Assembly: GCF_902364025.1 (NCBI RefSeq)
Contig: NZ_CABJCG010000008.1
Span: 1-64,000 of the forward strand
Source of the DNA: Enterocloster lavalensis
GTDB lineage: Bacteria > Bacillota > Clostridia > Lachnospirales > Lachnospiraceae
Length of the DNA: 64,000 bases
Direction: 5' to 3'
Shown: in pieces, positions 1 to 64,000 of the stretch
Position numbering within the stretch: position 1 is the first letter of the stretch
Layout of the letters: every line of letters begins with the position of its first letter
Notes under the pieces: model-generated
Database searches by the model: none
Seen by the model: only the letters and a program-made list of their open reading frames with translations
What the model was told of the DNA's origin: nothing
Program-made: the position numbers and the translations under genes

Positions 1-50
1 TTCCGGACTTTCACCGGTTAGAAACGTGCGCCGCCGGGCGCACATTAAAA

Positions 51-96
51 ATAAGCCGGGCCATACGCGATTCTGAACGTGTGGCCACGGCTTATG
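51..96. other. Long imperfect stem-loop
   Basis: The arms around TAAGCC-GGCCATACG and CGTGTGGCC-GGCTTA pair with a short loop. No clear T-run follows, so this may be a weak terminator or RNA structure of whatever lies to the left of the window. No gene is supported in positions 1-434 apart from this hairpin and the tandem repeat at 263-421. Confidence 0.35.
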
Positions 97-262
97 CGGT
101 GTTATAATGTTGTAAAAGCAACGGAATAGTTGGAATTTATGATGGATAGGTGATAGAGGGAACGTCGGCGGTTTTGCGGTTGGTACGTGCCATTTTTCTC
201 GCAATCGATCCCGATACTAGCTTTGGCCTCCGGCGCAGCTCCTATTGTGGTTGTATGCTGTA

Positions 263-421
263 TGGCGGCTGTGCTCCCGTATGGAGGCTGCACCCCAGTA
301 TGGCGACTGCATCCCCAGTATGGCGGTTGCACCCCAGTATGGCGGCTGCATCCCCAGTATAGCGGCTGCACCCCAGTATGGCGGCTGCACCTCCGTATGG
401 CGGCCGCCTCCCTGTATTGTG
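263..421. repeat. Tandem repeat, 8 copies of a 19/20-bp unit
   Basis: Eight head-to-tail units of the form TGGCGGCTGCACCCCAGTA are seen, alternating between 19 and 20 bp and diverging at a few positions. The array begins right after the stop codon of the leftward glycosidase gene. The alternating unit length shifts the reading frame between copies, so the array is unlikely to encode a repeat protein. Confidence 0.85.
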
Positions 422-434
422 CCCGCCCTCCCGT

Positions 435-1871
435 CTACTCCGCCCCCTCCCAAAGCCGATGCTCCGCCATTTCCACATCGCCTCTCAAGGCCCAAAGCTT
501 CACGTTCCGCATTCTTAGCTTCAGGCTGACCTTCTCACCGGACAGCTGCTCCATACCTCCGGCGAACCGAATCGACCACCAGCCGTCGGCCTTCTGCTCC
601 ACCCGGCTATCGCTGTAGGAGAAGCCGTCGAAGGGCTGGCTGTTCCAGAAAGGCGACAGCTCCGCTTCCAGCTTATACTCGCCGCCGTGCTCCACCACGT
701 CGGCCAGAATCTCCAGGTTTCCGCCCGACACCCGCAGGCGGCAGGTGGCAATCACGCTGTCCCGCTCCGGCTGCCTTGGGGTCAGAGCCGCAAATTTATC
801 CGGCTTCCACTCCGCCCGCCCCAGGGAGCCGTCCCGCCAGTTGGTGTGGCGGCCGTTGCTTCCCATGTAATAGACCCACATTTTACCGTCCGGCGACATC
901 ACCGGCGGGGAGGCGTAGATGCAGCCGCAGTCAAAGTCCCCATCCGGGTAAGCGCCTGCGCCGCGCTCAATCAAATGCTGTCCCGCCGCCACGAAATCGA
1001 ATTTGGCCGGGTCCGCGGCCCAGGCCAGCTCCAGGTCCACACAGTCAAAATCCTCCGCCAGCCGGTCGCCCTCGTGGATCATGGACGCCAGCCCTAAGTA
1101 CAGGTTCCCCCAGCGGAAGGCGGGCATGGCGTAAATCTGATTCTCAAACCCATTTCCCCGAAGCGTTTCCTGTGGCTCGCTCCAGTGAAGGAAGTCCTTG
1201 CAGCGGCTGAGGGTGGTGATGCGGATACCGTCTTTCCAAATTCTGGATAAAAGCGCGTAGCAGTTCTGTTCCTCGTCCCAGAAGGGCAGATTGTGGCTGT
1301 CCGCAGGGGGATTGTACTCCGGCCAGGAGATGGGATCGCACCAGTCCAGACCGTCGGAGGAAAAGGATACCGCCATGTATGCCTGCGTTCCGGGCTGATC
1401 CATCTTGGTCACCATCTTGTAACGCCTGGATTTGTCCGGGTCCCGCTCGTCGATCATCACGCCGGTTCCGTGGGCGTAGGCGAAAATGAGATTGTTCTCA
1501 GTGCTTCCATGCCACTGCACCCGGCCCAGGGACGGCTTCTCCCAGTGGATTCCGTCCCGGCTCTGGGCGTAGGCCAGCCCGGGGGCCCGGTCGGGCCTGG
1601 GAATGTAGTCCCGCCTGCCCCGCTCCTGAAGGTCCGCCAGGCGGCTGTCCTCGTCCTCGATGAACAGAGTGTAATAGCAGCGGTAAATACGGGCCTCTTC
1701 ATCGTAGAGCACGTTGGGATACCCGTTGTCGATGCGCACCTCCCAGGGCTGGTCCTGGGTGAACAGCGGATTGTGGGCCGCGTCCTTTACCGGGCGAGCC
1801 ACCTCCATGCGGATATTTTCCATCGCCTGGGGGCTCAACAGACGCCGGTCCAGCATCAAATATTTTTCCAT
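435..1871 (-). CDS. Beta-propeller glycosidase-like protein (GH32/GH43-like fold), last gene of the sialic acid operon
   Basis: A 478-aa cytoplasmic protein with no signal peptide. Recurrent blade-like motifs are visible, such as YRCYYT near residue 65, YAQSRDGIHW near 110 and SFSSDGLDW near 170, typical of five-bladed propeller glycosidases (GH32/43/68 type). A C-terminal beta-sandwich-like part follows from about residue 370. A GGGAG ribosome site precedes the ATG. It lies about 110 bp after nanA on the same strand, so an intracellular role on a sialylated or modified sugar is likely. The exact family and substrate are not recognised. Confidence 0.6.
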   Translation of the reverse strand: MEKYLMLDRRLLSPQAMENIRMEVARPVKDAAHNPLFTQDQPWEVRIDNGYPNVLYDEEARIYRCYYTLFIEDEDSRLADLQERGRRDYIPRPDRAPGLAYAQSRDGIHWEKPSLGRVQWHGSTENNLIFAYAHGTGVMIDERDPDKSRRYKMVTKMDQPGTQAYMAVSFSSDGLDWCDPISWPEYNPPADSHNLPFWDEEQNCYALLSRIWKDGIRITTLSRCKDFLHWSEPQETLRGNGFENQIYAMPAFRWGNLYLGLASMIHEGDRLAEDFDCVDLELAWAADPAKFDFVAAGQHLIERGAGAYPDGDFDCGCIYASPPVMSPDGKMWVYYMGSNGRHTNWRDGSLGRAEWKPDKFAALTPRQPERDSVIATCRLRVSGGNLEILADVVEHGGEYKLEAELSPFWNSQPFDGFSYSDSRVEQKADGWWSIRFAGGMEQLSGEKVSLKLRMRNVKLWALRGDVEMAEHRLWEGAE

Positions 1872-1982
1872 GTCGTTTTTCTCCCGTCAGATTGTAGTGC
1901 AAATGTATTGGTGCGGACAAACGTTCCGGGCGGAGGGCGTGCGCCCTCCGCCCGGTCACCGGCTGTCTCACCGTTCTCTCAA

Positions 1983-2900
1983 TCAGCAGTATTTCTCAAC
2001 CGCAGCCGCGATCATGTCCGCGCACTCCTTCACGCAGGGCATATCGCTCTGTGCCAGACCGGGCATGGGTTTTCTCACGCTGCCCAGGTCCAGGCCCTCG
2101 CGAATCTTCAAAATCTCCTTCATCACCGCGTACAGGTTGCCCTTGCAGGTGCACATCTTGTAGATGATTGCGTCCGCGGCGTACTGAATCTCGCGGGCGG
2201 CGGGGATATCCCCGGATTTTACCAGCTCAAAGATCTTTAAATACAGCTCCGGCATCACCGCGTAGGTTCCGCCGATTCCGCCGTCCGCGCCCATGGCCAG
2301 GCCGCTGACCAGCTGCTCGTCGGGTCCGTTGAACACCACGAAGCCCTCGCCGCCGTCCATTTTGAACATCTGGATGTCCTGGACCGGCATGGAGCTGTTC
2401 TTCACCGCCACGACCCTGGGATTTTTTAACATCTCGTGGAACAGCGGCATGGTCAGGGCCACCCCGGCCAGCTGGGGAATGTTGTAGATCACAAAGTCCG
2501 TGTTCGGAGCCGCGGAGGAGATATCATTCCAATACTGGGCGATGGCGTACTCCGGGAGATGGAAATAAATAGGAGGAATCGCCGCGATGGCGTCCACGCC
2601 CAGGCTCTCCGCGTGGGCCGCCAGTTCCATGCTGTCCGCGGTGTTATTGCAGGCCACATGGGCGATCACCGTGAGACGTCCCTCAGCGGCCTTCATCACG
2701 TGCTCCAGCACCAGCTTGCGCTCCGCCACGCCCTGATAAATGCACTCGCCCGAGGAGCCGCCCACATAAACGCCCTTCACGCCTTTTTCAATCAGGAACC
2801 GGGTCAGCTTCTCAACGCCCTCGGGGCTGATATCGCCTTTTTCATCGTAACACGCGTAAAACGCAGGAATCACACCTTGATATTTTGTTATGTCTCTCAT
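1983..2900 (-). CDS. nanA: N-acetylneuraminate lyase (DHDPS/NAL superfamily aldolase)
   Basis: A class I aldolase of about 305 aa that splits N-acetylneuraminate into ManNAc and pyruvate. The sequence shows the superfamily GGSSGE motif near residue 47, YNIPQLAGV with the catalytic Tyr, and VAVKNSS with the Schiff-base Lys. Start 2900 is chosen because GGAGG lies about 8 bases upstream; an in-frame start at 2948 has no such site. nanE, a ROK kinase and a NanQ-like gene nearby favour NanA over dihydrodipicolinate synthase. Family membership is firm and the substrate is inferred from context. Confidence 0.85.
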   Translation of the reverse strand: MRDITKYQGVIPAFYACYDEKGDISPEGVEKLTRFLIEKGVKGVYVGGSSGECIYQGVAERKLVLEHVMKAAEGRLTVIAHVACNNTADSMELAAHAESLGVDAIAAIPPIYFHLPEYAIAQYWNDISSAAPNTDFVIYNIPQLAGVALTMPLFHEMLKNPRVVAVKNSSMPVQDIQMFKMDGGEGFVVFNGPDEQLVSGLAMGADGGIGGTYAVMPELYLKIFELVKSGDIPAAREIQYAADAIIYKMCTCKGNLYAVMKEILKIREGLDLGSVRKPMPGLAQSDMPCVKECADMIAAAVEKYC

Positions 2901-3079
2901 GATTTTGCCTCCATTGTGGGGTCCAAACTGCGCCTGAATCCCAGTCATATTCTATGTTAATAAATTTTATGGGGTGTGGGGCGGCGTTCTACCACCGGGC
3001 CCGAGCCTGCCAGCGAGTCAGAGGCCTACCTCTGGGCCAGCGCCCCACCTCCGGGCATCCGCCCCCTCACATTTCCCTC

Positions 3080-3529
3080 TCAAACCCGAACCTTCACCAC
3101 CGCTTTTTCCACCTTCACCGCGCCGCCGTTCTCGATTTTCACCATATGGGCGTCCTCTGGGAACACGATCAGCACCTTGCCCGGCTCCATGGGGATTTTC
3201 GCCTCAACCGGGCCGCGGCACTCGATGTTGTCGGCCTCGCGGTCCACCTTCGTCACAGTCAGCCTCTCTATGGGCGTCACGCCGATGTACTCCCGGCCCT
3301 CGCCCAATAAATGAATATCCGCGTAAACCTCGTGGGCCTCAAAAGCGGCCTCCTCCTGAGGCATGGTCGTATAGTGAAAACGGTTCACAAACACGTCCTC
3401 CCCGTCCACCTCGTTGCGCCCCGGAACCAGCAGCTCCAGTCCATTTTCCAGCAGATAACCGATGGCAGTGTCCAGCTGGGGGCAAATCCCCCTGTAGCGG
3501 TCCAAATGTTCCATATCCGTGTAAATCAC
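3080..3529 (-). CDS. nanQ: YhcH/YjgK/YiaL family sugar anomerase (NanQ-like)
   Basis: A 149-aa cupin-like protein starting MIYTDMEHLDRY, with HEVYADIHLLGEGREYIG in the middle and FPEDAHM near the C-terminus, as in the YhcH family. E. coli NanQ speeds the anomer exchange of sialic acid. The GTG at 3529 is chosen: it overlaps the oppF stop as GTGA, restores the usual MIY N-terminus, and has GGAGG 10 bases upstream. It sits between the transporter genes and nanA in one operon. Confidence 0.8.
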   Translation of the reverse strand: MIYTDMEHLDRYRGICPQLDTAIGYLLENGLELLVPGRNEVDGEDVFVNRFHYTTMPQEEAAFEAHEVYADIHLLGEGREYIGVTPIERLTVTKVDREADNIECRGPVEAKIPMEPGKVLIVFPEDAHMVKIENGGAVKVEKAVVKVRV

Positions 3530-4536
3530 GCCTTCACCGCCTCCTCGTCGTACAGATGGCAGGCCACCATGTGGCCCTCCGCCCCGTGGTGCACCATGTT
3601 CGGCGCCTGGGTCTTGCAAATCTCCATACACTTGGGGCAGCGGTTGTGGAAGGGGCAGCCGTCCGGCTTGTGAATCGGGCTGGGCACTTCGCCTTCCAGC
3701 ACCTGGCGCTTCTTCTTAGTGTGGATGTCGGCCACCGGGATGGCCGAGAGCAGGGCCTTGGTGTAGGGGTGCAGCGGCTCATCGTACAGTGCCCGGGAAT
3801 CCGCCACCTCCACGATGCGGCCCAGGTACATGACCATGATCCGGTCGGACATGTACTGCACCACGGATAGGTCGTGGGCGATGAACAAATAGGTCAGGTT
3901 CATTTCCTTCTGAATCTCTTTCATCAGGTTCAGCACCTGGGCCTGGATGGAAACGTCCAAGGCGGACACCGGCTCGTCACAGATCAGCACCTCGGGCATG
4001 ACCTCCAGGGCCCGGGCGATACACAGGCGCTGGCGCTGGCCGCCGGAGAACTCGTGGGGATAGCGCATCAAATAGTCGGGCTGGATGTTGACCATTTTAA
4101 GCACCTTGCGCATCACTTCCTCCCGCTCCTCTAAGGTGTCGATGCCGTGAACCTTTAAGGGTTCCTCAAAGGAGGAATAAATCTTCTTCTGGGGATTTAA
4201 GGCGGAGTAGGGGTCCTGGAATACCATCTGGACCTTGCGGCGGAACTGGAACATCTCGTCCTTGTTGAACTTGGTGACGTCCTTGAACTCCCCGCCGAAG
4301 TTGAACATCACCCGGCCGCCCGTGGGCCGCTCCAGCATCATGGCGGTCTTGCCGAAGGTGGACTTGCCGCAGCCGGATTCGCCCACGATTCCCAGAGTCT
4401 CGCCCTTGTAGACCTCCAGGCTCACATCGTCCACCGCCTTCACATGGCCCACCACCTTTTTGAACATTCCCTTGGTGATGGGGAACCATGTCTGTAAGTT
4501 TTCGATCTTGAAAATGACTTCTCTGTTATCCTTCAT
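3526..4536 (-). CDS. oppF: Oligopeptide-type ABC transporter ATP-binding protein (OppF/DppF family)
   Basis: A 336-aa ATPase with Walker A GESGCGKS near residue 52, ABC signature FSGGQRQRL, Walker B VLICDEP, and the C-terminal Cys-containing CPFHNRCPKC segment typical of OppD/F proteins, which often bind an Fe-S cluster. It starts directly after the oppD stop and its own stop overlaps the next gene. It should energise uptake with OppD. Being in a nan operon, the likely cargo is sialic acid or a sialylated glycan or peptide, not a general oligopeptide; this is inference. Confidence 0.88.
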   Translation of the reverse strand: MKDNREVIFKIENLQTWFPITKGMFKKVVGHVKAVDDVSLEVYKGETLGIVGESGCGKSTFGKTAMMLERPTGGRVMFNFGGEFKDVTKFNKDEMFQFRRKVQMVFQDPYSALNPQKKIYSSFEEPLKVHGIDTLEEREEVMRKVLKMVNIQPDYLMRYPHEFSGGQRQRLCIARALEVMPEVLICDEPVSALDVSIQAQVLNLMKEIQKEMNLTYLFIAHDLSVVQYMSDRIMVMYLGRIVEVADSRALYDEPLHPYTKALLSAIPVADIHTKKKRQVLEGEVPSPIHKPDGCPFHNRCPKCMEICKTQAPNMVHHGAEGHMVACHLYDEEAVKA

Positions 4537-5565
4537 CTATTCCACCTCCGGGCAGGAACTATACTTCAGGCAGCGCACATGATGGCCGGGCCCCACCTCG
4601 TAGCAGGGGATTTCACCTCTGCGGCAGAGCTCGATGCATTCGGGACAGCGGTCGGCGAACTCGCAGCCGCCCTTTAAATCCGCCGGGTTGGGGGTGGCGC
4701 CGGGGATAGTCTCTAACTTCTGGCCGTCGGCCAGTCCCAGCACGGGCACGCTGCGCAGCAGCGCTCTGGTGTAGGGGTGGCTGGTGCGGTCGAACACGTC
4801 CTCCAGGCTTCCAAATTCCACCACCCGGCCCATGTACATGACGCAGACCTCGTCCGCCATCTCCGCCACCAGGCCCATGTTGTGGGTGATGAGGATAATG
4901 GACTTGCCGTCGTTGACCTGGAGATCCTTTAACAGCTCCATGATCTGGGCCTGGATGGTCACGTCCAACGCCGTGGTGGGCTCGTCGCAGATGATCAGCT
5001 CAGGGTTGCAGATCATGGCGATGGCGATGACCACGCGCTGCTTCATGCCGCCGGAAAACTGGTGGGGGTAGCAGTCGATGCGCTCCTCCGGGTCCGGGAT
5101 TCCCAGCTTCTTAAACATTTCCAGCACCTTTTCCCGGGCTTCCTTTTTGGTCATGCCCTTGTTGTGCTGCAGCAGTCCCTCCGCCACCTGGTCGCCCACT
5201 TTGTAAACCGGGTTTAAGCTGCTCATGGGGTCCTGGAACACCATGGCCATGTCCGGGCCGCGCAGGGCGCGCATATCCGGGCCGTTGGGGTCCTTGACGC
5301 TCTCCAAGTGGTACTCCTTCACCTGGCCGTTTTTCAGGGCGTTGTACTGGATGTTCTCAGCGTCCACAATGGCGTTTTTGCCCAGAAACCGCATGATGGA
5401 GTTCATGGTCACGCTCTTGCCGCAGCCGGACTCGCCCACCACGGCCAGGGTCTTGCCCCGCTTCACCTGGAAGGAGACGTCCTTGACGATGCGCACTTTC
5501 TTGCGGTCGGACACAAATGTGGTATTTAACTTCTTAACGTCTAATATAATCTCTCTGTTATCCAT
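4537..5565 (-). CDS. oppD: Oligopeptide-type ABC transporter ATP-binding protein (OppD/DppD family)
   Basis: A 342-aa ATPase with Walker A GESGCGKS near residue 44, signature FSGGMKQRV, Walker B LIICDEPTTALD and a C-terminal CEFADRCPECIELC segment. It pairs with OppF as the heterodimeric motor of the importer. Spacing to oppC is 12 bp and it abuts oppF, so the genes are translationally coupled. Confidence 0.88.
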   Translation of the reverse strand: MDNREIILDVKKLNTTFVSDRKKVRIVKDVSFQVKRGKTLAVVGESGCGKSVTMNSIMRFLGKNAIVDAENIQYNALKNGQVKEYHLESVKDPNGPDMRALRGPDMAMVFQDPMSSLNPVYKVGDQVAEGLLQHNKGMTKKEAREKVLEMFKKLGIPDPEERIDCYPHQFSGGMKQRVVIAIAMICNPELIICDEPTTALDVTIQAQIMELLKDLQVNDGKSIILITHNMGLVAEMADEVCVMYMGRVVEFGSLEDVFDRTSHPYTRALLRSVPVLGLADGQKLETIPGATPNPADLKGGCEFADRCPECIELCRRGEIPCYEVGPGHHVRCLKYSSCPEVE

Positions 5566-5577
5566 GCCATCTCCTCC

Positions 5578-6471
5578 TTACTGCTGCTTCGCGTCCAGCA
5601 CATCCCGCAGGCCGTCGCCCAGGAAGTTGATGGCCAGCACGAACAGGCTGATTGCAAGTCCGGGGAACAGCCAGATCCACCACTGGTTGGTCACCACGGA
5701 AACGGACTTGGCGGCGTTTAAAATGTTGCCCCAGGTGGGGGTGCTGTCCGCCACGCCCAGACCGATGAAGGACAGGGCCGCTTCCTGCAAAATGAAGAAC
5801 GCCACGTTGGTTGTGGTGGAAACGATGATGGGGCTCATGACGTTGGGCAGAATCTGCTTGAACATGATGTTGTTCTTGCTCATTCCGAAGGCCTCGCAGA
5901 CCTTGACGTAGGTCTCGCCTTTGATGCTCATGAACTCGTTGCGCACCATACGGAAGGTAGTCATCCAGCCGGTGAACACGAAGATGAACAGCAGGTTCCC
6001 AAGGCCCCGCTTGTTGACGATGGCCACCAACATCATGACCAGCACCAGCTGGGGAAACGCCTGGAAAATCTCGGAGATACGGATCAGCGCCGTGTCCATT
6101 TTCCCACCGAAATATCCGGCGACGGCGCCTAAAATCGCGCCGATCACGGAGCTCATCACCGCGCAGAACACGCCGATTAAGATGGAATAGCAGCCGCCCA
6201 CCAGCACTCTGGCGAACAGGTCCCGGCCGATGGTGTCCGTGCCGAAGAGATTGGTCCCGCTGGGCGGTTTTTTCATGTTGGGAAGCATGGGGGTGTTGTA
6301 GTCCACGCCCATGATAAAGCCCACGATGCAGGCGATGGTGATCAGTACCACCACGATCAGGCCGAACAGGGCCAGCTTATTGTTCATGAACTTGCGCACG
6401 TTGCGCTTGAACATGGAGGAGGCTTCATTTTTATTCTGATCCTTGATACTCGCAGTTGTTGGATTGCTCAT
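5578..6471 (-). CDS. oppC: ABC transporter permease (OppC/DppC family)
   Basis: A 297-aa inner-membrane permease with an N-terminal OppC-type cytosolic lead, a first membrane segment near residues 30-53, a periplasm-facing loop with the family motif GTDTIGRDLFARVL, and four to five further hydrophobic segments. The EAFGMSKNNIMFKQILPN EAA loop for ATPase contact is present. It pairs with OppB. Confidence 0.87.
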   Translation of the reverse strand: MSNPTTASIKDQNKNEASSMFKRNVRKFMNNKLALFGLIVVVLITIACIVGFIMGVDYNTPMLPNMKKPPSGTNLFGTDTIGRDLFARVLVGGCYSILIGVFCAVMSSVIGAILGAVAGYFGGKMDTALIRISEIFQAFPQLVLVMMLVAIVNKRGLGNLLFIFVFTGWMTTFRMVRNEFMSIKGETYVKVCEAFGMSKNNIMFKQILPNVMSPIIVSTTTNVAFFILQEAALSFIGLGVADSTPTWGNILNAAKSVSVVTNQWWIWLFPGLAISLFVLAINFLGDGLRDVLDAKQQ

Positions 6472-6490
6472 TTATTTACTCCTCCTCTCA

Positions 6491-7450
6491 TCACTCGCCG
6501 AGACGCACTCTGGGGTCTAACAGGGCGTTGAATACGTCCACCATAAAGGAACAGATCAGCATGGCCGCCGCGATGATCAGGGTGGTGACCAGCACGATGG
6601 GATAGTCGCCGGACACGATGGCGTTTGTCATGGTCAGACCGATTCCGGGATAGGAAAATACGCTCTCAATGACCACGGAGCCGCCCACCAGCATGGGAAT
6701 ACGGAACACCAGGATGACCAGAACCGGCTTCATGGCGTTGCGGAAGCCGTGCTTTAAGTATACCTTCCACTCCGGGATTCCCTTGGAACGGGCCGTTTTG
6801 ATGTAGTCGCTGTTCAGCACGTCCAGCATGGTGTTGCGGGCGTAGCGCATGAGCACGGCCACCATGCCGATGGTCAGGGTCAGCACCGGGAGGAACAGGT
6901 GTTGAAAGGCGTCCACAAAGGCATTGGTCGCGTCGGGGCTGACGCGGTTGCCGGAGGGGAAAATCCCCAGCTTGATGGCGAAAATCTGAATCAGGATGAT
7001 TCCCACTAAGAACTGGGGAACCGCCTGGCCGAGCACCGCCAGCACACGGCCAACGTAGTCGATCACGCCATTCTGGCGCACCGCGGAAATGATGCCGATC
7101 CCGATGCCGATGATGGCGGAGAGGACCAGAGAGTATCCGGCCAGCTCAAAGGTGTAGGGCAGGCGGACGCTGATGATGGAGGCGATGGAGGAACCGTCGA
7201 AGGAATATCCCAGGTCGCCCCGCAGCACGCCGCCCAGCCAGCGGAAATACTGGATAATCAGCGGGTCGTTCAGGCCCAGGGACTGGCGCAGGGCCTCCAC
7301 GTTCTCCTTGTTGGCCGAGAGCATTTCCGGGCTGACCATGAAGTTGATGGGGTCAATCCCGGTGAGCTGCAGTCCGAAGTACACAATAAAGCTGATCAGC
7401 AGCAGCATGGGAATCATCATGAGCAGCTTTTTGGCAATAAATTTCAGCAT
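6491..7450 (-). CDS. oppB: ABC transporter permease (OppB/DppB family)
   Basis: A 319-aa inner-membrane permease of OppB type. An N-terminal membrane helix (residues 9-30) is followed by LGLNDPLIIQYFRWLGGVLRGDLGYS-like family sequence and an EAA-loop region (TARSKGIPEWKVYLKHG). Six membrane segments are evident. It is separated from oppA by a terminator-like hairpin, a common arrangement that yields more binding protein than permease. Confidence 0.87.
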   Translation of the reverse strand: MLKFIAKKLLMMIPMLLLISFIVYFGLQLTGIDPINFMVSPEMLSANKENVEALRQSLGLNDPLIIQYFRWLGGVLRGDLGYSFDGSSIASIISVRLPYTFELAGYSLVLSAIIGIGIGIISAVRQNGVIDYVGRVLAVLGQAVPQFLVGIILIQIFAIKLGIFPSGNRVSPDATNAFVDAFQHLFLPVLTLTIGMVAVLMRYARNTMLDVLNSDYIKTARSKGIPEWKVYLKHGFRNAMKPVLVILVFRIPMLVGGSVVIESVFSYPGIGLTMTNAIVSGDYPIVLVTTLIIAAAMLICSFMVDVFNALLDPRVRLGE

Positions 7451-7500
7451 TTTATCACTCCAATCTTACCTGAAGGCAGGCGGCGGCGCTTTTTGCGTGT

Positions 7501-7535
7501 AAAAAGGGAGACAGGAGATAATCTCACTGTCTCCC
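7501..7535 (-). terminator. Intra-operon attenuator/terminator between oppA and oppB
   Basis: Read leftward, GGGAGACAG pairs with CTGTCTCCC and is followed by TTTTT. It lies between the oppA stop (7583) and the oppB start (7450). It probably limits read-through from the binding-protein gene into the permease genes. Confidence 0.75.
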
Positions 7536-7582
7536 CCTTCGCCGTTTGCGGTGGTTGCCGCCTGAAACTTTATCGTTTCACG

Positions 7583-9217
7583 TTATTTTGCGATCTCCCA
7601 GTTTGCGAAATCAAGATCGCTCATGTACAGCGGGTTACAGAACTGCACGCCCTCGGGCAGAACCACATGGTTGCTGGTGAAGATGTAGGTACCTACGGTG
7701 AATACCGGAACCTTGTACGCCTTCTCCTGCTCCAGATCCTGAAGCTGCTTTAAGATGGCGTTGCGGTCCTCGTCCTTCACGGCCTTGGACAGCTGGGCTA
7801 CCAGATCGTCGAAGGAAGTGTCGCCGCCGAAAATGTTGGCGAACAGGCCGTCGGTGCTCATATACTCGGTGTACCACTCGTCGATGGAGAACGCGCTCTT
7901 GCCCTTGAAGCCCACGTCGTAGGCTCTGGTGGTGAACAGGTCGGTGGTTCCGTCGTTGGACAGGGTGGCTTCCACGGTCAGGCCGGTCTGCTCCAGGTAG
8001 TAAACGACGGTATTGATCAGGTCGATGGTAGTCTGGTCGTTGTTGTAGTAGCAAATCTTCAGCGGGCGGCTCATGTCGTAGCCGCTGGCTGCGATGTCGG
8101 CCTTGGCTTTGTCTGCGTCGAAGGTGTACTCGAAGCCGTTGTAGGCCGGGTTGCTGTTGGGAACGCCGCTGTTTAACACGTTGGCGTTGGGATACAGGGT
8201 GGCCAGGGCCGACCGGTCGATGGCCTCGATGATGGCCTTTCTCACCGCCACGTTCTGCATGGCCGGGTTCTCATTTCCGTCGATTCCCTTCATATTAAAG
8301 ATGAAGTATTTGTAGAACAGCACATCCACCTCGTGGGCGGTGAAGTTGGACATTCCGTTTAACGCTTCCACCAGGTCGGCGGCGTTGCCGAACACGTAGT
8401 CCGTGTTGCCGGACTGGGCGGCGGTCACATAGTCGGATACGAAGTAGCAGATCACCTTCTGAATCTTGGGAGCCGTGCCCTCGTAGTTCTCGTTCAGCTT
8501 CAGGGTGAAGTAGTTGCCTACGTTTAACTCGTCCAGAGCGAACATGCCGGAGGTGACGGGGTTGGTCCAGAACGGATCGGCTTCCATCTTTAACGGGTCC
8601 GCGCTCTCTAAAGAATGCTTGGGCAGGATGGCGAACTGGGCAAGAACGTTGAGCATGGCCGCGTAGGGAGCGGTCAGGGTCAGGGTGATGGTGTTGCCCT
8701 CGGTCTTGATGGAATCAATGTTCTTGAATGCCGCGGTGTAGATGGAGTTGATGGTGGCGGCTTTGAGGCCGGTCTCGATGGACCACTGCACGTCGTCCAC
8801 GGTCAGCGGCTCACCGTCGGACCATTTCAGGCCGTCCTTCAGGGTGATGGTGTAAACCAGGCCGTCGTCGCTGACGGTGTATGTATCAGCCAAATCCGGC
8901 TTCACCTCGGTCAGGGTGCTGTCCGCCAGGAACAGGGCCCGGTACATCAGGTTGGTGGCCATGATACGGTTATACTAGGGTGTGGGGATGCGGTCGTCGG
9001 TGGTGGAACCGTCTCCGGTGGTCACCGCCAGCTTCAGGGTGTCCGCTCCGGCTGCGGGGGCCTCGGCGGTTCCGGTACCTCCGGCGGTCTCTCCGGCCTT
9101 CTCCGTCTGGGCCGGGGCCTGGGTTCCGGATCCCGCGTCTGTTTTGCCGGATCCACATCCTGCAATGGTGGCGGCTGTCAGGGTGGTTGCCAGCAGCAAT
9201 GCTAACATTTTTTTCAT
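7583..9217 (-). pseudogene. oppA: Opp/Dpp-type substrate-binding lipoprotein, interrupted by an in-frame TAG
   Basis: The reading frame spans 545 codons with a lipoprotein signal peptide (MKKMLALLLATTL, lipobox IAGC, Cys near residue 20) and an Ala/Gly/Thr-rich linker. The SBP family 5 domain has YNRIMATNLMYRAL near its start. A TAG at 8975-8977, about codon 81, splits the frame; the flanking residues read DDRIPTP-stop-YNRIM, with no frameshift. One base change from CAG or TGG would explain it. As written the downstream part, open from ATG 8962, lacks a signal peptide. It may be a real nonsense allele, a sequencing error or a suppressed stop. Confidence 0.8.
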
Positions 9218-9282
9218 TTCGCTTCCTCCTTTATTCTGAGAGACTACTCTTGTCTCACTTGCTAATAACAATATACTATTTG

Positions 9283-9297
9283 TGAAAATAATTTTCA
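9283..9297. promoter_or_regulatory. Candidate RpiR operator 1
   Basis: TGAAAATAATTTTCA is a perfect 15-bp palindrome about 65 bp upstream of the oppA start. Near-identical sites lie upstream of rpiR and nanE. The regulator encoded between them is the natural candidate binder. Confidence 0.6.
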
Positions 9298-9437
9298 ATA
9301 TATCATATTCATGAAAATATATTTATTTTTTATGCAAGTTGCACAAATATCTCGTTTTCTTTTTGTCAAACCAAGCATTTTCAGGGGTCTTAGCATCATT
9401 TTAGCGTGGTCTTTATGTCCGAACAGGCTGTTTTATT

Positions 9438-9452
9438 TGAAAATAATTTTCT
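9438..9452. promoter_or_regulatory. Candidate RpiR operator 2
   Basis: TGAAAATAATTTTCT matches operator 1 at 14 of 15 positions. It lies about 110 bp upstream of the rpiR start, consistent with autoregulation. Confidence 0.55.
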
Positions 9453-9564
9453 ATTTTTATAAATATTGGTTGTTTTCTTTTCAAAAAGAAGATATAATTT
9501 ACTCGTACGGTAAAGCTTACTGATTATTTTCAGGCTCAGGTTATCGACAGGAGGTGCCACAGCT

Positions 9565-10422
9565 ATGCAGTCAAACATTTTAGACTTCATTTCCCAGCAG
9601 TACAATACCATGACCCGTTCTTCCAAGAAACTGGCGGACTACATTTTCACCAACAAGTCCATGGTCCAGTACATGTCCATCACCTCCCTGGCGGAAGCCA
9701 GCGGCGTTTCCGAGGCCACGATCACCCGCTTCTGCCGGGGGCTGGGGCTGGCGGGCTATAATGAGTTCAAGCTCGCCTTAGCCAGAGTGGATCACACCAC
9801 GGTCACCGGAGATCCCACGGACACCGGGGCCGCCGTGACCGACGGGGACAGCTTTGAAAATGTCTGCCGCAAGCTTTACCAGACAGATGTGAAGGCCATG
9901 AGCGAGACGCTGGAGCTGATGGACACCGACAGCACGGCTAAAGCCGTGGACCTGCTCTCCGGCGCCCGGCGGGTGTTCTGTTTCGGCCAGGGAGGCAGCA
10001 ACGTGATGGCCATGGAGGCCTGGGCCCGCTTCTCCACCGCCTCCTCCCAGTTCCTCCACATCGAGGACTCCCACATGCAGGCCATGGCTGCGGCCCTCTG
10101 CGACGAGCAGGACGTGATCCTCTTCTTCTCCTACTCGGGCAGCACCCGGGACATGCTGGACGTGCTGCGGCCCGCGAAGAACGGCGGGGCTAAAATCATT
10201 TTAATTACACATTTTTCCAATTCTCCCGCGGCGGCCCTCTCGGACGTGATTCTGCTGTGCGGGTCAAATGAAAGCCCGCTGCAATCCGGGTCAATCGCGG
10301 CGAAGATCGGGCAGATGTTTATTATCGATTATTTGTTTTATGCGTATTGCCTGAAGAATCCCGAGCGGTGCGCGAAGGCGCGGGAGGCGACGGCTCAGGC
10401 GACGGCGAGGAAATTGTTGTAG
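9565..10422 (+). CDS. RpiR/MurR family regulator (HTH plus SIS domain), likely sialic acid regulator
   Basis: A 285-aa protein. The N-terminal HTH_6 domain (about 1-77) contains SLAEASGVSEATITRFCRGLG. The C-terminal SIS sugar-phosphate-binding domain (about 125-265) contains VFCFGQGGSNVMA and FSYSGSTRDML. It has GGAGG upstream and is divergent from the opp-nan operon. By analogy to NanR-type RpiR proteins it should sense a ManNAc- or GlcNAc-6-phosphate-like ligand; this is inference from context and the shared palindromes. Confidence 0.85.
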   Translation: MQSNILDFISQQYNTMTRSSKKLADYIFTNKSMVQYMSITSLAEASGVSEATITRFCRGLGLAGYNEFKLALARVDHTTVTGDPTDTGAAVTDGDSFENVCRKLYQTDVKAMSETLELMDTDSTAKAVDLLSGARRVFCFGQGGSNVMAMEAWARFSTASSQFLHIEDSHMQAMAAALCDEQDVILFFSYSGSTRDMLDVLRPAKNGGAKIILITHFSNSPAAALSDVILLCGSNESPLQSGSIAAKIGQMFIIDYLFYAYCLKNPERCAKAREATAQATARKLL

Positions 10423-10515
10423 CGGTGCGAGGGGACGCGGCTTGGTCTATCGTCACTCCTCCAGCGCTGAAGCCCGGAAGTTGCTGTAGCGGTGTGAGGG
10501 GACACGGCCGGAAGG
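10414..10515 (+). repeat. Imperfect direct repeat pair of about 30 bp
   Basis: The segments near 10410-10440 and 10480-10512 share GTAGCGGTGYGAGGGGACRCGGC. The first copy overlaps the last codons of rpiR. GAGGGGACGCG recurs once more near 13330. This could be a local duplication. The rest of 10423-10696 holds no evident gene. Confidence 0.5.
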
Positions 10516-10696
10516 GACGCGAAACATGACGCGGCCGGAAAGCGTTTTGAAAATATGATTCGGAAATGCGGCATTGAATGTGCAAAGAAGCAGATTTCAG
10601 TGCCGTATTTTTGTGTATTTGGGGACGGCAGTTGGGGGCGGTTTCTGTTATACTGGAGAGGCGGGAAAACTTAAGTTCAGGGAGGATGGATTAAAT

Positions 10697-11479
10697 ATGG
10701 ATACGAAACAGAAGGAAGAGAAGGATTGGTTCACCATCGACCGGATTGACCCAAACACGGTGATTCTCAGCGAGTACCGCCACTGGGAGGAGACTCACTG
10801 CTATCTGCTGGAGGGAAATGAACGGTGTCTGCTCATCGATACCGGGCTGGGCATCTGCAATATCCACGAGGTGGTGGCGCGGCTGACGGACAAGCCGGTG
10901 GCGGCCGTGGCCACCCATGTCCATTGGGATCACATCGGCGGGCACCGGTATTTTCCGGAATTTTACGCCCATGAATTGGAGCTGAATTGGCTGAACGGGG
11001 AGTTTCCGCTGTCGCTGGAAACCATCCGGGAAATGGTGCTGGACCGCTGCGACCCGCCGGAGGGGTATGATGTGGGGACTTATGAATTTTTTCAGGGAAC
11101 ACCCACACGGGTGCTTGGGGACGGGGACGAGATCGACCTGGGCGGCCGGGTGATCCGGGTGCTGCACACGCCGGGACACGCCCCGGGACACATGTGCTTC
11201 TGGGAGCCGGAGCGGGGGTATCTGTTCACCGGGGACCTGGTGTACAAGGACGTGCTGTTCGCCTATTACCCGTCCACGGACCCGGAGGCTTATCTGGATT
11301 CCCTGGAAAAGGTGGCCGCTCTGCCGGTGAAGCAGGTGTTCCCGGCCCACCATTCGCTGGAGATTGAGCCGGAGATACTGGGGCGGATGCGGGATGTGTT
11401 CCGGGAGCTTAAGGCGGTAGGAAAGCTGAGGCATGGAAGCGGGAAGTTTGATTATGGAGATTGGGGAGTGTGGCTGTGA
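10697..11479 (+). CDS. Metallo-beta-lactamase-fold hydrolase
   Basis: A 260-aa protein with the binuclear-zinc motif THVHWDHIGGH near residue 75, followed by HTPGHAPGH and FTGDLVYKD, the glyoxalase-II-like MBL pattern. ATG 10697 is chosen because GGAGGATGG lies 5-15 bases upstream; the longer frame from 10574 has no good site. Substrate unknown. It stands alone between rpiR and a bidirectional terminator. Confidence 0.8.
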   Translation: MDTKQKEEKDWFTIDRIDPNTVILSEYRHWEETHCYLLEGNERCLLIDTGLGICNIHEVVARLTDKPVAAVATHVHWDHIGGHRYFPEFYAHELELNWLNGEFPLSLETIREMVLDRCDPPEGYDVGTYEFFQGTPTRVLGDGDEIDLGGRVIRVLHTPGHAPGHMCFWEPERGYLFTGDLVYKDVLFAYYPSTDPEAYLDSLEKVAALPVKQVFPAHHSLEIEPEILGRMRDVFRELKAVGKLRHGSGKFDYGDWGVWL

Positions 11480-11502
11480 GATAGGTTTTTGGATGGGGAT
11501 GT

Positions 11503-11551
11503 AAAATGCCAACCGCAGGGCCCGGGACGGGGAACCGCGGTTGGCATTTTT
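11503..11551. terminator. Bidirectional rho-independent terminator
   Basis: AAAATGCCAACCGC pairs with GCGGTTGGCATTTTT around a GC-rich loop. It lies between the convergent MBL hydrolase gene and the ROK kinase gene and can serve both. Confidence 0.88.
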
Positions 11552-11553
11552 GT

Positions 11554-11600
11554 GGATTGCAATGGGCCGCCGGGGCTGCCTGCGGGCGATTGTTCGATTC
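11554..11600 (+). repeat. Dispersed intergenic repeat, copy 1
   Basis: Core TGCAATGGGCCGCCGGGGCT followed by GCCTGCGGGCGATTGTTCGA. Related copies lie at 13489-13525 and 41947-42019, always between genes. Confidence 0.55.
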
Positions 11601-11601
11601 T

Positions 11602-12477
11602 TTACAACATCTCTTCCGCCAGATGCGCGGCTCCCAGGAGGCCAGCCTGGTTGCCCAGACTGGCGCGCGCTATATTTACCTTCCGGAATCCGGGTGAAAG
11701 CCTCGGGATCAGGCGTTCCTGCACCTGTTCCAGCACATAGGGCTGTACCATGATTCCGCCGCCCAGCACGATCCGGGACGGATTAAAAATGTGGATCAGG
11801 GTCACCAGACCGGTTACGATCTCGTCGATCCATTCATCGATCACGCGATGGACCTCCGGCCGGTCAAAAGCCGCAAAAACCGCCCTGCCGCTGGTCAGCC
11901 CAGGGTCTACCGCCAGGGCGCGTTTCACCAGGCCGGTGGTGGAGGCGTATTTCTCATAGCAGCCGCTGTACTCCACCGCCAGGTCCACCGCTTCCGGGTG
12001 GATCACGATTCCCCCGAAGCTTCCCGCGGACCAACTGCTGCCGGTGTAAATCCGCCCGTCCAATACGATGGCGCCGCCGACGCCGGTGCCGTAGGTCAGG
12101 CACAGGAAATCGGGATAGCCCTTGCCCGCGCCGAACTGCGCTTCGCCCAGGGCGGCCGCGTTCACATCATTTTCCACGGCAACCGGCACATGAAACGCAT
12201 CCTCCAGAATGCGGCGCACCTCAATCCCCGTATATCCGGGGATATTGTCGTTGGCATAATAGATACTGCCCCTGACCGTGTCCACCTGCCCGGCGGTGCT
12301 GATGCCGATGGCGTCAAAGGGCGCGTATTCCCGCAGAATCTCCACCGCCCGCTCCATCAGACGTGCGCCGCCCTCCCTGGCATTGGTATCCCGCTCCCCT
12401 TCCCGGGACAGGCGCTCCCCGTCCCAGAGGCCGGATTTGATGGAGGTTCCGCCGATATCCAGCGCTGCGATTCTCAT
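11602..12477 (-). CDS. nanK: ROK family sugar kinase, likely N-acetylmannosamine kinase
   Basis: A 291-aa ROK protein that should phosphorylate ManNAc to ManNAc-6-P for NanE. It has the ATP-binding DIGGTSIKSGL at residues 6-16, ENDVNAAALGE near 105, and CLTYGTGVGGAIV near 130. The usual ROK zinc motif CxCGxxGCxE is not intact: only SGCYEKYAS remains near residue 175, so a zinc-free variant is likely. ATG 12477 overlaps the nanE stop by 4 bp (ATGA). Confidence 0.82.
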   Translation of the reverse strand: MRIAALDIGGTSIKSGLWDGERLSREGERDTNAREGGARLMERAVEILREYAPFDAIGISTAGQVDTVRGSIYYANDNIPGYTGIEVRRILEDAFHVPVAVENDVNAAALGEAQFGAGKGYPDFLCLTYGTGVGGAIVLDGRIYTGSSWSAGSFGGIVIHPEAVDLAVEYSGCYEKYASTTGLVKRALAVDPGLTSGRAVFAAFDRPEVHRVIDEWIDEIVTGLVTLIHIFNPSRIVLGGGIMVQPYVLEQVQERLIPRLSPGFRKVNIARASLGNQAGLLGAAHLAEEML

Positions 12478-13193
12478 GCCCTGCCTCCTCTTGCCGCTTC
12501 GATGGCCGACATAAAGCGGGTTGCGATCTCCAGAGGCCGGGTGATCGCTCCACCCACCACGATGGACCAAACGCCTGTTTCAAGCGCCTTTACCGCCTGC
12601 TCCGGGGTGTGAATCTTTCCCTCTCCGATCACCGGGATGTCCACGTCCGCGGCCAGACGGCGCATCAGCTCATAGTCCGGTTCATCCAGCCTGGGGGTGT
12701 AATCCGTGTAGCCGCTCATCGTGGTGCCTACGATATCCACACCGCATTTCCAGGCGTTGACGCCCTCTTCATAGTTGGAAATATCAGCCATCAGCAAAAT
12801 GTCCCCGTGGCGGTCGCGAATCTCCTGGATAAACTGGTTGACGGTTTTCCCATCTCCCCGTTTGCGCAGGGTGCAGTCCAAGGCCACCACGTCGGACCCG
12901 GCAGCCAGAAGATCGTCCACCTCTTTCATAGTGGGGGTGATATATCCCTCGTATCCGGGGTACTGAATCTTGACCAGACCGATCACCGGCAGACCTGTCT
13001 CCGCCTTGATCTCCTCCACATCCCGGATGCTGCTGGTGCGGATCGCGGGTGTGCCCGCCATCTTGGCCGCCCTGGCCATCAAATACATGACGGATCGCTC
13101 TTCCTCGTACAGCGGCTCGCCTTTTACCGCCTGGCACGAAATAATCATCTGTCCCCGAATGCTGTCAAAAAATGCGTTCTTGTCCATCCTCAT
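12474..13193 (-). CDS. nanE: N-acetylmannosamine-6-phosphate 2-epimerase
   Basis: A 239-aa TIM-barrel enzyme of the NanE family converting ManNAc-6-P to GlcNAc-6-P. It shows SCQAVKGEPLYEE near residue 20, KIQYPGYEGYITPT near 75, DCTLRKRGDGK near 105 and the phosphate-binding C-terminus VVGGAITRPLEI. A second ATG two codons in (13187) is equally possible given AAGGAG upstream. It is translationally coupled to the ROK kinase. Confidence 0.92.
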   Translation of the reverse strand: MRMDKNAFFDSIRGQMIISCQAVKGEPLYEEERSVMYLMARAAKMAGTPAIRTSSIRDVEEIKAETGLPVIGLVKIQYPGYEGYITPTMKEVDDLLAAGSDVVALDCTLRKRGDGKTVNQFIQEIRDRHGDILLMADISNYEEGVNAWKCGVDIVGTTMSGYTDYTPRLDEPDYELMRRLAADVDIPVIGEGKIHTPEQAVKALETGVWSIVVGGAITRPLEIATRFMSAIEAARGGRA

Positions 13194-13251
13194 ACCTCTC
13201 CTTAATATGTAAGTCTGGTTACGGTTTCATGTTAGTTTCATTATAGCATTA

Positions 13252-13266
13252 TTAAAATTATTTTCA
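13252..13266. promoter_or_regulatory. Candidate RpiR operator 3
   Basis: On the minus strand this reads TGAAAATAATTTTAA, 13 of 15 matches to the palindrome upstream of oppA. It lies about 60 bp upstream of nanE, linking the nanE-nanK operon to the same regulator. The rest of 13194-13576 is AT-rich and holds only this, one dispersed repeat and a terminator. Confidence 0.5.
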
Positions 13267-13488
13267 ATAATTTTTAAAATAAAAATTATTAACATTTTGT
13301 TAGGAATAGTCCTGGGAGAGGGAAAGATGAGGGGACGCGCGAAGGGGCCGGCATTTTGGGACTTGTGAAGGGATGTATTCTGTTATTTTTCCTGCGGAAA
13401 GAGTCAGTCTGACGGGAAACGCTGTGCATGATCCGGGAAAAATTGTTTTACATGGTTATAAGGGCTTTCCGCGTTCTCTTACCGGAAC

Positions 13489-13525
13489 CGTCGCCCGCAG
13501 GCTGCGCCAGCGGTCCATTGCATAC
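13489..13525 (-). repeat. Dispersed intergenic repeat, copy 2
   Basis: On the minus strand: GCAATGGACCGCTGGCGCAG followed by CCTGCGGGCGACGG. It matches the core of the copy at 11554-11600 and lies next to the thioesterase terminator. Confidence 0.55.
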
Positions 13526-13529
13526 AACG

Positions 13530-13556
13530 AAAAAAAGCCCGCACAAGTGCGAGCAT
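13530..13556 (-). terminator. Terminator of the thioesterase gene
   Basis: Read leftward, GCTCGCAC pairs with GTGCGGGC and is followed by TTTTTTT. It starts about 20 bp after the thioesterase stop codon. Confidence 0.85.
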
Positions 13557-13576
13557 TTATCTTCAAAAGGGCTATT

Positions 13577-13975
13577 TTACCGCTTAATAAAACCGTCGAC
13601 CGTTACCTGGGCCACCTGGGTGCCCAGTTCATCATTTACTTCTACTAAATAGTAACAGGTATTAAATCCTTCTTTTACCTTATGGGCCTCCGCGATCAGC
13701 CGTTTGCCCTTTGCAACTCCCAAATATGTAACCTGACTGGTCCGGGACACGTGAATCGTCCCCTGCCAATTAGAAGCCACTGCGAACGCAAAATCGGCCA
13801 GCGTGAATATCGCGCCCCCCATCACGGTGCCTGTGGCATTCATGTGCAGCTGCTGTAAATCCAGCGAACATTTTGCATATCCGTCTGATATTTCATCGAT
13901 CACCGCCCCATTTTCCGTTGCAAACCGGTCATGGCGGAAACGCTCCCGTACTTGATCAATCAATTCCATCTTCAT
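13577..13975 (-). CDS. PaaI-type hotdog-fold thioesterase
   Basis: A 132-aa single-domain hotdog protein. The helix motif MGGAIFTLADFAFAVASN (residues 52-69) is typical of PaaI/YbgC-like acyl-CoA thioesterases, with the catalytic acidic residue Asp61. TVDGFIKR is the usual C-terminal strand. It is monocistronic with its own terminator. The acyl-CoA substrate is unknown; a link to the aryl-acetyl-CoA genes 30 kb away would be speculation. Confidence 0.85.
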   Translation of the reverse strand: MKMELIDQVRERFRHDRFATENGAVIDEISDGYAKCSLDLQQLHMNATGTVMGGAIFTLADFAFAVASNWQGTIHVSRTSQVTYLGVAKGKRLIAEAHKVKEGFNTCYYLVEVNDELGTQVAQVTVDGFIKR

Positions 13976-14192
13976 TCTCCTTCTGTATCCCCGTTTCTAG
14001 TTATCACTATATAGCAGCATCGCGAGACTTGTCAAATAAAGATAGTATAAAGATGGAGCTTTTTTCGCGGCGTGGGGCGTTCAAACCAAGCAATACGTCC
14101 GCGGGCTGCCGCATTCAGATATGGCCCGCAGGTTACAGCGGAGATGTTCCACGCAGCAAGAACCTTGCAGGCGGCTCATTGCGTACAGCAAA

Positions 14193-14216
14193 AGAGGGGC
14201 CAAAGGCCCCTCCCTG
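14193..14216 (-). terminator. Hairpin after the Cys/Gly-rich gene
   Basis: AGGGGCC-TTT-GGCCCCT with a short T-rich tail (CTCTTTTG) lies just after the stop codon on the minus strand. It is plausible as a rho-independent terminator. Confidence 0.55.
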
Positions 14217-14230
14217 CTGTCCACTGAGGA

Positions 14231-14608
14231 TCAGCCGTTACAACCACAGCCGCTGTTGGACGCCGTATCCGCAAGCGCGACACCTCTGCCGCAGGTTGCG
14301 TCATTGTATCCGGCCCAATAGCCGTTGCGGAAGCCCTCGCGGTAACCGGCCTGGTAGGCGCGTCTGACTTCCCAGTTATTTCCACAGCCGCATCCGCAGC
14401 TACTGTTGCTGCCACAGCCACAGCTGCTGTTGTTGTTTCCGCAACCGCAGCCGCTATTGCTGCCACAGCCACATCCGCTGTTGCTTCCGCAGCCACAGCT
14501 ATTATTGCCGCAGCCACATCCGCTGTTGTTTCCACAACCACAGCCGCAGTTACAGCCACATCCACACCCACAACGATTTCCACATCTACCAAAACTAAAG
14601 CAACACAT
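14231..14608 (-). CDS. Cys/Gly-rich tandem-repeat protein, probable spore-surface protein
   Basis: A 125-aa protein starting MCCFSFGRCGNRCGCGCG. Residues 10-77 are about eight units of the pattern (N/S)(N/S)xCGCG, giving roughly 30 cysteines. The C-terminal third has an aromatic/Gly heptad-like stretch, AYQAGYREGFRNGYWAGYND, then a last GCGCNG. GGAG lies upstream of the ATG. It is divergent from the cotJ coat operon and has a SigK/SigE-like promoter. No enzyme family is recognised; a cross-linked coat or crust component is inferred. Confidence 0.65.
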   Translation of the reverse strand: MCCFSFGRCGNRCGCGCGCNCGCGCGNNSGCGCGNNSCGCGSNSGCGCGSNSGCGCGNNNSSCGCGSNSSCGCGCGNNWEVRRAYQAGYREGFRNGYWAGYNDATCGRGVALADTASNSGCGCNG

Positions 14609-14644
14609 ATATTTGATCTCCTTTTATTTTACTTGGTTGTACTA

Positions 14645-14653
14645 TATCATATG
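14645..14653 (-). promoter_or_regulatory. Mother-cell-type -10 element of the Cys/Gly-rich gene
   Basis: On the minus strand CATATGATA fits the SigK -10 form CATANNNTA, with AC 15 and 17 bases upstream. It lies about 37 bp before the start codon. SigE and SigK elements overlap in form, so the sigma assignment is tentative. Confidence 0.45.
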
Positions 14654-14732
14654 GGACAGGGAGACAAAGTGTGCATCGCTTGTCTGAGGCGGAAATTTGC
14701 CAAATTCCAAAATAGGACATCGTCTTTTCCGC

Positions 14733-14759
14733 ACTCCGCTCTGCCCCGCTCATAAACTA
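14733..14759 (+). promoter_or_regulatory. Mother-cell-type promoter of the cotJ operon
   Basis: AC at 14733, a 16-bp spacer, then CATAAACTA at 14751-14759 fit the SigK form AC-N16-CATANNNTA, and the -10 also fits SigE (CATACAMT, 7 of 8). It lies 36 bp before cotJA. In Bacillus the cotJ operon is mother-cell expressed. Confidence 0.55.
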
Positions 14760-14795
14760 TAGTAGAAAAAGCCAAACGAAAGGAGTATTCACCCT

Positions 14796-15248
14796 ATGGA
14801 TTCTTATACAAATGTAAGCGGACAGTGCTGTGGGTTCTGTGGACGCACGGTCTGTGCTCCGTCCGGCAGAAACTGTGGCTGTATGCAGCAGGACCCTATG
14901 CCGCTTCCTTCTTATTCCTATGACCAGAACTGGAACAATTCATCAATGCCAATGCCCACCCCGTCTTTCCGCTCCGACAATATGAGCGATGTAATGCCGG
15001 ATTACACCTATATGCCGGCACCGGCCCCCGCGCCCGCTCCTGCCCCGGCTCCTGCTCCGGCCCCCGCTCCTGCTCCATTATGCCCCAACACTTCCGTTGG
15101 TCCTTTGGAACAGCAGTACCCGGTAGCAATGGCCTATGTGCCGTGGCAGCAGTGGCAAACCACCTACCCCCTGGATCAGGCCCTTATGCAGGGCACCATT
15201 TTTCCGGAGTTGGATTTACAATTTAATTACGGGAGGTGCAGCAAATGA
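14796..15248 (+). CDS. cotJA: Spore coat protein CotJA
   Basis: A 150-aa protein whose C-terminal 50 residues match the CotJA core (MAYVPWQQWQTTYPLDQAL then a GTIFPELD motif). The N-terminus is Cys-rich (CCGFCG, CGC) and an Ala-Pro dipeptide repeat spans about residues 73-92, so it is longer than the Bacillus protein. AAAGGAG precedes the ATG. Its stop overlaps the cotJB start (ATGA). Role: assembly of the CotJ coat complex in the mother cell. Confidence 0.85.
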   Translation: MDSYTNVSGQCCGFCGRTVCAPSGRNCGCMQQDPMPLPSYSYDQNWNNSSMPMPTPSFRSDNMSDVMPDYTYMPAPAPAPAPAPAPAPAPAPAPLCPNTSVGPLEQQYPVAMAYVPWQQWQTTYPLDQALMQGTIFPELDLQFNYGRCSK

Positions 15249-15571
15249 TCAACTCTGCTTCTGATTACAGAACAACACGCGGCGGCGCTGAAGACTACGT
15301 GGTCTCTGGCCAGGCAATGGACACCCGTGAATCGATGATGCAGCAGGTCTACCAGACCGGCTTCGCGGTAGTGGATGCACAGCTGTTCCTGGATACCCAT
15401 CCCTGCGATCAGGCCGCTATGGCGTATTATCAGCAGGTAAGTTCCATGTACCAGGATGCGGTCAGCGCTTTCACCGCTCAGTTCGGCCCGCTGGATGCAC
15501 CGGACAGTAACGATACCACATACTGGTCCTGGATCAGTGATCCATGGCCCTGGGAAGGAGGATGCGTCTAA
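15245..15571 (+). CDS. cotJB: Spore coat protein CotJB
   Basis: A 108-aa protein with the CotJB features: MQQVYQTGFAVVDAQLFLDT near residue 33, HPCDQAAMAYY, and a C-terminal Trp-rich DPWPWEGGCV. ATG 15245 is used: GGGAGGTG lies 6 bases upstream and the codon overlaps the cotJA stop. Its own stop overlaps the cotJC start (TAATG), so cotJA, cotJB and cotJC are coupled. Confidence 0.88.
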   Translation: MINSASDYRTTRGGAEDYVVSGQAMDTRESMMQQVYQTGFAVVDAQLFLDTHPCDQAAMAYYQQVSSMYQDAVSAFTAQFGPLDAPDSNDTTYWSWISDPWPWEGGCV

Positions 15572-15684
15572 TGTGGAAGTATGAAAAACGGTTGGAATTT
15601 CCGGTGAATATTAAGGAACCGAATGCGAAGATGGCAATGTTTATTATGAGTCAGTATGGGGGACCGAAAGGGAAATACTTATAG
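15571..15684 (+). pseudogene. cotJC: CotJC, 5' part, interrupted by the 22.9-kb element
   Basis: The reading frame starts MWKYEKRLEFPVNIKEPNAK, the N-terminus expected of CotJC, and is in register up to QYGGP at 15655-15666. It then runs into element sequence (KGKYL) and stops after 37 codons. The missing 173 residues lie at 38568-39089 in the same orientation and frame. Joining at the shared GGGGGACCG gives 205 aa, near the usual size of this manganese-catalase-like coat protein. This is best seen as a reversible interruption, not simple decay. Confidence 0.9.
15658..15666 (+). other. attL core of the cotJC-intervening element
   Basis: GGGGGACCG in the context TATGGGGGACCGAAAGGG. The same 9 bp occur at 38559-38567 in the context TACGGGGGACCGGACGGC. 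Both copies are read as Gly-Gly-Pro in the CotJC frame. A short directly repeated core is what a large serine recombinase leaves. Confidence 0.85.
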
Positions 15685-15695
15685 GGTGAAGGGAT

Positions 15696-15728
15696 GGGCG
15701 GGCTGCCGTTATTGGGGCCCGCCATTTT
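15696..15728 (+). terminator. Terminator just inside the left end of the element
   Basis: GGGCGGGC pairs with GCCCGCC, followed by ATTTTC. It lies 12 bp after the stop of the truncated cotJC, so cotJ transcripts would end here while the element is present. It overlaps the 3' end of the convergent small gene. Confidence 0.55.
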
Positions 15729-15900
15729 CATGTTCTTTTATCAGTTTCGTCCACAACCGCTTAAACCCTTCTGGATCCGGCTGAGGGCTGGCCTCTGATT
15801 TTACCTCCTGCTCCGCTGCCTTGAACTCCTGCAACAGTTGTTCATCCGAAAAGCCATATAAGTGCTGCAGCAACTCTGTTATCTCGTCTTTCTTTTTCAT
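15709..15900 (-). CDS. Small hypothetical protein at the left end of the element
   Basis: A 63-aa acidic, probably helical protein (MKKKDEITELLQHLYGFSDE). GAGGTAG lies upstream of the ATG. No family is recognised. Its position next to attL makes it one of two candidates for a recombination directionality factor, but nothing in its sequence shows this. Confidence 0.55.
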   Translation of the reverse strand: MKKKDEITELLQHLYGFSDEQLLQEFKAAEQEVKSEASPQPDPEGFKRLWTKLIKEHENGGPQ

Positions 15901-16022
15901 TGACCCTACCTCCTCAAACTTAATCTTTATTTATTTGCTCGTTTCAGCAACATTTTAACATAATCTGCGAATACTATAAAGTATGAATTGCCAGAATGAG
16001 CAAAAGCAGAAGGTGACAGCAT

Positions 16023-16277
16023 ATGATCGAGGATACGTCCATAAAAAATGACATCAGTATACGGATTGGAAGTAATATCAAGAAATTAAGAGAAGCCAAA
16101 GGCATGAAGTCTGGGGACCTTGTGCGTCAAGTTCATCTGAAAGGTGCTAATATTACCGCATTCAGTCTATCCAAAATTGAGGCAAACACACAACATATCA
16201 AAGCCAGCCAGCTGAAGGCTATCAAAGAATCGTTGAATTGTTCGTATGAAGAGCTATTCACGAGCGACGAGGAATAA
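16023..16277 (+). CDS. Small XRE-family DNA-binding protein
   Basis: An 84-aa HTH_3-type protein: IGSNIKKLREAKGMKSGDLV (residues 17-36) then SLSKIEANTQHIKASQLKAI. It stands alone, rightward, facing the endolysin gene. It may control the lysis side or act as an excision cofactor; neither is shown. Confidence 0.65.
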   Translation: MIEDTSIKNDISIRIGSNIKKLREAKGMKSGDLVRQVHLKGANITAFSLSKIEANTQHIKASQLKAIKESLNCSYEELFTSDEE

Positions 16278-16299
16278 TCCCCGCCGCTATTATTATGCC

Positions 16300-17058
16300 C
16301 TAAATCTGGTCGGCCAGGTCCACCTCCCAGATCTCCTGAGCTCCATTGTCCCGGGTATGCCAGCAGGCCCCCTCCAAAGGACCGTTCAGCGTATTGTCCA
16401 GGAAATACCAGTCGCCGGTACCGTCAGCCGGGTCGCACACGCGGCCATCCCAGCGGTGCCAGCCAGTGCACATATACCCATCCGGATTGAACAGGTACCA
16501 GTGATGGTTGATCACGCACCACTGGTTCGCGGGGTAGCTGCCGTCTGGCCTCCGGTACCAATAACCGATCCCAGTGCGGACCCAGCCCACCGCCGGCGCC
16601 CACGTCCGCATGAACGCCTCCGGGGTGCCGTAGGTCTGGATCAGCTGAGTGGGCGTGCTGCCCCAGTCCGGCAGGTACAGATGGGGCTTGTCCACAATAC
16701 TGGACCAATCTCCACCCCAGGCCAGGCCCAGGGACTTGGCAATGGCCGCGGCGCGTTCGAAGAGACCGGTGTTGTCGTTGTAGCTGTCGTCGCTGGTTTT
16801 GCCGTCGCCGTCCACGTCCATCATCAGAAAAAAGTCAAAGGCGATGCCCCACTGGTGCTGGGAGCGGTAGGATGTTCCCCTGGCATTGGTTACGATCTGA
16901 CCGGGCTTGGTGCGGCCCTGGGCATAGAGTGCTTCCTGCTCTTCTACGGTTCGTAAGGTTTCCGCGATTCCCACGATAATTCCCTGTGCTGCGCAGGCCT
17001 GGATCCATTTGGCAGCCAGCTGCTGCAGGCGGGGATGGCATAACGTAATATCTCTCAT
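16300..17058 (-). CDS. Endolysin: M15 D,D/L,D-peptidase with C-terminal wall-binding repeats
   Basis: A 252-aa protein. The N-terminal VanY/M15_4 peptidase domain (about 1-135) has the zinc and catalytic motifs SQHQWGIAFDF and DKPHL. The C-terminal region (about 155-245) has aromatic wall-binding-like repeats such as GYWYRRPDGSY and HWYLFNPDGYMCTGW. No signal peptide is present, so it needs a holin, encoded 0.45 kb upstream. It should cut peptide cross-links to release particles from the producer. Confidence 0.85.
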   Translation of the reverse strand: MRDITLCHPRLQQLAAKWIQACAAQGIIVGIAETLRTVEEQEALYAQGRTKPGQIVTNARGTSYRSQHQWGIAFDFFLMMDVDGDGKTSDDSYNDNTGLFERAAAIAKSLGLAWGGDWSSIVDKPHLYLPDWGSTPTQLIQTYGTPEAFMRTWAPAVGWVRTGIGYWYRRPDGSYPANQWCVINHHWYLFNPDGYMCTGWHRWDGRVCDPADGTGDWYFLDNTLNGPLEGACWHTRDNGAQEIWEVDLADQI

Positions 17059-17082
17059 AGTGTTTACCTCCTTGTCCTATAA

Positions 17083-17108
17083 TATGAAATAAGGCCCCGG
17101 GATGTCCC
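17083..17108 (-). terminator. Hairpin upstream of the endolysin gene
   Basis: Read leftward, GGCCCTGGGA pairs with TCCCGGGGCC and is followed by TTATTTC, 15-20 bp before the endolysin ribosome site. Possibly a weak terminator or a translation-tuning structure. Confidence 0.4.
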
Positions 17109-17155
17109 AGGGCCAAAAAGTTGTGACGTTACAACCGTTGCGATATCGTAATCGC

Positions 17156-17413
17156 CTATTTCATGCCAGGTCCATGATCCGGATCCTGGTCGCTGTTGTG
17201 ATGCGGCCGGGGCTTCACCGGCGGCATGGCCGGCTTGTCCGCGCTGCCATCATTGGGGTTCGGATCGTGGGCTCGGGAGTCCTCCTGGCCGGTGGCCGGA
17301 CCGTAGGGGGTGGTGTGGCCGCAGTATGTAGCCGGGCCCTTTCCGCCGGGATGGCCGTTGATGTGGTCGTTGAGCTGTTCGGGTGTCATGTTGTTGGGGT
17401 TGATTTCGGGCAT
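17156..17413 (-). CDS. Small Pro/Gly/His-rich phage-type protein, function unknown
   Basis: An 85-aa hydrophilic protein starting MPEINPNNMTPEQLNDHING, with many Pro, Asp and His and no hydrophobic segment. GGAAGG lies upstream of its ATG. It sits between holin and endolysin in the lysis segment. No family is recognised. Confidence 0.5.
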   Translation of the reverse strand: MPEINPNNMTPEQLNDHINGHPGGKGPATYCGHTTPYGPATGQEDSRAHDPNPNDGSADKPAMPPVKPRPHHNSDQDPDHGPGMK

Positions 17414-17497
17414 AGTGTACCTTCCTTTCGCGTGCTTGGTTAATTGGGTTCGCGCCGCTCTGACCCTGCGGCCGGGAGATGGCAGGATCGTCTCTGG

Positions 17498-17728
17498 TCA
17501 GGATACCTTGTCCAGTTCCGGCAGGCCTGCCAGGGACGTCAGAATCGACGCCACGCCGGCCAAAGCTGCCGTACCAATCACCGTTTTCCAATCCACTGCC
17601 GTGATCGTGACCGCGGCTGGCAGCATGGCTACCGCGGTCTGGGCCATTGTCTTGACTGATCTGCGCAGCGCAGCTCTTATCCACAGAACCGTATTCACAT
17701 CTGCCCGAAAAACACAATTTTTAAACAT
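17498..17728 (-). CDS. Holin (r1t-like)
   Basis: A 76-aa protein with a basic N-terminus (WIRAALRRSVKTMAQTAVAM) leading into two hydrophobic segments at about residues 28-45 and 49-66 separated by a short turn with VDWK, resembling r1t-type holins. ATG 17728 is preferred over 17755 because GGAAGGTG lies about 6 bases upstream. It forms the lysis module with the downstream endolysin. Confidence 0.75.
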   Translation of the reverse strand: MFKNCVFRADVNTVLWIRAALRRSVKTMAQTAVAMLPAAVTITAVDWKTVIGTAALAGVASILTSLAGLPELDKVS

Positions 17729-17744
17729 ATGTTCACCTTCCCTT

Positions 17745-18035
17745 CTAATTGTCAATAATGGATTCTAATAGTTCATCTCGAATTTTTTTCATACTTTCTA
17801 TTCCATTTCCTGTAATCTGATGATTGAGTAATGCCGCCAAGCTTTTAGACTGTTGCTTCTGCATCTCTTCCAATGCTAACAGTCTCTTATAGTCCTTATC
17901 TGAAAGTTCCTCCAGCTTTTCCACACGTTTTGTCAAACGAAACGCGGGTTTTATCACCTTAATAACAACCGCCCCGGCTCCTCCAACAATACTCACCGCC
18001 CCACATATGGACAGCACCATCTGCAAATACTCCAA
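17745..18035 (-). CDS. Small membrane-anchored phage-type protein
   Basis: A 96-aa protein with one N-terminal membrane helix (about residues 5-27), then a charged coiled-coil-like region (RVEKLEELSDKDYKRLLALE). Size, topology and place before the holin resemble phage hemolysin XhlA/holin-accessory proteins. The 499 bp upstream (18036-18534) are AT-rich and hold no recognisable gene. Confidence 0.55.
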   Translation of the reverse strand: MEYLQMVLSICGAVSIVGGAGAVVIKVIKPAFRLTKRVEKLEELSDKDYKRLLALEEMQKQQSKSLAALLNHQITGNGIESMKKIRDELLESIIDN

Positions 18036-18534
18036 TGGTAAAACCTCCCTACATTAATCTAAGCCATGGCTATTTCTTCATTTCTTCCCTAACCATCAGT
18101 GTCTGAGTCTGTCTGTATCATTTCAATCGTATTTACTGTAAAAAGTCACTCAATTATTTTATTATTACTTTGTTAATCGCTCCTGTTGGTTAATTATCTG
18201 CAACGTTTTTTGGTGGCGGACTACCATTGAAAATATTGAGGTGTTCTTACGCATGTACTGATTGCCTTTATTAAATGTTCTGTGCTACTTCTATATTTGC
18301 GATTCATGATTGGTCAACACGGAGGCGCATATTTGTAGAAGCATAACTATATAGCATTGACCAAAATCAAGGGGCTTTTTGGGGACATTAATTTGTACTG
18401 CGTTATTAGCTGCCACAAGCTTTCAATATCGAAAATCCGAATTAAATACTTGACCTTCGATTTTTTATGCTCTTGTTTTTCTACTATTTTTTGAATATTT
18501 ATGTAATAAAAAAGCGGGTGAAATGCCTGAATAA

Positions 18535-19086
18535 TTGGGGAGTAGTGTGTGTTATACCAATTTTGCCGGTTTATACGCTCCTGTATCTATAGTATCAGAC
18601 TTAGACAAAGTTGCAGTAAATTCAATCTGTACTATACGAAAATACAATATTGATACTCTGCATACTCCATATACCGAAAAGCTTACCAGTTATGCGGCCG
18701 GGATCTGTATTACATACCAGTCAAGTGATAAGTACATATCACAAACAGCAGTATCAAGTGGGCAGGGGGCAGTATTTGAACGAGCTTTTTTTAACGGTTC
18801 CTGGAGTCGCTGGATCAGAGTTTTAATAAGTTCAGATTTACAGGCCGGTAATGTTGCTAAAAGTGTTCCAGCCAATTCTTATGTAGATGTTCCAGTTGTG
18901 TTTGACATACCATTTAATGCAGTACCGTCTGTTGTTGCCAGTTTTAATGGCAAGCCGGCAACAATCGGTCAATGGTGTTATTGCTATGTTCATTCTATCG
19001 GTAACTCAGGCTTTTCTATACGAATCACAAATGCAACTACAGCAACAACCAACCCATCTGTTAATTGGATTGCCGTTTTGAAATGA
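18535..19086 (+). CDS. Silent tail-fibre C-terminal cassette 1 (rightward)
   Basis: The frame is open from the crossover site (GTTATACCAATTTTG, read CYTNF) to a TGA at 19086, about 178 codons. It has no proper start or ribosome site. The residues (NGSWSRWIRVL, DIPFNAVPSVVASFNGKPA) look like a receptor-binding fibre tip with a lectin-like end. It ends exactly where cassette 2, on the other strand, ends. An inversion would fuse it in frame to the constant fibre N-terminus. Confidence 0.8.
   Translation: MGSSVCYTNFAGLYAPVSIVSDLDKVAVNSICTIRKYNIDTLHTPYTEKLTSYAAGICITYQSSDKYISQTAVSSGQGAVFERAFFNGSWSRWIRVLISSDLQAGNVAKSVPANSYVDVPVVFDIPFNAVPSVVASFNGKPATIGQWCYCYVHSIGNSGFSIRITNATTATTNPSVNWIAVLK
18545..18565 (+). 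repeat. Shufflon crossover site A (rightward)
   Basis: GTGTGTTATACCAATTTTG. Shares the ATACCAATTT core with five other sites; its GTTATACCAATTTTG form matches site D. Confidence 0.8.
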
Positions 19087-19370
19087 TTATTTTTCGGTCC
19101 AGTCGGTGAAGTCACCTGTTCCTTTTGAACGAAAATATATTTTTGCATATGATTGCGAAGATGTTACTTTAAAAGCTAGTTGGATACGATCAGATCCTCC
19201 ATCATTAAGTAATGTAAGCATGAATACATAGTCTGCATTTGTTGGAGTGTTGATATTTCCAGTAAGGTAATACGAGAATAAATAATCCTCATTGTCTGCG
19301 TTAAAATTTGTACGAAACTTATAGCCTAATTTTAATGTTCCTGTCAGGGCGACATTAGCCTTATTGGTAT
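19087..19370 (-). CDS. Silent tail-fibre C-terminal cassette 2 (leftward)
   Basis: The leftward frame runs from site B (read VLNTN) through FRTNFNADNEDYLFSYYLTG to GTGDFTDWTEK and a stop abutting cassette 1. The W-containing end matches other cassettes (DWSGWTT, GYTEWKK). No ribosome site precedes it, though the frame stays open upstream to 19479. Confidence 0.78.
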
Positions 19371-19381
19371 TGAGCACATTA
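19361..19381 (-). repeat. Shufflon crossover site B (leftward)
   Basis: On the minus strand TGTGCTCAATACCAATAAGG, nearly identical to the active site F up to CCAAT. Inverted relative to site A. Confidence 0.75.
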
Positions 19382-19426
19382 GTATAAAAATTCAAGAAAA
19401 ATTCATTTTTTTGCATTTTTATTACT

Positions 19427-19446
19427 GTGTTCAATACCAATTTCAC
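19427..19446 (+). repeat. Shufflon crossover site C (rightward)
   Basis: GTGTTCAATACCAATTTCAC; preceded by TTACT as at site E. Confidence 0.8.
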
Positions 19447-19744
19447 TCGTTTAGATGGTGATATTCGAACATGCCTCAATCCGCTCAGCTCTCAGTATAT
19501 CGTTCATGCAAGTACAAGCATAGTTGGTAAGGTTAGTATCTTTATATGGAATGCCAATACAGTCGACACTCCATACAAAACAGGGGACACTGCCTATGAG
19601 AATGGATTTTGTCTAACATACGATTCCGGGAATGGATGGTTTACACAGGTAGCTATGGCAGTGGGCGATTCTCATCTATTTACCAGGCACTGTAGGGGCG
19701 GGGACTGGAGTGGATGGACAACTATAGGGGCACCGGTAATATAA
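19427..19744 (+). CDS. Silent tail-fibre C-terminal cassette 3 (rightward)
   Basis: Read from site C (VFNTNF) for 105 codons, ending in GGDWSGWTTIGAPVI. It has no ribosome site. The fold is probably similar to cassettes 1 and 5, with a different receptor surface. Its stop abuts that of cassette 4. Confidence 0.78.
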   Translation: MFNTNFTRLDGDIRTCLNPLSSQYIVHASTSIVGKVSIFIWNANTVDTPYKTGDTAYENGFCLTYDSGNGWFTQVAMAVGDSHLFTRHCRGGDWSGWTTIGAPVI

Positions 19745-20055
19745 TCATTTACAGAGATAAGTAATAAATCCTCGTAAAGATGTTATCACCTGTCCACTAG
19801 TCCCCCACAAAAGGGAGTGAGAGTCTTGAGCACACCACATAGGTAAGTAGACATCAGCACCCGAGCCAAAAGGACTACCATATAATATGGCTCTGACTGT
19901 GTCTACTGGAATAATATCTTCAGAAAGTATATATTCACCGCTACTAATACCTGTTGCGAAATTTTCAAATATTGAAACGAAAACGACTTTCCCGTATTTA
20001 TAGGCGTTAACACCTTCAGATAAGACATATTTTTTCATTTCAAAATTGGTATAAC
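19745..20055 (-). CDS. Silent tail-fibre C-terminal cassette 4 (leftward)
   Basis: The leftward frame from site D (read RYTNFE) covers about 100 codons, including GVNAYKYGKVVFVSIFENFA and ending RGFITYLCK. The open frame extends upstream to 20164 through codons that are not part of the cassette. The stop abuts cassette 3. An inversion between sites C and D would flip the 3/4 pair. Confidence 0.75.
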
Positions 20056-20060
20056 GCCCG
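20040..20060 (-). repeat. Shufflon crossover site D (leftward)
   Basis: On the minus strand CGGGCGTTATACCAATTTTG, matching site A over GTTATACCAATTTTG. Confidence 0.78.
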
Positions 20061-20187
20061 GAAAGCAAAAAAACGGGCTTGTATAACAATTCTATCGAAT
20101 TAATACTGTGCTCAACAGTGGATTTGAGACACGAAAAATAAGCCTCCCTTCTAGCAGGCTTCAAAAATTCTAGTCTTGTGTCAGGCC

Positions 20188-21183
20188 TTATCCAGCTGCA
20201 TACATATCGTATTCATATTTCATTTTTGCGTTTCCATTCTTGGCATAAATCCTGGTTGTCTCTACGCTGGCATGTCCCATCAAATCGCATAAGGTTGGAA
20301 GCGGCATGCCCTTATTCAATGCCCGGGTTGCAAATGTATGGCGGAGAAGGTGCGGAAAAACCCTTTTACCGATCCCCGCCGTTCTTGCAATTCGCTTTAT
20401 AATGTTTTCTAAAGCGTTCTTCTTCAGTCCCTGATGTGGGGCCCGATTGGAAATAATCACCGCACCGTCCCTGCGATCCCCCAGGTATTGCTCCAGATAT
20501 TCCAGCGCGCGTTCAGAAAAGAATACAATCCTCTCCTTCTGTCCCTTCCCCAACACTTTCACACAGCCCGCGGCAAGATCAATATCTTCCACTTTCATGC
20601 CCACAACTTCTGATACACGGCAACCGGTAGCCAAAAACAGCTCCAGCACTGCATTATCGCGAATATTGGCTCCACAGGCAATTCTCATCTTCTCCATTTC
20701 TCTGGGTGTCAACGCTTCTCGGATCTCAGCCACATACTTGATCGGATCCACAGTGGCCATGGGATTCTTCTGTATGTAACCTCGCTCGTGAAGGAATGTG
20801 AAAAAGGAGCTGGCAATGCGGCGCTTGTGATCCTTGGTGCTGGTACTTATCTGCCGAACCTGCTCGTAATAGTTCAGACATTCCACCACGTCCTCCCCTG
20901 TGATATCCTGAACTGGTTTTCCCACATACACCAACAGATCTGTCAAGAAGCGCTGGTACTGGTTAACTGTGCTCGCTGAGTAATTTTCAAATCTCATTTT
21001 TCCCAGGAAAATATCTAGCTCCGGGAAGCATAATATGTTAGTGCTTAATCCTGTTTCTCGTTTTGCCACCTCGTAGTTTCGGAGTACTGCCGAAAGCGCC
21101 CCATCAATAACCTGCAGTGCAGGACGATCCAGTTCATTGGACAGCCTAGCCATCAATTCATCTTTCAGCCTTACTTCATCCAT
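20188..21183 (-). CDS. Tyrosine recombinase, probable fibre-cassette invertase (shufflase)
   Basis: A 331-aa integrase-family protein. The N-terminal SAM-like core-binding domain (about 55-140) has SASTVNQYQRFL. The catalytic domain contains the Arg in ATGCRVSEV, the Lys in GKGQKER, HLLRHTFAT, GHASVETTRIY with the nucleophile Tyr. ATG 21183 has GGGGGTG about 7 bases upstream. It lies inside the cassette array between sites D and E, not at an end of the element, so inversion of the fibre sites is its likely job, while the serine recombinase moves the element. Confidence 0.85.
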   Translation of the reverse strand: MDEVRLKDELMARLSNELDRPALQVIDGALSAVLRNYEVAKRETGLSTNILCFPELDIFLGKMRFENYSASTVNQYQRFLTDLLVYVGKPVQDITGEDVVECLNYYEQVRQISTSTKDHKRRIASSFFTFLHERGYIQKNPMATVDPIKYVAEIREALTPREMEKMRIACGANIRDNAVLELFLATGCRVSEVVGMKVEDIDLAAGCVKVLGKGQKERIVFFSERALEYLEQYLGDRRDGAVIISNRAPHQGLKKNALENIIKRIARTAGIGKRVFPHLLRHTFATRALNKGMPLPTLCDLMGHASVETTRIYAKNGNAKMKYEYDMYAAG

Positions 21184-21260
21184 ACAAAACACCCCCTTTC
21201 CTTATGATTATGGTAACTCTATCATAAGGCAAGAGGCTTGATTTATGCAAATTTCTTACT

Positions 21261-21280
21261 GTGCGCAATACCAATTTAGG
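21261..21280 (+). repeat. Shufflon crossover site E (rightward)
   Basis: GTGCGCAATACCAATTTAGG, preceded by TTACT. Inverted relative to the active site F. Confidence 0.82.
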
Positions 21281-21644
21281 TAGGAAAGTGTCTACAGAAT
21301 ATGCGTTCAACGATCTTGAAAATTATCCAGAACAATATTTTGTACACATGACTGGAAATGTCTCAGGTAGTGTAGCTCTTGAAATAGGAAGCCGATCTGA
21401 TAGGGGTAATCCCTATGTGCGGTCAAAAAGTAGCGGCGGTTATACTGAGTGGAAAAAGCTTATCACAAGTGCCGATTTGAATGGTATTTCTGTTGGCAAG
21501 CAAGATGATCGTAAGCGCACAAATATGATTATTACAACTCCATCTGGATTAATATTTCAACTGTTATTTTCAGATACTGGTGCAATATATATTGAAAAAA
21601 ATTCCGGATCTGGCTGGGAAAATACTAAGCAGATATACCCCTAA
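21261..21644 (+). CDS. Silent tail-fibre C-terminal cassette 5 (rightward)
   Basis: Read from site E (VRNTNLGRKVSTEYAF) for 127 codons, with a GGYTEWKKLITSADLN stretch and end GSGWENTKQIYP. It faces the expressed cassette 6 tail to tail with 4 bp between stops. A single inversion between sites E and F (about 0.72 kb) would put it on the constant N-terminus. Confidence 0.8.
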   Translation: MRNTNLGRKVSTEYAFNDLENYPEQYFVHMTGNVSGSVALEIGSRSDRGNPYVRSKSSGGYTEWKKLITSADLNGISVGKQDDRKRTNMIITTPSGLIFQLLFSDTGAIYIEKNSGSGWENTKQIYP

Positions 21645-21648
21645 ATGA

Positions 21649-22365
21649 TCATTTAGCCGATATATAAGCTCCTGAGATCTGTAGCTCTTCCCCTTTGGAG
21701 AGGGCACCATATACATAGACTAGACCTCCATTATTATAGGGCATGATTCTACATTTATTTAGGTTTGCTGCCGTTGTGTTAAAAGTCCAAACTGCCAGTG
21801 CTGCCTCTACGATGGGAAGAGGTAAGTCTAATACTGCATCAACATATGATGTATCTGCTATATCAGATTTGATATTAAGAGACAGAGCAACAACAACCAG
21901 ATTTCCAACTTTGAGATATCCACCAGTTTTAAAATCAAAATTAGCACCATAGGTTAAACCAGAATTCCACATTGTCGTTAAATTGGTATTGAGCACACTA
22001 TAAAGATCCATCAACACCTTCCCCTGCGCCGCCGATAACGGCAGTTTATCATTATTCGTCACGCAGTTATTCACGATCTGGCCGATCATGCATACGCCGG
22101 TATTCCAGCTTTTAAAATCATTCATGAATTTTCTAATTTTCCCCAAAAATGTTTTTGAGGTTTCTCCTGCCTCCGGTACGGGGAATTGTGTGCCGGCAGG
22201 TTCATCCAGCGCTTTGATTGTCATATTGGAAATGTCTCCGCCGGAGGAGTCGGCTTTCTTGTTCAGTTCCGCATCCAGAATATCCGCGTTATCATTAAAA
22301 TCCTGAATATCAACGGGATCGATGCCTTCCGGTTTTTTTAAATTGTAATTTGGTGTTAACTGCAT
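21649..22365 (-). CDS. Tail fibre with the currently expressed C-terminal cassette 6
   Basis: A 238-aa protein. The constant N-terminal part (1-125) starts MQLTPNYNLKKPEGIDPVDI, a common clostridial fibre start, and runs through a coiled-coil-like stretch to LYSVLNTNL at the crossover site. The variable C-terminal part (126-238) begins TTMWNSGLTYGANFDF and should bind the target cell. GGAGG lies upstream of the ATG, directly after the baseplate gene. It is the only member of the array with a full N-terminus, so it is the expressed form in this assembly. Confidence 0.85.
   Translation of the reverse strand: MQLTPNYNLKKPEGIDPVDIQDFNDNADILDAELNKKADSSGGDISNMTIKALDEPAGTQFPVPEAGETSKTFLGKIRKFMNDFKSWNTGVCMIGQIVNNCVTNNDKLPLSAAQGKVLMDLYSVLNTNLTTMWNSGLTYGANFDFKTGGYLKVGNLVVVALSLNIKSDIADTSYVDAVLDLPLPIVEAALAVWTFNTTAANLNKCRIMPYNNGGLVYVYGALSKGEELQISGAYISAK
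21978..21999 (-). repeat. Shufflon crossover site F (active fibre junction)
   Basis: On the minus strand GTGCTCAATACCAATTTAAC, encoding VLNTNL within the expressed fibre. Shared consensus with sites B, C and E: GTGNNCAATACCAATTT. Confidence 0.82.
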
Positions 22366-22366
22366 A

Positions 22367-22984
22367 TTATACCTCCTTGATTGTCCTTACTTCGTCCCAG
22401 ATCATTGCCCCCAACTGCTTCCATGTGTATGGTTTCAGTTCCTCCCAAGTTGTGTATCGGTATTCAAACCGATAGGCCAGATGCGCCGGTTTGATATCTT
22501 CCAGCATGTTGATAAACGCCTGCATATTGCGGGGAATCCCTTTGATACCGATAAACTGAATTACAAACAGGTGGTTGGGGTTGTCCTCGATCACGTTCAC
22601 TTCGCCTCCGCTAAATGTTGCCGCGGTATCTTCTATCATCCGTTTGGTCGTCGTTCCATGTCCCCGCAGCTTTGCCATCAGAATCTCCCGGCGCTGCTCA
22701 TATGTCAACGACATATTGGTGGCCACCCCCAACATTTGCTCCCACCTAACCAGGCCCCAGGTCGCTGTCTCAATGAAACACTGATCCAACATGTCTCTCA
22801 GTTCATGCTGCAGCAAACCAATCTCCGGCCCTTCGGCCCGATAGATTTCCGCAAGCTCCCGTACTTCCGCCAAAAAAGGCGGTGCGTATCCGGCAAGATC
22901 CACAAAATAGTTCTCCGACTCTGCCGGCACATCCGGCGAGGCTATCTGATACCGCTGACGGCCATAACTCTCTTTGCCATACAA
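22367..22984 (-). CDS. Baseplate/tail protein, YmfQ/XkdU-like (DUF2313)
   Basis: A 205-aa protein with the family pattern RWEQMLGVATNMSLTYEQRR near residue 85 and EILMAKLRGHGTTTKRMIED, then FVIQFIG and a C-terminal AHLAYRFEY. It joins baseplate wedge to fibre in PBSX/Mu-like tails. It lies between two fibre genes with 1-3 bp spacing. Confidence 0.82.
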   Translation of the reverse strand: MYGKESYGRQRYQIASPDVPAESENYFVDLAGYAPPFLAEVRELAEIYRAEGPEIGLLQHELRDMLDQCFIETATWGLVRWEQMLGVATNMSLTYEQRREILMAKLRGHGTTTKRMIEDTAATFSGGEVNVIEDNPNHLFVIQFIGIKGIPRNMQAFINMLEDIKPAHLAYRFEYRYTTWEELKPYTWKQLGAMIWDEVRTIKEV

Positions 22985-22987
22985 CTG

Positions 22988-24277
22988 CTACACCCCCTTC
23001 AGGTCATTCCAGCTGACAGCGCCTTTTTTCAAATAGCTGCTGTCATGATTGTGGTTCTTTGCCGCCGCATCTGTAATACCATACCCTGCCAAAGTGGAGG
23101 GATTCGCACCGGCCGTCACATGGCCCTGTACGTTAACGGTAACGCTTTTATAAGTTCCGGCTGCCACTCCACTGTCCGGATGAGTATAGCCGGTATTCGG
23201 CGGAACCGCCCATGTGCCGTCGCCGCGCAGAAACTGTTCTTGTTTACCGGCAGCCGGCGCGGGGACCAGCCCGCTCGTGCCGGCTGCCGAGGCGGTTGCC
23301 CCCTTTATTTCGCTGTAGGTGGTATTATAATCCGGCCCCCAAACTGCTGTTCCATCCTCCGCCCACCGTAAAATCTGGCCCCCGGATCCGCCTGCGGGAA
23401 TATGTTTCGTTCCAGATGCGGTGGGGTGCACATACCGATTGGCTCCCTCTGCAATCCCGGCCAGCTTATCCAGCATATCCTGCGTCAGATTGCTCAACAC
23501 ATTTTTATTGCTATGATCATGACGTTTGTTATAGGCCTCGTCATAGTTTGCCTTATCCTCTTTGCTTAAAAGTCCGTCCCCGTCCCGGGTCGCTTTCGGG
23601 ATTGCGTTGGCCGAGACTGCGATCCAGCCGGTCCCATTCCAGCGATAGGTATAATCCGTGTCCCTGACATTGACGGTCCAGCCGTCCTTGGGATGCGGGT
23701 ATGTATCGGAGAGGTCTGAATAAGTATTAACCGATGCTTTCCAGTCGGCTTCGGCCAGGAAATCGAAAAACTTGTTGTCAATCTCACTCCTGCTATACTT
23801 ATCGTCCCAGATCGGCCTATTATCATTAATGGTATTTTGAATCGCTGTTTCGGCCTGAGCCGCTCTGAGACACTCTGCGTCAACCGCCTCGCTGTTTGCC
23901 TGCTCGGCGGCTTTCGCCCGTGTCTCCTCCGCGTTCACCGCCTCCTGGGTGCAGCGGACCGCTTCCTGCAGCCGGTTGATATCGTCCGCCTCCACCGTGT
24001 CTCCATCCGTTTCATAGCTAATGTAAACCACGGGTTCTTCCGCATATATCTTTACCACCCGCTTCCAGGGCGCCAGGCTTGGGGTGGATAAGGTGTATGT
24101 TTCAAGACGTTTCCCAGTCAGCTTCGGTCCCGTATAGACCGCAAATGCAGCCGCGTTAATATTATCATGCTGCAACTCCCCCTCGTACACGCCATCCGTG
24201 GGATGAACCACTTCTTCGACGACGTATACATTGCCGTCAACCTTATTCAGCTTCTCATAAAAGGTGCTTACATTCAT
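22988..24277 (-). CDS. Tail fibre / baseplate appendage protein
   Basis: A 429-aa protein. The N-terminal domain (about 1-110) may attach to the baseplate. Residues 110-160 form an Ala/Glu-rich coiled coil (QEAVNAEETRAKAAEQANSE). The C-terminal part has phage fibre repeats with GYTHPDSG and GYGITDAAAKNHNHDSSY. It overlaps the baseplate J gene by 4 bp. It has no cassette array of its own. Confidence 0.75.
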   Translation of the reverse strand: MNVSTFYEKLNKVDGNVYVVEEVVHPTDGVYEGELQHDNINAAAFAVYTGPKLTGKRLETYTLSTPSLAPWKRVVKIYAEEPVVYISYETDGDTVEADDINRLQEAVRCTQEAVNAEETRAKAAEQANSEAVDAECLRAAQAETAIQNTINDNRPIWDDKYSRSEIDNKFFDFLAEADWKASVNTYSDLSDTYPHPKDGWTVNVRDTDYTYRWNGTGWIAVSANAIPKATRDGDGLLSKEDKANYDEAYNKRHDHSNKNVLSNLTQDMLDKLAGIAEGANRYVHPTASGTKHIPAGGSGGQILRWAEDGTAVWGPDYNTTYSEIKGATASAAGTSGLVPAPAAGKQEQFLRGDGTWAVPPNTGYTHPDSGVAAGTYKSVTVNVQGHVTAGANPSTLAGYGITDAAAKNHNHDSSYLKKGAVSWNDLKGV

Positions 24278-25308
24278 CGTGCCACCTCCAGCGTAATTGC
24301 CCCTGGTACCGCCAGCTCCTCGTCATTCAGCGACACATTTCCGGCGTCGCCGTTCAACAGCAGGTCAAAGTAGTCCTCCACGCCATCGATCCCCAGCAGC
24401 AGATTTCCGATTTTAGCCAGGCTCACATAGGACAGGTCCAGCGCTTCCTTGCGCAGATACCCTGCCATTGCCGCCTGAAATGCGTGCTCGACAGTTCCCA
24501 GATTCGTTCCCGTCCGCACCTTGATTCCGGCGGATACATTGATGGCCTTTTCGGTCACCGACGCCACTGTGACGTCCGCGCCCACAGGGCGGAGTTCCTC
24601 GATATGCTCCTGCACCTCCTGTACCAGTCCGGCTCCGGCGGCAGACATACCTGCGTCTGAGATCACTACTTTTACAGTCCCGGGTCCATTGGCCAATGGG
24701 AATACCCGCGCCGCTCCAACTCCGTCGCATTCCATGGCCCAGTTATAATAATCATACCGGTTACCGCTGGTGGAAGGCTTCTGCACCTTTGTCAGGTATC
24801 GGTCCAATAAAGACTCTGTCGACTCCTCATCGCTCCCACTGTCGATTATCTCCGTAAGCTCCGCTTTTGTAAGCCCCGGAATATAATCAACCGGCACCAT
24901 CGCTCCCAGCTCTCTGTTTTCCAACGCGCCCGCAGTCTCACATTCCATCCGGTATGTCCGATCCCCTATGCGCTCAACGGCGACATAGTTCAGGGTTCCC
25001 AGCGAAAAACGCGCTCCCAGTTCGATCTCCATATTAAATTCCCCTTTTAACACAGCCTTTGCAGCCGGATGCGGGGTGATATTCCATTCCGAGCAGCGCC
25101 TGATCAGATATTCCCGAACCGCCGTCTCCGCAAACATCTGGTCCAACGTCCACCCAAGTTCAATGTATGCATTCTGCAATTCCACCGCGGCCGGCGCAAG
25201 CGCCGTATAAACGGGGGAGCTCTGCCTGGTATCCAATTCCGGGCTGTTTTCTTTGACGTTTCGGAGCATTCGCTCAAGAATTATTTCATACGTGGTGTCC
25301 TCATACAT
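24274..25308 (-). CDS. Baseplate J-like protein (XkdT)
   Basis: A 344-aa baseplate wedge protein of the gpJ family. The N-terminal segment has LDQMFAETAVREYLIRRCSEW and the middle has TKAELTEIIDSGSDEESTESLLDRY-like wedge sequence. The C-terminus is a beta-rich domain. The start overlaps the previous stop (TAATG). Contractile tails such as PBSX carry it after XkdS. Confidence 0.87.
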   Translation of the reverse strand: MYEDTTYEIILERMLRNVKENSPELDTRQSSPVYTALAPAAVELQNAYIELGWTLDQMFAETAVREYLIRRCSEWNITPHPAAKAVLKGEFNMEIELGARFSLGTLNYVAVERIGDRTYRMECETAGALENRELGAMVPVDYIPGLTKAELTEIIDSGSDEESTESLLDRYLTKVQKPSTSGNRYDYYNWAMECDGVGAARVFPLANGPGTVKVVISDAGMSAAGAGLVQEVQEHIEELRPVGADVTVASVTEKAINVSAGIKVRTGTNLGTVEHAFQAAMAGYLRKEALDLSYVSLAKIGNLLLGIDGVEDYFDLLLNGDAGNVSLNDEELAVPGAITLEVAR

Positions 25309-25703
25309 TACACATCAACCTCCTTGGATGCCTCTACGTCCCCATACTGCGTGTGCGCGGTAAACGTAACACTGAGCTTATGCCCCACTATGGTGAACGA
25401 AAACGCATCAACGCTCTGTATCCTGTCATCCTGCAGCAATGCTTCCCGAATGCGTTTTTTAATTTTTGACTTGGCTAACTTCATGGGTTTTCCCAGCAGA
25501 CTGGTCAACTCCACACCGTAGTTCCAGTTATAAATCAGCCAGTCAAACCGTTCGGTATTGAGAATGCAGTATATCGCCTGCTGCACCGCCTCCCTTCCGT
25601 CCACACAGCCCTGCAGTCTTCCGTCTTTTAAACGGTAGGTCCGGGACGGCTGCTTGCGGATGACAAATTCCCGTCTCAAAATATTGCCTGTTTTCGGCAG
25701 CAT
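25308..25703 (-). CDS. Baseplate protein, DUF2634 (XkdS-like)
   Basis: A 131-aa protein with YRLKDGRLQGCVDGREAVQQ near residue 22 and YNWNYGVELTSLLGKPM near 58, as in DUF2634/gp25-like baseplate proteins that start sheath polymerisation. It lies in PBSX order between XkdR and XkdT. Confidence 0.85.
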   Translation of the reverse strand: MLPKTGNILRREFVIRKQPSRTYRLKDGRLQGCVDGREAVQQAIYCILNTERFDWLIYNWNYGVELTSLLGKPMKLAKSKIKKRIREALLQDDRIQSVDAFSFTIVGHKLSVTFTAHTQYGDVEASKEVDV

Positions 25704-25721
25704 GTTCGCCTCGCCTCCTTT

Positions 25722-26036
25722 CTACCAGCGTTCCAGCACCAGATATTGCTGGCCGCCCTTTTTTTGCAATAACAACACGCGTTCCCCCGGCTTCAAACCA
25801 TTTTTAACCGTTACGTCCACCTCTCCCAGCTGCGGGATTACCATCGTTTCCGTGTGGTCGGTCAAACGCCTGGGCACCAGTACCTGGCTGCCCTTTACGG
25901 TCGTTTTCTGGTCAATCTGTACCGCTGCCGGAGAAACGCTTACCACTGTGCCGGGAATGAGATCACAGGGGTCCCCTGACTCCACGGCCTGCAGCATAAT
26001 CCGTTTCATATTTTCAATCCATTGGGCGTCAGGCAT
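25722..26036 (-). CDS. Baseplate protein, DUF2577 (XkdR-like)
   Basis: A 104-aa beta-rich protein with ending GERVLLLQKKGGQQYLVLERW and an OB-fold-like middle (VVSVSPAAVQIDQK), matching DUF2577. It is likely a small spike or hub-associated protein. The start overlaps the XkdQ stop by 8 bp. Confidence 0.8.
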   Translation of the reverse strand: MPDAQWIENMKRIMLQAVESGDPCDLIPGTVVSVSPAAVQIDQKTTVKGSQVLVPRRLTDHTETMVIPQLGEVDVTVKNGLKPGERVLLLQKKGGQQYLVLERW

Positions 26037-26997
26037 TAATACCAGCTCCTTTCAACGTCAAATCCATGGTGTGAATTCCCTGATCGATTGTATGAGTTAC
26101 CGCTTCGATCAACAGATAGTTTTGCACCTGCATTTCCCGAACATCCAAAAATACCGGCAGCAGACATCCTGCCCGCACCCGGACGTCTCCAAAGGCATTC
26201 TTAACAGACAGGCTCCTGGTCGGCTGATTGTACAGCGCCAGATAACGCTCCGCCACCTCCTGGCCGCTCACGCCTGTGTCAACGCTCTCGTTTAACTGTA
26301 AAATCCCCCACTTGTTGATGTTTTCCGTGTGTTTTGTCATGTAAACATCCCGTTTCTTTGTCTGCTCGTTGTCCTGGTAGAGTTTGATCTGATTGTACGT
26401 GTTCTGGTCAATGCTGATCTTAAAATCGTAATCCTGGGCGGTTTGGTTGTCGATGGTGATCCCCAGCTTCATATTTTCAATATTCTTCAACGCCAGTTTT
26501 CCCACATCGTCGTAAAATACAAACAGATTTCCGGTATAGATCATCGTCAGGTCCAACGCGTCCAGAATGATATCAAACAGACCTTTATCCTTCATATTTC
26601 TGGACTCGATCACATACCCGGTATCCTCCAGTTCCCCTACATTCAACTGAAAATCACCCGCAATCATGCGGATTACCTCGGTAGCGGTCTTGGCTTCATA
26701 ATTATAGCTGTCTTTATTTTTGAGGTAGCGGAGCTGATCGTAAGCCGTCACCTGCATCTGACCGCCGCTGCTCCAGTTCCGCTCAAAAATAAAGCCAAAA
26801 AATACCGGCTGACCGCCCACGTCCACCCGGATTGCATTTCCCTCTTCAATTTTCAGGCGGCTGTCCGGGAGCAGGGTGAAGGAACATTTTCCCGCCTCAC
26901 CCTTACGCTTTGTCTCCCAGGTAACGCTGTCCAGCGCCACCGGCTCATAGACTGTCTGGCCGTTCTGGATATATAAATGTACATCCACTGTTTTCAC
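26029..26997 (-). CDS. Baseplate hub protein (XkdQ-like)
   Basis: A 322-aa protein of the XkdQ/gpD-like hub family. MKTVDVHLYIQNGQTVYEPV is at the N-terminus, then LDSVTWETKRKGEAGKCSFT and a C-terminal VTHTIDQGIHTMDLTLKG. It joins tube to baseplate. Confidence 0.83.
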   Translation of the reverse strand: MKTVDVHLYIQNGQTVYEPVALDSVTWETKRKGEAGKCSFTLLPDSRLKIEEGNAIRVDVGGQPVFFGFIFERNWSSGGQMQVTAYDQLRYLKNKDSYNYEAKTATEVIRMIAGDFQLNVGELEDTGYVIESRNMKDKGLFDIILDALDLTMIYTGNLFVFYDDVGKLALKNIENMKLGITIDNQTAQDYDFKISIDQNTYNQIKLYQDNEQTKKRDVYMTKHTENINKWGILQLNESVDTGVSGQEVAERYLALYNQPTRSLSVKNAFGDVRVRAGCLLPVFLDVREMQVQNYLLIEAVTHTIDQGIHTMDLTLKGAGINA

Positions 26998-27003
26998 CTG
27001 CCT

Positions 27004-27681
27004 TTACGACGGAATGGTAAGAACCTGACCAGGACGAATCAGGTTGGGATTGCTGATCTTGTCCCGGTTCAAGTCATATAGTTCCTGCCAGCGGTTGCCG
27101 TTCCCTAATAACTGTTTGGCGATTTTCCAGAGACTGTCCCCGCTTACGACCGTATAGCTCCCGGCGTTTTCGGGCTCGCCCTGGCGCTCTGTCCCCGACT
27201 CCTCAGCAGCCTGGACCGTCCCGGCCTGATCCTCAACGAGGACAAAGTTCATGATTTTCGTTCCGTAGTTCCGGTATTCCTTTAGGGAAATGGAGACGGT
27301 CAGATCAAGCCCTTCCTTCACGTCGTCTGATACCTTATAATCCTCCAGAGTCACATCCAGATTGGTGTCAAAGGAGCTGAAGCGGCCGGGACCGTCCCGG
27401 ATCACGATAAATTCAAAGGGCGTTTTGCTCTCTTTTAAGTCCTGGAGGTGGTCCAGAAAATCCTCCGCGTTGTCCACACTGCCGTCCCAGACCGCCGCCG
27501 GGTAATCCATCTGCGGAAATACCACGTCCAGCGATATCTCCGCCAGCCCGGCCGGCCGGACCAGATTGATCTCCTCCCCGTTTATTAAATTGGCCGTTTT
27601 ATTCTGCCCCGGATAACTGATGGGAATCTTCTCGGGCGGGATGGGAAGCCGAATGTCGTCAAGATATACTTCGTAAGCCAT
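27004..27681 (-). CDS. LysM-containing tail protein (XkdP-like)
   Basis: A 225-aa protein. Residues 1-150 are the XkdP tail domain (YEVYLDDIRLPIPPEKIPIS). The C-terminal LysM domain (about 172-224) has YTVVSGDSLWKIAKQLLGNG and ends LIRPGQVLTIPS. LysM may touch peptidoglycan as the tail tip enters the wall. Its start overlaps the tape-measure stop. Confidence 0.87.
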   Translation of the reverse strand: MAYEVYLDDIRLPIPPEKIPISYPGQNKTANLINGEEINLVRPAGLAEISLDVVFPQMDYPAAVWDGSVDNAEDFLDHLQDLKESKTPFEFIVIRDGPGRFSSFDTNLDVTLEDYKVSDDVKEGLDLTVSISLKEYRNYGTKIMNFVLVEDQAGTVQAAEESGTERQGEPENAGSYTVVSGDSLWKIAKQLLGNGNRWQELYDLNRDKISNPNLIRPGQVLTIPS

Positions 27682-30131
27682 TAAATATGCCCTCCTTCCG
27701 CCGCGGCCGCCAGAAATTCACCGGTAAACGTGGACAGGAAGCTGCCCATATCTTCGAAATCGGCCTTTTTGGTGAGCTTGTTGTTATTGCTCACATTCAC
27801 CTTCAAATCCGCCAGGGTAAAGCGGTTGATGATCTCCTGCTCGGCGGCGTCGCGCATGTATTTTAGATCCTCATCCATGATATTCATGGAATCGGCCATG
27901 GCGGCGGTGTTGGCGGCGGTGTCTCCGGTATTATTATAAATTCCATCGTCCATGTCAGGAATGGTGGGATTATCCCCCACTCCACTAAATGGGAGATTAA
28001 AATTATCAAGCGTGCTTTTAATTTTATCCCCCGCTCCTTCTCCAAACTCATATCCAGTGTTCCATGAATCAGAGTATTTGAGCCGATCCATTTTGTAATC
28101 CTCTGCATTCAATTTTTCTACAACTACGGTCTGTTCACCCAAAATTTCATCTACCTGATCTGCAAAGTTGTTGCGAAATCCTTGCAGCGCCCCGGCCATA
28201 TCAGTCCCCAATACTGTATCAATCAGACCCGCTGCAGTTTGAACAATTCCGATAACAAAATCCAGCATCTCCATAAAAAGCCTCAAAATTGCCCCTATGG
28301 GATCATTAAATATATTTGCAAAGAAATTCGCGAATGTAGCAAACAGATTGTACAATTCTATGACAATTCCAATAATGACATTTAGAACGCCAAAAAAAAC
28401 ATTTCCAATCACCGCTCCCGCCACCGCTAACGCTCCGCAAATTAAACCGGTAGCTGATATGGATGTCCCTGCAATCTTATTAATTAATGCGATAACCGCA
28501 TAAAAAATCGCTATCAGCGCTATGATAGCAATGATAATCCAAGTAATCGGGCATGCCAGCATTGAGGCGTTCAGTCCATTTTGGGCGCTTATTTCAGCTA
28601 TTTTTGCCGCCGTCAATGTTCCCGTCACTGCCGCATATGTTAGCTGAGCTGCTGCTAAAGCAACATGCAGTCCATAGCTTATCGCCTCAATCCCATTTGT
28701 AAGCATTTGGATCCCATAGTATACGCCTAATGCGGCTATCACTCCCCATAAAATAGGTTCTATAATTGACCAGCTACTTGATATAAAGCTACCGATCATA
28801 CCCGCCGCAAATCCAATTCCGCCAAATATACCCTGTACCTGCCCTAAATCTCCCTGCAATCCTGTGGTGAAATCGCTGATTGCGCCGGTTGCTTTATCTA
28901 CCATTCCTCCCACAAGGCCGGACAGCCCCATATTTACGGTGCGTCCCAGGGAACCCAACGCACTTGTGGCATCATCGTATTTAACGTTGTTCAGTCCCTC
29001 TAAATTTTGAGTTGTAAGTTCTGCAGAACCGTTCAGATTTGTAAGCGCCATCACCCCTTCAGCCCCCAAATCTTTCCACATTGTTCCGAAAAGATTCACT
29101 CCTGCGATATTCTGTTTAACAGGATCGTCCATTTTGCTTATCGCATCTACCGTTTGCTGGAACGCTTGCTTTGCCGTAGCACCACCGCTTCCAAAGGCCG
29201 CCACCATTTTATCGGCATCTAAGCCGATGGCTTCAAACCCTTCCCGGGTGGTCTTACTGTCTTCGGTGGCTCGGGTAGAAAATTCCTTAATCGTGCTGCC
29301 AAGCTTATCAACAGAAAATGTACCGCTCTGTGCTCCGTTTATCAGCATATTAAACATTTCCGTGCTGTCTAATCCCAGTTTTCTAAATTGTGCGGAATTC
29401 TCGCTGATCGTATTCAACAGTTTTCCATTTTTATCCAGACCCGCTTGCGCCCCCTGGACAAGCAGATCATAGGCCTGCGCCCCTGAGATTCCGAACTGCT
29501 TTCCCATTGTCTCCGCAGCCCTCATACTCTCAGCAATATCAAAGCCGAACGTATCTCTCAGCAACATGCCGGCCCGGGTCGCCTGCTCCAGCCCGGTTCC
29601 GGTCTGTCCGGTCAGCTGGTAAACGGTGGACATGCTCTTAGCCACATCATCCAGACTTGCCCCCACATTATCGATGTACAAATTCTCCATGCTCTGTTTG
29701 GCTGTATCAAGCGTATCCCCCTTCATCCCGGTCTGGGCCTGAAGGGTATTGCCTGCCACTCGTTTGTCATTTGCTCCGGACAGAATATCTGTTAAACCAA
29801 TATTTATCCCGACTTTTCCGAGTGCACCGGAAATTTTTTCCCAGGTCTTTTTAAATTTTTGAACCTGCTTATTCCCCTGCGTAATCTCCTGATTCAGCTT
29901 ATCATCCTGGTCTTTGACCCGCTCAACCGCTTCTTCCACTTGAGTAATCTCTGCTTCTGTCTCAATCAATTTCCTGCCGTTATCATTGATCCGCGCAGTA
30001 TCAAACGCCTGGCTGTATGCCTTTGACACATCGCCCAGAGATACAACCATTATATTCATTGTATTTGTTATATTCTGCAATACCGGAGACGTACCATTAA
30101 ACATCTGTATGGATGCCTGCACATTTGCCAT
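27681..30131 (-). CDS. Tail tape-measure protein
   Basis: A protein of about 816 aa. The N-terminal half is coiled coil with a TMP domain (MENLYIDNVGASLDDVAK region). Several hydrophobic segments lie at about residues 430-640, then an amphipathic C-terminus. ATG 30131 is chosen since GAAAGGAAG lies about 8 bases upstream; the frame extends to 30179 without a better site. By the usual 0.15 nm per residue rule the tail would be about 120 nm, an estimate only. Confidence 0.88.
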   Translation of the reverse strand: MANVQASIQMFNGTSPVLQNITNTMNIMVVSLGDVSKAYSQAFDTARINDNGRKLIETEAEITQVEEAVERVKDQDDKLNQEITQGNKQVQKFKKTWEKISGALGKVGINIGLTDILSGANDKRVAGNTLQAQTGMKGDTLDTAKQSMENLYIDNVGASLDDVAKSMSTVYQLTGQTGTGLEQATRAGMLLRDTFGFDIAESMRAAETMGKQFGISGAQAYDLLVQGAQAGLDKNGKLLNTISENSAQFRKLGLDSTEMFNMLINGAQSGTFSVDKLGSTIKEFSTRATEDSKTTREGFEAIGLDADKMVAAFGSGGATAKQAFQQTVDAISKMDDPVKQNIAGVNLFGTMWKDLGAEGVMALTNLNGSAELTTQNLEGLNNVKYDDATSALGSLGRTVNMGLSGLVGGMVDKATGAISDFTTGLQGDLGQVQGIFGGIGFAAGMIGSFISSSWSIIEPILWGVIAALGVYYGIQMLTNGIEAISYGLHVALAAAQLTYAAVTGTLTAAKIAEISAQNGLNASMLACPITWIIIAIIALIAIFYAVIALINKIAGTSISATGLICGALAVAGAVIGNVFFGVLNVIIGIVIELYNLFATFANFFANIFNDPIGAILRLFMEMLDFVIGIVQTAAGLIDTVLGTDMAGALQGFRNNFADQVDEILGEQTVVVEKLNAEDYKMDRLKYSDSWNTGYEFGEGAGDKIKSTLDNFNLPFSGVGDNPTIPDMDDGIYNNTGDTAANTAAMADSMNIMDEDLKYMRDAAEQEIINRFTLADLKVNVSNNNKLTKKADFEDMGSFLSTFTGEFLAAAAEGGHI

Positions 30132-30175
30132 AGTCTCACTTCCTTTCGCCAAAAGAACGTTCTCCATATCAAATC

Positions 30176-30217
30176 TCACCGCGCTATCAGAATTTGTTCT
30201 TAACCATAGCGCGGTGA
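30176..30217 (-). other. Strong intercistronic hairpin before the tape-measure gene
   Basis: TCACCGCGCTAT pairs perfectly with ATAGCGCGGTGA around an 18-nt loop. No T-run follows. It lies between the end of the frameshifted chaperone frame (30228) and the tape-measure start, and may lower tape-measure output compared with tube and sheath. Confidence 0.65.
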
Positions 30218-30227
30218 GGAACTCTTT

Positions 30228-30419
30228 TTATCTTTTTCGTTTACTTCTTGCCTTCTGTGCCTCTTTTTTATCCTTCTCTAACTTCAGCTCTACCGCGGCG
30301 ATCACAACCGCTTTTTCGTAGCGGTCCAGGCTCAGAAATTCATGAGGCCATCTATGAAGCTTATGGAGGCAATAGTAAGCGATATTCGCTTCCACATCGC
30401 CTCCATCAATCAGTTTTTT
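30228..30419 (-). CDS. Frameshift extension of the tail-assembly chaperone (T part of GT)
   Basis: After the slippery AAAAAAC the -1 frame stays open for 61 codons (LIDGGDVEANIAYYCLHKLH then HEFLSLDRYEKAVVIAAVEL) to a TAA at 30228. It has no start or ribosome site of its own. The sequence resembles the second half of PBSX-like chaperones, so it is made only as a fusion of about 203 aa. Confidence 0.8.
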   Translation of the reverse strand, partial: KKLIDGGDVEANIAYYCLHKLHRWPHEFLSLDRYEKAVVIAAVELKLEKDKKEAQKARSKRKR

Positions 30420-30838
30420 GCTTCGCTAACCAGCTCGTCCATGGGAACGTCAAAACCATTGACTGCCTGCACCTTTTCCAGGTAATTCGCGTACTCGCCC
30501 GCAGTCAGCATAGCTTTCAAAAGTGAGTCCGCCCCCATCACTCCATAGGAGTCCTGGAGCTCTTTATCATTCAAATTCGGGAAAACCGTACATTTGGCTG
30601 CAAGCCTGCCGAGATACAGATTATAATCCGTCTCCTGGGTATACTGCCCCCTCTTTCCTGTAACCGGCACTCTTTTGGTACAATCTTTTCTCAGAACTTC
30701 GTCATCTTTGGACGTGATCGCCTGAATTTCCCATAACATCGGATTCTTGCTCTTGTCCCGGAAACGCTTTGAAGCAATAAAGGTCTCATTCTCCGCTTTT
30801 AATGCATTCTGTGCTAAAAAACAGCTCAAATCTCCCAT
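30410..30838 (-). CDS. Tail-assembly chaperone (XkdN-like, G part of GT)
   Basis: A 142-aa protein ending MDELVSEAKN-stop. XkdN-like features: NPMLWEIQAITSKDDEVLRK near residue 33 and TDYNLYLGRLAAKCTVFPNL near 70. It lies between tube (XkdM) and tape measure, the fixed place for this chaperone. Its last sense codons are GCA AAA AAC, a -1 slippery site. Confidence 0.85.
   Translation of the reverse strand: MGDLSCFLAQNALKAENETFIASKRFRDKSKNPMLWEIQAITSKDDEVLRKDCTKRVPVTGKRGQYTQETDYNLYLGRLAAKCTVFPNLNDKELQDSYGVMGADSLLKAMLTAGEYANYLEKVQAVNGFDVPMDELVSEAKN
30413..30419 (-). other. -1 ribosomal frameshift site AAAAAAC
   Basis: Read in the chaperone frame as gcA AAA AAC UGA, exactly X XXY YYZ followed by a stop. 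It leads to a 61-codon continuation. The GC-rich sequence downstream could form a stimulatory stem, not resolved here. Confidence 0.8.
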
Positions 30839-30858
30839 CGTCTCTCACTCTCCCTCTC

Positions 30859-31335
30859 TTACAGCATTCCGCTCATAGTTCCAAACATCTCCGGGATCTC
30901 AAAATCCTCGAAGGTGAAGTCCGCATCCTCGTCCAGGTACTCCGCGTCCGCGTCGAACTTGGCCAGAATTCCGCCGTCCAGATTGCAGTCCTTCAGGATC
31001 ACAGTCTGCCGTCCGACGCTGCTGGTCGGGTCCTCGTTGGTAATCTGAATGTCAAAATACACATCCTCACCGGTCTCCTTGTACCGGTACAGCAGCTGGC
31101 GGAAAATACTGGTGTTATAGTGGAATGTGGCCGACCCGCTGCCCTTCCAGCCGGTGGTTTTGTTTCCCTTGCCGGTCTTTCCCAGAATCGGGATCTCAGA
31201 CTTGGTTTTCTCGATGCTGGCCTCCAGGTTGATGGCCTGCATAAAATTATAGCGGTTTCCTTCAATGGTGACAAAACACTCTGCCAGAGACGCGCTGATG
31301 GCGTCCTTTGCGTTCATAATCGGATTATTCAGCAT
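30859..31335 (-). CDS. Tail tube protein (XkdM-like)
   Basis: A 158-aa protein with the family core NRYNFMQAINLEASIEKTKS and GWKGSGSATFHYNTS near residue 65. ATG 31335 is chosen because GGGAGGAG lies 9 bases upstream. It forms the inner tube contacted by the sheath encoded just upstream. Confidence 0.87.
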   Translation of the reverse strand: MLNNPIMNAKDAISASLAECFVTIEGNRYNFMQAINLEASIEKTKSEIPILGKTGKGNKTTGWKGSGSATFHYNTSIFRQLLYRYKETGEDVYFDIQITNEDPTSSVGRQTVILKDCNLDGGILAKFDADAEYLDEDADFTFEDFEIPEMFGTMSGML

Positions 31336-31351
31336 ATTTCTCACTCCTCCC

Positions 31352-32680
31352 TTACTGTACAACTACGGTCATGTAAAGCTGTGCCATGGCGTTAACCGGC
31401 GTCACCGGACAGCTGGCGACGATGGACTTTTTGCCTTCGCCCTTGGCGATTACGATATCATCCGCCTTGAAATTCTCAATGGCGCGGAGCTTCTCCAGCT
31501 CCCGGTAATACGTCACCACGTCATTCCAAAGGCTCACGCGCCCCGCCTCGTCATTGGGAATTTTCCCCAGATACTTATTTCCGAACAGCGCGGCGATATC
31601 ATTACCGATCTGATCCAGCACGCGCATGGTCTGGTTGCTGGAAAAGTCTCTGCCTTTTTCCTCGGTATACGTTACCAGCGTATTAATATCTTCCAGAACG
31701 CGGGTTTCATTTCCTACCCTGTGTAAGATAAATTTTCCGGCCTTAACGGCATCCTCCAGCGCTTTCTGGGTATAGGCGGTATCCGCAGCGTACTCTCCGT
31801 CATAAGTCTTGTTGGTATTGGAGGCATTAACCGCGCATCCGGCAATCGCGCCGGTAACCCAATATACCAACGCGCAGGCCTCCGTGCTCAGCTGCGCCCC
31901 GTTTTCCTCCGCCGCCGCGCTGCCCGCGGTAACATTCTCCAGGGAAACAATCCCCTCGCAATCCGCCGCGCTGCGGAACAGGACCGTCTGGAATTTAATT
32001 CCCATCTCATCACGCATACTCTTAGTAAAGTCGGCAAACAGCGTTTTAACTTCCTCGTCATCCGAGACCAGCCCCAGCGCGTGGAAGGAATAGCTCTGGA
32101 TCTGATCCAGGAATTTCTGGTAATCCGCCTTCGCCGGAGTCCCGTTGGTTCCTCCGGTAAAGGGAACACCCGCGGTCGCCTGCAATGCCGTTTCCCGTTT
32201 AAACGCCACATAGGCATTATCCTTTAATTCCGCAGCCGCAGATACCTCCTGAACGTCCATCTCATTTCCATCCAGGCAAGTTTTTACGGTATAACGCTCC
32301 CCCTCCTGCTCGATCACCAGGCGCAGGTCGTTGCCCCGCACTCCTGCGTAACGGGCCGCCGCGTAATCGCAGGCCGCCTGTTTTCCGCCGCCGTTTACCC
32401 GGTAGCCGTATAAGGTCCGCGCATTCTTAAACAGATCGCGGATTCCCTTTACCTTCTCGTGGTTGTACTCATAACCGAACAGCTCCGAGCAGCGCTCCGC
32501 CAGGTCCGAGGCCTCCAGGGTAAATACCTCGCCGGCCGTACCCCAGTCCATCTCCAGGGGCATCGCCACATAACCCCGCTCCGACAGAACCACTCCAGCC
32601 CGAGCCGCAGACACAAAATTGATATACGCTCCGGGCAAAATCTTATTTCTCTCCTTAAAACTTCCGCCTCCAAGTGCCAT
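31352..32680 (-). CDS. Contractile tail sheath protein (XkdK-like)
   Basis: A 442-aa protein. N-terminus GSFKERNKILPGAYINFVSA, middle ADYQKFLDQIQSYSFHALGL, C-terminal sheath domain with VGNETRVLEDINTLVTYT and ending QLYMTVVVQ. A sheath gene shows that the particle is contractile (myovirus/R-type), not siphovirus-like. Confidence 0.92.
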   Translation of the reverse strand: MALGGGSFKERNKILPGAYINFVSAARAGVVLSERGYVAMPLEMDWGTAGEVFTLEASDLAERCSELFGYEYNHEKVKGIRDLFKNARTLYGYRVNGGGKQAACDYAAARYAGVRGNDLRLVIEQEGERYTVKTCLDGNEMDVQEVSAAAELKDNAYVAFKRETALQATAGVPFTGGTNGTPAKADYQKFLDQIQSYSFHALGLVSDDEEVKTLFADFTKSMRDEMGIKFQTVLFRSAADCEGIVSLENVTAGSAAAEENGAQLSTEACALVYWVTGAIAGCAVNASNTNKTYDGEYAADTAYTQKALEDAVKAGKFILHRVGNETRVLEDINTLVTYTEEKGRDFSSNQTMRVLDQIGNDIAALFGNKYLGKIPNDEAGRVSLWNDVVTYYRELEKLRAIENFKADDIVIAKGEGKKSIVASCPVTPVNAMAQLYMTVVVQ

Positions 32681-32681
32681 A

Positions 32682-33119
32682 CTATTTCACCATTCCTTTC
32701 TCAATCTCAATCGTTTCCATTGTTGTTTCCTCCTGTCTCGTCTTGATGACGAACAGGTTGTAGCTGACCCGGAATATCAACTGCCTCCTTTCCAGGTCAG
32801 GCAACGCGCTCCGGCCGGTTCCCCGCAGCCGGCTGCCGTCTGCAAGAGTGACCGATTCCATACCATTCATCAGAACTTCCGCTGCCCGGTTCATTTCCCG
32901 GACAATCCCGGGCGTCTCCTCCGGCTGATACCGGATCAAAATCTCCGTTTTCCGGAAATACCTGGGGCCGATCATGGGCTTCTCCGTTGACTCCTGAAGC
33001 TGCACAAAAAAACAGGGGCCATTTGTCCCCTGCTCTGCCGGCTCGGTACAGATCCCGTATTCATCGCCAAACAACTCCCGGAGTCTGCCAACGACCGCAT
33101 CCAAGATGTCATTGTACAT
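32682..33119 (-). CDS. Tail terminator/completion protein (XkdJ/DUF6838-like)
   Basis: A 145-aa protein starting MYNDILDAVVGRLRELFGDE, with FVQLQESTEKPMIGPRYFRK, the pattern of small tail-completion proteins before the sheath gene. ATG 33119 is preferred: it overlaps the preceding small frame's stop as TAATG. The last residues (METIEIEKGMVK) could also be translated separately. Confidence 0.72.
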   Translation of the reverse strand: MYNDILDAVVGRLRELFGDEYGICTEPAEQGTNGPCFFVQLQESTEKPMIGPRYFRKTEILIRYQPEETPGIVREMNRAAEVLMNGMESVTLADGSRLRGTGRSALPDLERRQLIFRVSYNLFVIKTRQEETTMETIEIEKGMVK

Positions 33120-33205
33120 TAAATCACCCCTTTCCAAGTGGATAACCGGCCGGTATCTTTAAGCTGCGCATTTGCCGTTTTCTTCAGCTGTTCCTTAATC
33201 CACAA
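33119..33205 (-). CDS. Very small tail-operon leader, possible remnant of an HK97 gp10-like gene
   Basis: A 28-codon frame from a TTG with AAGGAGG 6 bases upstream: WIKEQLKKTANAQLKDTGRL then STWKGVI. Its DTGRL resembles the head-tail connector gp10/XkdI pattern, but the protein is far too short. Upstream codons stay open to an ATG at 33244 inside a terminator T-run. Head genes may have been deleted here. Confidence 0.35.
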   Translation of the reverse strand: MWIKEQLKKTANAQLKDTGRLSTWKGVI

Positions 33206-33246
33206 CGCAATTCCTCCTTCCTGCTTTATTGTGATATCCACCATTT

Positions 33247-33284
33247 CAAAAACAGCGCCCGGACCTTAACTTCCGGACGCTGTC
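33247..33284 (-). terminator. Terminator between the late regulator and the tail operon
   Basis: Read leftward, ACAGCGTCCGGA pairs with TCCGGGCGCTGT and is followed by TTTTTG. It lies 80 bp after the ArpU-like gene and only 40 bp before the first small tail frame, leaving little room for a promoter after it. Confidence 0.8.
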
Positions 33285-33366
33285 TTATAAGTTGGAGCGG
33301 CCTTAAGTCTTTTGCCTTTTGGCCTATTTTTATTCTACTACGATGTACGCGATATAGATGATGTAT

Positions 33367-33783
33367 TTAAACGATTTTGCATTTTTTTAAATATTTGTCC
33401 CGAACGTAAAGTCTGGGGTAGTCCGGGCTGCCGGCATATCCGGTTTTCAGCGCAATTTTGGGCCAGCTCATCCCATCCACATAGAACATCTTAAAAATGC
33501 ATCGGGCTTGTCCGTCGTCAATATTCTGAATCCATTTCTCCACCGCCTGAACCTGGTCTTTCTTCTGTTCCAATATCCTTTGACGGCACTCGTATAACGG
33601 CCAGTCAAATCCCACAATGCGCTGCGGCCTGCCATATCCCGTGCGGTAATCGAGAATTGTGCTGCTCCCCAGACCGGAATCAGTGGTCCGCATTTCTTCC
33701 AGTTCCATCTCCAGAATCGGAATTTCCCGCTTAAGCTTCTTATAATTATCCAAAAGTTTTTTCGTCATTTTCACATGCTCCAT
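33367..33783 (-). CDS. ArpU/sigma-like phage late transcription regulator
   Basis: A 138-aa protein. Residues 1-90 are a coiled coil (LLDNYKKLKREIPILEMELE). The C-terminal 45 residues form a sigma region-4-like HTH: IFKMFYVDGMSWPKIALKTG then RLYVRDKYLKKC. GGAGG lies 8 bases upstream of the ATG. Its place between the control region and the tail operon fits a late-gene activator. Confidence 0.72.
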   Translation of the reverse strand: MEHVKMTKKLLDNYKKLKREIPILEMELEEMRTTDSGLGSSTILDYRTGYGRPQRIVGFDWPLYECRQRILEQKKDQVQAVEKWIQNIDDGQARCIFKMFYVDGMSWPKIALKTGYAGSPDYPRLYVRDKYLKKCKIV

Positions 33784-33918
33784 TCATAGTACCTCCTGTC
33801 AGCAAATCTTATGAATCCCCCGGCGCCTGCGATCTCCGCCCGCAGGCAGCTGCTCTCCACCAATGCTGCGCCTGCGATGATCCTCTGCATGTTTGCAGCC
33901 TGTCCACACCGGCCGCCC

Positions 33919-34062
33919 TCAGGCGGTCTTTCTTTTGTAACCCGCAGCTGTCATAATTCTGTCCTGGACCTGTAGGGCAATTTCCTGCTTCTTATTCTCC
34001 GGGAGCTCCTCAAACCGGAAAACCTCGCCGGATACCTCAATCGTATTTACTATTTCAGGCAA
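33919..34062 (-). CDS. Small phage-type protein, TTG start
   Basis: A 47-codon frame: TIEVSGEVFRFEELPENKKQ then IMTAAGYKRKTA. The composition is clearly protein-like and resembles small proteins of clostridial prophages. An in-frame stop upstream leaves TTG 34062 as the only usual start, with a weak, distant GAGGGG. It is the first candidate gene after the LexA-box promoter. Confidence 0.45.
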   Translation of the reverse strand: MPEIVNTIEVSGEVFRFEELPENKKQEIALQVQDRIMTAAGYKRKTA

Positions 34063-34149
34063 TTTGATAGAACCATCCCCTCTCTCTAAATTTTATGAGA
34101 CAGGGATTGTACATATTGCCTGTATTCCCACGTTCCTCCTTTTTACAGG

Positions 34150-34178
34150 TTGACACCTCCTTGTGATAGTGATATAAT
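34150..34178 (+). promoter_or_regulatory. Perfect SigA promoter (rightward)
   Basis: TTGACA at 34150-34155, a 17-bp spacer, TATAAT at 34173-34178. The predicted start (about 34185) abuts the LexA box. A terminator follows about 50 bp on, so it may yield a short RNA. Confidence 0.7.
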
Positions 34179-34179
34179 C

Positions 34180-34209
34180 ATTGTATTCGAACATATGTTC
34201 TGTTATTAA
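34180..34209 (-). promoter_or_regulatory. Leftward promoter with a LexA box in its spacer
   Basis: On the minus strand TTAATA (34209-34204), an 18-bp spacer and TACAAT (34185-34180). The spacer contains the LexA box. It would drive the small gene at 33919-34062 and the ArpU-like regulator under SOS control. Confidence 0.5.
34188..34200. promoter_or_regulatory. LexA (SOS) box
   Basis: CGAACATATGTTC fits the Gram-positive LexA consensus CGAACRNRYGTTYG at 13 of 14 positions with the adjoining base. It sits where it can block both the rightward and leftward promoters. Confidence 0.75.
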
Positions 34210-34214
34210 GTTCT

Positions 34215-34236
34215 CGACACTTATCGTGTCGTTTTT
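34215..34236 (+). terminator. Short terminator after the LexA-controlled rightward promoter
   Basis: CGACAC-TTATC-GTGTCG followed by TTTTTG. With the start near 34185 this defines an RNA of about 50 nt. The arms also resemble the nearby repressor sites, so it could instead be an operator. Confidence 0.6.
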
Positions 34237-34310
34237 GTATAAAAATATACCCTGGAGCTTATTTTATTTTCGGACACTCCTCATTTTTATTCAATTCTCC
34301 TGATCGAATG

Positions 34311-34323
34311 TCACATTTCGTGT
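34311..34323. promoter_or_regulatory. Candidate XRE repressor operator O1
   Basis: TCACATTTCGTGT, of the form CACA-N4-GTGW shared with two further sites in the next 100 bp. Confidence 0.55.
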
Positions 34324-34369
34324 CTATCTTTGTTATAGCATGCTTTGCCTCCACTGTCAACTGTATTTC

Positions 34370-34381
34370 CACATTTCGTGT
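34370..34381. promoter_or_regulatory. Candidate XRE repressor operator O2
   Basis: CACATTTCGTGT, identical to O1 over 12 bp, just upstream of the repressor gene's -35 element. Confidence 0.6.
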
Positions 34382-34391
34382 CATCATTACA

Positions 34392-34420
34392 TTTACAAGA
34401 TTCACAAAATGTGATACGAT
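34392..34420 (+). promoter_or_regulatory. Repressor promoter with operator O3 in its spacer
   Basis: TTTACA, 17-bp spacer, TACGAT. The spacer contains the palindrome TCACAAAATGTGA (34402-34414), fitting CACA-N4-GTGW, so the repressor probably controls itself. Confidence 0.65.
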
Positions 34421-34441
34421 ACAGTTATGGAGGTAGACCGT

Positions 34442-34795
34442 ATGGGGAATTTTAAGAATGTTTTTAAATCGCTGCGAACTGAGAATGGTTACACCCAGGA
34501 TGGGCTTGCAGATATGCTGGGCATATCCCGGAGCGCTGTCAGTATGTACGAAAATGGCAACCGGGAGCCGGATCTTAAAACCCTGGAAGCCATAGCGGAT
34601 CTGTTTAAAGTTGATATGGATTATCTCCTGGGGCGAAGCTCGGCAACCACCGCCGCGGCAGCCACCCCGGAACGCTATATCGCCCCAAACTGTGATGATC
34701 TGATCACCGTGTACACCAGAAGCAGAAAAAACCTCTCACAGGAAGAAAAAATGAGACTTGCCCGTATCATATTATCAGATGATGACGAGGAGTAA
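34442..34795 (+). CDS. XRE-family repressor of the element (ImmR-like)
   Basis: A 117-aa protein. N-terminal HTH (about 5-60): YTQDGLADMLGISRSAVSMY then ENGNREPDLKTLEAIA. ATG 34442 is preferred over 34427 because GGAGG lies 8 bases before it. It is coupled to the downstream ImmA-type peptidase gene, the arrangement used in ICEBs1 and related prophages for protease-relieved repression. Confidence 0.8.
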   Translation: MGNFKNVFKSLRTENGYTQDGLADMLGISRSAVSMYENGNREPDLKTLEAIADLFKVDMDYLLGRSSATTAAAATPERYIAPNCDDLITVYTRSRKNLSQEEKMRLARIILSDDDEE

Positions 34796-34799
34796 TAAA

Positions 34800-35483
34800 A
34801 TGGATTTTGAGCAGTTGTATGAAATCATTTTCAAGATCTACACAGACTGCAACGTGACGGAATTTCCCATTGATTGTTTTGAAGTGGTCCGCAGATGCGG
34901 CTATCGAATCAAACGTTATTCCGAACTCACCCCAAAGAAAAAAGAGGCGTGTATGCGCCTGAGCCCCGATGCCTGCATCGTGAAGGACACGCTGTATTAT
35001 CAGGATCAGAATATTCCGGAACGAACACGTTTCTCCGTTATGCACGAATTGGGACACGTTTTCCTCCAGACACCCGTTGAGGAAACAGCGGATACCTTCT
35101 CCAGCCATATCCTGGCCCCCCGGATCATGATACACAAGAACGGCTGCCAAAATGCAGAACAGATCCACGAGACCTTTGGCCTGTCCTACACCGCTTCGAA
35201 CCGCGCCCTGTCGGATTACCGCCAATGGTTCACCAGAATCAGCCGCCGTTCCCCCAGAAGGCCGCTGGCAATCGAGCAGAAATTGGAGTCCAGGTTCCGC
35301 CCGCTGCCGGAAGAGCCGGCGTCCCGTCCCTCCCGGCGCAGACAGGCGAAAAAGCGTCTCACCAAACGCCAGCGCGAGATGGACGAGCGGGCATCGTTTT
35401 TCCAGGAACAACGGTTGATCTATGGGGAGGACTATGTGTTCCACCTGCTGGAAGAGCAGTGGTTATGCGGAAATGCACGGTGA
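34800..35483 (+). CDS. ImmA/IrrE-family metallopeptidase (anti-repressor)
   Basis: A 227-aa protein. The zinc motif is HELGH in RFSVMHELGHVFLQ near residue 82, with a further Glu and HILAPR downstream. The C-terminus is basic and low-complexity (RRQAKKRLTKRQREMDERAS). ATG 34800 is used: GAGGAG lies 8 bases upstream and it follows the repressor stop by 4 bp. By analogy with ICEBs1 ImmA it should cleave the repressor and induce the element; here SOS may act in parallel. Confidence 0.82.
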   Translation: MDFEQLYEIIFKIYTDCNVTEFPIDCFEVVRRCGYRIKRYSELTPKKKEACMRLSPDACIVKDTLYYQDQNIPERTRFSVMHELGHVFLQTPVEETADTFSSHILAPRIMIHKNGCQNAEQIHETFGLSYTASNRALSDYRQWFTRISRRSPRRPLAIEQKLESRFRPLPEEPASRPSRRRQAKKRLTKRQREMDERASFFQEQRLIYGEDYVFHLLEEQWLCGNAR

Positions 35484-35596
35484 TAAAAACCGGAGCTGTT
35501 TTAAAGCGGATCCCCCATCAAACCTCTCAATTAATTGACCAATTAAAACGTCCTTTATTAACCCATCCATACCATATAAAATGTGAGGTAATTTTA

Positions 35597-36124
35597 ATGA
35601 AAAAAGCAAGGTTATTCATCGCAACCGCCATCGCTGCAACCGCCATCAGCTTCACCGCCTTCGCCGGCGAATGGAAGCAGGACACCACCGGCTGGTGGTA
35701 TGAGAATGACGACGGAAGCTTTACCACAAGCGCGTGGCAGGTCATTGGCGGCAAATCCTATCTGTTCGACTCCAACGGATATATGCGTACCGGATGGATC
35801 CAGACCACCAGCGGAAATTGGTACTATCTCAATCCGTCAGGAGAAATCCGCTACGAGGATCTGGACGAAAACGGTGTGATCTACCATTTTGACTCCAAGG
35901 GAATCTGCACCAACCCCGGTGAGAATGGGGGCGAGAGCGGGAACGGGCTTAATTTCAACAGCGATTACCAGTCCATCCTCGACATGGAACGCCTGAGGGC
36001 CGAAAAAAGGCTTATGGATCAGGACAATAACAGCCAGAATTACGAGGAATCCATTGTCTATGAACATGACGTTGCCCCCACCACTCCGACAAACAGGTAT
36101 GGGCTGTCCGATATGCAGTTTTAA
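35597..36124 (+). CDS. Secreted wall-binding-repeat protein
   Basis: A 175-aa protein. Signal peptide residues 1-23 (MKKARLFIATAIAATAISFT, cleavage after AFA). Choline/wall-binding type repeats follow at about 26-105 (TGWWYENDDGSF, NGYMRTGWIQTTSGNWYYLN). The C-terminus is an acidic charged tail without a known domain. GAGG lies upstream. The repeats resemble those of the endolysin in the same element. Perhaps a surface or immunity-like factor; this is speculation. Confidence 0.7.
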   Translation: MKKARLFIATAIAATAISFTAFAGEWKQDTTGWWYENDDGSFTTSAWQVIGGKSYLFDSNGYMRTGWIQTTSGNWYYLNPSGEIRYEDLDENGVIYHFDSKGICTNPGENGGESGNGLNFNSDYQSILDMERLRAEKRLMDQDNNSQNYEESIVYEHDVAPTTPTNRYGLSDMQF

Positions 36125-36129
36125 ATAGC

Positions 36130-36196
36130 GCGGCTGTCCGCCGGGGACAGCAACCGCTATCTGATTTGTATGGGCCGCCGGATAATCCGGCGGCCC
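36130..36196. terminator. Double hairpin after the secreted-protein gene
   Basis: CTGTCC/GGACAG within ATAGCG...CGCTAT, followed by a perfect GGGCCGCCGGAT/ATCCGGCGGCCC hairpin. The T-run is weak. It should separate this gene from the recombinase. Confidence 0.55.
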
Positions 36197-36359
36197 TGAT
36201 ACATTTACCTTGGATATATTCTCTAACTTTCCCGAGCCCCTTTTGGAGTTTCCTTCCGCTTATAAATTCTACCTTGAAATCGCCTGTTCCCTCATCTTCC
36301 ATCGTTGTTGTTTCAATTTATGAAATATGGGATCATCCCTCTTATGCTTTTGCAAGAGC

Positions 36360-36388
36360 GCATTTTTTACGCGCATCCCCCGTACAAT
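36360..36388 (+). promoter_or_regulatory. SigE-like promoter candidate before the serine recombinase
   Basis: GCATTTT, 14-bp spacer, CGTACAAT resembles SigE (KMATATT, N14, CATACAMT) at 6 of 7 and 7 of 8 positions. The start codon is only 19 bp past the -10, so the leader would be very short. Treat as weak. Confidence 0.3.
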
Positions 36389-36406
36389 GCATCAGGAGAT
36401 GATCAC

Positions 36407-37858
36407 ATGCCCCAAGTAACCATCGGCGCCGCCTACATCCGCGTCAGCACCGACGACCAGACAGAGCTGTCCCCGGACGCCCAGCTGCGCGTAATTTTAG
36501 AGCGCTCCAAGTCCGACGGCGTCACCATCCCGCCGGAATTCATATTCATCGAGAAAAAAGGCATCAGCGGCCGCAAAGCGGAGAACCGCCCGGAATTTCA
36601 GCGCATGATCGCCATTGCCAAAAGCCAGAAGCCCTCCCCCTTCCGCCGTCTCTATCTGTGGAAATTTTCTCGATTCGCCCGCAACCAGGAGGAGAGCGCG
36701 TTTTACAAAGGAATCCTGCGCAAAAAATGCAGCGTGGAGGTCGTCAGCGTATCCGAGCCCATCATGGAAGGCATGTTTGGCCGCCTGATCGAGATGATCA
36801 TCGAGTGGTTCGACGAATACTATTCCGTCAACCTCTCCGGCGAGGTCCTGCGCGGTATGAAGGAAAAGGCCCTGCGCCAGGGCTACCAGCTGCGCCCCTG
36901 TCTGGGCTACGACGCGGCCGGCGGCGGGAAACCCTACACCATCAACGAATCCGAGTACGCCGTGGCAGAGCGTATTTTCCGGGAGTATTACAACGGCCTG
37001 GATCTCACCGGCGTGGCCCGCAAGCTGAACGGCCTTGGCCTTCGCACCAAGACCGGCAACCGGTTCGACCGCCGTTCCGTGGAACGCATACTGAAAAACC
37101 GCTTCTACCTGGGGGAGGTGATTTGGAACGGAATCACGTTCACCGGCGCCCATGAGACGCGCCCGTCCATCACGTCCATTTTCGAGGCTGTACAGAACCG
37201 GCTGGAATCCGAGTACCGCCCCCTTGGCCGTCGGGAGGTCTCGGCCAACGCTCACTGGCTGTCCGGCCTTCTGCGCTGCAGCGTATGCGGCGGTAACCTG
37301 GGCTACAACCGCTCCAACAATCCCAAACGGCGGCCGGATTTCTTCCAGTGCTGGAAATACGCCAAGGGCGTCCACCCGGAGTCCTGCGCCATCACCGCCC
37401 GCCGGGCCGAGGCCGCGGTGATCGAATCCCTGCGCCAGGTGATCTCCACCGGCCAGGTGGAATACGAATACATTCCCCGCCGGGAAGAAACCGCTCACGA
37501 CGAGGAATCCGATCTGCGCGATGCCTTGGCCCGCCTGTCTATGAAGGAAACCCGCGTGCGGGACGCATACGAAAATGGCATCGACACCCTGGAAGAATAC
37601 CGGGAGAACCGGCGCCGTCTGAACGCCGAGCGGGATGAACTCACCCAGGCCCTGGACCTGCTCCATAAGGCCGCCGCGCCCCCGGAAAATATCCCGGGCA
37701 GCCAGGAAATCGTTCGCCGGATCCAGACCGTCTACGACCTCTTAATCAGCCCGGACGTGGACTTCGCCATCAAGGGAAACGCCCTGCGCAGCGTGGTGAA
37801 ATACATCGAGTTTGACCGCAGAAACGACCGCATTTCCATGCGATACTACATATCATAA
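36407..37858 (+). CDS. Large serine recombinase, element integrase/excisionase
   Basis: A 483-aa protein. The resolvase domain (about 1-150) has the nucleophile Ser in YIRVSTDDQTELSPDAQL and RLYLWKFSRFARNQEESA. The recombinase domain (about 165-270) has GYQLRPCLGYDAAGGG and RILKNRFYLGEV. A zinc ribbon (CSVCGGNLGY, later FQC and SC) and a coiled coil follow. ATG 36407 has AGGAG upstream. It lies 0.7 kb from attR, as expected for an enzyme that joins the two GGGGGACCG cores, and is of the same class as SpoIVCA of skin. Confidence 0.9.
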   Translation: MPQVTIGAAYIRVSTDDQTELSPDAQLRVILERSKSDGVTIPPEFIFIEKKGISGRKAENRPEFQRMIAIAKSQKPSPFRRLYLWKFSRFARNQEESAFYKGILRKKCSVEVVSVSEPIMEGMFGRLIEMIIEWFDEYYSVNLSGEVLRGMKEKALRQGYQLRPCLGYDAAGGGKPYTINESEYAVAERIFREYYNGLDLTGVARKLNGLGLRTKTGNRFDRRSVERILKNRFYLGEVIWNGITFTGAHETRPSITSIFEAVQNRLESEYRPLGRREVSANAHWLSGLLRCSVCGGNLGYNRSNNPKRRPDFFQCWKYAKGVHPESCAITARRAEAAVIESLRQVISTGQVEYEYIPRREETAHDEESDLRDALARLSMKETRVRDAYENGIDTLEEYRENRRRLNAERDELTQALDLLHKAAAPPENIPGSQEIVRRIQTVYDLLISPDVDFAIKGNALRSVVKYIEFDRRNDRISMRYYIS

Positions 37859-37952
37859 GCTCTTGACATGCAAAAAGAATCTTGTTCTGATGATCATATT
37901 ATGATAAAATTAGGATAAAATAAATGCAATATCATGAAAGGAGCGTTTGAAC

Positions 37953-38213
37953 ATGATCCAAATTCGGCCCGTTTCTGACCTTAGAAATAAGTTCCCGGAG
38001 ATTGAAGCCATTGTAAATGAAGGAAAACCCGTCTATCTGACTAAAAACGGTTATGGTGCAATGGTGGTATTAAGTCTGGAAGAATATGAAAACCTGACGA
38101 ACAGCATCGAAGCGAAGCTTGACGAAGCCGATAAGCAGGCAGCCGCGTCAGGCGAGAGACTTTCCCACGATACGGTTTTCGACCACGCAAGGAGCGCGAT
38201 ACATGGAAAATAA
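37953..38213 (+). CDS. Phd/YefM-family antitoxin
   Basis: An 86-aa protein with MIQIRPVSDLRNKFPEIEAI and KPVYLTKNGYGAMVVLSLEE, the Phd/YefM DNA-binding domain, and a variable C-terminal toxin-binding tail. ATG 37953 has GGAG upstream. It overlaps the toxin gene by 11 bp. It probably stabilises the element. Confidence 0.88.
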   Translation: MIQIRPVSDLRNKFPEIEAIVNEGKPVYLTKNGYGAMVVLSLEEYENLTNSIEAKLDEADKQAAASGERLSHDTVFDHARSAIHGK

Positions 38214-38517
38214 ATCCTATCTGCTTAGGTATCTGCCGCTTTTCGAGCAGGATTTGATCAGCGCTGCAAATTACATTGCAAATGTGTTGAAAAATGAAGA
38301 AGCGGCATTGCGCCTGATTGACGATGTGGAGGCTGCCATACTGGGAAGGCTGAGTAATCCCACCGCCTTTGAGCCATACCGTTCCGCCAAAAAGCGCGAT
38401 TCACTTTATTACCGGATTTATGTCAAAAATTACGTTGTCTATTATGTGGTAATCGGCAATGTTATGGAAGTCCGCCGCCTGATCTACGGGGCAAGGGATA
38501 CGGACAGACACTTATGA
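38203..38517 (+). CDS. RelE/ParE-family toxin
   Basis: A 104-aa protein with the RelE/ParE fold pattern: YLPLFEQDLISAANYIANVL, then RDSLYYRIYVKNYVVYYVV and VRRLIYGARDTDRHL. The start at ATG 38203 lies inside the antitoxin gene. The stop is 42 bp before the attR core, so it is the last gene of the element. Confidence 0.87.
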   Translation: MENKSYLLRYLPLFEQDLISAANYIANVLKNEEAALRLIDDVEAAILGRLSNPTAFEPYRSAKKRDSLYYRIYVKNYVVYYVVIGNVMEVRRLIYGARDTDRHL

Positions 38518-39089
38518 GTTTTCCGTACGGTATTACACATCATGAGTTACTGCCATACGGGGGACCGGACGGCGAAATGGGCGCTTCCATGCGCTATCTC
38601 TCCCAGCGCTACACCATGCCCTACAAGGAGTGCAAAGGCGCTCTCACCGATATTGGAACGGAAGAGCTTGCCCATCTGGAAATCGTCGCCACCATCGTTC
38701 ACCAGCTCACCCGCAATCTGACGGCCGAGCAGTTGGTGGAACAGGGCTTCGGCCCCTATTACATTGACCACGGGACCGGCATCTGGCCCCAGGCCGCCGG
38801 AGGAATCCCCTTCAATGCCTGCGAATTCCAGTCCAAGGGCGACGTGATTACGGATTTACATGAGGATATGGCCGCGGAGCAGAAGGCGCGTACAACCTAC
38901 GACAATATCCTTCGCGTAGTCAAAGACTATGACGTATGCGAACCCATCAAATTCCTGCGGGAACGCGAAGTGGTGCACTACCAGCGGTTCGGCGAACTTC
39001 TGCGGATCACCCAGGACCACCTGGACAGCCGCAACTTCTACGCCTTTAACCCGGAATTCGATATCCGGCAGGACACCTGCAACCAGTAA
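38514..39089 (+). pseudogene. cotJC: CotJC, 3' part, interrupted by the element
   Basis: The frame opens at 38514 inside element sequence, but native CotJC codons begin at the core (YGGPDGEMGASMRYLSQRYT from 38556). It then has the manganese-catalase-like metal-site helices (LTDIGTEELAHLEIV, LHEDMAAEQKARTTYD, REREVVHYQRFGE) to the stop. The upstream 32 codons lie at 15571-15666. Restored by excision it makes 205 aa. As assembled it might be translated from the local ATG as a 191-aa product with a foreign N-terminus. Confidence 0.9.
38559..38567 (+). other. attR core of the cotJC-intervening element
   Basis: GGGGGACCG in the context TACGGGGGACCGGACGGC, direct repeat of 15658-15666 and in the same codon phase (ggg gga ccg). 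Confidence 0.85.
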
Positions 39090-39115
39090 TTCGCAATTAA
39101 TACTCACGTTTCATT

Positions 39116-39138
39116 CACCGGCGCGATAAGCGCCGGTG
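39116..39138 (+). terminator. Hairpin after cotJC
   Basis: CACCGGCGC-GATAA-GCGCCGGTG, perfect, without a strong T-run, 27 bp after the cotJC stop. The rest of 39090-39299 has no evident gene. Confidence 0.5.
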
Positions 39139-39299
39139 AGTCAACAATGCCCGCATACAGAACCTAAAATCCAGGACAGTACAGCCACCGGCAAGGCCCA
39201 AAGGCGGCGCAGAACATGCCGGAATCTCCCTTGAAATGCGCACGGTGCCATAGCACACAATGAAGCCGCCGCGCCCCCCTTATCCGCCCTCCACTTCCT

Positions 39300-41795
39300 C
39301 TACCGATTCTCCTCCTTCACCTCCGGCGTATACACCAACTCCATCCCCTCCCCCTGTATCAAAACAGAGTGCCCGGGAATTTCTATATCTCCATACCGCC
39401 ACGTTTCCTCCCCAAAATTGGCAACCGCTCTCAGGTCCTGGCCATAGCCGGTCATCTGCACCGCCCCATCCCCGGACAAGTAGGCAAATTCCGTCATTTC
39501 CCTGGTCACCGCCCGTTTGCTGAAATCCGACCAAACCTTATGATGGCGCGCAATATCATCCCCGTACTGCTCCCACTCCGCGCGATCCAGATGGTACAGC
39601 GGCGGAACATTGTAAAGCACCTCCCTCACCATGCGGTCCCCTGTGGCTCCCTTCACCTTGAAGGTGGACCAATCCCAGTGGTAACTGGTGATCACGGAAT
39701 CATTGTAGACCAGTTTAAACAGCGGCACATCGTAGCGGGGATCGAGAAACACCGTCCGGTACGGCTCCTTCACAGGCACCCGCCTGGAAAAATGCTCCGG
39801 CACCCCGCCTTTAGAATTGTAATATTTTCCCATATAATACTCGCTGTCCCGGTTCTCATTCATATCCTGGTCCATCCAGGCAAAGGATTTCAGCTCAATA
39901 CCATGGGCAAAGGCCACCGTTGACGCGGCGAAATCGTTTCCGCCCTCCGAGCCTACCACCAGACCATAAGTATCGCGGATATAAGCCAGCCGTTCCATCC
40001 TGGCCGCCAGATCCTGCTCCTGAGTGGTGACATGCTCCGGCGAATAATCGTCGTAAATTTCCCCAAACGCGTCGCAGTCCACAAACCAGGAGCCAAATGG
40101 AAGTCCCGTGCCCATGATCTCCCCCATCCGGCTCTTCACCGCAGGCAGCGCGAGGGTGGGATTCAACTTCCGGCCCACATTTTTAAATCCCTTCACCGGC
40201 TCCCCGTCCGGCCCGGTCACAACCGCATCTTCATAAAGGCCCGCATCTGAAAACTTTGCGGTGATCCACTGCTCCTTTCCCGGCTCATGAATCGAATGAT
40301 AGGAATCGTAAGCCCCCAGGAGATACCCCTGCTTTTCCGCCTGCCGCGCCAGCTCCGGCTTCACATAAGCCTGTTCCCAGCTGTTAAGCCCGATCCAGGC
40401 CTGCCCGATTCCGGCCTCCTTCATCTCCGTCAGAAGCCCCGTCGTCTCCTTATCCAGCCAGGTGTTCACCGGGTGAAATACATCCGGCATATTGACCGCC
40501 AGCGCATTTTGATTCAGCCCGATCTGCCGGTAAGGGCTTGGTTCCCCCTGCCCGTCCAGCACCGCCCGCATTTCCTCATTATGCTCGGGAAATACCTCCG
40601 GCTCATAAAAGTCCCCCCGTTTAATCACCTCCGTCAAATATGAGCAGATGGTATATTTCTGATATTCCGCCACATAATCCTGCTTTCCCAGCTCAGCAAA
40701 TACCGCCTTCGCCTCGGTCCCCATTTCTGATTGATCAAAAAAAGACATAATATGCCGCATAGCCGGCGTATCCATGGCCTGCCGGAACGCGGGCCAGTTG
40801 ATGTCCTCCGGCGATACCGCCAGGTCCCCGTGGAGATAAATATGGGGCGCACCGTACAGATTGCGCACCGCCGGATTATCCCCGGCCTTCTCCTCCAGGG
40901 TCACAAATTCACCCGTTTCCTGTACATATCTGCGGTAAACCTTGGCCACCGCCGCCGGATCATTTTCCGTCACGTAAATGCGGTAACGGTTGGTCCGGTT
41001 TGGGGAGATCGCCGGGTAACGGTGCTCCACCCCAAAGCTTACCTCCGGCCCGGCCGAAAAGTTCAGGCTGGTCCGATAGGGATGTTCCATGATAAAAAGC
41101 ACCGCGTAATCCCCGTATACCGAGGCCCAGAACGGCATAGACAAGGCTTCGTTCACGGCCAATTCCTGCCCGTCCAGGAACAGTTTCCACTCCTCCTGAT
41201 CAGAGGCGACGCGTTTTCCCTCTCCCAGGGGAATATAATAAAGCCCGGCGGATATCTCCGGCCATCGGAACGCCTGGTCCTCCTCCGTCTCAGCCCCGAT
41301 CTCCACGCTGAGATAATCCTCCTCCGGTTTGACCGCCACCCGGATCTTTTCCTCCGGGTACCGCCAGCTCACGCCGTCCTCCCCGGTTTTCACCTGCTCC
41401 GTCCTGCGCTCATCCGAGGCCCCGGCGGCCGGAAGAGCCTGCCCGTCCACATAAAGCGTCAGCGAAAAGTCCTCAGGATTCACCTCATAGTCGAATTCCA
41501 GCCCCCGGGCTCGGGCGTCCTCCTTCGAATCCGCGTTCCCTCCGCCCGATTCCCGGGCCAAACCCGTCCCCAGGGCTTCCCCAGACAAAATTCCCTGCCC
41601 GGCGGCACCTCCCGCCGTTCCCGACGGACCTTCCGTTCCCCGGTCTCCTTCCACCCCCAGCACGTCCCCCGCTCCGTCCCGGCTTCCATCCTCCACCGGC
41701 GCCGTTCCCCGCGCCCCGCATCCCACATTCACCAAAACGCACGCCCCAAACAGACAAAGCCCCGTTATAATCCGTTTTCTCAATCTCATGATCAT
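39300..41795 (-). CDS. Large lipoprotein with glycosidase-like domain (DUF5696-like)
   Basis: An 831-aa protein with a lipoprotein signal (lipobox VNVGC, Cys near residue 26) and a Gly/Glu-rich linker to about residue 95. A beta-sandwich (about 100-290) is followed by a TIM-barrel-like region (about 360-800) with IGLNSWEQAYVKPELARQAE and WFVDCDAFGEIYDDYSPEH. This pattern is that of DUF5696 proteins in gut Clostridia. It is probably a surface glycan hydrolase; substrate unknown. It lies downstream of a leftward sensor-regulator pair, perhaps not by chance. Confidence 0.65.
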   Translation of the reverse strand: MIMRLRKRIITGLCLFGACVLVNVGCGARGTAPVEDGSRDGAGDVLGVEGDRGTEGPSGTAGGAAGQGILSGEALGTGLARESGGGNADSKEDARARGLEFDYEVNPEDFSLTLYVDGQALPAAGASDERRTEQVKTGEDGVSWRYPEEKIRVAVKPEEDYLSVEIGAETEEDQAFRWPEISAGLYYIPLGEGKRVASDQEEWKLFLDGQELAVNEALSMPFWASVYGDYAVLFIMEHPYRTSLNFSAGPEVSFGVEHRYPAISPNRTNRYRIYVTENDPAAVAKVYRRYVQETGEFVTLEEKAGDNPAVRNLYGAPHIYLHGDLAVSPEDINWPAFRQAMDTPAMRHIMSFFDQSEMGTEAKAVFAELGKQDYVAEYQKYTICSYLTEVIKRGDFYEPEVFPEHNEEMRAVLDGQGEPSPYRQIGLNQNALAVNMPDVFHPVNTWLDKETTGLLTEMKEAGIGQAWIGLNSWEQAYVKPELARQAEKQGYLLGAYDSYHSIHEPGKEQWITAKFSDAGLYEDAVVTGPDGEPVKGFKNVGRKLNPTLALPAVKSRMGEIMGTGLPFGSWFVDCDAFGEIYDDYSPEHVTTQEQDLAARMERLAYIRDTYGLVVGSEGGNDFAASTVAFAHGIELKSFAWMDQDMNENRDSEYYMGKYYNSKGGVPEHFSRRVPVKEPYRTVFLDPRYDVPLFKLVYNDSVITSYHWDWSTFKVKGATGDRMVREVLYNVPPLYHLDRAEWEQYGDDIARHHKVWSDFSKRAVTREMTEFAYLSGDGAVQMTGYGQDLRAVANFGEETWRYGDIEIPGHSVLIQGEGMELVYTPEVKEENR

Positions 41796-41946
41796 TTCCT
41801 CTCTTCCACTTTCTCTTCCGTCTGCACAAACGCCTGACAGCCTCTACACGAACGCCTGGCCGCCTCCATACAGACGCCGCCCAGTATACCCTCCCCATAT
41901 GACATTCCTGTGACAAAACACCAACCAAATTCCAACCAGCACCCAC

Positions 41947-42019
41947 TGGCCGCACCAGCGGCCCATTGCATTCAAACAACCGCCCGCAAGCAACACCAGC
42001 GGACCATTGCATCCAATAA
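41947..42019 (-). repeat. Dispersed intergenic repeat, copies 3 and 4 in tandem
   Basis: On the minus strand GATGCAATGGTCCGCTGGTG with TTGCTTGCGGGCGGTTGTTT is followed by a second half copy, GAATGCAATGGGCCGCTGGT. Matches the repeats at 11554-11600 and 13489-13525. The surrounding 41796-42086 has no gene. Confidence 0.6.
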
Positions 42020-42086
42020 AAAACGCATACCTGCTTCCAAAAAGGAATCCAGATATGCGTCCCCGCCCCATTCACCCACTCATTTT

Positions 42087-43541
42087 TCAAAAAACCACCT
42101 CAAACCAGACCCGGCTCCCGTCCCGGCCGCAGCCTGTCTGATATCCGCAGCGCTCCGCGATCTTCTTCACCATCGGAAGCCCCAGTCCGGTCCCGGTCAG
42201 CGCCTGATTGCGGGAGCGCTCTCCCACATAGAAGGGCTCCCAGATGCGCGCCAGGTCCATTTCCCCGCAAAACTCGTTGGAAATCCGAAAACAATACCTG
42301 CCGTCCCGCGGAGTCAGAGCGATCTCCACCTGTCCCTTTTCCGCATACTTGGCCGCATTGGACAGCAAATTGGAAAATACCGCCGAGATCAGCTCCTCGT
42401 TCCCGCTCACAACCGCGTTCGAAACAATATTGGTATTAATTTCCAATTCCCTCTGTTCCGCCAAAATCCGCTGTTCCTCCAAATGCCCCAGCAGTATCCG
42501 GTCCAACGCCACTTCCTCCTGCAAATACTCCCTCTGCCCGATCCGCGACAAGTCCAGCAGACGTTCCACCAACAGCGCCATTTTCCTGTTCTGCCGGATA
42601 ATCGTCTCCACAAAGGTCCCGTCGTCCAACTCATCCCGGATTCCCTCCGCATACGCGCCGATCAGCGCAATGGGCGTTTTCAGGTCGTGGGCCACGTTGT
42701 CCAGCAGCTCCTCCATCTCCCGGTTCTTGTCCAGCAGCCTGCGTTGATACTCCTGGATATCCCGGCTCATCCGGTTCATACTCTCCGCCACCGTCTCCAA
42801 CTCGTCCCCGGTTCGGACCTCCAGCTCCCCGTACTCCCTCCGGGAAATGCCTCTGGCAAATTCTTCCATCCGCCCCAGGGGATTGGTGATATGCCGGACC
42901 AGAAACCAGATAAACGCCATGGCCGCCGCCAGCGACAGCGCGTAAAGCGCCAGCCCAAATCCGTTGACAATCCGCACAAAATCCCCTGCCTCGGGCACAA
43001 TCGCCGCCACGGCGTACAGATTTTCCCCCAGCGGAATATACTCCACCAGAATCCCGTAATTCAGCTTGTCCTGCCGGTAAAGCCGGAACTTCCGCCCATC
43101 CCGCACCGCCGAGATGTAGTCCTGGTCCCAGAGCCAGAATTTATGAAATCCCAGTCCTTTCCGGCGGAATTTTTCCCGCAGCTCCTCACTGAGCCCATCG
43201 TAGTCCGAGGTGTTGGCCGCCCAGACTACCAGCACCTTCTCCGTTTCCTCCAGCGCCTCCGCCGCTTCCCCCGGCTCCATCCCCCGGCCGATCAGCGCTT
43301 CCAGCCGCTGCCCGGCCGCCTCCACATAACCGGTCTGGCGCCGCAGGTAATACCGTTCCACCACCTGGGTATTCACGAAAATGGACAAAGCCAGGGTAAT
43401 CACCAGAATCCCCCCTACTCCGACCATAAACTTCGCAGATAAACGCCGGAACATTTTTATGGCCACACGGCGGAACGGACGGTTCAGACGCAGGCCCCAC
43501 GCCCCGCGGCCTTCCTCACATTCCCCTCCCCCTCTACCCAT
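42087..43541 (-). CDS. Sensor histidine kinase
   Basis: A protein of up to 484 aa; the start could be 43541, overlapping the regulator gene, or the later MFRRLSAKF. A membrane helix at about 40-60, an extracytoplasmic sensor loop to about 190, a second helix at about 193-213, then HAMP (RHITNPLGRMEEFARGISRR), HisKA with phospho-His in NVAHDLKTPIALIG, N box SNLLSNAAKYAE, and TGTGLGLPMVKKIAERCGY. It pairs with the OmpR-type regulator encoded just upstream. Confidence 0.9.
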   Translation of the reverse strand: MGRGGGECEEGRGAWGLRLNRPFRRVAIKMFRRLSAKFMVGVGGILVITLALSIFVNTQVVERYYLRRQTGYVEAAGQRLEALIGRGMEPGEAAEALEETEKVLVVWAANTSDYDGLSEELREKFRRKGLGFHKFWLWDQDYISAVRDGRKFRLYRQDKLNYGILVEYIPLGENLYAVAAIVPEAGDFVRIVNGFGLALYALSLAAAMAFIWFLVRHITNPLGRMEEFARGISRREYGELEVRTGDELETVAESMNRMSRDIQEYQRRLLDKNREMEELLDNVAHDLKTPIALIGAYAEGIRDELDDGTFVETIIRQNRKMALLVERLLDLSRIGQREYLQEEVALDRILLGHLEEQRILAEQRELEINTNIVSNAVVSGNEELISAVFSNLLSNAAKYAEKGQVEIALTPRDGRYCFRISNEFCGEMDLARIWEPFYVGERSRNQALTGTGLGLPMVKKIAERCGYQTGCGRDGSRVWFEVVF

Positions 43542-44184
43542 CCACGTCCTCCATCACATACCCCATCCCAATCCTGGTCTTAATATACCCCCCGCCAATC
43601 TTTCCCCGCAGCCGCCGGATATGCGCGTCCACCGTGCGCGCATCCCCGGTGAAATCCATCCCCCACACCCGGTCCAGCAGCCGTTCCCTGGACAGAACCA
43701 TCCTCTGATTGCTCATAAAACAGCTCAGCAACCCGAATTCCGTCCGGGTCAGTTCCAGCCTGCGCCCATCCAGAGCCGCCTCCCCTGTCCCCGGGTTCAG
43801 CGTCAGTTTCCCGCAACGCAGCACCCCCTCGGCATTACAGAGCTTTTTCACGCGCAGCAGCAGTACCTGCATATCGAAGGGCTTGCGCAGGTAGTCGTCC
43901 GCGCCGCAGGACAGCCCCGCGACCTCGTCCTCATTCTGCCCTTTTGCCGTCAGCATCAATATTTTGACCGGAATATTGAGACGCCGGACCTCCCGGCAGG
44001 TATCCAGCCCGTTCTGAACCGGCATCATCCAGTCCAGCACCACCAAATCCACCGGGTGTTCCGCCAGAAAATCCACCGCCGCCGCGCCGTCCCCCACCGT
44101 GTCCACCTGGTACCCTTCTCTTCTGAGATAGAGCCCCAGTATCTTCTGCATATCCGGATCGTCCTCCGCAATCAACACATTCAT
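43534..44184 (-). CDS. OmpR/PhoB-family response regulator
   Basis: A 216-aa protein. The receiver domain (1-118) has acidic EDDPD at 7-11, the phospho-acceptor Asp in VVLDWMMP and the conserved Lys in YLRKPF. The winged-helix DNA-binding domain (about 125-214) has LTRTEFGLLSCFMSNQRMVL and RTVDAHIRRLRGKIG. Its stop overlaps the kinase start. The lipoprotein gene downstream is a possible target. Confidence 0.92.
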   Translation of the reverse strand: MNVLIAEDDPDMQKILGLYLRREGYQVDTVGDGAAAVDFLAEHPVDLVVLDWMMPVQNGLDTCREVRRLNIPVKILMLTAKGQNEDEVAGLSCGADDYLRKPFDMQVLLLRVKKLCNAEGVLRCGKLTLNPGTGEAALDGRRLELTRTEFGLLSCFMSNQRMVLSRERLLDRVWGMDFTGDARTVDAHIRRLRGKIGGGYIKTRIGMGYVMEDVDG

Positions 44185-44185
44185 A

Positions 44186-44638
44186 TCAAACGCCTCCGGG
44201 CCGCTCCCGCTTCAAGTACACCATATCCACAAGCTGCTTCCCATCCTCAAACATAGGATGGTCATAATGATCCGTAAAAAAGTTTTTAACGCGGTGGGAT
44301 TCCGTAAAGCCGCAGCTGTGATAAAACCCCAGCGAAGAGGGCACGTCCCCGGTCCCAACAAGCATCCGTTCACAGTCCCCATAATAGGAAAACGCAAACT
44401 CGATCAGCTGTTTCCCATACCCCTTCCGCTGGCAATCCGGCGCCACCGCGATGTTTTTAAGCTCATAAACCCCGTCCCCTTCTCTCGTCACCACGCATTC
44501 CGCCAACACGCCGCCGTCCTCCAGAACAAACATATCCCCCCGCTCCAGATACCGGTCGATCATATCCTCCTGCTCGTCCGCCAGCAACAGTAGCTCCATA
44601 TATTCCTTCTTATTGTGTCTCACTTTTCGAATCTTCAT
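44186..44638 (-). CDS. GNAT-family N-acetyltransferase
   Basis: A 150-aa protein with the acetyl-CoA motif A: ELKNIAVAPDCQRKGYGKQL, and a C-terminal LGFYHSCGFTESHRVKNFF. ATG 44638 has GGAGG 8 bases upstream; the open frame extends to 44755 without support. It ends 1 bp before the regulator gene and may be co-transcribed with the two-component genes. Substrate unknown. Confidence 0.85.
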   Translation of the reverse strand: MKIRKVRHNKKEYMELLLLADEQEDMIDRYLERGDMFVLEDGGVLAECVVTREGDGVYELKNIAVAPDCQRKGYGKQLIEFAFSYYGDCERMLVGTGDVPSSLGFYHSCGFTESHRVKNFFTDHYDHPMFEDGKQLVDMVYLKRERPGGV

Positions 44639-44841
44639 CAATCTCCGCCTCCATATTTCAAGTACGTTACATTCTACCATACCCGGACCTTTTCGTCTAT
44701 TCCGATCTCCAAGCCTGCGGCCCATCCCCTCCAATAAGCACCCGCAGGCTCTCACAAACGCCCGTCATCCCCAACAAGCGCCCACAACCTCCCCCCAATC
44801 CCCCGCCCGCAGGCTGCGCCTATGCGCCATCCCCTACAACC

Positions 44842-44889
44842 AAAAACCAGGGCGCGGACTCACCGCCTTCCGGCATGAATCCGCGCCCC
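44842..44889 (-). terminator. Terminator of the ior/paaK operon
   Basis: Read leftward, GGGCGCGGATTCA pairs with TGAGTCCGCGCCC and is followed by TGGTTTTTGG. It lies about 70 bp after the ACT gene. The rest of 44639-44957 holds no gene that I recognise. Confidence 0.75.
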
Positions 44890-44957
44890 GCGCCTCATCC
44901 GCGAAACCGCCTCCTGCATTCCATCCACAGTCCCGGCTCCGCCAATTTTATCCTCTC

Positions 44958-45380
44958 TTAACAGCACATTTCCTCATTGCTGTACAGCTCCAGACCTCCG
45001 TCCACAACCGCCTTGGCCGCCGTCTCACCGTCCGACGCCTTCACGATCATGGCCCTGCGGTTGGCGCTGGCCAATGCGTACATATACTCAATATTCAGCC
45101 CCTGGCTGCAGAGAATGTGGGTCATCTTGTGCAGCTCGCCTACCTTGTCCTCCAGCTTCACGGCCAGCACGTCGGTGAGCATCGCGGAGAATCCCTCCTC
45201 CCGCAGCGCCTTTTTCGCCACCTCGGGGTTGGAGACCACCATGCGCAGCATACCGTACTCCGTGGTGTCCGCCATGCTCAAAGACAGGATATTGATGTTC
45301 TGCGTCTTCAGCACATCTGTCACCTGCTCCAGTCTTCCCTCACGGTTCTCTATAAACACAGATAATTGCTTTACAAACAT
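44958..45380 (-). CDS. Tandem ACT-domain protein
   Basis: A 140-aa protein made of two ACT domains: KQLSVFIENREGRLEQVTDV (residues 4-23) and VKLEDKVGELHKMTHIL near 73. Such proteins often sit next to paaK/ior genes and are thought to sense an amino acid or product. It is the last gene of the operon, 28 bp after the ligase. Confidence 0.82.
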   Translation of the reverse strand: MFVKQLSVFIENREGRLEQVTDVLKTQNINILSLSMADTTEYGMLRMVVSNPEVAKKALREEGFSAMLTDVLAVKLEDKVGELHKMTHILCSQGLNIEYMYALASANRRAMIVKASDGETAAKAVVDGGLELYSNEEMCC

Positions 45381-45408
45381 ATATTTTCCTCTCTTTCTCA
45401 GGCGGTTT

Positions 45409-46707
45409 TTAATCCAGCTTGCGCTTGTCGATCACATGGACGGACTTGCCCATGCTGCGCTCCAGGCCCTTGGGCTCCACCAGCTTTACCTTGGCGGCCA
45501 GGCCGATGGCCTGCTGTAAGGTGTACTCGATCTGTTTGGTCAGATTTTCCAGCGCCCGAATCTCGTCGGAGAAGAAGCGCTCCTCCACCTCCACGTGCAC
45601 CTCCAGGGTGTCCAGATTGTTGACCCGGTCCACGATCATCAGGTAGTGCGGCGTGGTTCCGCCCATCTCCAGCAGCGCGGATTCGATCTGGGACGGGAAC
45701 ACGTTGACGCCGCGGATGATCAGCATGTCGTCGGTTCTGCCCTTGAATCTGGCGATGCGCGCCGTGGTCCGCCCGCATTCGCAGGTGCTGTGGTCCAGGC
45801 TGGTCAAATCCTTGGTGCGGTAGCGGATCAGCGGAATCCCCTCCTTGGTCAGGGTGGAGAACACCAGCTCGCCGGTCACGCCGTCGCCCACGGGCTTCAA
45901 GGTCTCCGGGTCCACGATCTCAGGCAGGAAATGATCCTCGTGCACATGCAGTCCGCAGTGCAGGTTGCAGTCCGTGGCCACCCCGGGGCCCATGATCTCG
46001 CTGAGGCCGTAGATATCGTGGGCCTCTATGCCCAGCTTCTCCTCGATCTTGTGCCGCATCTTCTCCGTCCACGGCTCCGCGCCGTTTAAGGAAGCTTTTA
46101 ACTTGATCTGATCCCGGACGCCCATCTCCTCGATGGTCTCCGCGATGTGCAGCAGGTAGGAGGGCGTGCACATAATGCCCGTCACCCCGAAATCAATCAT
46201 CATGTTGATCAGCTTCTTGGTATTTCCGGTGGACATGGGAACCACCGTAGCCCCCATTTTCTCCGCCCCGTAGTGGGCCCCCAGGCCCCCGGTGAACAGG
46301 CCGTAGCCGTAGGCCACCTGGATAATGTCGTTTTTGCCAAGCCCGGCCATACTGATACAGCGGGCAACGCACTCGCTCCACACGTCGATGTCCCGGCGGG
46401 TGTAACCCACCACCGTGGGCTTGCCGGTGGTGCCGCTGGAAGCGTGGATGCGGACGATCTGCGAATTGGGCACTGCGAACAGGCCGAAGGGATAGGTCTC
46501 CCTCAGATCGTCCTTGGTGGTGAAGGGCAGCTTATCCAGGTCCTCGATGCCCCGGATATCCCCCGGCTCCAGGCCCACAGCCTGCATTTTCTTGCGGTAA
46601 AATTCCACGTTGTGGTACACCCGGTCCACCAGCTTCACCAGCCGCGCGCTTTGCAGGTTGATCATCTCATCCCTGCTCATGCACTCTTTCGTCTCATTCC
46701 ATATCAT
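45409..46707 (-). CDS. paaK: Phenylacetate-CoA ligase family protein (PaaK 1)
   Basis: A 432-aa AMP-forming ligase of the PaaK family. P-loop [15 protein letters not shown] near residue 90, [13 protein letters not shown] near 210, and [20 protein letters not shown] near 330. With IorAB it likely interconverts aryl-acetates and their CoA thioesters. ATG 46707 is chosen as giving [15 protein letters not shown], matching the second copy (MIWAKEETMSRKEI). Confidence 0.88.
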
Positions 46708-46778
46708 GTCCGTATCCTCTCCTATCATAGCCGTATTTGGATCATATCCGTTTCCGGCCTATTTCCTTCTTCCCTCGC

Positions 46779-47375
46779 TTACGCCTCCAGCGCGTAACCC
46801 GCCTCAAAGGCCTTCTTGTTCACCTCGATGGTCTTTGGCGGCACCGTGGTCTCGATCACGGAGATCCAGTCCTCCTTCTCAAAGCCCATGTGTCTGGCCG
46901 CCGCGCCCAGCACGATCACGTTAAATGCCCTCGGCGCGCCCATTTTCTTGGCCTCCTTAGTCGCCTCCACCACAATGGTGTCCCGCTGCTCCTTTAAGGT
47001 ATCCAGAATCCCGTCCGGATAAGACGCCACTCCGGTCACAACAGTGATTGGATCGATGCGCCAGTCGTTGACGATCACCACCCCGTCTTTTTTCAGGAAA
47101 TGCAGGTAGCGCAGGGCTTCCAGCCGCTCAAAGGCGATCAGCACGTCCGCCTGCCCCTCCTCCACGATGGGCTCTGCCACGGACTCGCCGTAGCGCACAA
47201 AGGTCACCACGCTTCCGCCCCGCTGGGCCATGCCGTGGACCTCGGAGAGCTTCACGTCATAGCCGGCGCGGATGGCCAGCTTACCCAAAATGCGGCTGGT
47301 CAGCAGGGTTCCCTGCCCGCCAACGCCCACAATCATAATATTTTTCGTCGCCATTTTCTCGCTCATCTCACTCAC
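46779..47375 (-). CDS. iorB: Indolepyruvate:ferredoxin oxidoreductase beta subunit
   Basis: A 198-aa protein of the 2-oxoacid:ferredoxin oxidoreductase gamma class: NIMIVGVGGQGTLLTSRILG (residues 12-31) and VHGMAQRGGSVVTFVRYG. It partners IorA. The start overlaps the iorA stop by 8 bp. Confidence 0.9.
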   Translation of the reverse strand: MSEMSEKMATKNIMIVGVGGQGTLLTSRILGKLAIRAGYDVKLSEVHGMAQRGGSVVTFVRYGESVAEPIVEEGQADVLIAFERLEALRYLHFLKKDGVVIVNDWRIDPITVVTGVASYPDGILDTLKEQRDTIVVEATKEAKKMGAPRAFNVIVLGAAARHMGFEKEDWISVIETTVPPKTIEVNKKAFEAGYALEA

Positions 47376-49116
47376 CCGCCTTTACCGTCTCGATTGCGTC
47401 GAACTTGCAGAGCTGCTTGCACAGCCCGCACCCGTTGCACATGGTCTCGTCTATGGAAATGGTGCCGTCCTCATTCTTCGTCAGGGCCGGGCAGCCGGGA
47501 CGCAGGCATGCGCCGCACTTCTTACACTTCTCCGAAAGCGGCCTGCACTTGTCGGGGAACTTCACTCCCTTAAGCAGGGCGCAGGGGGACTTGGCAATGA
47601 TCACGGAAACGCCGTCCTTTGCCGTCTCCCGCTTGAAGGCCTCCTCCAGGCCGGGCAGGTCGAAAGCGTTCACCTCGTACACATTTTCAATTCCCAACGA
47701 TTTACAGAGGCCGAAAATGTTGATGGCCGGAACCACCTGGCCCTTCAGGGTCTTGCCCGTAGCCGCATGGTCCTGGTGGCCCGTCATACCCGTGGTGGAA
47801 TTGTCCAGGATCACCACCGTGCCGTTCGCTTGGTTGTAAACCATGTTCATCAGGGAATTGATTCCCGTGTGCATAAAGGTGGAATCGCCGATCACGGCCA
47901 CCCAGTTGCGGATAAAATCCCGGCCCTTGGCCTTTTCCATGCCGTGAAGGGTGCTGATGCTGGCTCCCATGCAGATGGTGGTGTCGATGACGCCCAGAGG
48001 GGCCACCGCGCCCAGGGTGTAGCAGCCAATATCGCCCGTAGCGTGGATTTTCAGCTTGTTCAGCACGGAAAATACGCTTCTGTGGGGACATCCGGGACAG
48101 AGGATCGGGGGACGGGCCGGTACCTGGGCGGATGCCGCCACATCCAGGGTCTGACCCAGAATCTTCTCCCGGATCATGTTGGCGCTGTACTCGCCCTGGA
48201 CGGTAAACAGTTCCTTACCCACCGCCTTTGCGATTCCCCAGGACTTCACCTGCTCCTCGATCACAGGCTCCAGCTCCTCAAATATGTAAAGCTTCTCCAC
48301 CTTGGCCGCAAACTCCTCGATCAGCTTGCGGGGCAGGGGATTCACGATTCCCAGCTTCAGCACGGACGCCTCAGGCATGGCTTCCTTCACGTACTGATAG
48401 GCGATTCCGCTGGTGATAAAGCCCACGGAAAGGTCGTTGTACTCCACCTTGTTCACCGGGAAGCCGCAGGCGTCCTCCGCCATCTGTTTCAAACGCGCTT
48501 CCACCACCAGGTGGCGCTTGATGGCATTTCCGGGCATCATCACGTACTTGGCCATGTCCCGCTCATAGGGGATGTCAAAGGGCTCCGCCCGCTCCTCCAG
48601 CTCCACCAGGCCCTGGGAATGGGACAGGCGGGTGGTGCTGCGCACGATCACCGGGGTGTCGTATTTCTCACTCAGATCGAATGCATACTTGGTGAACTCC
48701 TTGGCCTCTGCGCTGTCCGACGGCTCCAGTACCGGCAGCATGGCCGCCCGGGCCACCATGCGGGTGTCCTGCTCGTTCTGGGAGCTGTACATGCCCGGAT
48801 CGTCCGCCGCGATCACCACCATGCCGCCCCGCACGCCCGCGTAGGCCGCGGTGTACAGCGGGTCGGCGGCTACGTTGACGCCCACGTGCTTCATGCAGCA
48901 CATGGAGCGCACGCCCGCGATGGACGCGCCGATGGCAACCTCCGTGGCGACCTTCTCATTGGGAGCCCACTCGGCGTAAATCTCGTCGTATTGGACCAGG
49001 CTCTCGCTCATCTCCGTGCTGGGGGTGCCGGGATAGGCGGAGCTCACTTTCACACCCGCCTCGTAGGCGCCCCTCGCAATGGCTTCATTGCCCAGTAATA
49101 TTTTTTTCTCAGACAC
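47368..49116 (-). CDS. iorA: Indolepyruvate:ferredoxin oxidoreductase alpha subunit
   Basis: A 582-aa protein. N-terminal pyrimidine-binding domain (AYPGTPSTEMSESLVQYDEI), central TPP domain (CPGCPHRSVF, then GDIGCYTLGA and GDSTFMHTGINSLM), and a C-terminal ferredoxin part with two [4Fe-4S] motifs (CKKCGACLRPGCP and CNGCGLCKQLC). It oxidises aryl-pyruvates from Phe, Tyr or Trp to aryl-acetyl-CoA with reduction of ferredoxin. Confidence 0.93.
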   Translation of the reverse strand: MSEKKILLGNEAIARGAYEAGVKVSSAYPGTPSTEMSESLVQYDEIYAEWAPNEKVATEVAIGASIAGVRSMCCMKHVGVNVAADPLYTAAYAGVRGGMVVIAADDPGMYSSQNEQDTRMVARAAMLPVLEPSDSAEAKEFTKYAFDLSEKYDTPVIVRSTTRLSHSQGLVELEERAEPFDIPYERDMAKYVMMPGNAIKRHLVVEARLKQMAEDACGFPVNKVEYNDLSVGFITSGIAYQYVKEAMPEASVLKLGIVNPLPRKLIEEFAAKVEKLYIFEELEPVIEEQVKSWGIAKAVGKELFTVQGEYSANMIREKILGQTLDVAASAQVPARPPILCPGCPHRSVFSVLNKLKIHATGDIGCYTLGAVAPLGVIDTTICMGASISTLHGMEKAKGRDFIRNWVAVIGDSTFMHTGINSLMNMVYNQANGTVVILDNSTTGMTGHQDHAATGKTLKGQVVPAINIFGLCKSLGIENVYEVNAFDLPGLEEAFKRETAKDGVSVIIAKSPCALLKGVKFPDKCRPLSEKCKKCGACLRPGCPALTKNEDGTISIDETMCNGCGLCKQLCKFDAIETVKAGE

Positions 49117-49200
49117 GTTAATACCTTCCTTTCCTTATATAACGCACAGCGTCCGGCAGCCGTAACCGCCGGAAACCGGTTTTATCGCGTTGTGTTCTTA

Positions 49201-50517
49201 TCACAGTTTCTGGGGATCGTTCCTCAGATCGGTGACGCGCTTGGCCTTTCCCTCGAAGCGCTGCAGGGTGTTGGGGGATACCAGCTGAATCTTGGCGTCC
49301 AGGCCCAGCATCATGCGCATTTTCTCCCGCAGGCTGTAGTCCAGGCGTTCCAGGGCCGCGTAGGAGTCCATCATGGCCTCCGCCTCCACCTCCACCTTGA
49401 TGGTGAGAATGTCGCTGTGGTTCTTGCGGTCCAGCACGATCTCGTAGTTGGGTCCAATGCCCTCGGTGTTGATCAGCACTTCCTCGATCTGGCTGGGGAA
49501 TACGTTGACGCCGCGGATCTTCAGCATGTCGTCGGTGCGGCCGGACAGATTCTCCATGCGCACCGTGGTGCGGCCGCAGGGGCAGGGCTCATACATCAGC
49601 CGGGTGATATCCCGGGTCCTGTAACGGATCAGGGGCAGCGCCTCCTTGGTCAGGCAGGTGATCACCAGCTCGCCCTTCTCCCCGGGCGCAAGGACCTCCC
49701 CGGTCTTAGGATCGATGACCTCCGCCAGGAAATGATCCTCGTTGATATGCATACCGTTGAGTTCCAGGCATTCCCCGGAAACGCCGGGGCCCATGAGCTC
49801 GCTCATTCCGTAGTTCTGGGTCAGGTTCACATCGTAGCCCCAGACCTTGTAAAGCTCGGTCCGCATGGCCTCGGTCATCAGCTCGCTGCCAAGCAGCAGG
49901 GTATGTATCTTCAGATCCTTTTTGGGGTCCATCCCCATCTCCTTCGCCACCTCCGCGATGCGCATGGCGTAGGAGGGCGTGGCCACCAGCAGGGTGGACT
50001 CGAAATCCTTCATGTACATCAGCTGCTTCTGGGTATTACCCGTGGACGAGGGCACGATGGCCGCTCCCACCTTCTCCAGGCCGTTGTGCAGGCCCAGGGC
50101 GCCGGTGAACATGCCGTAGCCGAAGCAAATCTGCGCCACGTCGTCCTCCGTGGCCCCTCCGGCCACCGCCAGCCTGGCCACGCACTCCTTCCAGACCTCC
50201 AGGTCCGTGTTGGTGTAGCCCACCACCGTGGGTTTGCCCGTGGTTCCGCTGGAAGCGTGAATCCGCCGCAGCTCTTTTCTCGGCACCGCAAACAGGCCGT
50301 AGGGATAATTGTCCCGCATATCCTGCTTGGTGGTAAAGGGCAGGTTCTTCACGTCCCCAAGGCTCTTCACGTCCTCCGGCTTCACCCCCGCCGCGTCCAT
50401 CTTGGCGCGGTACGCGGGCACGTGCTCGTAAACCCTTTTCACCGTATCCTTCAGGCGTTCCAGCTGAATCGCCTCAATTTCTTTCCGGGACATTGTCTCT
50501 TCTTTCGCCCAAATCAT
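49201..50517 (-). CDS. paaK: Phenylacetate-CoA ligase family protein (PaaK 2)
   Basis: A 438-aa PaaK-family ligase clearly related to the copy at 45409-46707: [20 protein letters not shown] near residue 90, [20 protein letters not shown] near 330. First gene of the leftward operon. Two ligases around IorAB suggest different aryl-acetates or opposite physiological directions; inference only. Confidence 0.88.
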   Translation of the reverse strand: MIWAKEETMSRKEIEAIQLERLKDTVKRVYEHVPAYRAKMDAAGVKPEDVKSLGDVKNLPFTTKQDMRDNYPYGLFAVPRKELRRIHASSGTTGKPTVVGYTNTDLEVWKECVARLAVAGGATEDDVAQICFGYGMFTGALGLHNGLEKVGAAIVPSSTGNTQKQLMYMKDFESTLLVATPSYAMRIAEVAKEMGMDPKKDLKIHTLLLGSELMTEAMRTELYKVWGYDVNLTQNYGMSELMGPGVSGECLELNGMHINEDHFLAEVIDPKTGEVLAPGEKGELVITCLTKEALPLIRYRTRDITRLMYEPCPCGRTTVRMENLSGRTDDMLKIRGVNVFPSQIEEVLINTEGIGPNYEIVLDRKNHSDILTIKVEVEAEAMMDSYAALERLDYSLREKMRMMLGLDAKIQLVSPNTLQRFEGKAKRVTDLRNDPQKL

Positions 50518-50534
50518 GACTGACCTCCTAAATT

Positions 50535-50556
50535 CCGAAACGCCTGGCCGGCGTTT
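50535..50556 (-). promoter_or_regulatory. Leader hairpin of the ior/paaK operon
   Basis: GAAACGCC-GGCCA-GGCGTTTC lies 15-20 bp before the ribosome site of the first ligase gene, with a TATACT -10-like element about 25 bp further upstream. It could act in post-transcriptional control. Confidence 0.4.
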
Positions 50557-50791
50557 CTCTTAGCAAGACATTAAAAGTATAGCATTCTTTCGCGGGTTTG
50601 TCTGCTGTTTTTGTGCAATTATACGTTGTCACCAGCCCTGGGCTGATGACAAATGATATGTTTATTCAATTAAAAATCATTCTACGGCAGTTTTATGGGG
50701 ATGTCAACCATTTTTACTTTATTTCTTTAAAGCGTTGGCGCTTTTACGTGAAAATGTGTGGGGCAAAATCGAAAATGCCCCTGCACGACAG

Positions 50792-50838
50792 TAAAAAGCG
50801 GCGGAAGTCCCCCTCCCAAGGAGCCTTCCGCCGTTCCA
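50792..50838 (-). terminator. Terminator of the SIS/epimerase operon
   Basis: Read leftward, CGGCGGAAG pairs with CTTCCGCCG and is followed by CTTTTTAC. It lies about 25 bp after the SIS gene. The remainder of 50557-50791 has no gene. Confidence 0.8.
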
Positions 50839-50861
50839 ATTCTATCCTTATATTATGTATC

Positions 50862-51410
50862 TCACTCCAGATTCGCATGCAAATTCAACATCTGCTCCTC
50901 CGTGACCCCTGTCTTCTCCATAATCCCGGCGATCACGAGGTCCACCAGCAGGTTCAGCTGGTGCAGATAGCCGTTTCCCATCAGATTCACTGACGGGCGG
51001 GTGCTGTCCGTGTCGGAGCGTGAATGCATAACCAGCACGTGGCCGCTGATATCCGCCACCGCCGAGCGCTCATGGGTGGTGATCAGCGCCAGACCGGCCC
51101 CGCAGGCGCGGGCTGTCTCAGCGAACAGGCGCATGGTCTTGGTGCTCCCCGAGGCGCTTCCGATCACCAGCAAATCCCCCTCTCTGATGGCATGGGTGGT
51201 AACCTCCCCCACCGCTTCCACCGGAAGGCCGCACTGGGCCAGGGTCATCGCCATGGACTTCATCAGCAGGCCCGTGCGGCCCGCTCCGGCCACAAAGATG
51301 CGTTTCGCTCCCAGCAGCGCCTCCACCAATCCGTCCAGCCGGGCCTCGTCGATCCCCAACAGAGCTTCCTCCAGCTCCGCGCACATCCCTTTTACCAGTT
51401 CCCGGTACAT
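50862..51410 (-). CDS. SIS-domain sugar-phosphate isomerase (6-phospho-3-hexuloisomerase-like)
   Basis: A 182-aa single SIS-domain protein: RIFVAGAGRTGLLMKSMAMT (residues 37-56), VIGSASGSTKTMRLFAETA, and THERSAVADISGHV, the pattern of HxlB/PHI enzymes that isomerise arabino-3-hexulose-6-P and fructose-6-P. No fused HPS is present, though a ribulose-phosphate epimerase-like gene lies at 54033. Coupled to the epimerase gene upstream (2 bp). Confidence 0.78.
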   Translation of the reverse strand: MYRELVKGMCAELEEALLGIDEARLDGLVEALLGAKRIFVAGAGRTGLLMKSMAMTLAQCGLPVEAVGEVTTHAIREGDLLVIGSASGSTKTMRLFAETARACGAGLALITTHERSAVADISGHVLVMHSRSDTDSTRPSVNLMGNGYLHQLNLLVDLVIAGIMEKTGVTEEQMLNLHANLE

Positions 51411-51412
51411 AT

Positions 51413-52261
51413 TTAAGCCTCCGGCAGACGTTTTCTCAGCCAGTCGTAGGACTCCTCAAAGGCCCGGTGCGCGCAGTCCAGGTAAATGCTGTCGTAAATC
51501 TCCAGGCAGAGATAACCGTTGTAGTTATGCTCTTCAAGGGTATGAATATAGGATTCCAGCGGAAGTCCTCTGGCCCCCAGAATCTCATGGTTCGCATCGC
51601 AGAAGTGAATATGGTTCACCACGTCGTCCGCCAACACGCTGTAGAAATCCTCCAGGGTGTCGCCGGCCACCGCCATTGCGCCTATATCCACGCAGCAGCC
51701 GAAATTATCCATTCCAACGTCCGCAATCATCTTCTGCATATCCTTGGCGCTCTGCACCAGATTGGACTCGTAGGGCTGAAGCTGCTCCAGGCTCATGGTG
51801 ATTCCCTGGGTCTTGGCGTGGGCCGCGATCTTCTGGAAGCTGTCCACCGCGCGTTTCCAGGCTTCTTCCCTGGGCTCGTCGTGAAGTCCCCAGCCGGAGT
51901 TGCAGAACAGATTGTGGCAGCCGAACTCCTGGGCGTCCTCCATGGCCCACTTGAACCAGTCGATGGTGCGGTTGCGGTAGGCGTCGCCCTTGCCCGCGGG
52001 GTTGAAGGGGTAAGCCAGAGTCTCGGGCGTGTACATAATCACCTTGATTCCTCTGTCGTCCAGCTGCTTCTTCATCTCACGGATGCGGCGGGCAGCCTCG
52101 CCGGAGGAGGTATAATCCAGGCGGCAGTAATGGGGTTCGCCGGGCCACATCTCAATATTCTTCACCCCGATCTTCTCGAAGGAATCCAGCATATATTCCC
52201 AGGAATACTGCTGATATTGCACGGTAAGCACGGATACTCGGTCCATCGTCATCTTCTTCAT
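51413..52261 (-). CDS. Sugar epimerase of the xylose isomerase-like TIM barrel family
   Basis: A 282-aa AP-endonuclease-2-like protein. TVQYQQYSWEYMLDSFEKIG near residue 15, metal ligands in SLEQLQPYESN (Glu), DIGAMAVAGD (Asp), HFCDANHE (His/Asp) and CLEIYDSIY (Glu), as in D-tagatose/psicose 3-epimerases. It probably interconverts ketoses or ketose phosphates. It is divergent from the kinase operon and shares an operator-like site. Confidence 0.78.
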   Translation of the reverse strand: MKKMTMDRVSVLTVQYQQYSWEYMLDSFEKIGVKNIEMWPGEPHYCRLDYTSSGEAARRIREMKKQLDDRGIKVIMYTPETLAYPFNPAGKGDAYRNRTIDWFKWAMEDAQEFGCHNLFCNSGWGLHDEPREEAWKRAVDSFQKIAAHAKTQGITMSLEQLQPYESNLVQSAKDMQKMIADVGMDNFGCCVDIGAMAVAGDTLEDFYSVLADDVVNHIHFCDANHEILGARGLPLESYIHTLEEHNYNGYLCLEIYDSIYLDCAHRAFEESYDWLRKRLPEA

Positions 52262-52304
52262 AAGCTTCTCTCCTTTTGTTATATAACATTTATTTTTAAA
52301 AATA

Positions 52305-52315
52305 ATACCAATTTG
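52305..52315. promoter_or_regulatory. Candidate GntR operator 1
   Basis: ATACCAATTTG, 44 bp upstream of the leftward epimerase gene. The same 11 bp occur before the GntR genes at 56317. Confidence 0.5.
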
Positions 52316-52408
52316 AAGCCATTTTTCGCATTCCTCTCAAATCTGATTATATAACCAAAGATTTGTCATTGTCAATATCATTTATTTTATTATTTTTCAC
52401 ATTTTTGT

Positions 52409-52454
52409 TTGACATTTTCGTCTCGCTATGCTATACCAGTTTTATAATTGGTAT
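52409..52454 (+). promoter_or_regulatory. Promoter and inverted-repeat operator of the kinase operon
   Basis: TTGACA, 17-bp spacer, TATACC, with ATACCA and TGGTAT arms (10-bp gap) at 52433-52454 covering the -10 and start. The arms match the operator candidates at 52305 and 56317. It lies in the AT-rich divergent region 52262-52515. Confidence 0.55.
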
Positions 52455-52515
52455 TTTAAATTATATTAGTTGTATTTTTAATCTCACACTAATTCTTATG
52501 ATTGGAGGAAACGCA

Positions 52516-54021
52516 ATGAGTCAATATTTATTGGGAATCGACAACGGAGGAACCATGACAAAAGCCAGCATCTTTGACAGCCAGGGCGCGGAAGTGGCCA
52601 CTGTCGGGAAACGCCTGGCTACCCTCGCTCCAGCTCCCGGCTACACGGAGCGCAATCTGGACGAGGTTTGGACGGCCAACTGCCAGGTGATCCGGGAGGT
52701 CATTGAAAAGAGCGGCATCGACCCCAGGGATATCCGCGGCATCGGCGTCACCGGGTACGGCAACGGTCTCTGCCTGGTGGACGAGGCGGGCAACCCGGTG
52801 TGCAACGGCATCGTCTCCTCAGATAACCGCGGCCAGGAGATTGTAAATGAAGCCCGAAGAACCGGTCTGGAGGAGAAGATCTTCGCCCTGAACCACCAGG
52901 GGCTCTGGTCCGCCCAGACCTCCACCCTGCTGGCATGGGTTCACCGCAACGACAAGGAAACCCTGGACAAGGCGCGCTGGTTCTTAAGCATCAAGGATTT
53001 CATCCGCATGAAGCTCACCGGCGGGGCCTACAGCGAGGTCACCGAGGCATCCTCCGCCGGGCTGATTAACATCCACACGCTGGAATATGACCGGGAGCTG
53101 TTCGCCCTCCTGGGCCTGGAAGATTATTTTCATCTGGCCCCCCGCTGCCTGGGCTGCTGCGACAGGGGCGGCGAAGTGACCGCAGAGGCCGCGGCCCTCA
53201 CCGGCCTGGCCCAGGGCACCCCGGTCACCGGTTCCATGTTCGACGTGAACGCCGGAATGCTGGCCAGCGGAATCCTGGATTCCAGCACCCTCTGCCTGAT
53301 CGCCGGAACCTGGTCCATCAACGAGTACCTGGTGGACGGACTGTACTATGGTTATAACGAAAGCACCAACGCCATCTCCAAGGCGTTTCTCCCCGGATAC
53401 TACCTGGTGGAGGAGTCCACGCCCACCTCGGCCAGCAATTTCGAGTGGTTCCTGGAGCAGTTTTTGGAGCCGGACCGCCCGGAGATGAAAAAATCGGATC
53501 TCTACGACGAGTGCAACCGCCTGGTGGACTCCATCAGTCCCGAGGAGAGCGACATCGTGTTCGTGCCCTATCTCTTCTCCTCCGCCACCCACCCGGACGC
53601 CAAGGCCTGCTTCTTCAACCTGACCAGCTACTCCACCAGAGCCCATGTGATCCGCGCCATCTACGAGGGCGTGGTGTTCTCCTCCATGTTCCATGTCAAA
53701 CGTCTGATGACTGATGACAGAACCTTTGAGCGCGCCCGCCTGTCCGGCGGTCTGACCAACTCGCCCGTCTGGACCCAGATGATGGCCGATGTGCTTCAGA
53801 TGCCCATCGACGTGCTCCAGGCCTCCGAACTCAGCGCCCAGGGCGTGTGCATCGCCGCCGGAATCGGCTGCGGTATGTTCACGGACTACGCCTCCGCCAC
53901 CGACGGCATGGTGAAGGTGAAAAAGACCTACTATCCCAACCCCGAGCGCAGCGGGATTTACCAGAAAAAGTTCGCCGCCTACGAGAAAGCCCAGGCTGCT
54001 CTGGATTTCTTCCATAGTTAA
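52516..54021 (+). CDS. FGGY-family carbohydrate kinase (L-xylulose/xylulose kinase-like)
   Basis: A 501-aa kinase. LLGIDNGGTMTKASIFDSQG (residues 5-24), the first ATP domain, GIGVTGYGNGLCLVD near 75, SSDNRGQEIVN near 100, and a C-terminal RARLSGGLTNSPVWTQMMAD plus AQGVCIAAGIGCG. ATG 52516 has GGAGG 9 bases upstream. First gene of a five- to seven-gene operon; with a UlaE-like epimerase and AraD-like enzyme downstream, an L-xylulose-type ketose is the probable substrate. Confidence 0.85.
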   Translation: MSQYLLGIDNGGTMTKASIFDSQGAEVATVGKRLATLAPAPGYTERNLDEVWTANCQVIREVIEKSGIDPRDIRGIGVTGYGNGLCLVDEAGNPVCNGIVSSDNRGQEIVNEARRTGLEEKIFALNHQGLWSAQTSTLLAWVHRNDKETLDKARWFLSIKDFIRMKLTGGAYSEVTEASSAGLINIHTLEYDRELFALLGLEDYFHLAPRCLGCCDRGGEVTAEAAALTGLAQGTPVTGSMFDVNAGMLASGILDSSTLCLIAGTWSINEYLVDGLYYGYNESTNAISKAFLPGYYLVEESTPTSASNFEWFLEQFLEPDRPEMKKSDLYDECNRLVDSISPEESDIVFVPYLFSSATHPDAKACFFNLTSYSTRAHVIRAIYEGVVFSSMFHVKRLMTDDRTFERARLSGGLTNSPVWTQMMADVLQMPIDVLQASELSAQGVCIAAGIGCGMFTDYASATDGMVKVKKTYYPNPERSGIYQKKFAAYEKAQAALDFFHS

Positions 54022-54032
54022 GGAGGTCCGCC

Positions 54033-54695
54033 ATGTTTTTGATCCTGCCCTCTCTGGCCAGCAGCAATCTGGCCGCGCTGGGTGAACAGGCCGCCAGGGT
54101 CCGTTCTGCGGGTTACCTGCATCTGGACATCGAGGACGGCAATTTCAGCCCCGGCATCACCTTCGGCCCCGACACGATAAAGCTGCTGCGGGACTACACC
54201 GATGCGGAGCTGGACGCCCACCTAATGGTGACTGACCCGGAACCTTACATAGAAGAGCTGCGCGATTACGGCGTGTGCTCCATCGCCGTGCACCTGGAGT
54301 CCTCCCGCTACCCGTCCAGAGCATTGAACAAAATCCGCCAGGCCGGTATGCGGCCCGGCCTGGCCTTAAACTACAAGACGCCGGTGGCGGAAGCCGTGCC
54401 CTACACGGACCTGGCGGAATACGTGCTGCTTCTGACCAACGAATCCGACTGCGCGGGCATCAAATTCAAGCCCCACAGCTTAGAGCGGGTGAAGGAGCTG
54501 CGCCGCCTGGCCCCCGCCGGATGTGAAATCTGGGTGGATGGAGGCGTCACCCCCAAGAATCTTCCGCTTCTCGCCGCGGCGGGAGCGGACCGGGCCGTCA
54601 TGGGGCGGGCCGTGTTCAGCGCCGCCGATCCGGCCGCCAGAATCCGGGAGCTGGCCGCACTGGCAGCCGCCGCAAAGGAGGAATCCCATGTCTGA
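54033..54695 (+). CDS. Ribulose-phosphate 3-epimerase family protein (Rpe/AlsE-like)
   Basis: A 220-aa TIM-barrel protein. PSLASSNLAALGEQAARVRS near residue 5, metal-site HLDIEDGNFSPG near 32, DAHLMVTDPEPYIEEL, and phosphate-site WVDGGVTPKNLPLLAAAGAD. The second metal His region differs from housekeeping Rpe, so a catabolic role on another ketose phosphate (such as allulose-6-P) is plausible. AAGGAGG precedes the ATG. Overlaps the next gene by 8 bp. Confidence 0.8.
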   Translation: MFLILPSLASSNLAALGEQAARVRSAGYLHLDIEDGNFSPGITFGPDTIKLLRDYTDAELDAHLMVTDPEPYIEELRDYGVCSIAVHLESSRYPSRALNKIRQAGMRPGLALNYKTPVAEAVPYTDLAEYVLLLTNESDCAGIKFKPHSLERVKELRRLAPAGCEIWVDGGVTPKNLPLLAAAGADRAVMGRAVFSAADPAARIRELAALAAAAKEESHV

Positions 54696-55542
54696 ACCAT
54701 ACCGCTACGGCATTTATGAGAAAGCCCTGTTCAAAAAGCCGCTCCCCCAGCTTCTGGAGGACGCGGCCAGGGCGGGCTTTGACAACTTTGAACTGAGTCT
54801 GGACGAAACCGACGAGCGCCTGGGCCGGCTGGACTGGGACTGGGCTGAGAGAAGCAGCTTCCGACAGACCGCCCGGGACTGCGGCGTACAGGTCTACAGC
54901 ACCTGCTTCAGCGGCCAGCGCCGTTTCCCCATGGGAACCATGGACGATGAAAAACGTGCCTATTCCCTCAGGCTCATGGAACGGGCCATTCAGTTCTGCG
55001 TGGACACCGGAATCCGGGTGCTCCAGGTAGCCGGTTACGACGTCTATTATGAGAAAAGCAGCGCAGAAACCGCGAAGCGCTATGATGAGGGCCTGGCCCT
55101 CAGCGCACGGATGGCGGAGCGTTACGGGGTCCTGCTGGGCGTAGAGCCGGTGGAACTGTACGTGACAAGCGTGCACAAGGCCATGGAGCTGGTGCGGGCC
55201 ATCGACTCCCCCAACCTGCATGTTTACCCCGACGCGGCCAACCTGGTCACCGCCGGACTGGACCCGGTTCAGGAAATCCGCCTGGGCGCTGGACGCATGG
55301 TGGGCCTTCACATCCGGGACGCCACGCCCTCCACCTGCTACAACCTGCCTATCGGAACGGGAACCCTGGATTTCGACGGACTGTTTGCAGCGCTGCGGGA
55401 ACTGGAATTCCAGCACCCCATCCTGGTGGAGCTGTGGTATCAGGACGATCCCGCAGGAGCAACCGCCATCCGGGATCACCTGCGCTTTTTGAAAAAGAAG
55501 GAAATGTCGGCCAAGGCATTTCCAGTGAAAGGAGATTTTTAA
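54688..55542 (+). CDS. L-ribulose-5-phosphate/L-xylulose-5-phosphate 3-epimerase (UlaE/SgbU-like)
   Basis: A 284-aa TIM-barrel protein. YGIYEKALFKKPLPQLLEDA is the family N-terminus, with FELSLDETDERLGRLDW, VEPVELYVTSVHKAMEL (metal Glu), HVYPDAANLV and GLHIRDATPSTCYNLPIGTG. It should convert L-xylulose-5-P to L-ribulose-5-P, the step before the class II enzyme encoded next. ATG 54688 has AAAGGAGG upstream. Confidence 0.88.
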   Translation: MSEPYRYGIYEKALFKKPLPQLLEDAARAGFDNFELSLDETDERLGRLDWDWAERSSFRQTARDCGVQVYSTCFSGQRRFPMGTMDDEKRAYSLRLMERAIQFCVDTGIRVLQVAGYDVYYEKSSAETAKRYDEGLALSARMAERYGVLLGVEPVELYVTSVHKAMELVRAIDSPNLHVYPDAANLVTAGLDPVQEIRLGAGRMVGLHIRDATPSTCYNLPIGTGTLDFDGLFAALRELEFQHPILVELWYQDDPAGATAIRDHLRFLKKKEMSAKAFPVKGDF

Positions 55543-55543
55543 C

Positions 55544-56185
55544 ATGAAATATGAAGCCGAACGCAAATCCATGATTCAGGCCGCCCTGACTATGCTCCAA
55601 TACCAGCTGATCGCGCTGGCAGGCGGGAACGTGGCCCTGCGGATGCCCTGCGGAAATTTTCTCGTCACCCCTTCCGCCATGGCCTATGAGACCATGAAGC
55701 CCGAGGACATCGTGCTGGTGGACCGGGACGGAAACACCGTGGAGGGCACGCGCCGCCCCTCCTCCGACATGCTGGCGCTGCTGTACATTTTCAACCGCAA
55801 ACCTGAGGTAAACGCCGTGATCCACACCCATCAGCCCTACGCCACCGCGGTGGGCCTGGTGGAGGACGAACTGCCCGGCTGCCTGGTGACCATTCTGGAC
55901 GCCTGCCGCACCGCGGTTCCCGTAGCCCCCTTCACCATCTCCTCTGACGAGGGTATGGGAAAGTTGACCGTGGAATACTGCAAAGACGCCCTGGCCGTCA
56001 TCCTGCGCAACCACGGGGTCATCGCCTTCGGCGGGGATCTGGAGGAAGCCCTTCACAGCGCCATCTATCTGGAAGAGTCCGCGAAAACCTACCTGGCCGC
56101 CCGCTCCTTAGGCCCCATCCATCTGCTGACACCGGAGGAGATCGAGGCCGAGAGCGCCCCGCGGGACAATTACCGCCAGCCATAA
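55544..56185 (+). CDS. Class II aldolase/L-ribulose-5-phosphate 4-epimerase family protein (AraD-like)
   Basis: A 213-aa zinc enzyme. GGNVALRMPCGNFLVTPSAM near residue 24, SSDMLALLYIFNRKPEVNAV, zinc ligands in HTHQPYATA (His-x-His) and the third His in NHGVIAFGG. It starts just after the UlaE-like gene with AAAGGAG overlapping its end. Likely makes D-xylulose-5-P; fuculose-P-type aldolase activity cannot be ruled out. Confidence 0.85.
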   Translation: MKYEAERKSMIQAALTMLQYQLIALAGGNVALRMPCGNFLVTPSAMAYETMKPEDIVLVDRDGNTVEGTRRPSSDMLALLYIFNRKPEVNAVIHTHQPYATAVGLVEDELPGCLVTILDACRTAVPVAPFTISSDEGMGKLTVEYCKDALAVILRNHGVIAFGGDLEEALHSAIYLEESAKTYLAARSLGPIHLLTPEEIEAESAPRDNYRQP

Positions 56186-56193
56186 CACGTTTC

Positions 56194-56230
56194 CACATAG
56201 CCGGGTCGACGCCCGGCTATGTCTTGTTTT
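56194..56230 (+). terminator. Terminator after the AraD-like gene
   Basis: ACATAGCCGGG-TCGA-CGCCCGGCTATGT followed by CTTGTTTT. It ends the four-gene catabolic operon 8 bp after the last stop codon. Confidence 0.82.
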
Positions 56231-56277
56231 AGCGGAACGGGACTCCTGCGCCGTCCGCGGGCGGCTGACAAGTCTGC

Positions 56278-56327
56278 TTGACAAAAAGCCCTGGCCTATG
56301 CTACCATTACAAAATGATACCAATTTG
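56278..56327 (+). promoter_or_regulatory. GntR gene promoter with candidate operator 2
   Basis: TTGACA (56278-56283), 18-bp spacer, TACCAT (56302-56307); ATACCAATTTG at 56317-56327 lies at about +4 to +14. The regulator likely controls itself and the flanking operons. Confidence 0.55.
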
Positions 56328-56423
56328 TTGAAACCGTTCAGACGGCCGGAAACCTTGTACCAAATGCAAGAAAAACCGCCGCCCGCACCAGCTGTCACAC
56401 ATACCGCCGAATGGGAGGCCGCT

Positions 56424-57152
56424 ATGGCAAAATCGGATACACACTTCAACCTCTGCGAGACCGTGGAGGAGCGCCTGGAAAATTACATCCTGGAAAACCA
56501 TCTGACCGCCGGAGACCGCCTTCCCTCCGAGCGCGACTTAAGCGAGCGCTGGGGTATCAGCCGCACCATCATCCGGCAGGTCATCAAGCTGATGATCGCC
56601 AACGGCATCCTGGAGCAGAGGGTGGGCTCCGGCACCTTTCTCCTGAAAAAAAAGCTGTGCCGCAATCTTCAGGACATGCAATCCATCGTGGACACCGCCC
56701 GGCAGAGCGGCCGTTCCCTGGAAACCCGCGTTCTCTACCTCGGCATCATTGAGAGTAACAAACAGATCATGATGCGGCTGCAGATCCCCATCGGACACCG
56801 GATCTACAAGCTGGTGCGCATGCGTTACCTGGACGGCGTGCCCTTTTCCCTGGAGACAAACTACTTAAACGCCGCCCACCTGGAGGGTTTTGACACCCAC
56901 GATTACAGCAGGGAATCTCTGTACCGGGTGTTCCAGGAATGCTACAACATCGTACCCGACCGGGGCGAGGAGACGGTGGGCCTGACCTACATCACCGATG
57001 AGGAAAGCCAGCTTTTGCAGGTAGCCCCCAACACCGCGGCCTTTTACTGCAGCGGCGTGTGCACGGAACCAAGCGGCAAACCCATCGACTATTTCAAGCT
57101 CACCACCAGACCGGAATTTCTCAGTTATACCAGCCTGTTGAGGCAGCAGTAA
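56424..57152 (+). CDS. GntR/HutC-family regulator 1 (UTRA domain)
   Basis: A 242-aa protein. N-terminal winged helix (about 10-78) with LPSERDLSERWGISRTIIRQ and GILEQRVGSGTFLLKK. C-terminal UTRA ligand domain (about 100-240) with IGHRIYKLVRMRYLDGVPFS and FYCSGVCTEPSGKPIDYFKL. ATG 56424 (GGAGGCCGCT upstream) is chosen over 56298, whose codons include the operator. It shares a transcript with the second GntR gene. Confidence 0.87.
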   Translation: MAKSDTHFNLCETVEERLENYILENHLTAGDRLPSERDLSERWGISRTIIRQVIKLMIANGILEQRVGSGTFLLKKKLCRNLQDMQSIVDTARQSGRSLETRVLYLGIIESNKQIMMRLQIPIGHRIYKLVRMRYLDGVPFSLETNYLNAAHLEGFDTHDYSRESLYRVFQECYNIVPDRGEETVGLTYITDEESQLLQVAPNTAAFYCSGVCTEPSGKPIDYFKLTTRPEFLSYTSLLRQQ

Positions 57153-57164
57153 GGAGGCAGCATT

Positions 57165-57899
57165 TTGAGTGAAATTACCTACCGCGACCCGCTGTTTATT
57201 CAAATCCGGGAAGTGATCCGTTCGAAGATCGAGTCGGGGGAATACCCGCCGGGCACCACGATCCCCTCAGAGCTGGATTTAGCGGAAATGTACGGGGTCA
57301 GCCGCCTGACCATCCGCACCGCCATCGACGCCCTTGTGTACGAGGGGCTGTTGCGGCGCATCCAGGGAAAAGGAGCCTATGTCACAGAGCCCAAGCTCAA
57401 CTACAGCCCGGAGGTTTTCGGCGGATTCCGCCAGAACGTCAACGGAAAAAATATCCGTTTTTCCTCAAAGGTTCTCTACAAAACCACCCGGCCGGCCGAC
57501 ACCTCGTTTTCCCATATTCTAGGTATCAAACCGGAGGATGACATCTACTACATCAAACGCCTGTGCTGCACCGACGGCGTTCCGTTTATGCTCAACAAGC
57601 TGTACATCCCCTGCCGCCTCCTGCCCCAGTTTGACGAGATCGACCTAAACGTGTTCCAGCCCTACGAGGTCTACAGCATGTACGGGCTCAACGTGAGGAC
57701 CGTGGAGCAGAAGCTGGACCTGGCCTATCTCCACCACACAGACTGCAACAAGCTGGGCATCGAGCCCGGCATCGCAGTGATGTGCTTCGAGTGCACCAGC
57801 CGTCTCCAGGATGGAACCGCGGTGGAATACTCCAAGAGCTACGCCCGTGGGGATATGTGCAATTACTCCATCCGGTTCCAGCAGTCCGCGCGGGGCTGA
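57165..57899 (+). CDS. GntR/HutC-family regulator 2 (UTRA domain)
   Basis: A 244-aa paralogue-like regulator. Winged helix: IPSELDLAEMYGVSRLTIRT and GLLRRIQGKGAYVTEPKL. UTRA part: DDIYYIKRLCCTDGVPFMLN and GTAVEYSKSYARGDMCNYSI. The start TTG at 57165 has AAGGAGGCAG upstream. Two adjacent GntR proteins suggest two ligands or a heteromeric switch for the same locus. Confidence 0.86.
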   Translation: MSEITYRDPLFIQIREVIRSKIESGEYPPGTTIPSELDLAEMYGVSRLTIRTAIDALVYEGLLRRIQGKGAYVTEPKLNYSPEVFGGFRQNVNGKNIRFSSKVLYKTTRPADTSFSHILGIKPEDDIYYIKRLCCTDGVPFMLNKLYIPCRLLPQFDEIDLNVFQPYEVYSMYGLNVRTVEQKLDLAYLHHTDCNKLGIEPGIAVMCFECTSRLQDGTAVEYSKSYARGDMCNYSIRFQQSARG

Positions 57900-57924
57900 A
57901 CCACCGAATATCATCCTTTGATTT

Positions 57925-57977
57925 AAAAAACGGCCGCCCCGGCTGAGTGATTCACTTAGCCGGAACGGCCGTTTTTT
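57925..57977. terminator. Bidirectional-type terminator after GntR 2
   Basis: AAAAAACGGCC ... GGCCGTTTTTT with an inner stem GGCT/AGCC. Very strong. The following 57978-58232 is AT-rich and holds no gene I recognise. Confidence 0.9.
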
Positions 57978-58232
57978 CATGATTTCATGGCACTCTGCGC
58001 CCAAAAATGCAGCAATTCAGCCCGCAATAAATTATTAAATACCATATCATTCATCGTAAACTGCTTTTTTCGCTCATATCCAGCTATTCCCCCACCCGTA
58101 CCCCACCCTATTTTTGGGTTTTTCTAGCTTTTCCTCCGCTTTCTCTGCAATATAGAGTCCCAAAATCCGTCATTTAGCACAATTAGCTTTATCAATTATT
58201 CACCATTTTATGCAATTATCCAAGTTCCTCTC

Positions 58233-58289
58233 TTGACACCGCCTTGTCATTCGCATAATATAGATATGTATCAATATTAAAATACCAAT
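58233..58289 (+). promoter_or_regulatory. Promoter of FGGY kinase 2 with an operator half-site
   Basis: TTGACA (58233-58238), 17-bp spacer, TAATAT (58256-58261). ATACCAAT at 58282-58289 matches the first 8 bp of the GntR operator candidates. Confidence 0.55.
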
Positions 58290-58346
58290 CGCGCAATCAA
58301 AACGCGATCCACCCCAAACCACAACAATATTTCGGAGGAACCCACT

Positions 58347-59879
58347 ATGGAGCAGCAGTATTTCTTAGGCGTGGACATTGGAACAACCGCGATCAAGGCA
58401 GCCCTCTTTGACGGCTGCGGCCAGAAACTCTTACACCGCACACAGGAATATGAGCTTTTAAAGCCCTCCGCCCAGAGAGTGGAGCAGGCGCCTCACGTCT
58501 ACTGGGACACCTTCTGCGCCTGCGTCAAATATGTGGTGCAGAATTCAGGGGTGGACCCTCGGCTCATCAAAGCCTTTTCCATGGATTCCTCCGCTGAGAC
58601 CATCGCCTTCATGGACGAAAACCTGGAACCGCTGGACAATTTCTACGTCTGGCTGGACAGCCGGGCTGAGGAGGAAGCCAACGAGATCAATGAACGTTTC
58701 CCGGCCGCGGAGATCATACATGCCACCGGCCAGACCCCCATTGACCCGGTGTATCCGGCCGCCAAGATTCTCTGGTTCAAAAAACACAAGCCGGAACTGT
58801 TCCGGCGCATCCGCATGATGTTCATGTGCGACGATTACATTTTATGGAAAATGAGCGGCAGGATGGTGAGCCACGGCTCCAGCTGGTGTACCTCCTATTT
58901 GTGGGACATCACCCGCAAACAGTGGTGGCCTGAGATGTTAGACTACCTTGGATTAGATGAATACCAGCTGCCAACGCTGTACGAGACCGGAACCCCCATC
59001 GGCACCATCCTGCCCCAGATCGCCGACGAGCTTGGACTGCCCCGGGATCTTCTGCTGGTGGTGGGCGGCCAGGACCAGTCCAGCGGAGCCATCGGCGTGG
59101 GAAATGTGAAGCCGGGGATATTTTCCGAGTCCACAGGCGGAGCCCTTATGGTCTGCACGGCTACCTACAGGCCCGTGTTTGATGAAAACGGCTGCATCCC
59201 CTGCAATTACAGCGATATGGAGGACGTCTATATGATACAGGGCGGGGCCAAAGGCGGCATTTTGTTCCGTTGGCTGCGCGACAACCTCTGCCGGGAGGAG
59301 ATGATGAGGGAGCTGGCCGGGGAGGGTGACAGCTACGATTTCATGACCGGATTAGCCGCCGCCACCCCTCCCGGCGCGGAAGGGCTGTTTCTGCTGCCGT
59401 TCTTCGGGGGCGGAAGCACACCCAACCCGGATATTTATGGCAGAGGCATTCTCTACGGCCTGAACCTTGGCCACACGAAGGGCCACATCATCCGCGCGTT
59501 CATGGAAGGACTGGCCTGCAATATCACAAAGATCATCGAATACACGGAACGCCTGACCGGCATTCAGGTGACCCAGGTGCGCTCCCTGGGCGGAGGCTCC
59601 CTAAGCCCCGTCTGGTGCCAGATCAAGGCGGACGTGCTGAACCGCCAGGTCGTCACCATGAAAAATACACAGGACGCCGCCTGTCTGGGCGCGGCCATCG
59701 TCGCCGGTTACGGCTACGGTGCGTTCGATTCCATCGCCGACACAGCGTTAAAATTCGCCAAAATCGACCGGGTTTACGATCCGAACCCGGAGAACCGGGC
59801 GGTTTACGACCAGCTGCTAAAAAAATACGATCTGCTGATCCAGGCGACGAAGGGATATACGGAGGAGCTGGCAAAATAA
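58347..59879 (+). CDS. FGGY-family carbohydrate kinase 2 (xylulokinase-like)
   Basis: A 510-aa kinase. FLGVDIGTTAIKAALFDGCG (residues 5-24), AFSMDSSAETIAFMDENLEP near 75, VVGGQDQSSGAIGVGNVKPG near 235, and the C-terminal ATPase motif TQVRSLGGGSLSPVWCQIKA. CGGAGG lies upstream of the ATG. Monocistronic between its own promoter and terminator, with a GntR-type half-site. Exact sugar not determinable from sequence. Confidence 0.85.
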   Translation: MEQQYFLGVDIGTTAIKAALFDGCGQKLLHRTQEYELLKPSAQRVEQAPHVYWDTFCACVKYVVQNSGVDPRLIKAFSMDSSAETIAFMDENLEPLDNFYVWLDSRAEEEANEINERFPAAEIIHATGQTPIDPVYPAAKILWFKKHKPELFRRIRMMFMCDDYILWKMSGRMVSHGSSWCTSYLWDITRKQWWPEMLDYLGLDEYQLPTLYETGTPIGTILPQIADELGLPRDLLLVVGGQDQSSGAIGVGNVKPGIFSESTGGALMVCTATYRPVFDENGCIPCNYSDMEDVYMIQGGAKGGILFRWLRDNLCREEMMRELAGEGDSYDFMTGLAAATPPGAEGLFLLPFFGGGSTPNPDIYGRGILYGLNLGHTKGHIIRAFMEGLACNITKIIEYTERLTGIQVTQVRSLGGGSLSPVWCQIKADVLNRQVVTMKNTQDAACLGAAIVAGYGYGAFDSIADTALKFAKIDRVYDPNPENRAVYDQLLKKYDLLIQATKGYTEELAK

Positions 59880-59930
59880 AATCAACCGCAAAAACTGCCT
59901 CACAGGTTCTTCCCCCGCCTTACAAGTTTT

Positions 59931-59958
59931 CCCCCGCCTCACCGCGGGGGATATTTTT
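59931..59958 (+). terminator. Terminator of FGGY kinase 2
   Basis: CCCCCGC-CTCACC-GCGGGGG followed by ATATTTTTC, about 50 bp after the stop codon. Confidence 0.85.
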
Positions 59959-60027
59959 CGGTTACCGCGGGCCGCTGACGCCCCCTGTTGGGCAGCTGCT
60001 GTTTCTTCGATGGATTTTTCAATAAAA

Positions 60028-60047
60028 ATATCAAAAACTCTTGACAT
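60028..60047. promoter_or_regulatory. XRE operator candidate 1 (membrane protein/XRE operon)
   Basis: ATATCAAAAACTCTTGACAT, a near copy of the site at 60074-60093. It overlaps the -35 element. Confidence 0.55.
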
Positions 60048-60069
60048 TTCCTCTGCTGTTCTATATATT
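60041..60069 (+). promoter_or_regulatory. SigA promoter of the membrane protein/XRE operon
   Basis: TTGACA, 17-bp spacer, TATATT, flanked on both sides by 20-bp operator candidates. Confidence 0.75.
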
Positions 60070-60073
60070 AAAA

Positions 60074-60093
60074 ATGTCAAGACTTTTTGACAT
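60074..60093. promoter_or_regulatory. XRE operator candidate 2
   Basis: ATGTCAAGACTTTTTGACAT, an inverted repeat (ATGTCAA and TTGACAT arms) just past the transcription start. Confidence 0.6.
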
Positions 60094-60119
60094 CTCTTAC
60101 CGAACAGAAAGGAGCTTTT

Positions 60120-60410
60120 ATGGGTACGTTTGGACTGATTCTATTTGGACTCTATCTACTTGCAATGATTGTTCTGGATATCGCCATGATCATTTCCCTC
60201 TTAAAACCAGGAGACGAGAGAAGGCAGATGATTGTCTGGAAAGCCAGCACATGGACGCTAGCCGGAATAACGGGAAGCCTGGTATTCAGCATAGCGGAGC
60301 GCATCATAAAATCCCATGAAATGCAGGTAAATCCCTTCACCACACTCACCGCAGCCGCCACTATCTATTTTATCTGCCTTCTGTTTTATAAAAAGAAATA
60401 CGGCGATTGA
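60120..60410 (+). CDS. Small three-helix membrane protein
   Basis: A 96-aa protein with hydrophobic segments at about residues 4-27, 44-62 and 75-91. AAAGGAGC lies upstream of the ATG. It is co-transcribed with a small XRE regulator, an arrangement common in Firmicutes where the membrane partner's role is unknown. No family is recognised with confidence. Confidence 0.7.
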   Translation: MGTFGLILFGLYLLAMIVLDIAMIISLLKPGDERRQMIVWKASTWTLAGITGSLVFSIAERIIKSHEMQVNPFTTLTAAATIYFICLLFYKKKYGD

Positions 60411-60411
60411 C

Positions 60412-60603
60412 ATGAAAAATTCGATTCGGGATAAGCGAAAACAACAAGGGTTATCGCAGGAGGAGCTGGCAAAAAAGTGCGGCGTTTCCCGCCAGACTGT
60501 AAATGCGATTGAAAATGACAAATACGACCCGACCCTGGCCCTGGCCTTCCATCTGGCCAGGGAATTAGATACCACCGTTGACACACTTTTCACACCGGAC
60601 TAA
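60412..60603 (+). CDS. Small XRE-family regulator
   Basis: A 63-aa protein that is little more than an HTH domain: SIRDKRKQQGLSQEELAKKC then GVSRQTVNAIENDKYDPTLA. It begins 1 bp after the membrane-protein stop. It probably binds the two 20-bp sites flanking its own promoter. Confidence 0.85.
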   Translation: MKNSIRDKRKQQGLSQEELAKKCGVSRQTVNAIENDKYDPTLALAFHLARELDTTVDTLFTPD

Positions 60604-60641
60604 GCGCCAAACAGTTTAAGCCCGGAACATTTCCCAAGACG

Positions 60642-60688
60642 AAAAAAGCAGGAAAGCCCTCATTCGCCCGTGGCTTCCCTGCTTTTTT
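60642..60688. terminator. Bidirectional terminator
   Basis: AAAAAAGCAGG ... CCTGCTTTTTT with a further GGAAGCC-type inner stem. Lies between the convergent XRE and ABC permease genes. Confidence 0.88.
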
Positions 60689-60706
60689 CAGATATTCTCA
60701 CAATTC

Positions 60707-61633
60707 TTACGCGCTCTTTCTTCTCCCCGCCGTCTTATACTTGAGCAGCACCGCGTTCACCGTCAGAATCAGCACCGTGATCAGGTACGGCATGGACAGC
60801 ACCACCTGGGAGGGGATTTTCATGCTCTGCAGCGCCACGGACTGGGCGGACACATATCCGAACACCAGGCAGGCCAGCATAGTCTTCACCGGCTTGGCGT
60901 CCCCCACCATAATCGCCGCCAGCGCCAGGTATCCGTATCCGCCGGAAATCTTCTCCGTGAACATGGAAGCCCCGCCGATGGTCAGAAACGCGCCGCTCAT
61001 GCCGCCCAAAAGTCCGCCCAGCAGAATGGCCTGCCATTTGTAGCGCATGGTGTTGACGCCAACGGAGGCCGCTCCCGCCTCCTTGATCCCAATCCCCCGC
61101 AGCCGCAGGCCGAAGGGCGTCTTAAACATGACGATGTGAGCCGCGATCACCGCGAAAATCGCCAGGTACACCAGCACGTTGTGGCCGCTGACCACGGCTC
61201 CGATGTACGGAATCTCCTTGATGAACGGAATGTCCACCGTCTGAAAGCTCTTGATCCGCGGGTCGATAAACACGCCGCGCACCTTAAAAATCGCGCTCAG
61301 CAGAAACGTGGTGATTCCCCAGGACGCCAGGTTTAGGGCGATGCCGACTACCATGGTGTCCGACTCAAAATACAGCACAAACACGGCGAAAATGCAGGAC
61401 ATCACTAATCCGGCAAGCATCCCCAAAAGAAGGCCCACCCAGGGGCTCTGGCTCCAGTAGCTGCCGCACATGGCGAAGAACGCGCTGATCCCCAGGTAGC
61501 TCTCCAGACCAATGTTAAACACGTTGGCTTTGCTGCCGAAGCAGCCGCCCACGGCCACAAAGAGAATGGGCACCGTCAGGCGCAGGGTGGCGGAGATCAG
61601 GGACGGTCCCAGCAAAAGTTCAAACAGATTCAT
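60707..61633 (-). CDS. ABC transporter permease, BmpA/nucleoside type (NupQ/YufQ-like)
   Basis: A 308-aa inner-membrane protein of the branched-chain/Bmp permease family with eight or more hydrophobic segments. VPILFVAVGGCFGSKANVFN near the N-terminus and RLRGIGIKEAGAASVGVNTM near residue 178 are typical. It forms a heterodimer with the permease encoded just upstream (4-bp overlap). The cargo may be a nucleoside or, given the neighbours, a pentose-containing compound. Confidence 0.86.
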   Translation of the reverse strand: MNLFELLLGPSLISATLRLTVPILFVAVGGCFGSKANVFNIGLESYLGISAFFAMCGSYWSQSPWVGLLLGMLAGLVMSCIFAVFVLYFESDTMVVGIALNLASWGITTFLLSAIFKVRGVFIDPRIKSFQTVDIPFIKEIPYIGAVVSGHNVLVYLAIFAVIAAHIVMFKTPFGLRLRGIGIKEAGAASVGVNTMRYKWQAILLGGLLGGMSGAFLTIGGASMFTEKISGGYGYLALAAIMVGDAKPVKTMLACLVFGYVSAQSVALQSMKIPSQVVLSMPYLITVLILTVNAVLLKYKTAGRRKSA

Positions 61634-62706
61634 TTCGCACCTCCTGTCTCAATGATCCGGCCTTTCCCAAAGCTGATTTTTTTCAGCAGCGAACGGATAT
61701 CCACGGTGATAAAGATTACAAACAACGCCTGGATCAGAGTCACCAGAATGCGGTTCACGCTGGTCATCCGCTCCATGTTCAGGGATCCGGCCTTGATCAT
61801 TCCCCACAGCAGGCTCACGCCGATGGCGTTTATGGGGTTGTTCTTGGCAATCAGGGCAACCATAATTCCGTCCCAGCCCATGCCGGTGGAAAAATTATTG
61901 CGAAACCGCAAATGCGGGCCCATGATCTCCACCGCGCCGCAGACGCCGGAGATGAAACCGCTGAGCAGAAAGGCGAAGGTCATGTTCTGCACCACCCGGA
62001 CGCCCCCGTACCGGGCAAAACGGCTGTTGCGCCCCAGCATCCGCCACTCATATCCCCTGCGGGTGAATTTAAAAAATGCGAACACCGCCAGGGCGATTCC
62101 CAGGGCAATGAAAATGCCCGTGGTAGCCTGATAGGGCGGAAGCAGCTGGGTCAGTCGCGCCGACTCAAGAATCTCGGGCGTTGCGATCTGATCCGGGTTG
62201 GTATCCGAATTGAGCCCCATGAGCATCATGGTAAAATACTCGGTGAAGAGCACCGCCGCATAGTTGAGCATCAGCGTCACGATCATCTCATTGATCTGGA
62301 ATACGGCCTTCAAAAAAGCGGGCAGCAGGGCGTAGGCCAGACCGGCAAGTCCGCCCGCAAGGATGGCGATTGGTATGTGGATCAGCCGCGGCCCCGAGAG
62401 AAAGGCGCCTGCGATGGCGCTGGCAAAGGCCCCGAAATAGATCTGTCCCTCCAACCCCAGGTTGGTGATTCCCGTTTTCTGGGCCACGATGGCTGCGATG
62501 GTGGCGATCAGCACCGGGGTGCTCCAGCGGATGCTGCTGGAGATGGCGGAAGTGCTGCCCACCGCCCCCTTAACCAGCGCCGCGAAGGCCTCCGCCGGGC
62601 TGCTCCCCTGAATGGTAATCAAAATGGCGGCAATGGCCATAACCAGCGCCAGCGATACCACATAGTTCATCCACTGGCTGTTTTTCTCCTCAGGCTGTCG
62701 TTTCAT
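61630..62706 (-). CDS. ABC transporter permease, BmpA/nucleoside type (NupP/YufP-like)
   Basis: A 358-aa membrane protein. IVAQKTGITNLGLEGQIYFG near residue 75, EWRMLGRNSRFARYGGVRVV near 220, and about eight to ten membrane helices. ATG 62706 is chosen: GGGAGG lies 8 bases upstream and the start lies inside the end of the ATPase gene. Coupled to both neighbours. Confidence 0.86.
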   Translation of the reverse strand: MKRQPEEKNSQWMNYVVSLALVMAIAAILITIQGSSPAEAFAALVKGAVGSTSAISSSIRWSTPVLIATIAAIVAQKTGITNLGLEGQIYFGAFASAIAGAFLSGPRLIHIPIAILAGGLAGLAYALLPAFLKAVFQINEMIVTLMLNYAAVLFTEYFTMMLMGLNSDTNPDQIATPEILESARLTQLLPPYQATTGIFIALGIALAVFAFFKFTRRGYEWRMLGRNSRFARYGGVRVVQNMTFAFLLSGFISGVCGAVEIMGPHLRFRNNFSTGMGWDGIMVALIAKNNPINAIGVSLLWGMIKAGSLNMERMTSVNRILVTLIQALFVIFITVDIRSLLKKISFGKGRIIETGGAK

Positions 62707-64000
62707 CAGCATTTCCTCCCAGCATGTAAAACCCGATTTCCTTCTCATCGTAATCCGGCCCTGTCAGTTCCTTCTGCACGCTGCCCTCAAACATCACCAG
62801 AATCCGGTCGCTTAAGGTCATGGCTTCGTTCAGATCGTAGGTGATGAGCAGCACCGACACCCGCTTCTGCTCCACCTGCTTGACGATCTCATTCCAGATA
62901 AATTCAATGGCCCCCACGTCGATTCCCCTGGTGGGGTCCTCGATAATCAGCACCTCATAGTCCTGGGTGAACTCCCGGCCCACGATCAGCTTCTGCAGAT
63001 TCCCGCCCGACAGAGAACCGGCCTTGTCGTAGGGGCTTCTGGTCCGCACGTCGTAGGTGGAAATAATCTCTCCCGCGTAAGCCTCGGCCTGCCCGTAATC
63101 CATGAGAAATCTGCGCTTGCAAAAGGCCTTTAAGTATTTCCCCATAATGGAGTTCTCCACCAGGGTGGACTCTCTGGAACATCCCACCTGATTCCGGTCC
63201 TGGGGCACATAACCGATCCCCCGCAGCCGGTTGGCCCGCGGATTCTTCCCAGGCAGCTCCTGTCCGCGCACCTTGATTGTGCCGCTCTCCGCCCGCCGGA
63301 TTCCGCTCAGGGCTTCCACCAGCTCGGACTGCCCGTTGCCGGAAACGCCCACAATGCCCACAATCTCCCCGGCGCGGATGTCAAATGACATGTTTTTTAC
63401 CTTTGGAATGTGCAGGTTTCCGTTGACGCTCAGGTTGCTGACACTCAGAACCACATCGTCCCCAGGCCGTGGATGCTTTTCAATGTCCAGCATCACGTCC
63501 CGGCCCACCATACGGTTGGTCAGAAGCGGGATGGTAGCCTCGGATTTTGGGATGGTGCAGACTACGGTTCCTTTTTTCATCACCGTAATGGTGTCCGCCA
63601 TCTCCATGACCTCTTTCAGCTTGTGGGTAATGAAAATAATCGTCTTGCCCTGCCTCACCAGGAAGCGGATGGCCTTAAACAATCCCTCCACCTCCTGGGG
63701 CGGCAGCACTGCGGTGGGTTCGTCCAGGATAATGATATCGGCGTTGGTGAACAGCACCTTGACGATCTCCACCTGCTGTTGCTGTACAATGGGCAGGCTG
63801 CCCGCGGGCGCGTGGAGGTCAAAGCGGAAGCCGTAATCGCCGCAGATGGCCCTGATCCGTTTTTCGCTCTCGCCCATGTTTAAGAAGGTCCGCCCTTTTA
63901 AGGGCTCGTGGCCGAGAATGATATTTTCCAGCACCGTGAGCTCGGGAAAGAGCATAAATTCCTGTTGGACCATGCCGATACCGGAGCGGGCGGCGTCGGT
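62690..64000 (-). CDS. Sugar/nucleoside ABC transporter ATP-binding protein (double ABC), 5' end outside window
   Basis: At least 436 aa are visible. The frame is open through the right edge (TDAARSGIGMVQQEF), so the Walker A of the first ABC domain lies outside. The first domain shows IIILDEPTAVL. The second has Walker A-like GVSGNGQSELVEAL, signature SLSGGNLQKLIVGREF and LIIEDPTRGIDVG, the RbsA/NupO pattern. The binding protein gene is not in the window and may lie to the right. Confidence 0.88.
   Translation of the reverse strand, partial: TDAARSGIGMVQQEFMLFPELTVLENIILGHEPLKGRTFLNMGESEKRIRAICGDYGFRFDLHAPAGSLPIVQQQQVEIVKVLFTNADIIILDEPTAVLPPQEVEGLFKAIRFLVRQGKTIIFITHKLKEVMEMADTITVMKKGTVVCTIPKSEATIPLLTNRMVGRDVMLDIEKHPRPGDDVVLSVSNLSVNGNLHIPKVKNMSFDIRAGEIVGIVGVSGNGQSELVEALSGIRRAESGTIKVRGQELPGKNPRANRLRGIGYVPQDRNQVGCSRESTLVENSIMGKYLKAFCKRRFLMDYGQAEAYAGEIISTYDVRTRSPYDKAGSLSGGNLQKLIVGREFTQDYEVLIIEDPTRGIDVGAIEFIWNEIVKQVEQKRVSVLLITYDLNEAMTLSDRILVMFEGSVQKELTGPDYDEKEIGFYMLGGNADETTA

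Follow-up and report, generated by a model that had tools for sequence, protein, structure and literature searches.

In the literature consulted, some half-dozen genes are described as undergoing programmed restoration during sporulation. The skin element in sigK of B. subtilis and C. difficile (PMC10747680, PMC5595907) is phage-derived, interrupts a mother-cell gene and is removed by its own serine recombinase, with exact in-frame restoration. Excision of the SPbeta phage is reported to restore the spore-envelope gene spsM (PMC4191935). According to PMC5595907, the recombinase is constitutive in SPbeta and in C. difficile skin. The yin element in yabG of C. botulinum, described as unique in PMC10747680, lies in a clostridial coat-related gene and has a serine recombinase and a putative RDF; the restored gene was sequenced. 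Sporulation genes that a serine recombinase restores are also split by gin (gerE of B. cereus, PMC5595907) and vfbin (spoVFB); gin encodes three serine recombinases and lacks phage genes. Diverse serine integrases that converge on one conserved gene site are known as well (PMC10083194), with a Mg chelatase/protease-like gene as one named target and a prolyl isomerase as another; the words 'cotJC', 'catalase' and 'spore' are absent from that text. A search of the open-licence PMC literature gave no paper on an interrupted cotJC among the matches listed.

We analyzed a window of 64,000 nucleotides from Enterocloster lavalensis, in which cotJC is interrupted at Gly31. As in skin, a sporulation gene is split, joining at a short core restores the frame, and the element has its own site-specific recombinase. 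Unlike in skin, the target is a coat Mn-catalase rather than a sigma factor, and across genomes we found four crossover codons, four recombinase types and stacked elements, with tailocin-like cargo in the window. In contrast with SPbeta in spsM, many element lineages, from remnants of about 3 kb to elements of about 87 kb, occupy one target gene; in contrast with yin, they are widespread. The cotJC elements are a new, multi-site and widespread form of sporulation-gene intervening element, and by analogy they may work like skin and SPbeta. The features of the window are as follows.

14733-14759, +: sigma-K-like promoter AC-N16-CATAAACTA, 36 nt upstream of cotJA (8/8 consensus positions, a match set against 4 regions only, without shuffle control)
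14796-15248, +: cotJA (ORF and order; name from operon context)
15245-15571, +: cotJB (ORF and order; name from operon context)
15571-15662, +: cotJC 5' piece, ending at the crossover GG of Gly31 (ORF, Pfam, dyad centre)
15661-15662, +: left crossover dinucleotide (attL), within GGGGGACCG at 15658-15666 (attP dyad centre)
16023-16277, +: Cro/C1-type HTH regulator (Pfam)
16300-17058, -: endolysin (PHROGs)
17498-17755, -: holin (PHROGs)
20188-21192, -: Xer-like tyrosine recombinase among tail-fibre cassettes (Pfam Phage_integrase; inverted repeats)
22367-26997, -: tail and baseplate genes (PHROGs)
27004-32680, -: LysM/endolysin-like protein, tape measure, XkdN-like, tube and sheath genes (PHROGs)
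33367-33783, -: transcription regulator (phrog_36)
33919-34062, -: small protein of 47 aa with an assumed TTG start, a candidate recombination directionality factor (profile search)
34427-34795, +: HTH regulator (Pfam)
34758-35483, +: IrrE-like (Peptidase_M78) protein (Pfam)
36360-36388, +: sigma-E-like promoter GCATTTT-N14-CGTACAAT, 18 nt upstream of the recombinase gene (11.5 of 14, p 0.010)
36407-37858, +: large serine recombinase (integrase) (Resolvase, Recombinase, zinc ribbon; phrog_95 integrase)
37953-38517, +: toxin-antitoxin pair, Phd/YefM and ParE-like (Pfam)
38562-38563, +: right crossover dinucleotide (attR), within GGGGGACCG at 38559-38567 (attP dyad centre)
38562-39089, +: cotJC 3' piece, crossover to stop codon (ORF, Pfam, dyad centre)
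38664-38665, +: empty site B (GA of Glu65), exit point of strain L166 from cotJC (alignment end at 38665)

The sequence-only reading had claimed that an element of about 22.9 kb splits cotJC in frame, and this was confirmed to the base: 22,901 bp of foreign DNA follow directly after cotJA, cotJB and the opening codons of cotJC (from 15571), and the remainder of cotJC restarts at 38559 and terminates at 39089, open through to its stop. Computational joining of the flanks gave a 205-codon CotJC in a stop-free reading frame, as predicted for excision, and the large serine recombinase, expected about 0.7 kb from the right junction, lies 0.70 kb away. Both pieces of cotJC matched Pfam Mn_catalase, the short 5' piece slightly under the cut-off (24.6 vs. 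27 bits); an NCBIfam search gave no family match for either cotJA or cotJB. The shared core GGGGGACCG was present at both junctions in identical codon phase, again as claimed. By itself, this 9-mer is unremarkable (2 occurrences vs. 1.3 expected by chance), and its weight comes from its position where the gene breaks off and again where it resumes, not from rarity. The full 9 bp proved not to be essential, since contiguous identity at the crossover centre is just 2 bp in the elements of G327 and G056. Absence of the core in relatives, which had been offered as a refutation, would therefore be irrelevant.

Dyad symmetry placed the crossover at GG (15661-15662 and 38562-38563), which is codon positions 1 and 2 of Gly31. 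The attP dyad was centred on this GG in 15/15 rebuilt junction pairs, compared with 13% of arm-shuffled controls, and all 15 pairs gave in-frame joins. A lone dyad of 14 matches was attained by 26% of shuffles, so that the evidential weight lies in the common centre. A 2-bp crossover centring imperfect dyad att sites, with the same best centre in all 15, points to a large serine integrase, and the window recombinase, whose frame is open, has the Resolvase, Recombinase and zinc-ribbon domains of such an enzyme. Gly-Gly-Pro was invariably encoded as GGNGGNCCN.

When 20 proteins of the element were scanned against PHROGs (several short ORFs being outside the scan), sheath, tube, tape, baseplate and lysis genes were found, and none had a head or packaging gene as best match; one tail protein had a secondary 'virion structural' match. 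These genes suggest that the cargo is a contractile tail module lacking a head and equipped with a switch for its tail fibres. Megablast of 36407-39089 against phage records gave no match; by protein, the top match in these records was 36% identical.

Relatives of the recombinase adjoined a cotJC piece at 11/11 named genome loci, and a second search found such relatives beside cotJC in 22/30 (6 of the 22 being already among the 11). A split cotJC copy was present in 27/79 family genomes with a match and in 29/89 class genomes with a match. These counts were read by eye, omitting G001 (the centre) from both samples, G027, G047 and G103 (family) and G467, G506, G509 and G439 (class) as ambiguous, decayed or with adjacent frameshifts, and G472 (class) with a match under the cut-off. 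Three further crossover codons, Glu65, Gly62 and Glu136, were each used by one of three further recombinase types; the four serine-integrase types share 15-29% identity. In some genomes, among them that of Lacrimispora celerecrescens 152B, cotJC is broken into three pieces. We take Glu65 and Glu136 to be metal-ligand codons.

Of 22 viral contigs tested, 8 contained an intact attP. The recombinases of three such contigs (L174, L180 and L201) neighbour those of the integrated L001, L050 and L058 on the tree. L246, whose match was attained by 3% of shuffles, was left out of the count. The match of L259 to a SleC-like gene was partial and off position.

A protein of about 50 aa was present in 16/20 site-A elements (9 of the 16 being profile seeds), absent from the other 4, and found in 0/9 site-B/C elements, which makes it a candidate directionality factor of site-A elements. 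A well-scoring CATACAAT motif before this protein was dropped as a promoter, the stretch reading as conserved coding sequence of an upstream frame.

For promoters we scored motifs against sigma-E and sigma-K consensuses. Over 38 recombinase upstream regions (6 of these recombinases not adjoining cotJC), the sigma-E-like motif had a mean score of 10.21 of 14, reached by 0/200 shuffled sets, with an opposite-strand mean of 9.13. A score of at least 11 was obtained in 14/38 regions, the other 24 being below. A 16-bp spacer was nearly equal to one of 14 (12 vs. 14 regions at 11 or more), due to a T run.

Taken with the relatives and the free attP forms, these motifs support the reversible architecture and the comparison with skin and SPbeta proposed by the sequence-only reading. 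We consider it probable that a phage-derived intervening element was inserted by a serine integrase at Gly31 and is excised in the sporulating mother cell to restore cotJC. Entry would take place by attP x attB recombination centred on the Gly31 codon, and integration and excision would be codon-exact because strands cross over at the GG of this codon. Vegetative cells would retain the element with its contractile-tail (tailocin-like) module. In the sporulating mother cell, we infer that sigma-E would turn on the recombinase, which with the putative small directionality factor would excise the element. The restored cotJABC operon would then be transcribed by sigma-K for coat formation, and the element would persist in the forespore.

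An unlikely alternative is a plain temperate phage or tailocin island for which a dispensable cotJC serves as attB; it would leave on phage induction, and cotJC would simply be off in lysogens. The free attP phage contigs fit it, as does a second, intact cotJ operon, present in many relatives including many split genomes. Such a copy had been named as counter-evidence to a restored cotJC; it weakens the necessity of the rejoined gene and does not refute reversal. Draft assemblies of some split genomes (e.g. G025, G028, G039, G113, G122, G168, G282 and G290) showed no intact copy, which speaks against the island, as do the sigma-E-like motifs of the recombinases as a set. So do four elements of less than 4 kb in which the recombinase frame is open and the small protein is still encoded (the match being weak in G290), and the absence of frame decay in 27 distinct cotJC 3' pieces. 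In a count that required neither GGPDGE nor an open frame, 24 of the 27 had 160 or more open codons, and the remaining 3 stopped at residue 136, the start of a site-C element. An earlier count (30/31 loci) was discarded as circular, its pattern having required GGPDGE and 150 open codons. Positions 65, 68, 136 and 169 were E, H, E and H in 27/27 (E35 was fixed by the search pattern), and the median dN/dS of cotJC was 0.09 (51 unsaturated among 351 pairs). In the single close pair examined, the recombinase had diverged more (dS 1.53) than the cotJ genes (0.40-0.74), as the island would predict, which indicates that elements come and go. Because they turn over, conservation of cotJC is no proof of its use while split, and we dropped purifying selection as such a proof.

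That the element is dead and trapped, with cotJC a permanent pseudogene in the window strain, is very improbable: head genes were not found in the proteins scanned, but the recombinase and the cotJC 3' piece are open, the att sites match, and the near-identical strain L166 has an additional element in this cotJC, at Glu65, indicating mobility, not use. An assembly artefact, which the separate contigs of the cotJC pieces in a good share of relatives could suggest, has practically no chance of being the explanation and we consider it refuted, the pieces sharing one contig in several relatives (3.5 to 6.9 Mb in G156, G277, G327 and G056) and the identical codon being hit in unrelated genomes.

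Beyond the proposed excision in the mother cell of the window strain, we lean toward the broader view that cotJC serves Clostridia in general as a docking gene. Four or more integrase types would target codon positions 1 and 2 of highly conserved Gly/Glu codons, a choice that makes the site immune to synonymous drift. About one-third of the species with the gene would rebuild it by one or more mother-cell DNA splicing events at each sporulation, so that cotJC would resemble a gene whose introns are spliced out of the DNA itself, and the integrase clade would also have moved to a SleC-like cortex gene. This attB logic is simple and can be tested, and genome engineering may find a use for the att pairs. 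It also suggests a way for a phage or tailocin to ride a coat gene at no cost to the spore. Should about one-third of the Clostridia with cotJC have it split, through four integrase types and in some cases into three pieces, then the rebuilding of genes in development may be common among spore-formers of the gut and the soil, and rebuilt genes may be concealed in annotations as broken genes.

As the sequence-only reading had proposed, cotJC is split in the window, and joining the pieces gives a gene of 205 codons. The upstream piece, made up of cotJA, cotJB and the first cotJC codons, reaches the junction at 15658-15666, and the remainder of cotJC restarts at 38559. Both cotJC pieces matched Mn_catalase, the 5' piece slightly under the cut-off, and the joined product matched solved manganese catalases (e.g. 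6j42 and 1jku). The window features considered here are the following.

14231-14608 (-), 125-aa ORF rich in cysteine and glycine, divergent from cotJA; resembles coat or exosporium proteins
15658-15666, junction at the end of the upstream piece
18535-22365, cassettes of tail-fibre ends that alternate between strands, around an Xer-like recombinase
33919-34062 (-), small protein of about 50 aa
about 34063-34110 (-), short conserved coding tail ahead of the small protein
35597-36124, secreted protein with tryptophan/glycine-rich repeats, directly upstream of the recombinase
36407-37858 (+), large serine recombinase
37953-38517, toxin-antitoxin pair, after the recombinase and ahead of the right junction
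38559-39089, downstream cotJC piece

The nonamer GGGGGACCG is expected by chance 1.3 times per window, so that the proof lies in its location and not in its scarcity. We rebuilt attP, the joined site of the free element, from the left and right junctions (attL and attR) of 15 elements inserted at Gly31 (site A; the window and 14 relatives), and tried 26 positions as dyad centre. The best centre was identical in all 15, between both G of the Gly31 codon; when the arms were shuffled and the core was kept, this GG centre was best in 13% of the trials. The observed dyad scores were 14-22 of 30 and, because a single score of at least 14 was reached in 26% of the arm-shuffled trials, the strong part of this evidence is the agreement of the centres. 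For two relatives (G327 and G056), attL and attR had GG alone in common at the dyad centre, with more 2-bp identities in adjacent codons. The frame was kept in 15/15 joins, 12 of which read 202-231 codons, while three (G001, G171 and G259) enter a second element.

Breaks in cotJC were also found at positions other than site A. Of the nine junction pairs at site B, seven led to the GA of Glu65 and one (G041) to the GG of Gly62 (site B'), G129 being ambiguous. At site C, all four testable pairs of five led to the GA of Glu136, G008 narrowly (10 vs 9 of 19); G106 had no anchor. We take Glu65 and Glu136 to be metal ligands, in the numbering of the Lactobacillus enzyme. Recombinases of sites A, B, B' and C (15 proteins) shared 15-29% identity between types and 28-67% within types. 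Stacked insertions occurred on single contigs in G001, G171, G259 and G535. The locus of a near-identical strain, L166, aligned with the window at 98.9% through base 38665 (the GA of Glu65), beyond which it departs from cotJC; it has an occupied site B, and the window an empty one. Loci L272, L291 and L293 have middle cotJC pieces (residues 63/64-136), suggesting occupancy of both site B and site C. On contig C1 of G438 (2541492-2698788), two site-B pieces lie 157 kb apart.

A recombinase search gave 11 loci in named genome contigs, each adjoining a cotJC piece. In the family of G001, the centre of our samples, 48 of 397 genomes had a match at E 1e-60 or better. A cotJC piece lay in the short flank of 22 of the 30 family loci listed, six of these repeating genomes already among the 11; the other eight were L046, L055, L061, L063, L067, L069, L070 and L071, and L046 and L055 had the 3' piece elsewhere on the same contig. 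From rows read by eye, cotJC was split in 27 of 79 family genomes above cut-off (22 two-sided and 5 one-sided breaks; 130 searched, centre genome left out) and in 29 of 89 genomes of the class (21 two-sided, 8 one-sided; 138 searched), mostly drafts with pieces frequently on separate contigs, the one-sided cases being weaker. Among 27 distinct 3' pieces, 24 had an open frame of 160 codons or more; the remaining three (L021, L028 and L029) stop at residue 136, the start of a site-C element. Many split genomes had a second, intact cotJC copy, mostly next to cotJB or cotJA.

Related recombinases adjoin halves of another gene (L061, L063, L067, L069 and L071), whose product of about 421 aa has a PG_binding_1 domain at its C-terminus and presumably resembles SleC. 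This gene was matched at 15/75 viral loci (10 C-terminal and 5 N-terminal halves; L203, L218, L219 and L261 among them); the match in L259 was off position, and several were nearly identical to one another. In the tree, 12 SleC-like-associated recombinases fell in a 13-member clade with one cotJC member, L235.

Two of the viral scans gave 59 loci without a cotJC or SleC-like match, and 22 such viral-scan loci with a long stretch after the recombinase were tested for a free attP. An intact GGNGGNCC dyad site lay close to the recombinase in eight (L174, L180, L187, L201, L249, L250, L253 and L256; 0/200 shuffles equally good), L246 was borderline, and the site was absent in 13 of the 22. In L174, phage genes continue on both sides of the attP-like site, and the ends of the G001 element match this locus at 92% and 96%. 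FastTree neighbours, from the topology as read without support values and with free forms labelled cotJC on the basis of their attP, were L174/L001, L180/L050 and L201/L058.

Upstream of 38 recombinases, six of them without adjoining cotJC, the best sigma-E-like score averaged 10.21 of 14, compared with 9.12 in shuffles (sd of the mean 0.12; none of 200 shuffled sets scored as high on average) and 9.13 for the opposite strand. Scores of at least 11 were found in 14/38 regions vs 2/38 on the opposite strand, and a 16-bp spacer nearly equalled 14 bp. The window's motif stops 18 nt ahead of the recombinase start codon. A sigma-K-like match, scored without shuffles, was full in three of four cotJA regions and 7 of 8 in the fourth. 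Both consensus sequences are those we assume for these factors.

The small protein, which we propose as a candidate directionality factor, was found by profile search in 16 of the 20 complete or partial site-A elements; nine of these 16 had served to build the profile, and the matches in G171, G290 and G039 were weak. The search did not find it in site-A elements G282, G168, G253 and L006 or in any of nine site-B/C elements, and reversed sequences gave no match. It had no Pfam match and weak PHROG matches. Four site-A elements below 4 kb (G156, G259, G290 and G327) keep the recombinase and the small protein, with little else common to all. The coding tail ahead of it (like VQPVxHTIYQ), also seen in L001, L002, L009 and L010, would be an overlapping gene or micro-peptide.

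The smallest site-A element measures about 3 kb (G156) and the largest about 87 kb (G056). PHROGs matches in the window element were to sheath, tube, tape, baseplate, tail, holin, endolysin, regulator and integrase, and no head or packaging protein was the best match among the 20 element proteins scanned (several short ORFs left out); we read this cargo as a putative tailocin-like module. About six copies of a repeat of about 20 bp, in inverted orientations, lie among the tail-fibre cassettes and, with the Xer-like recombinase, suggest a shufflon that likely switches tail tips or specificity. A secreted protein with repeats similar to the window's is likewise directly upstream of the recombinase in L174 (5285-5785), and the toxin-antitoxin stretch is common to L166.

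The word cotJC is absent from the texts of PMC10747680 and PMC10083194, and no paper among the literature matches listed describes a split cotJC. Interrupted sporulation genes named in PMC10747680 and PMC5595907, taken together, include sigK, spsM, spoVFB, gerE and yabG. By comparison with such genes, the cotJC element, known here from its sequence, would work like skin.
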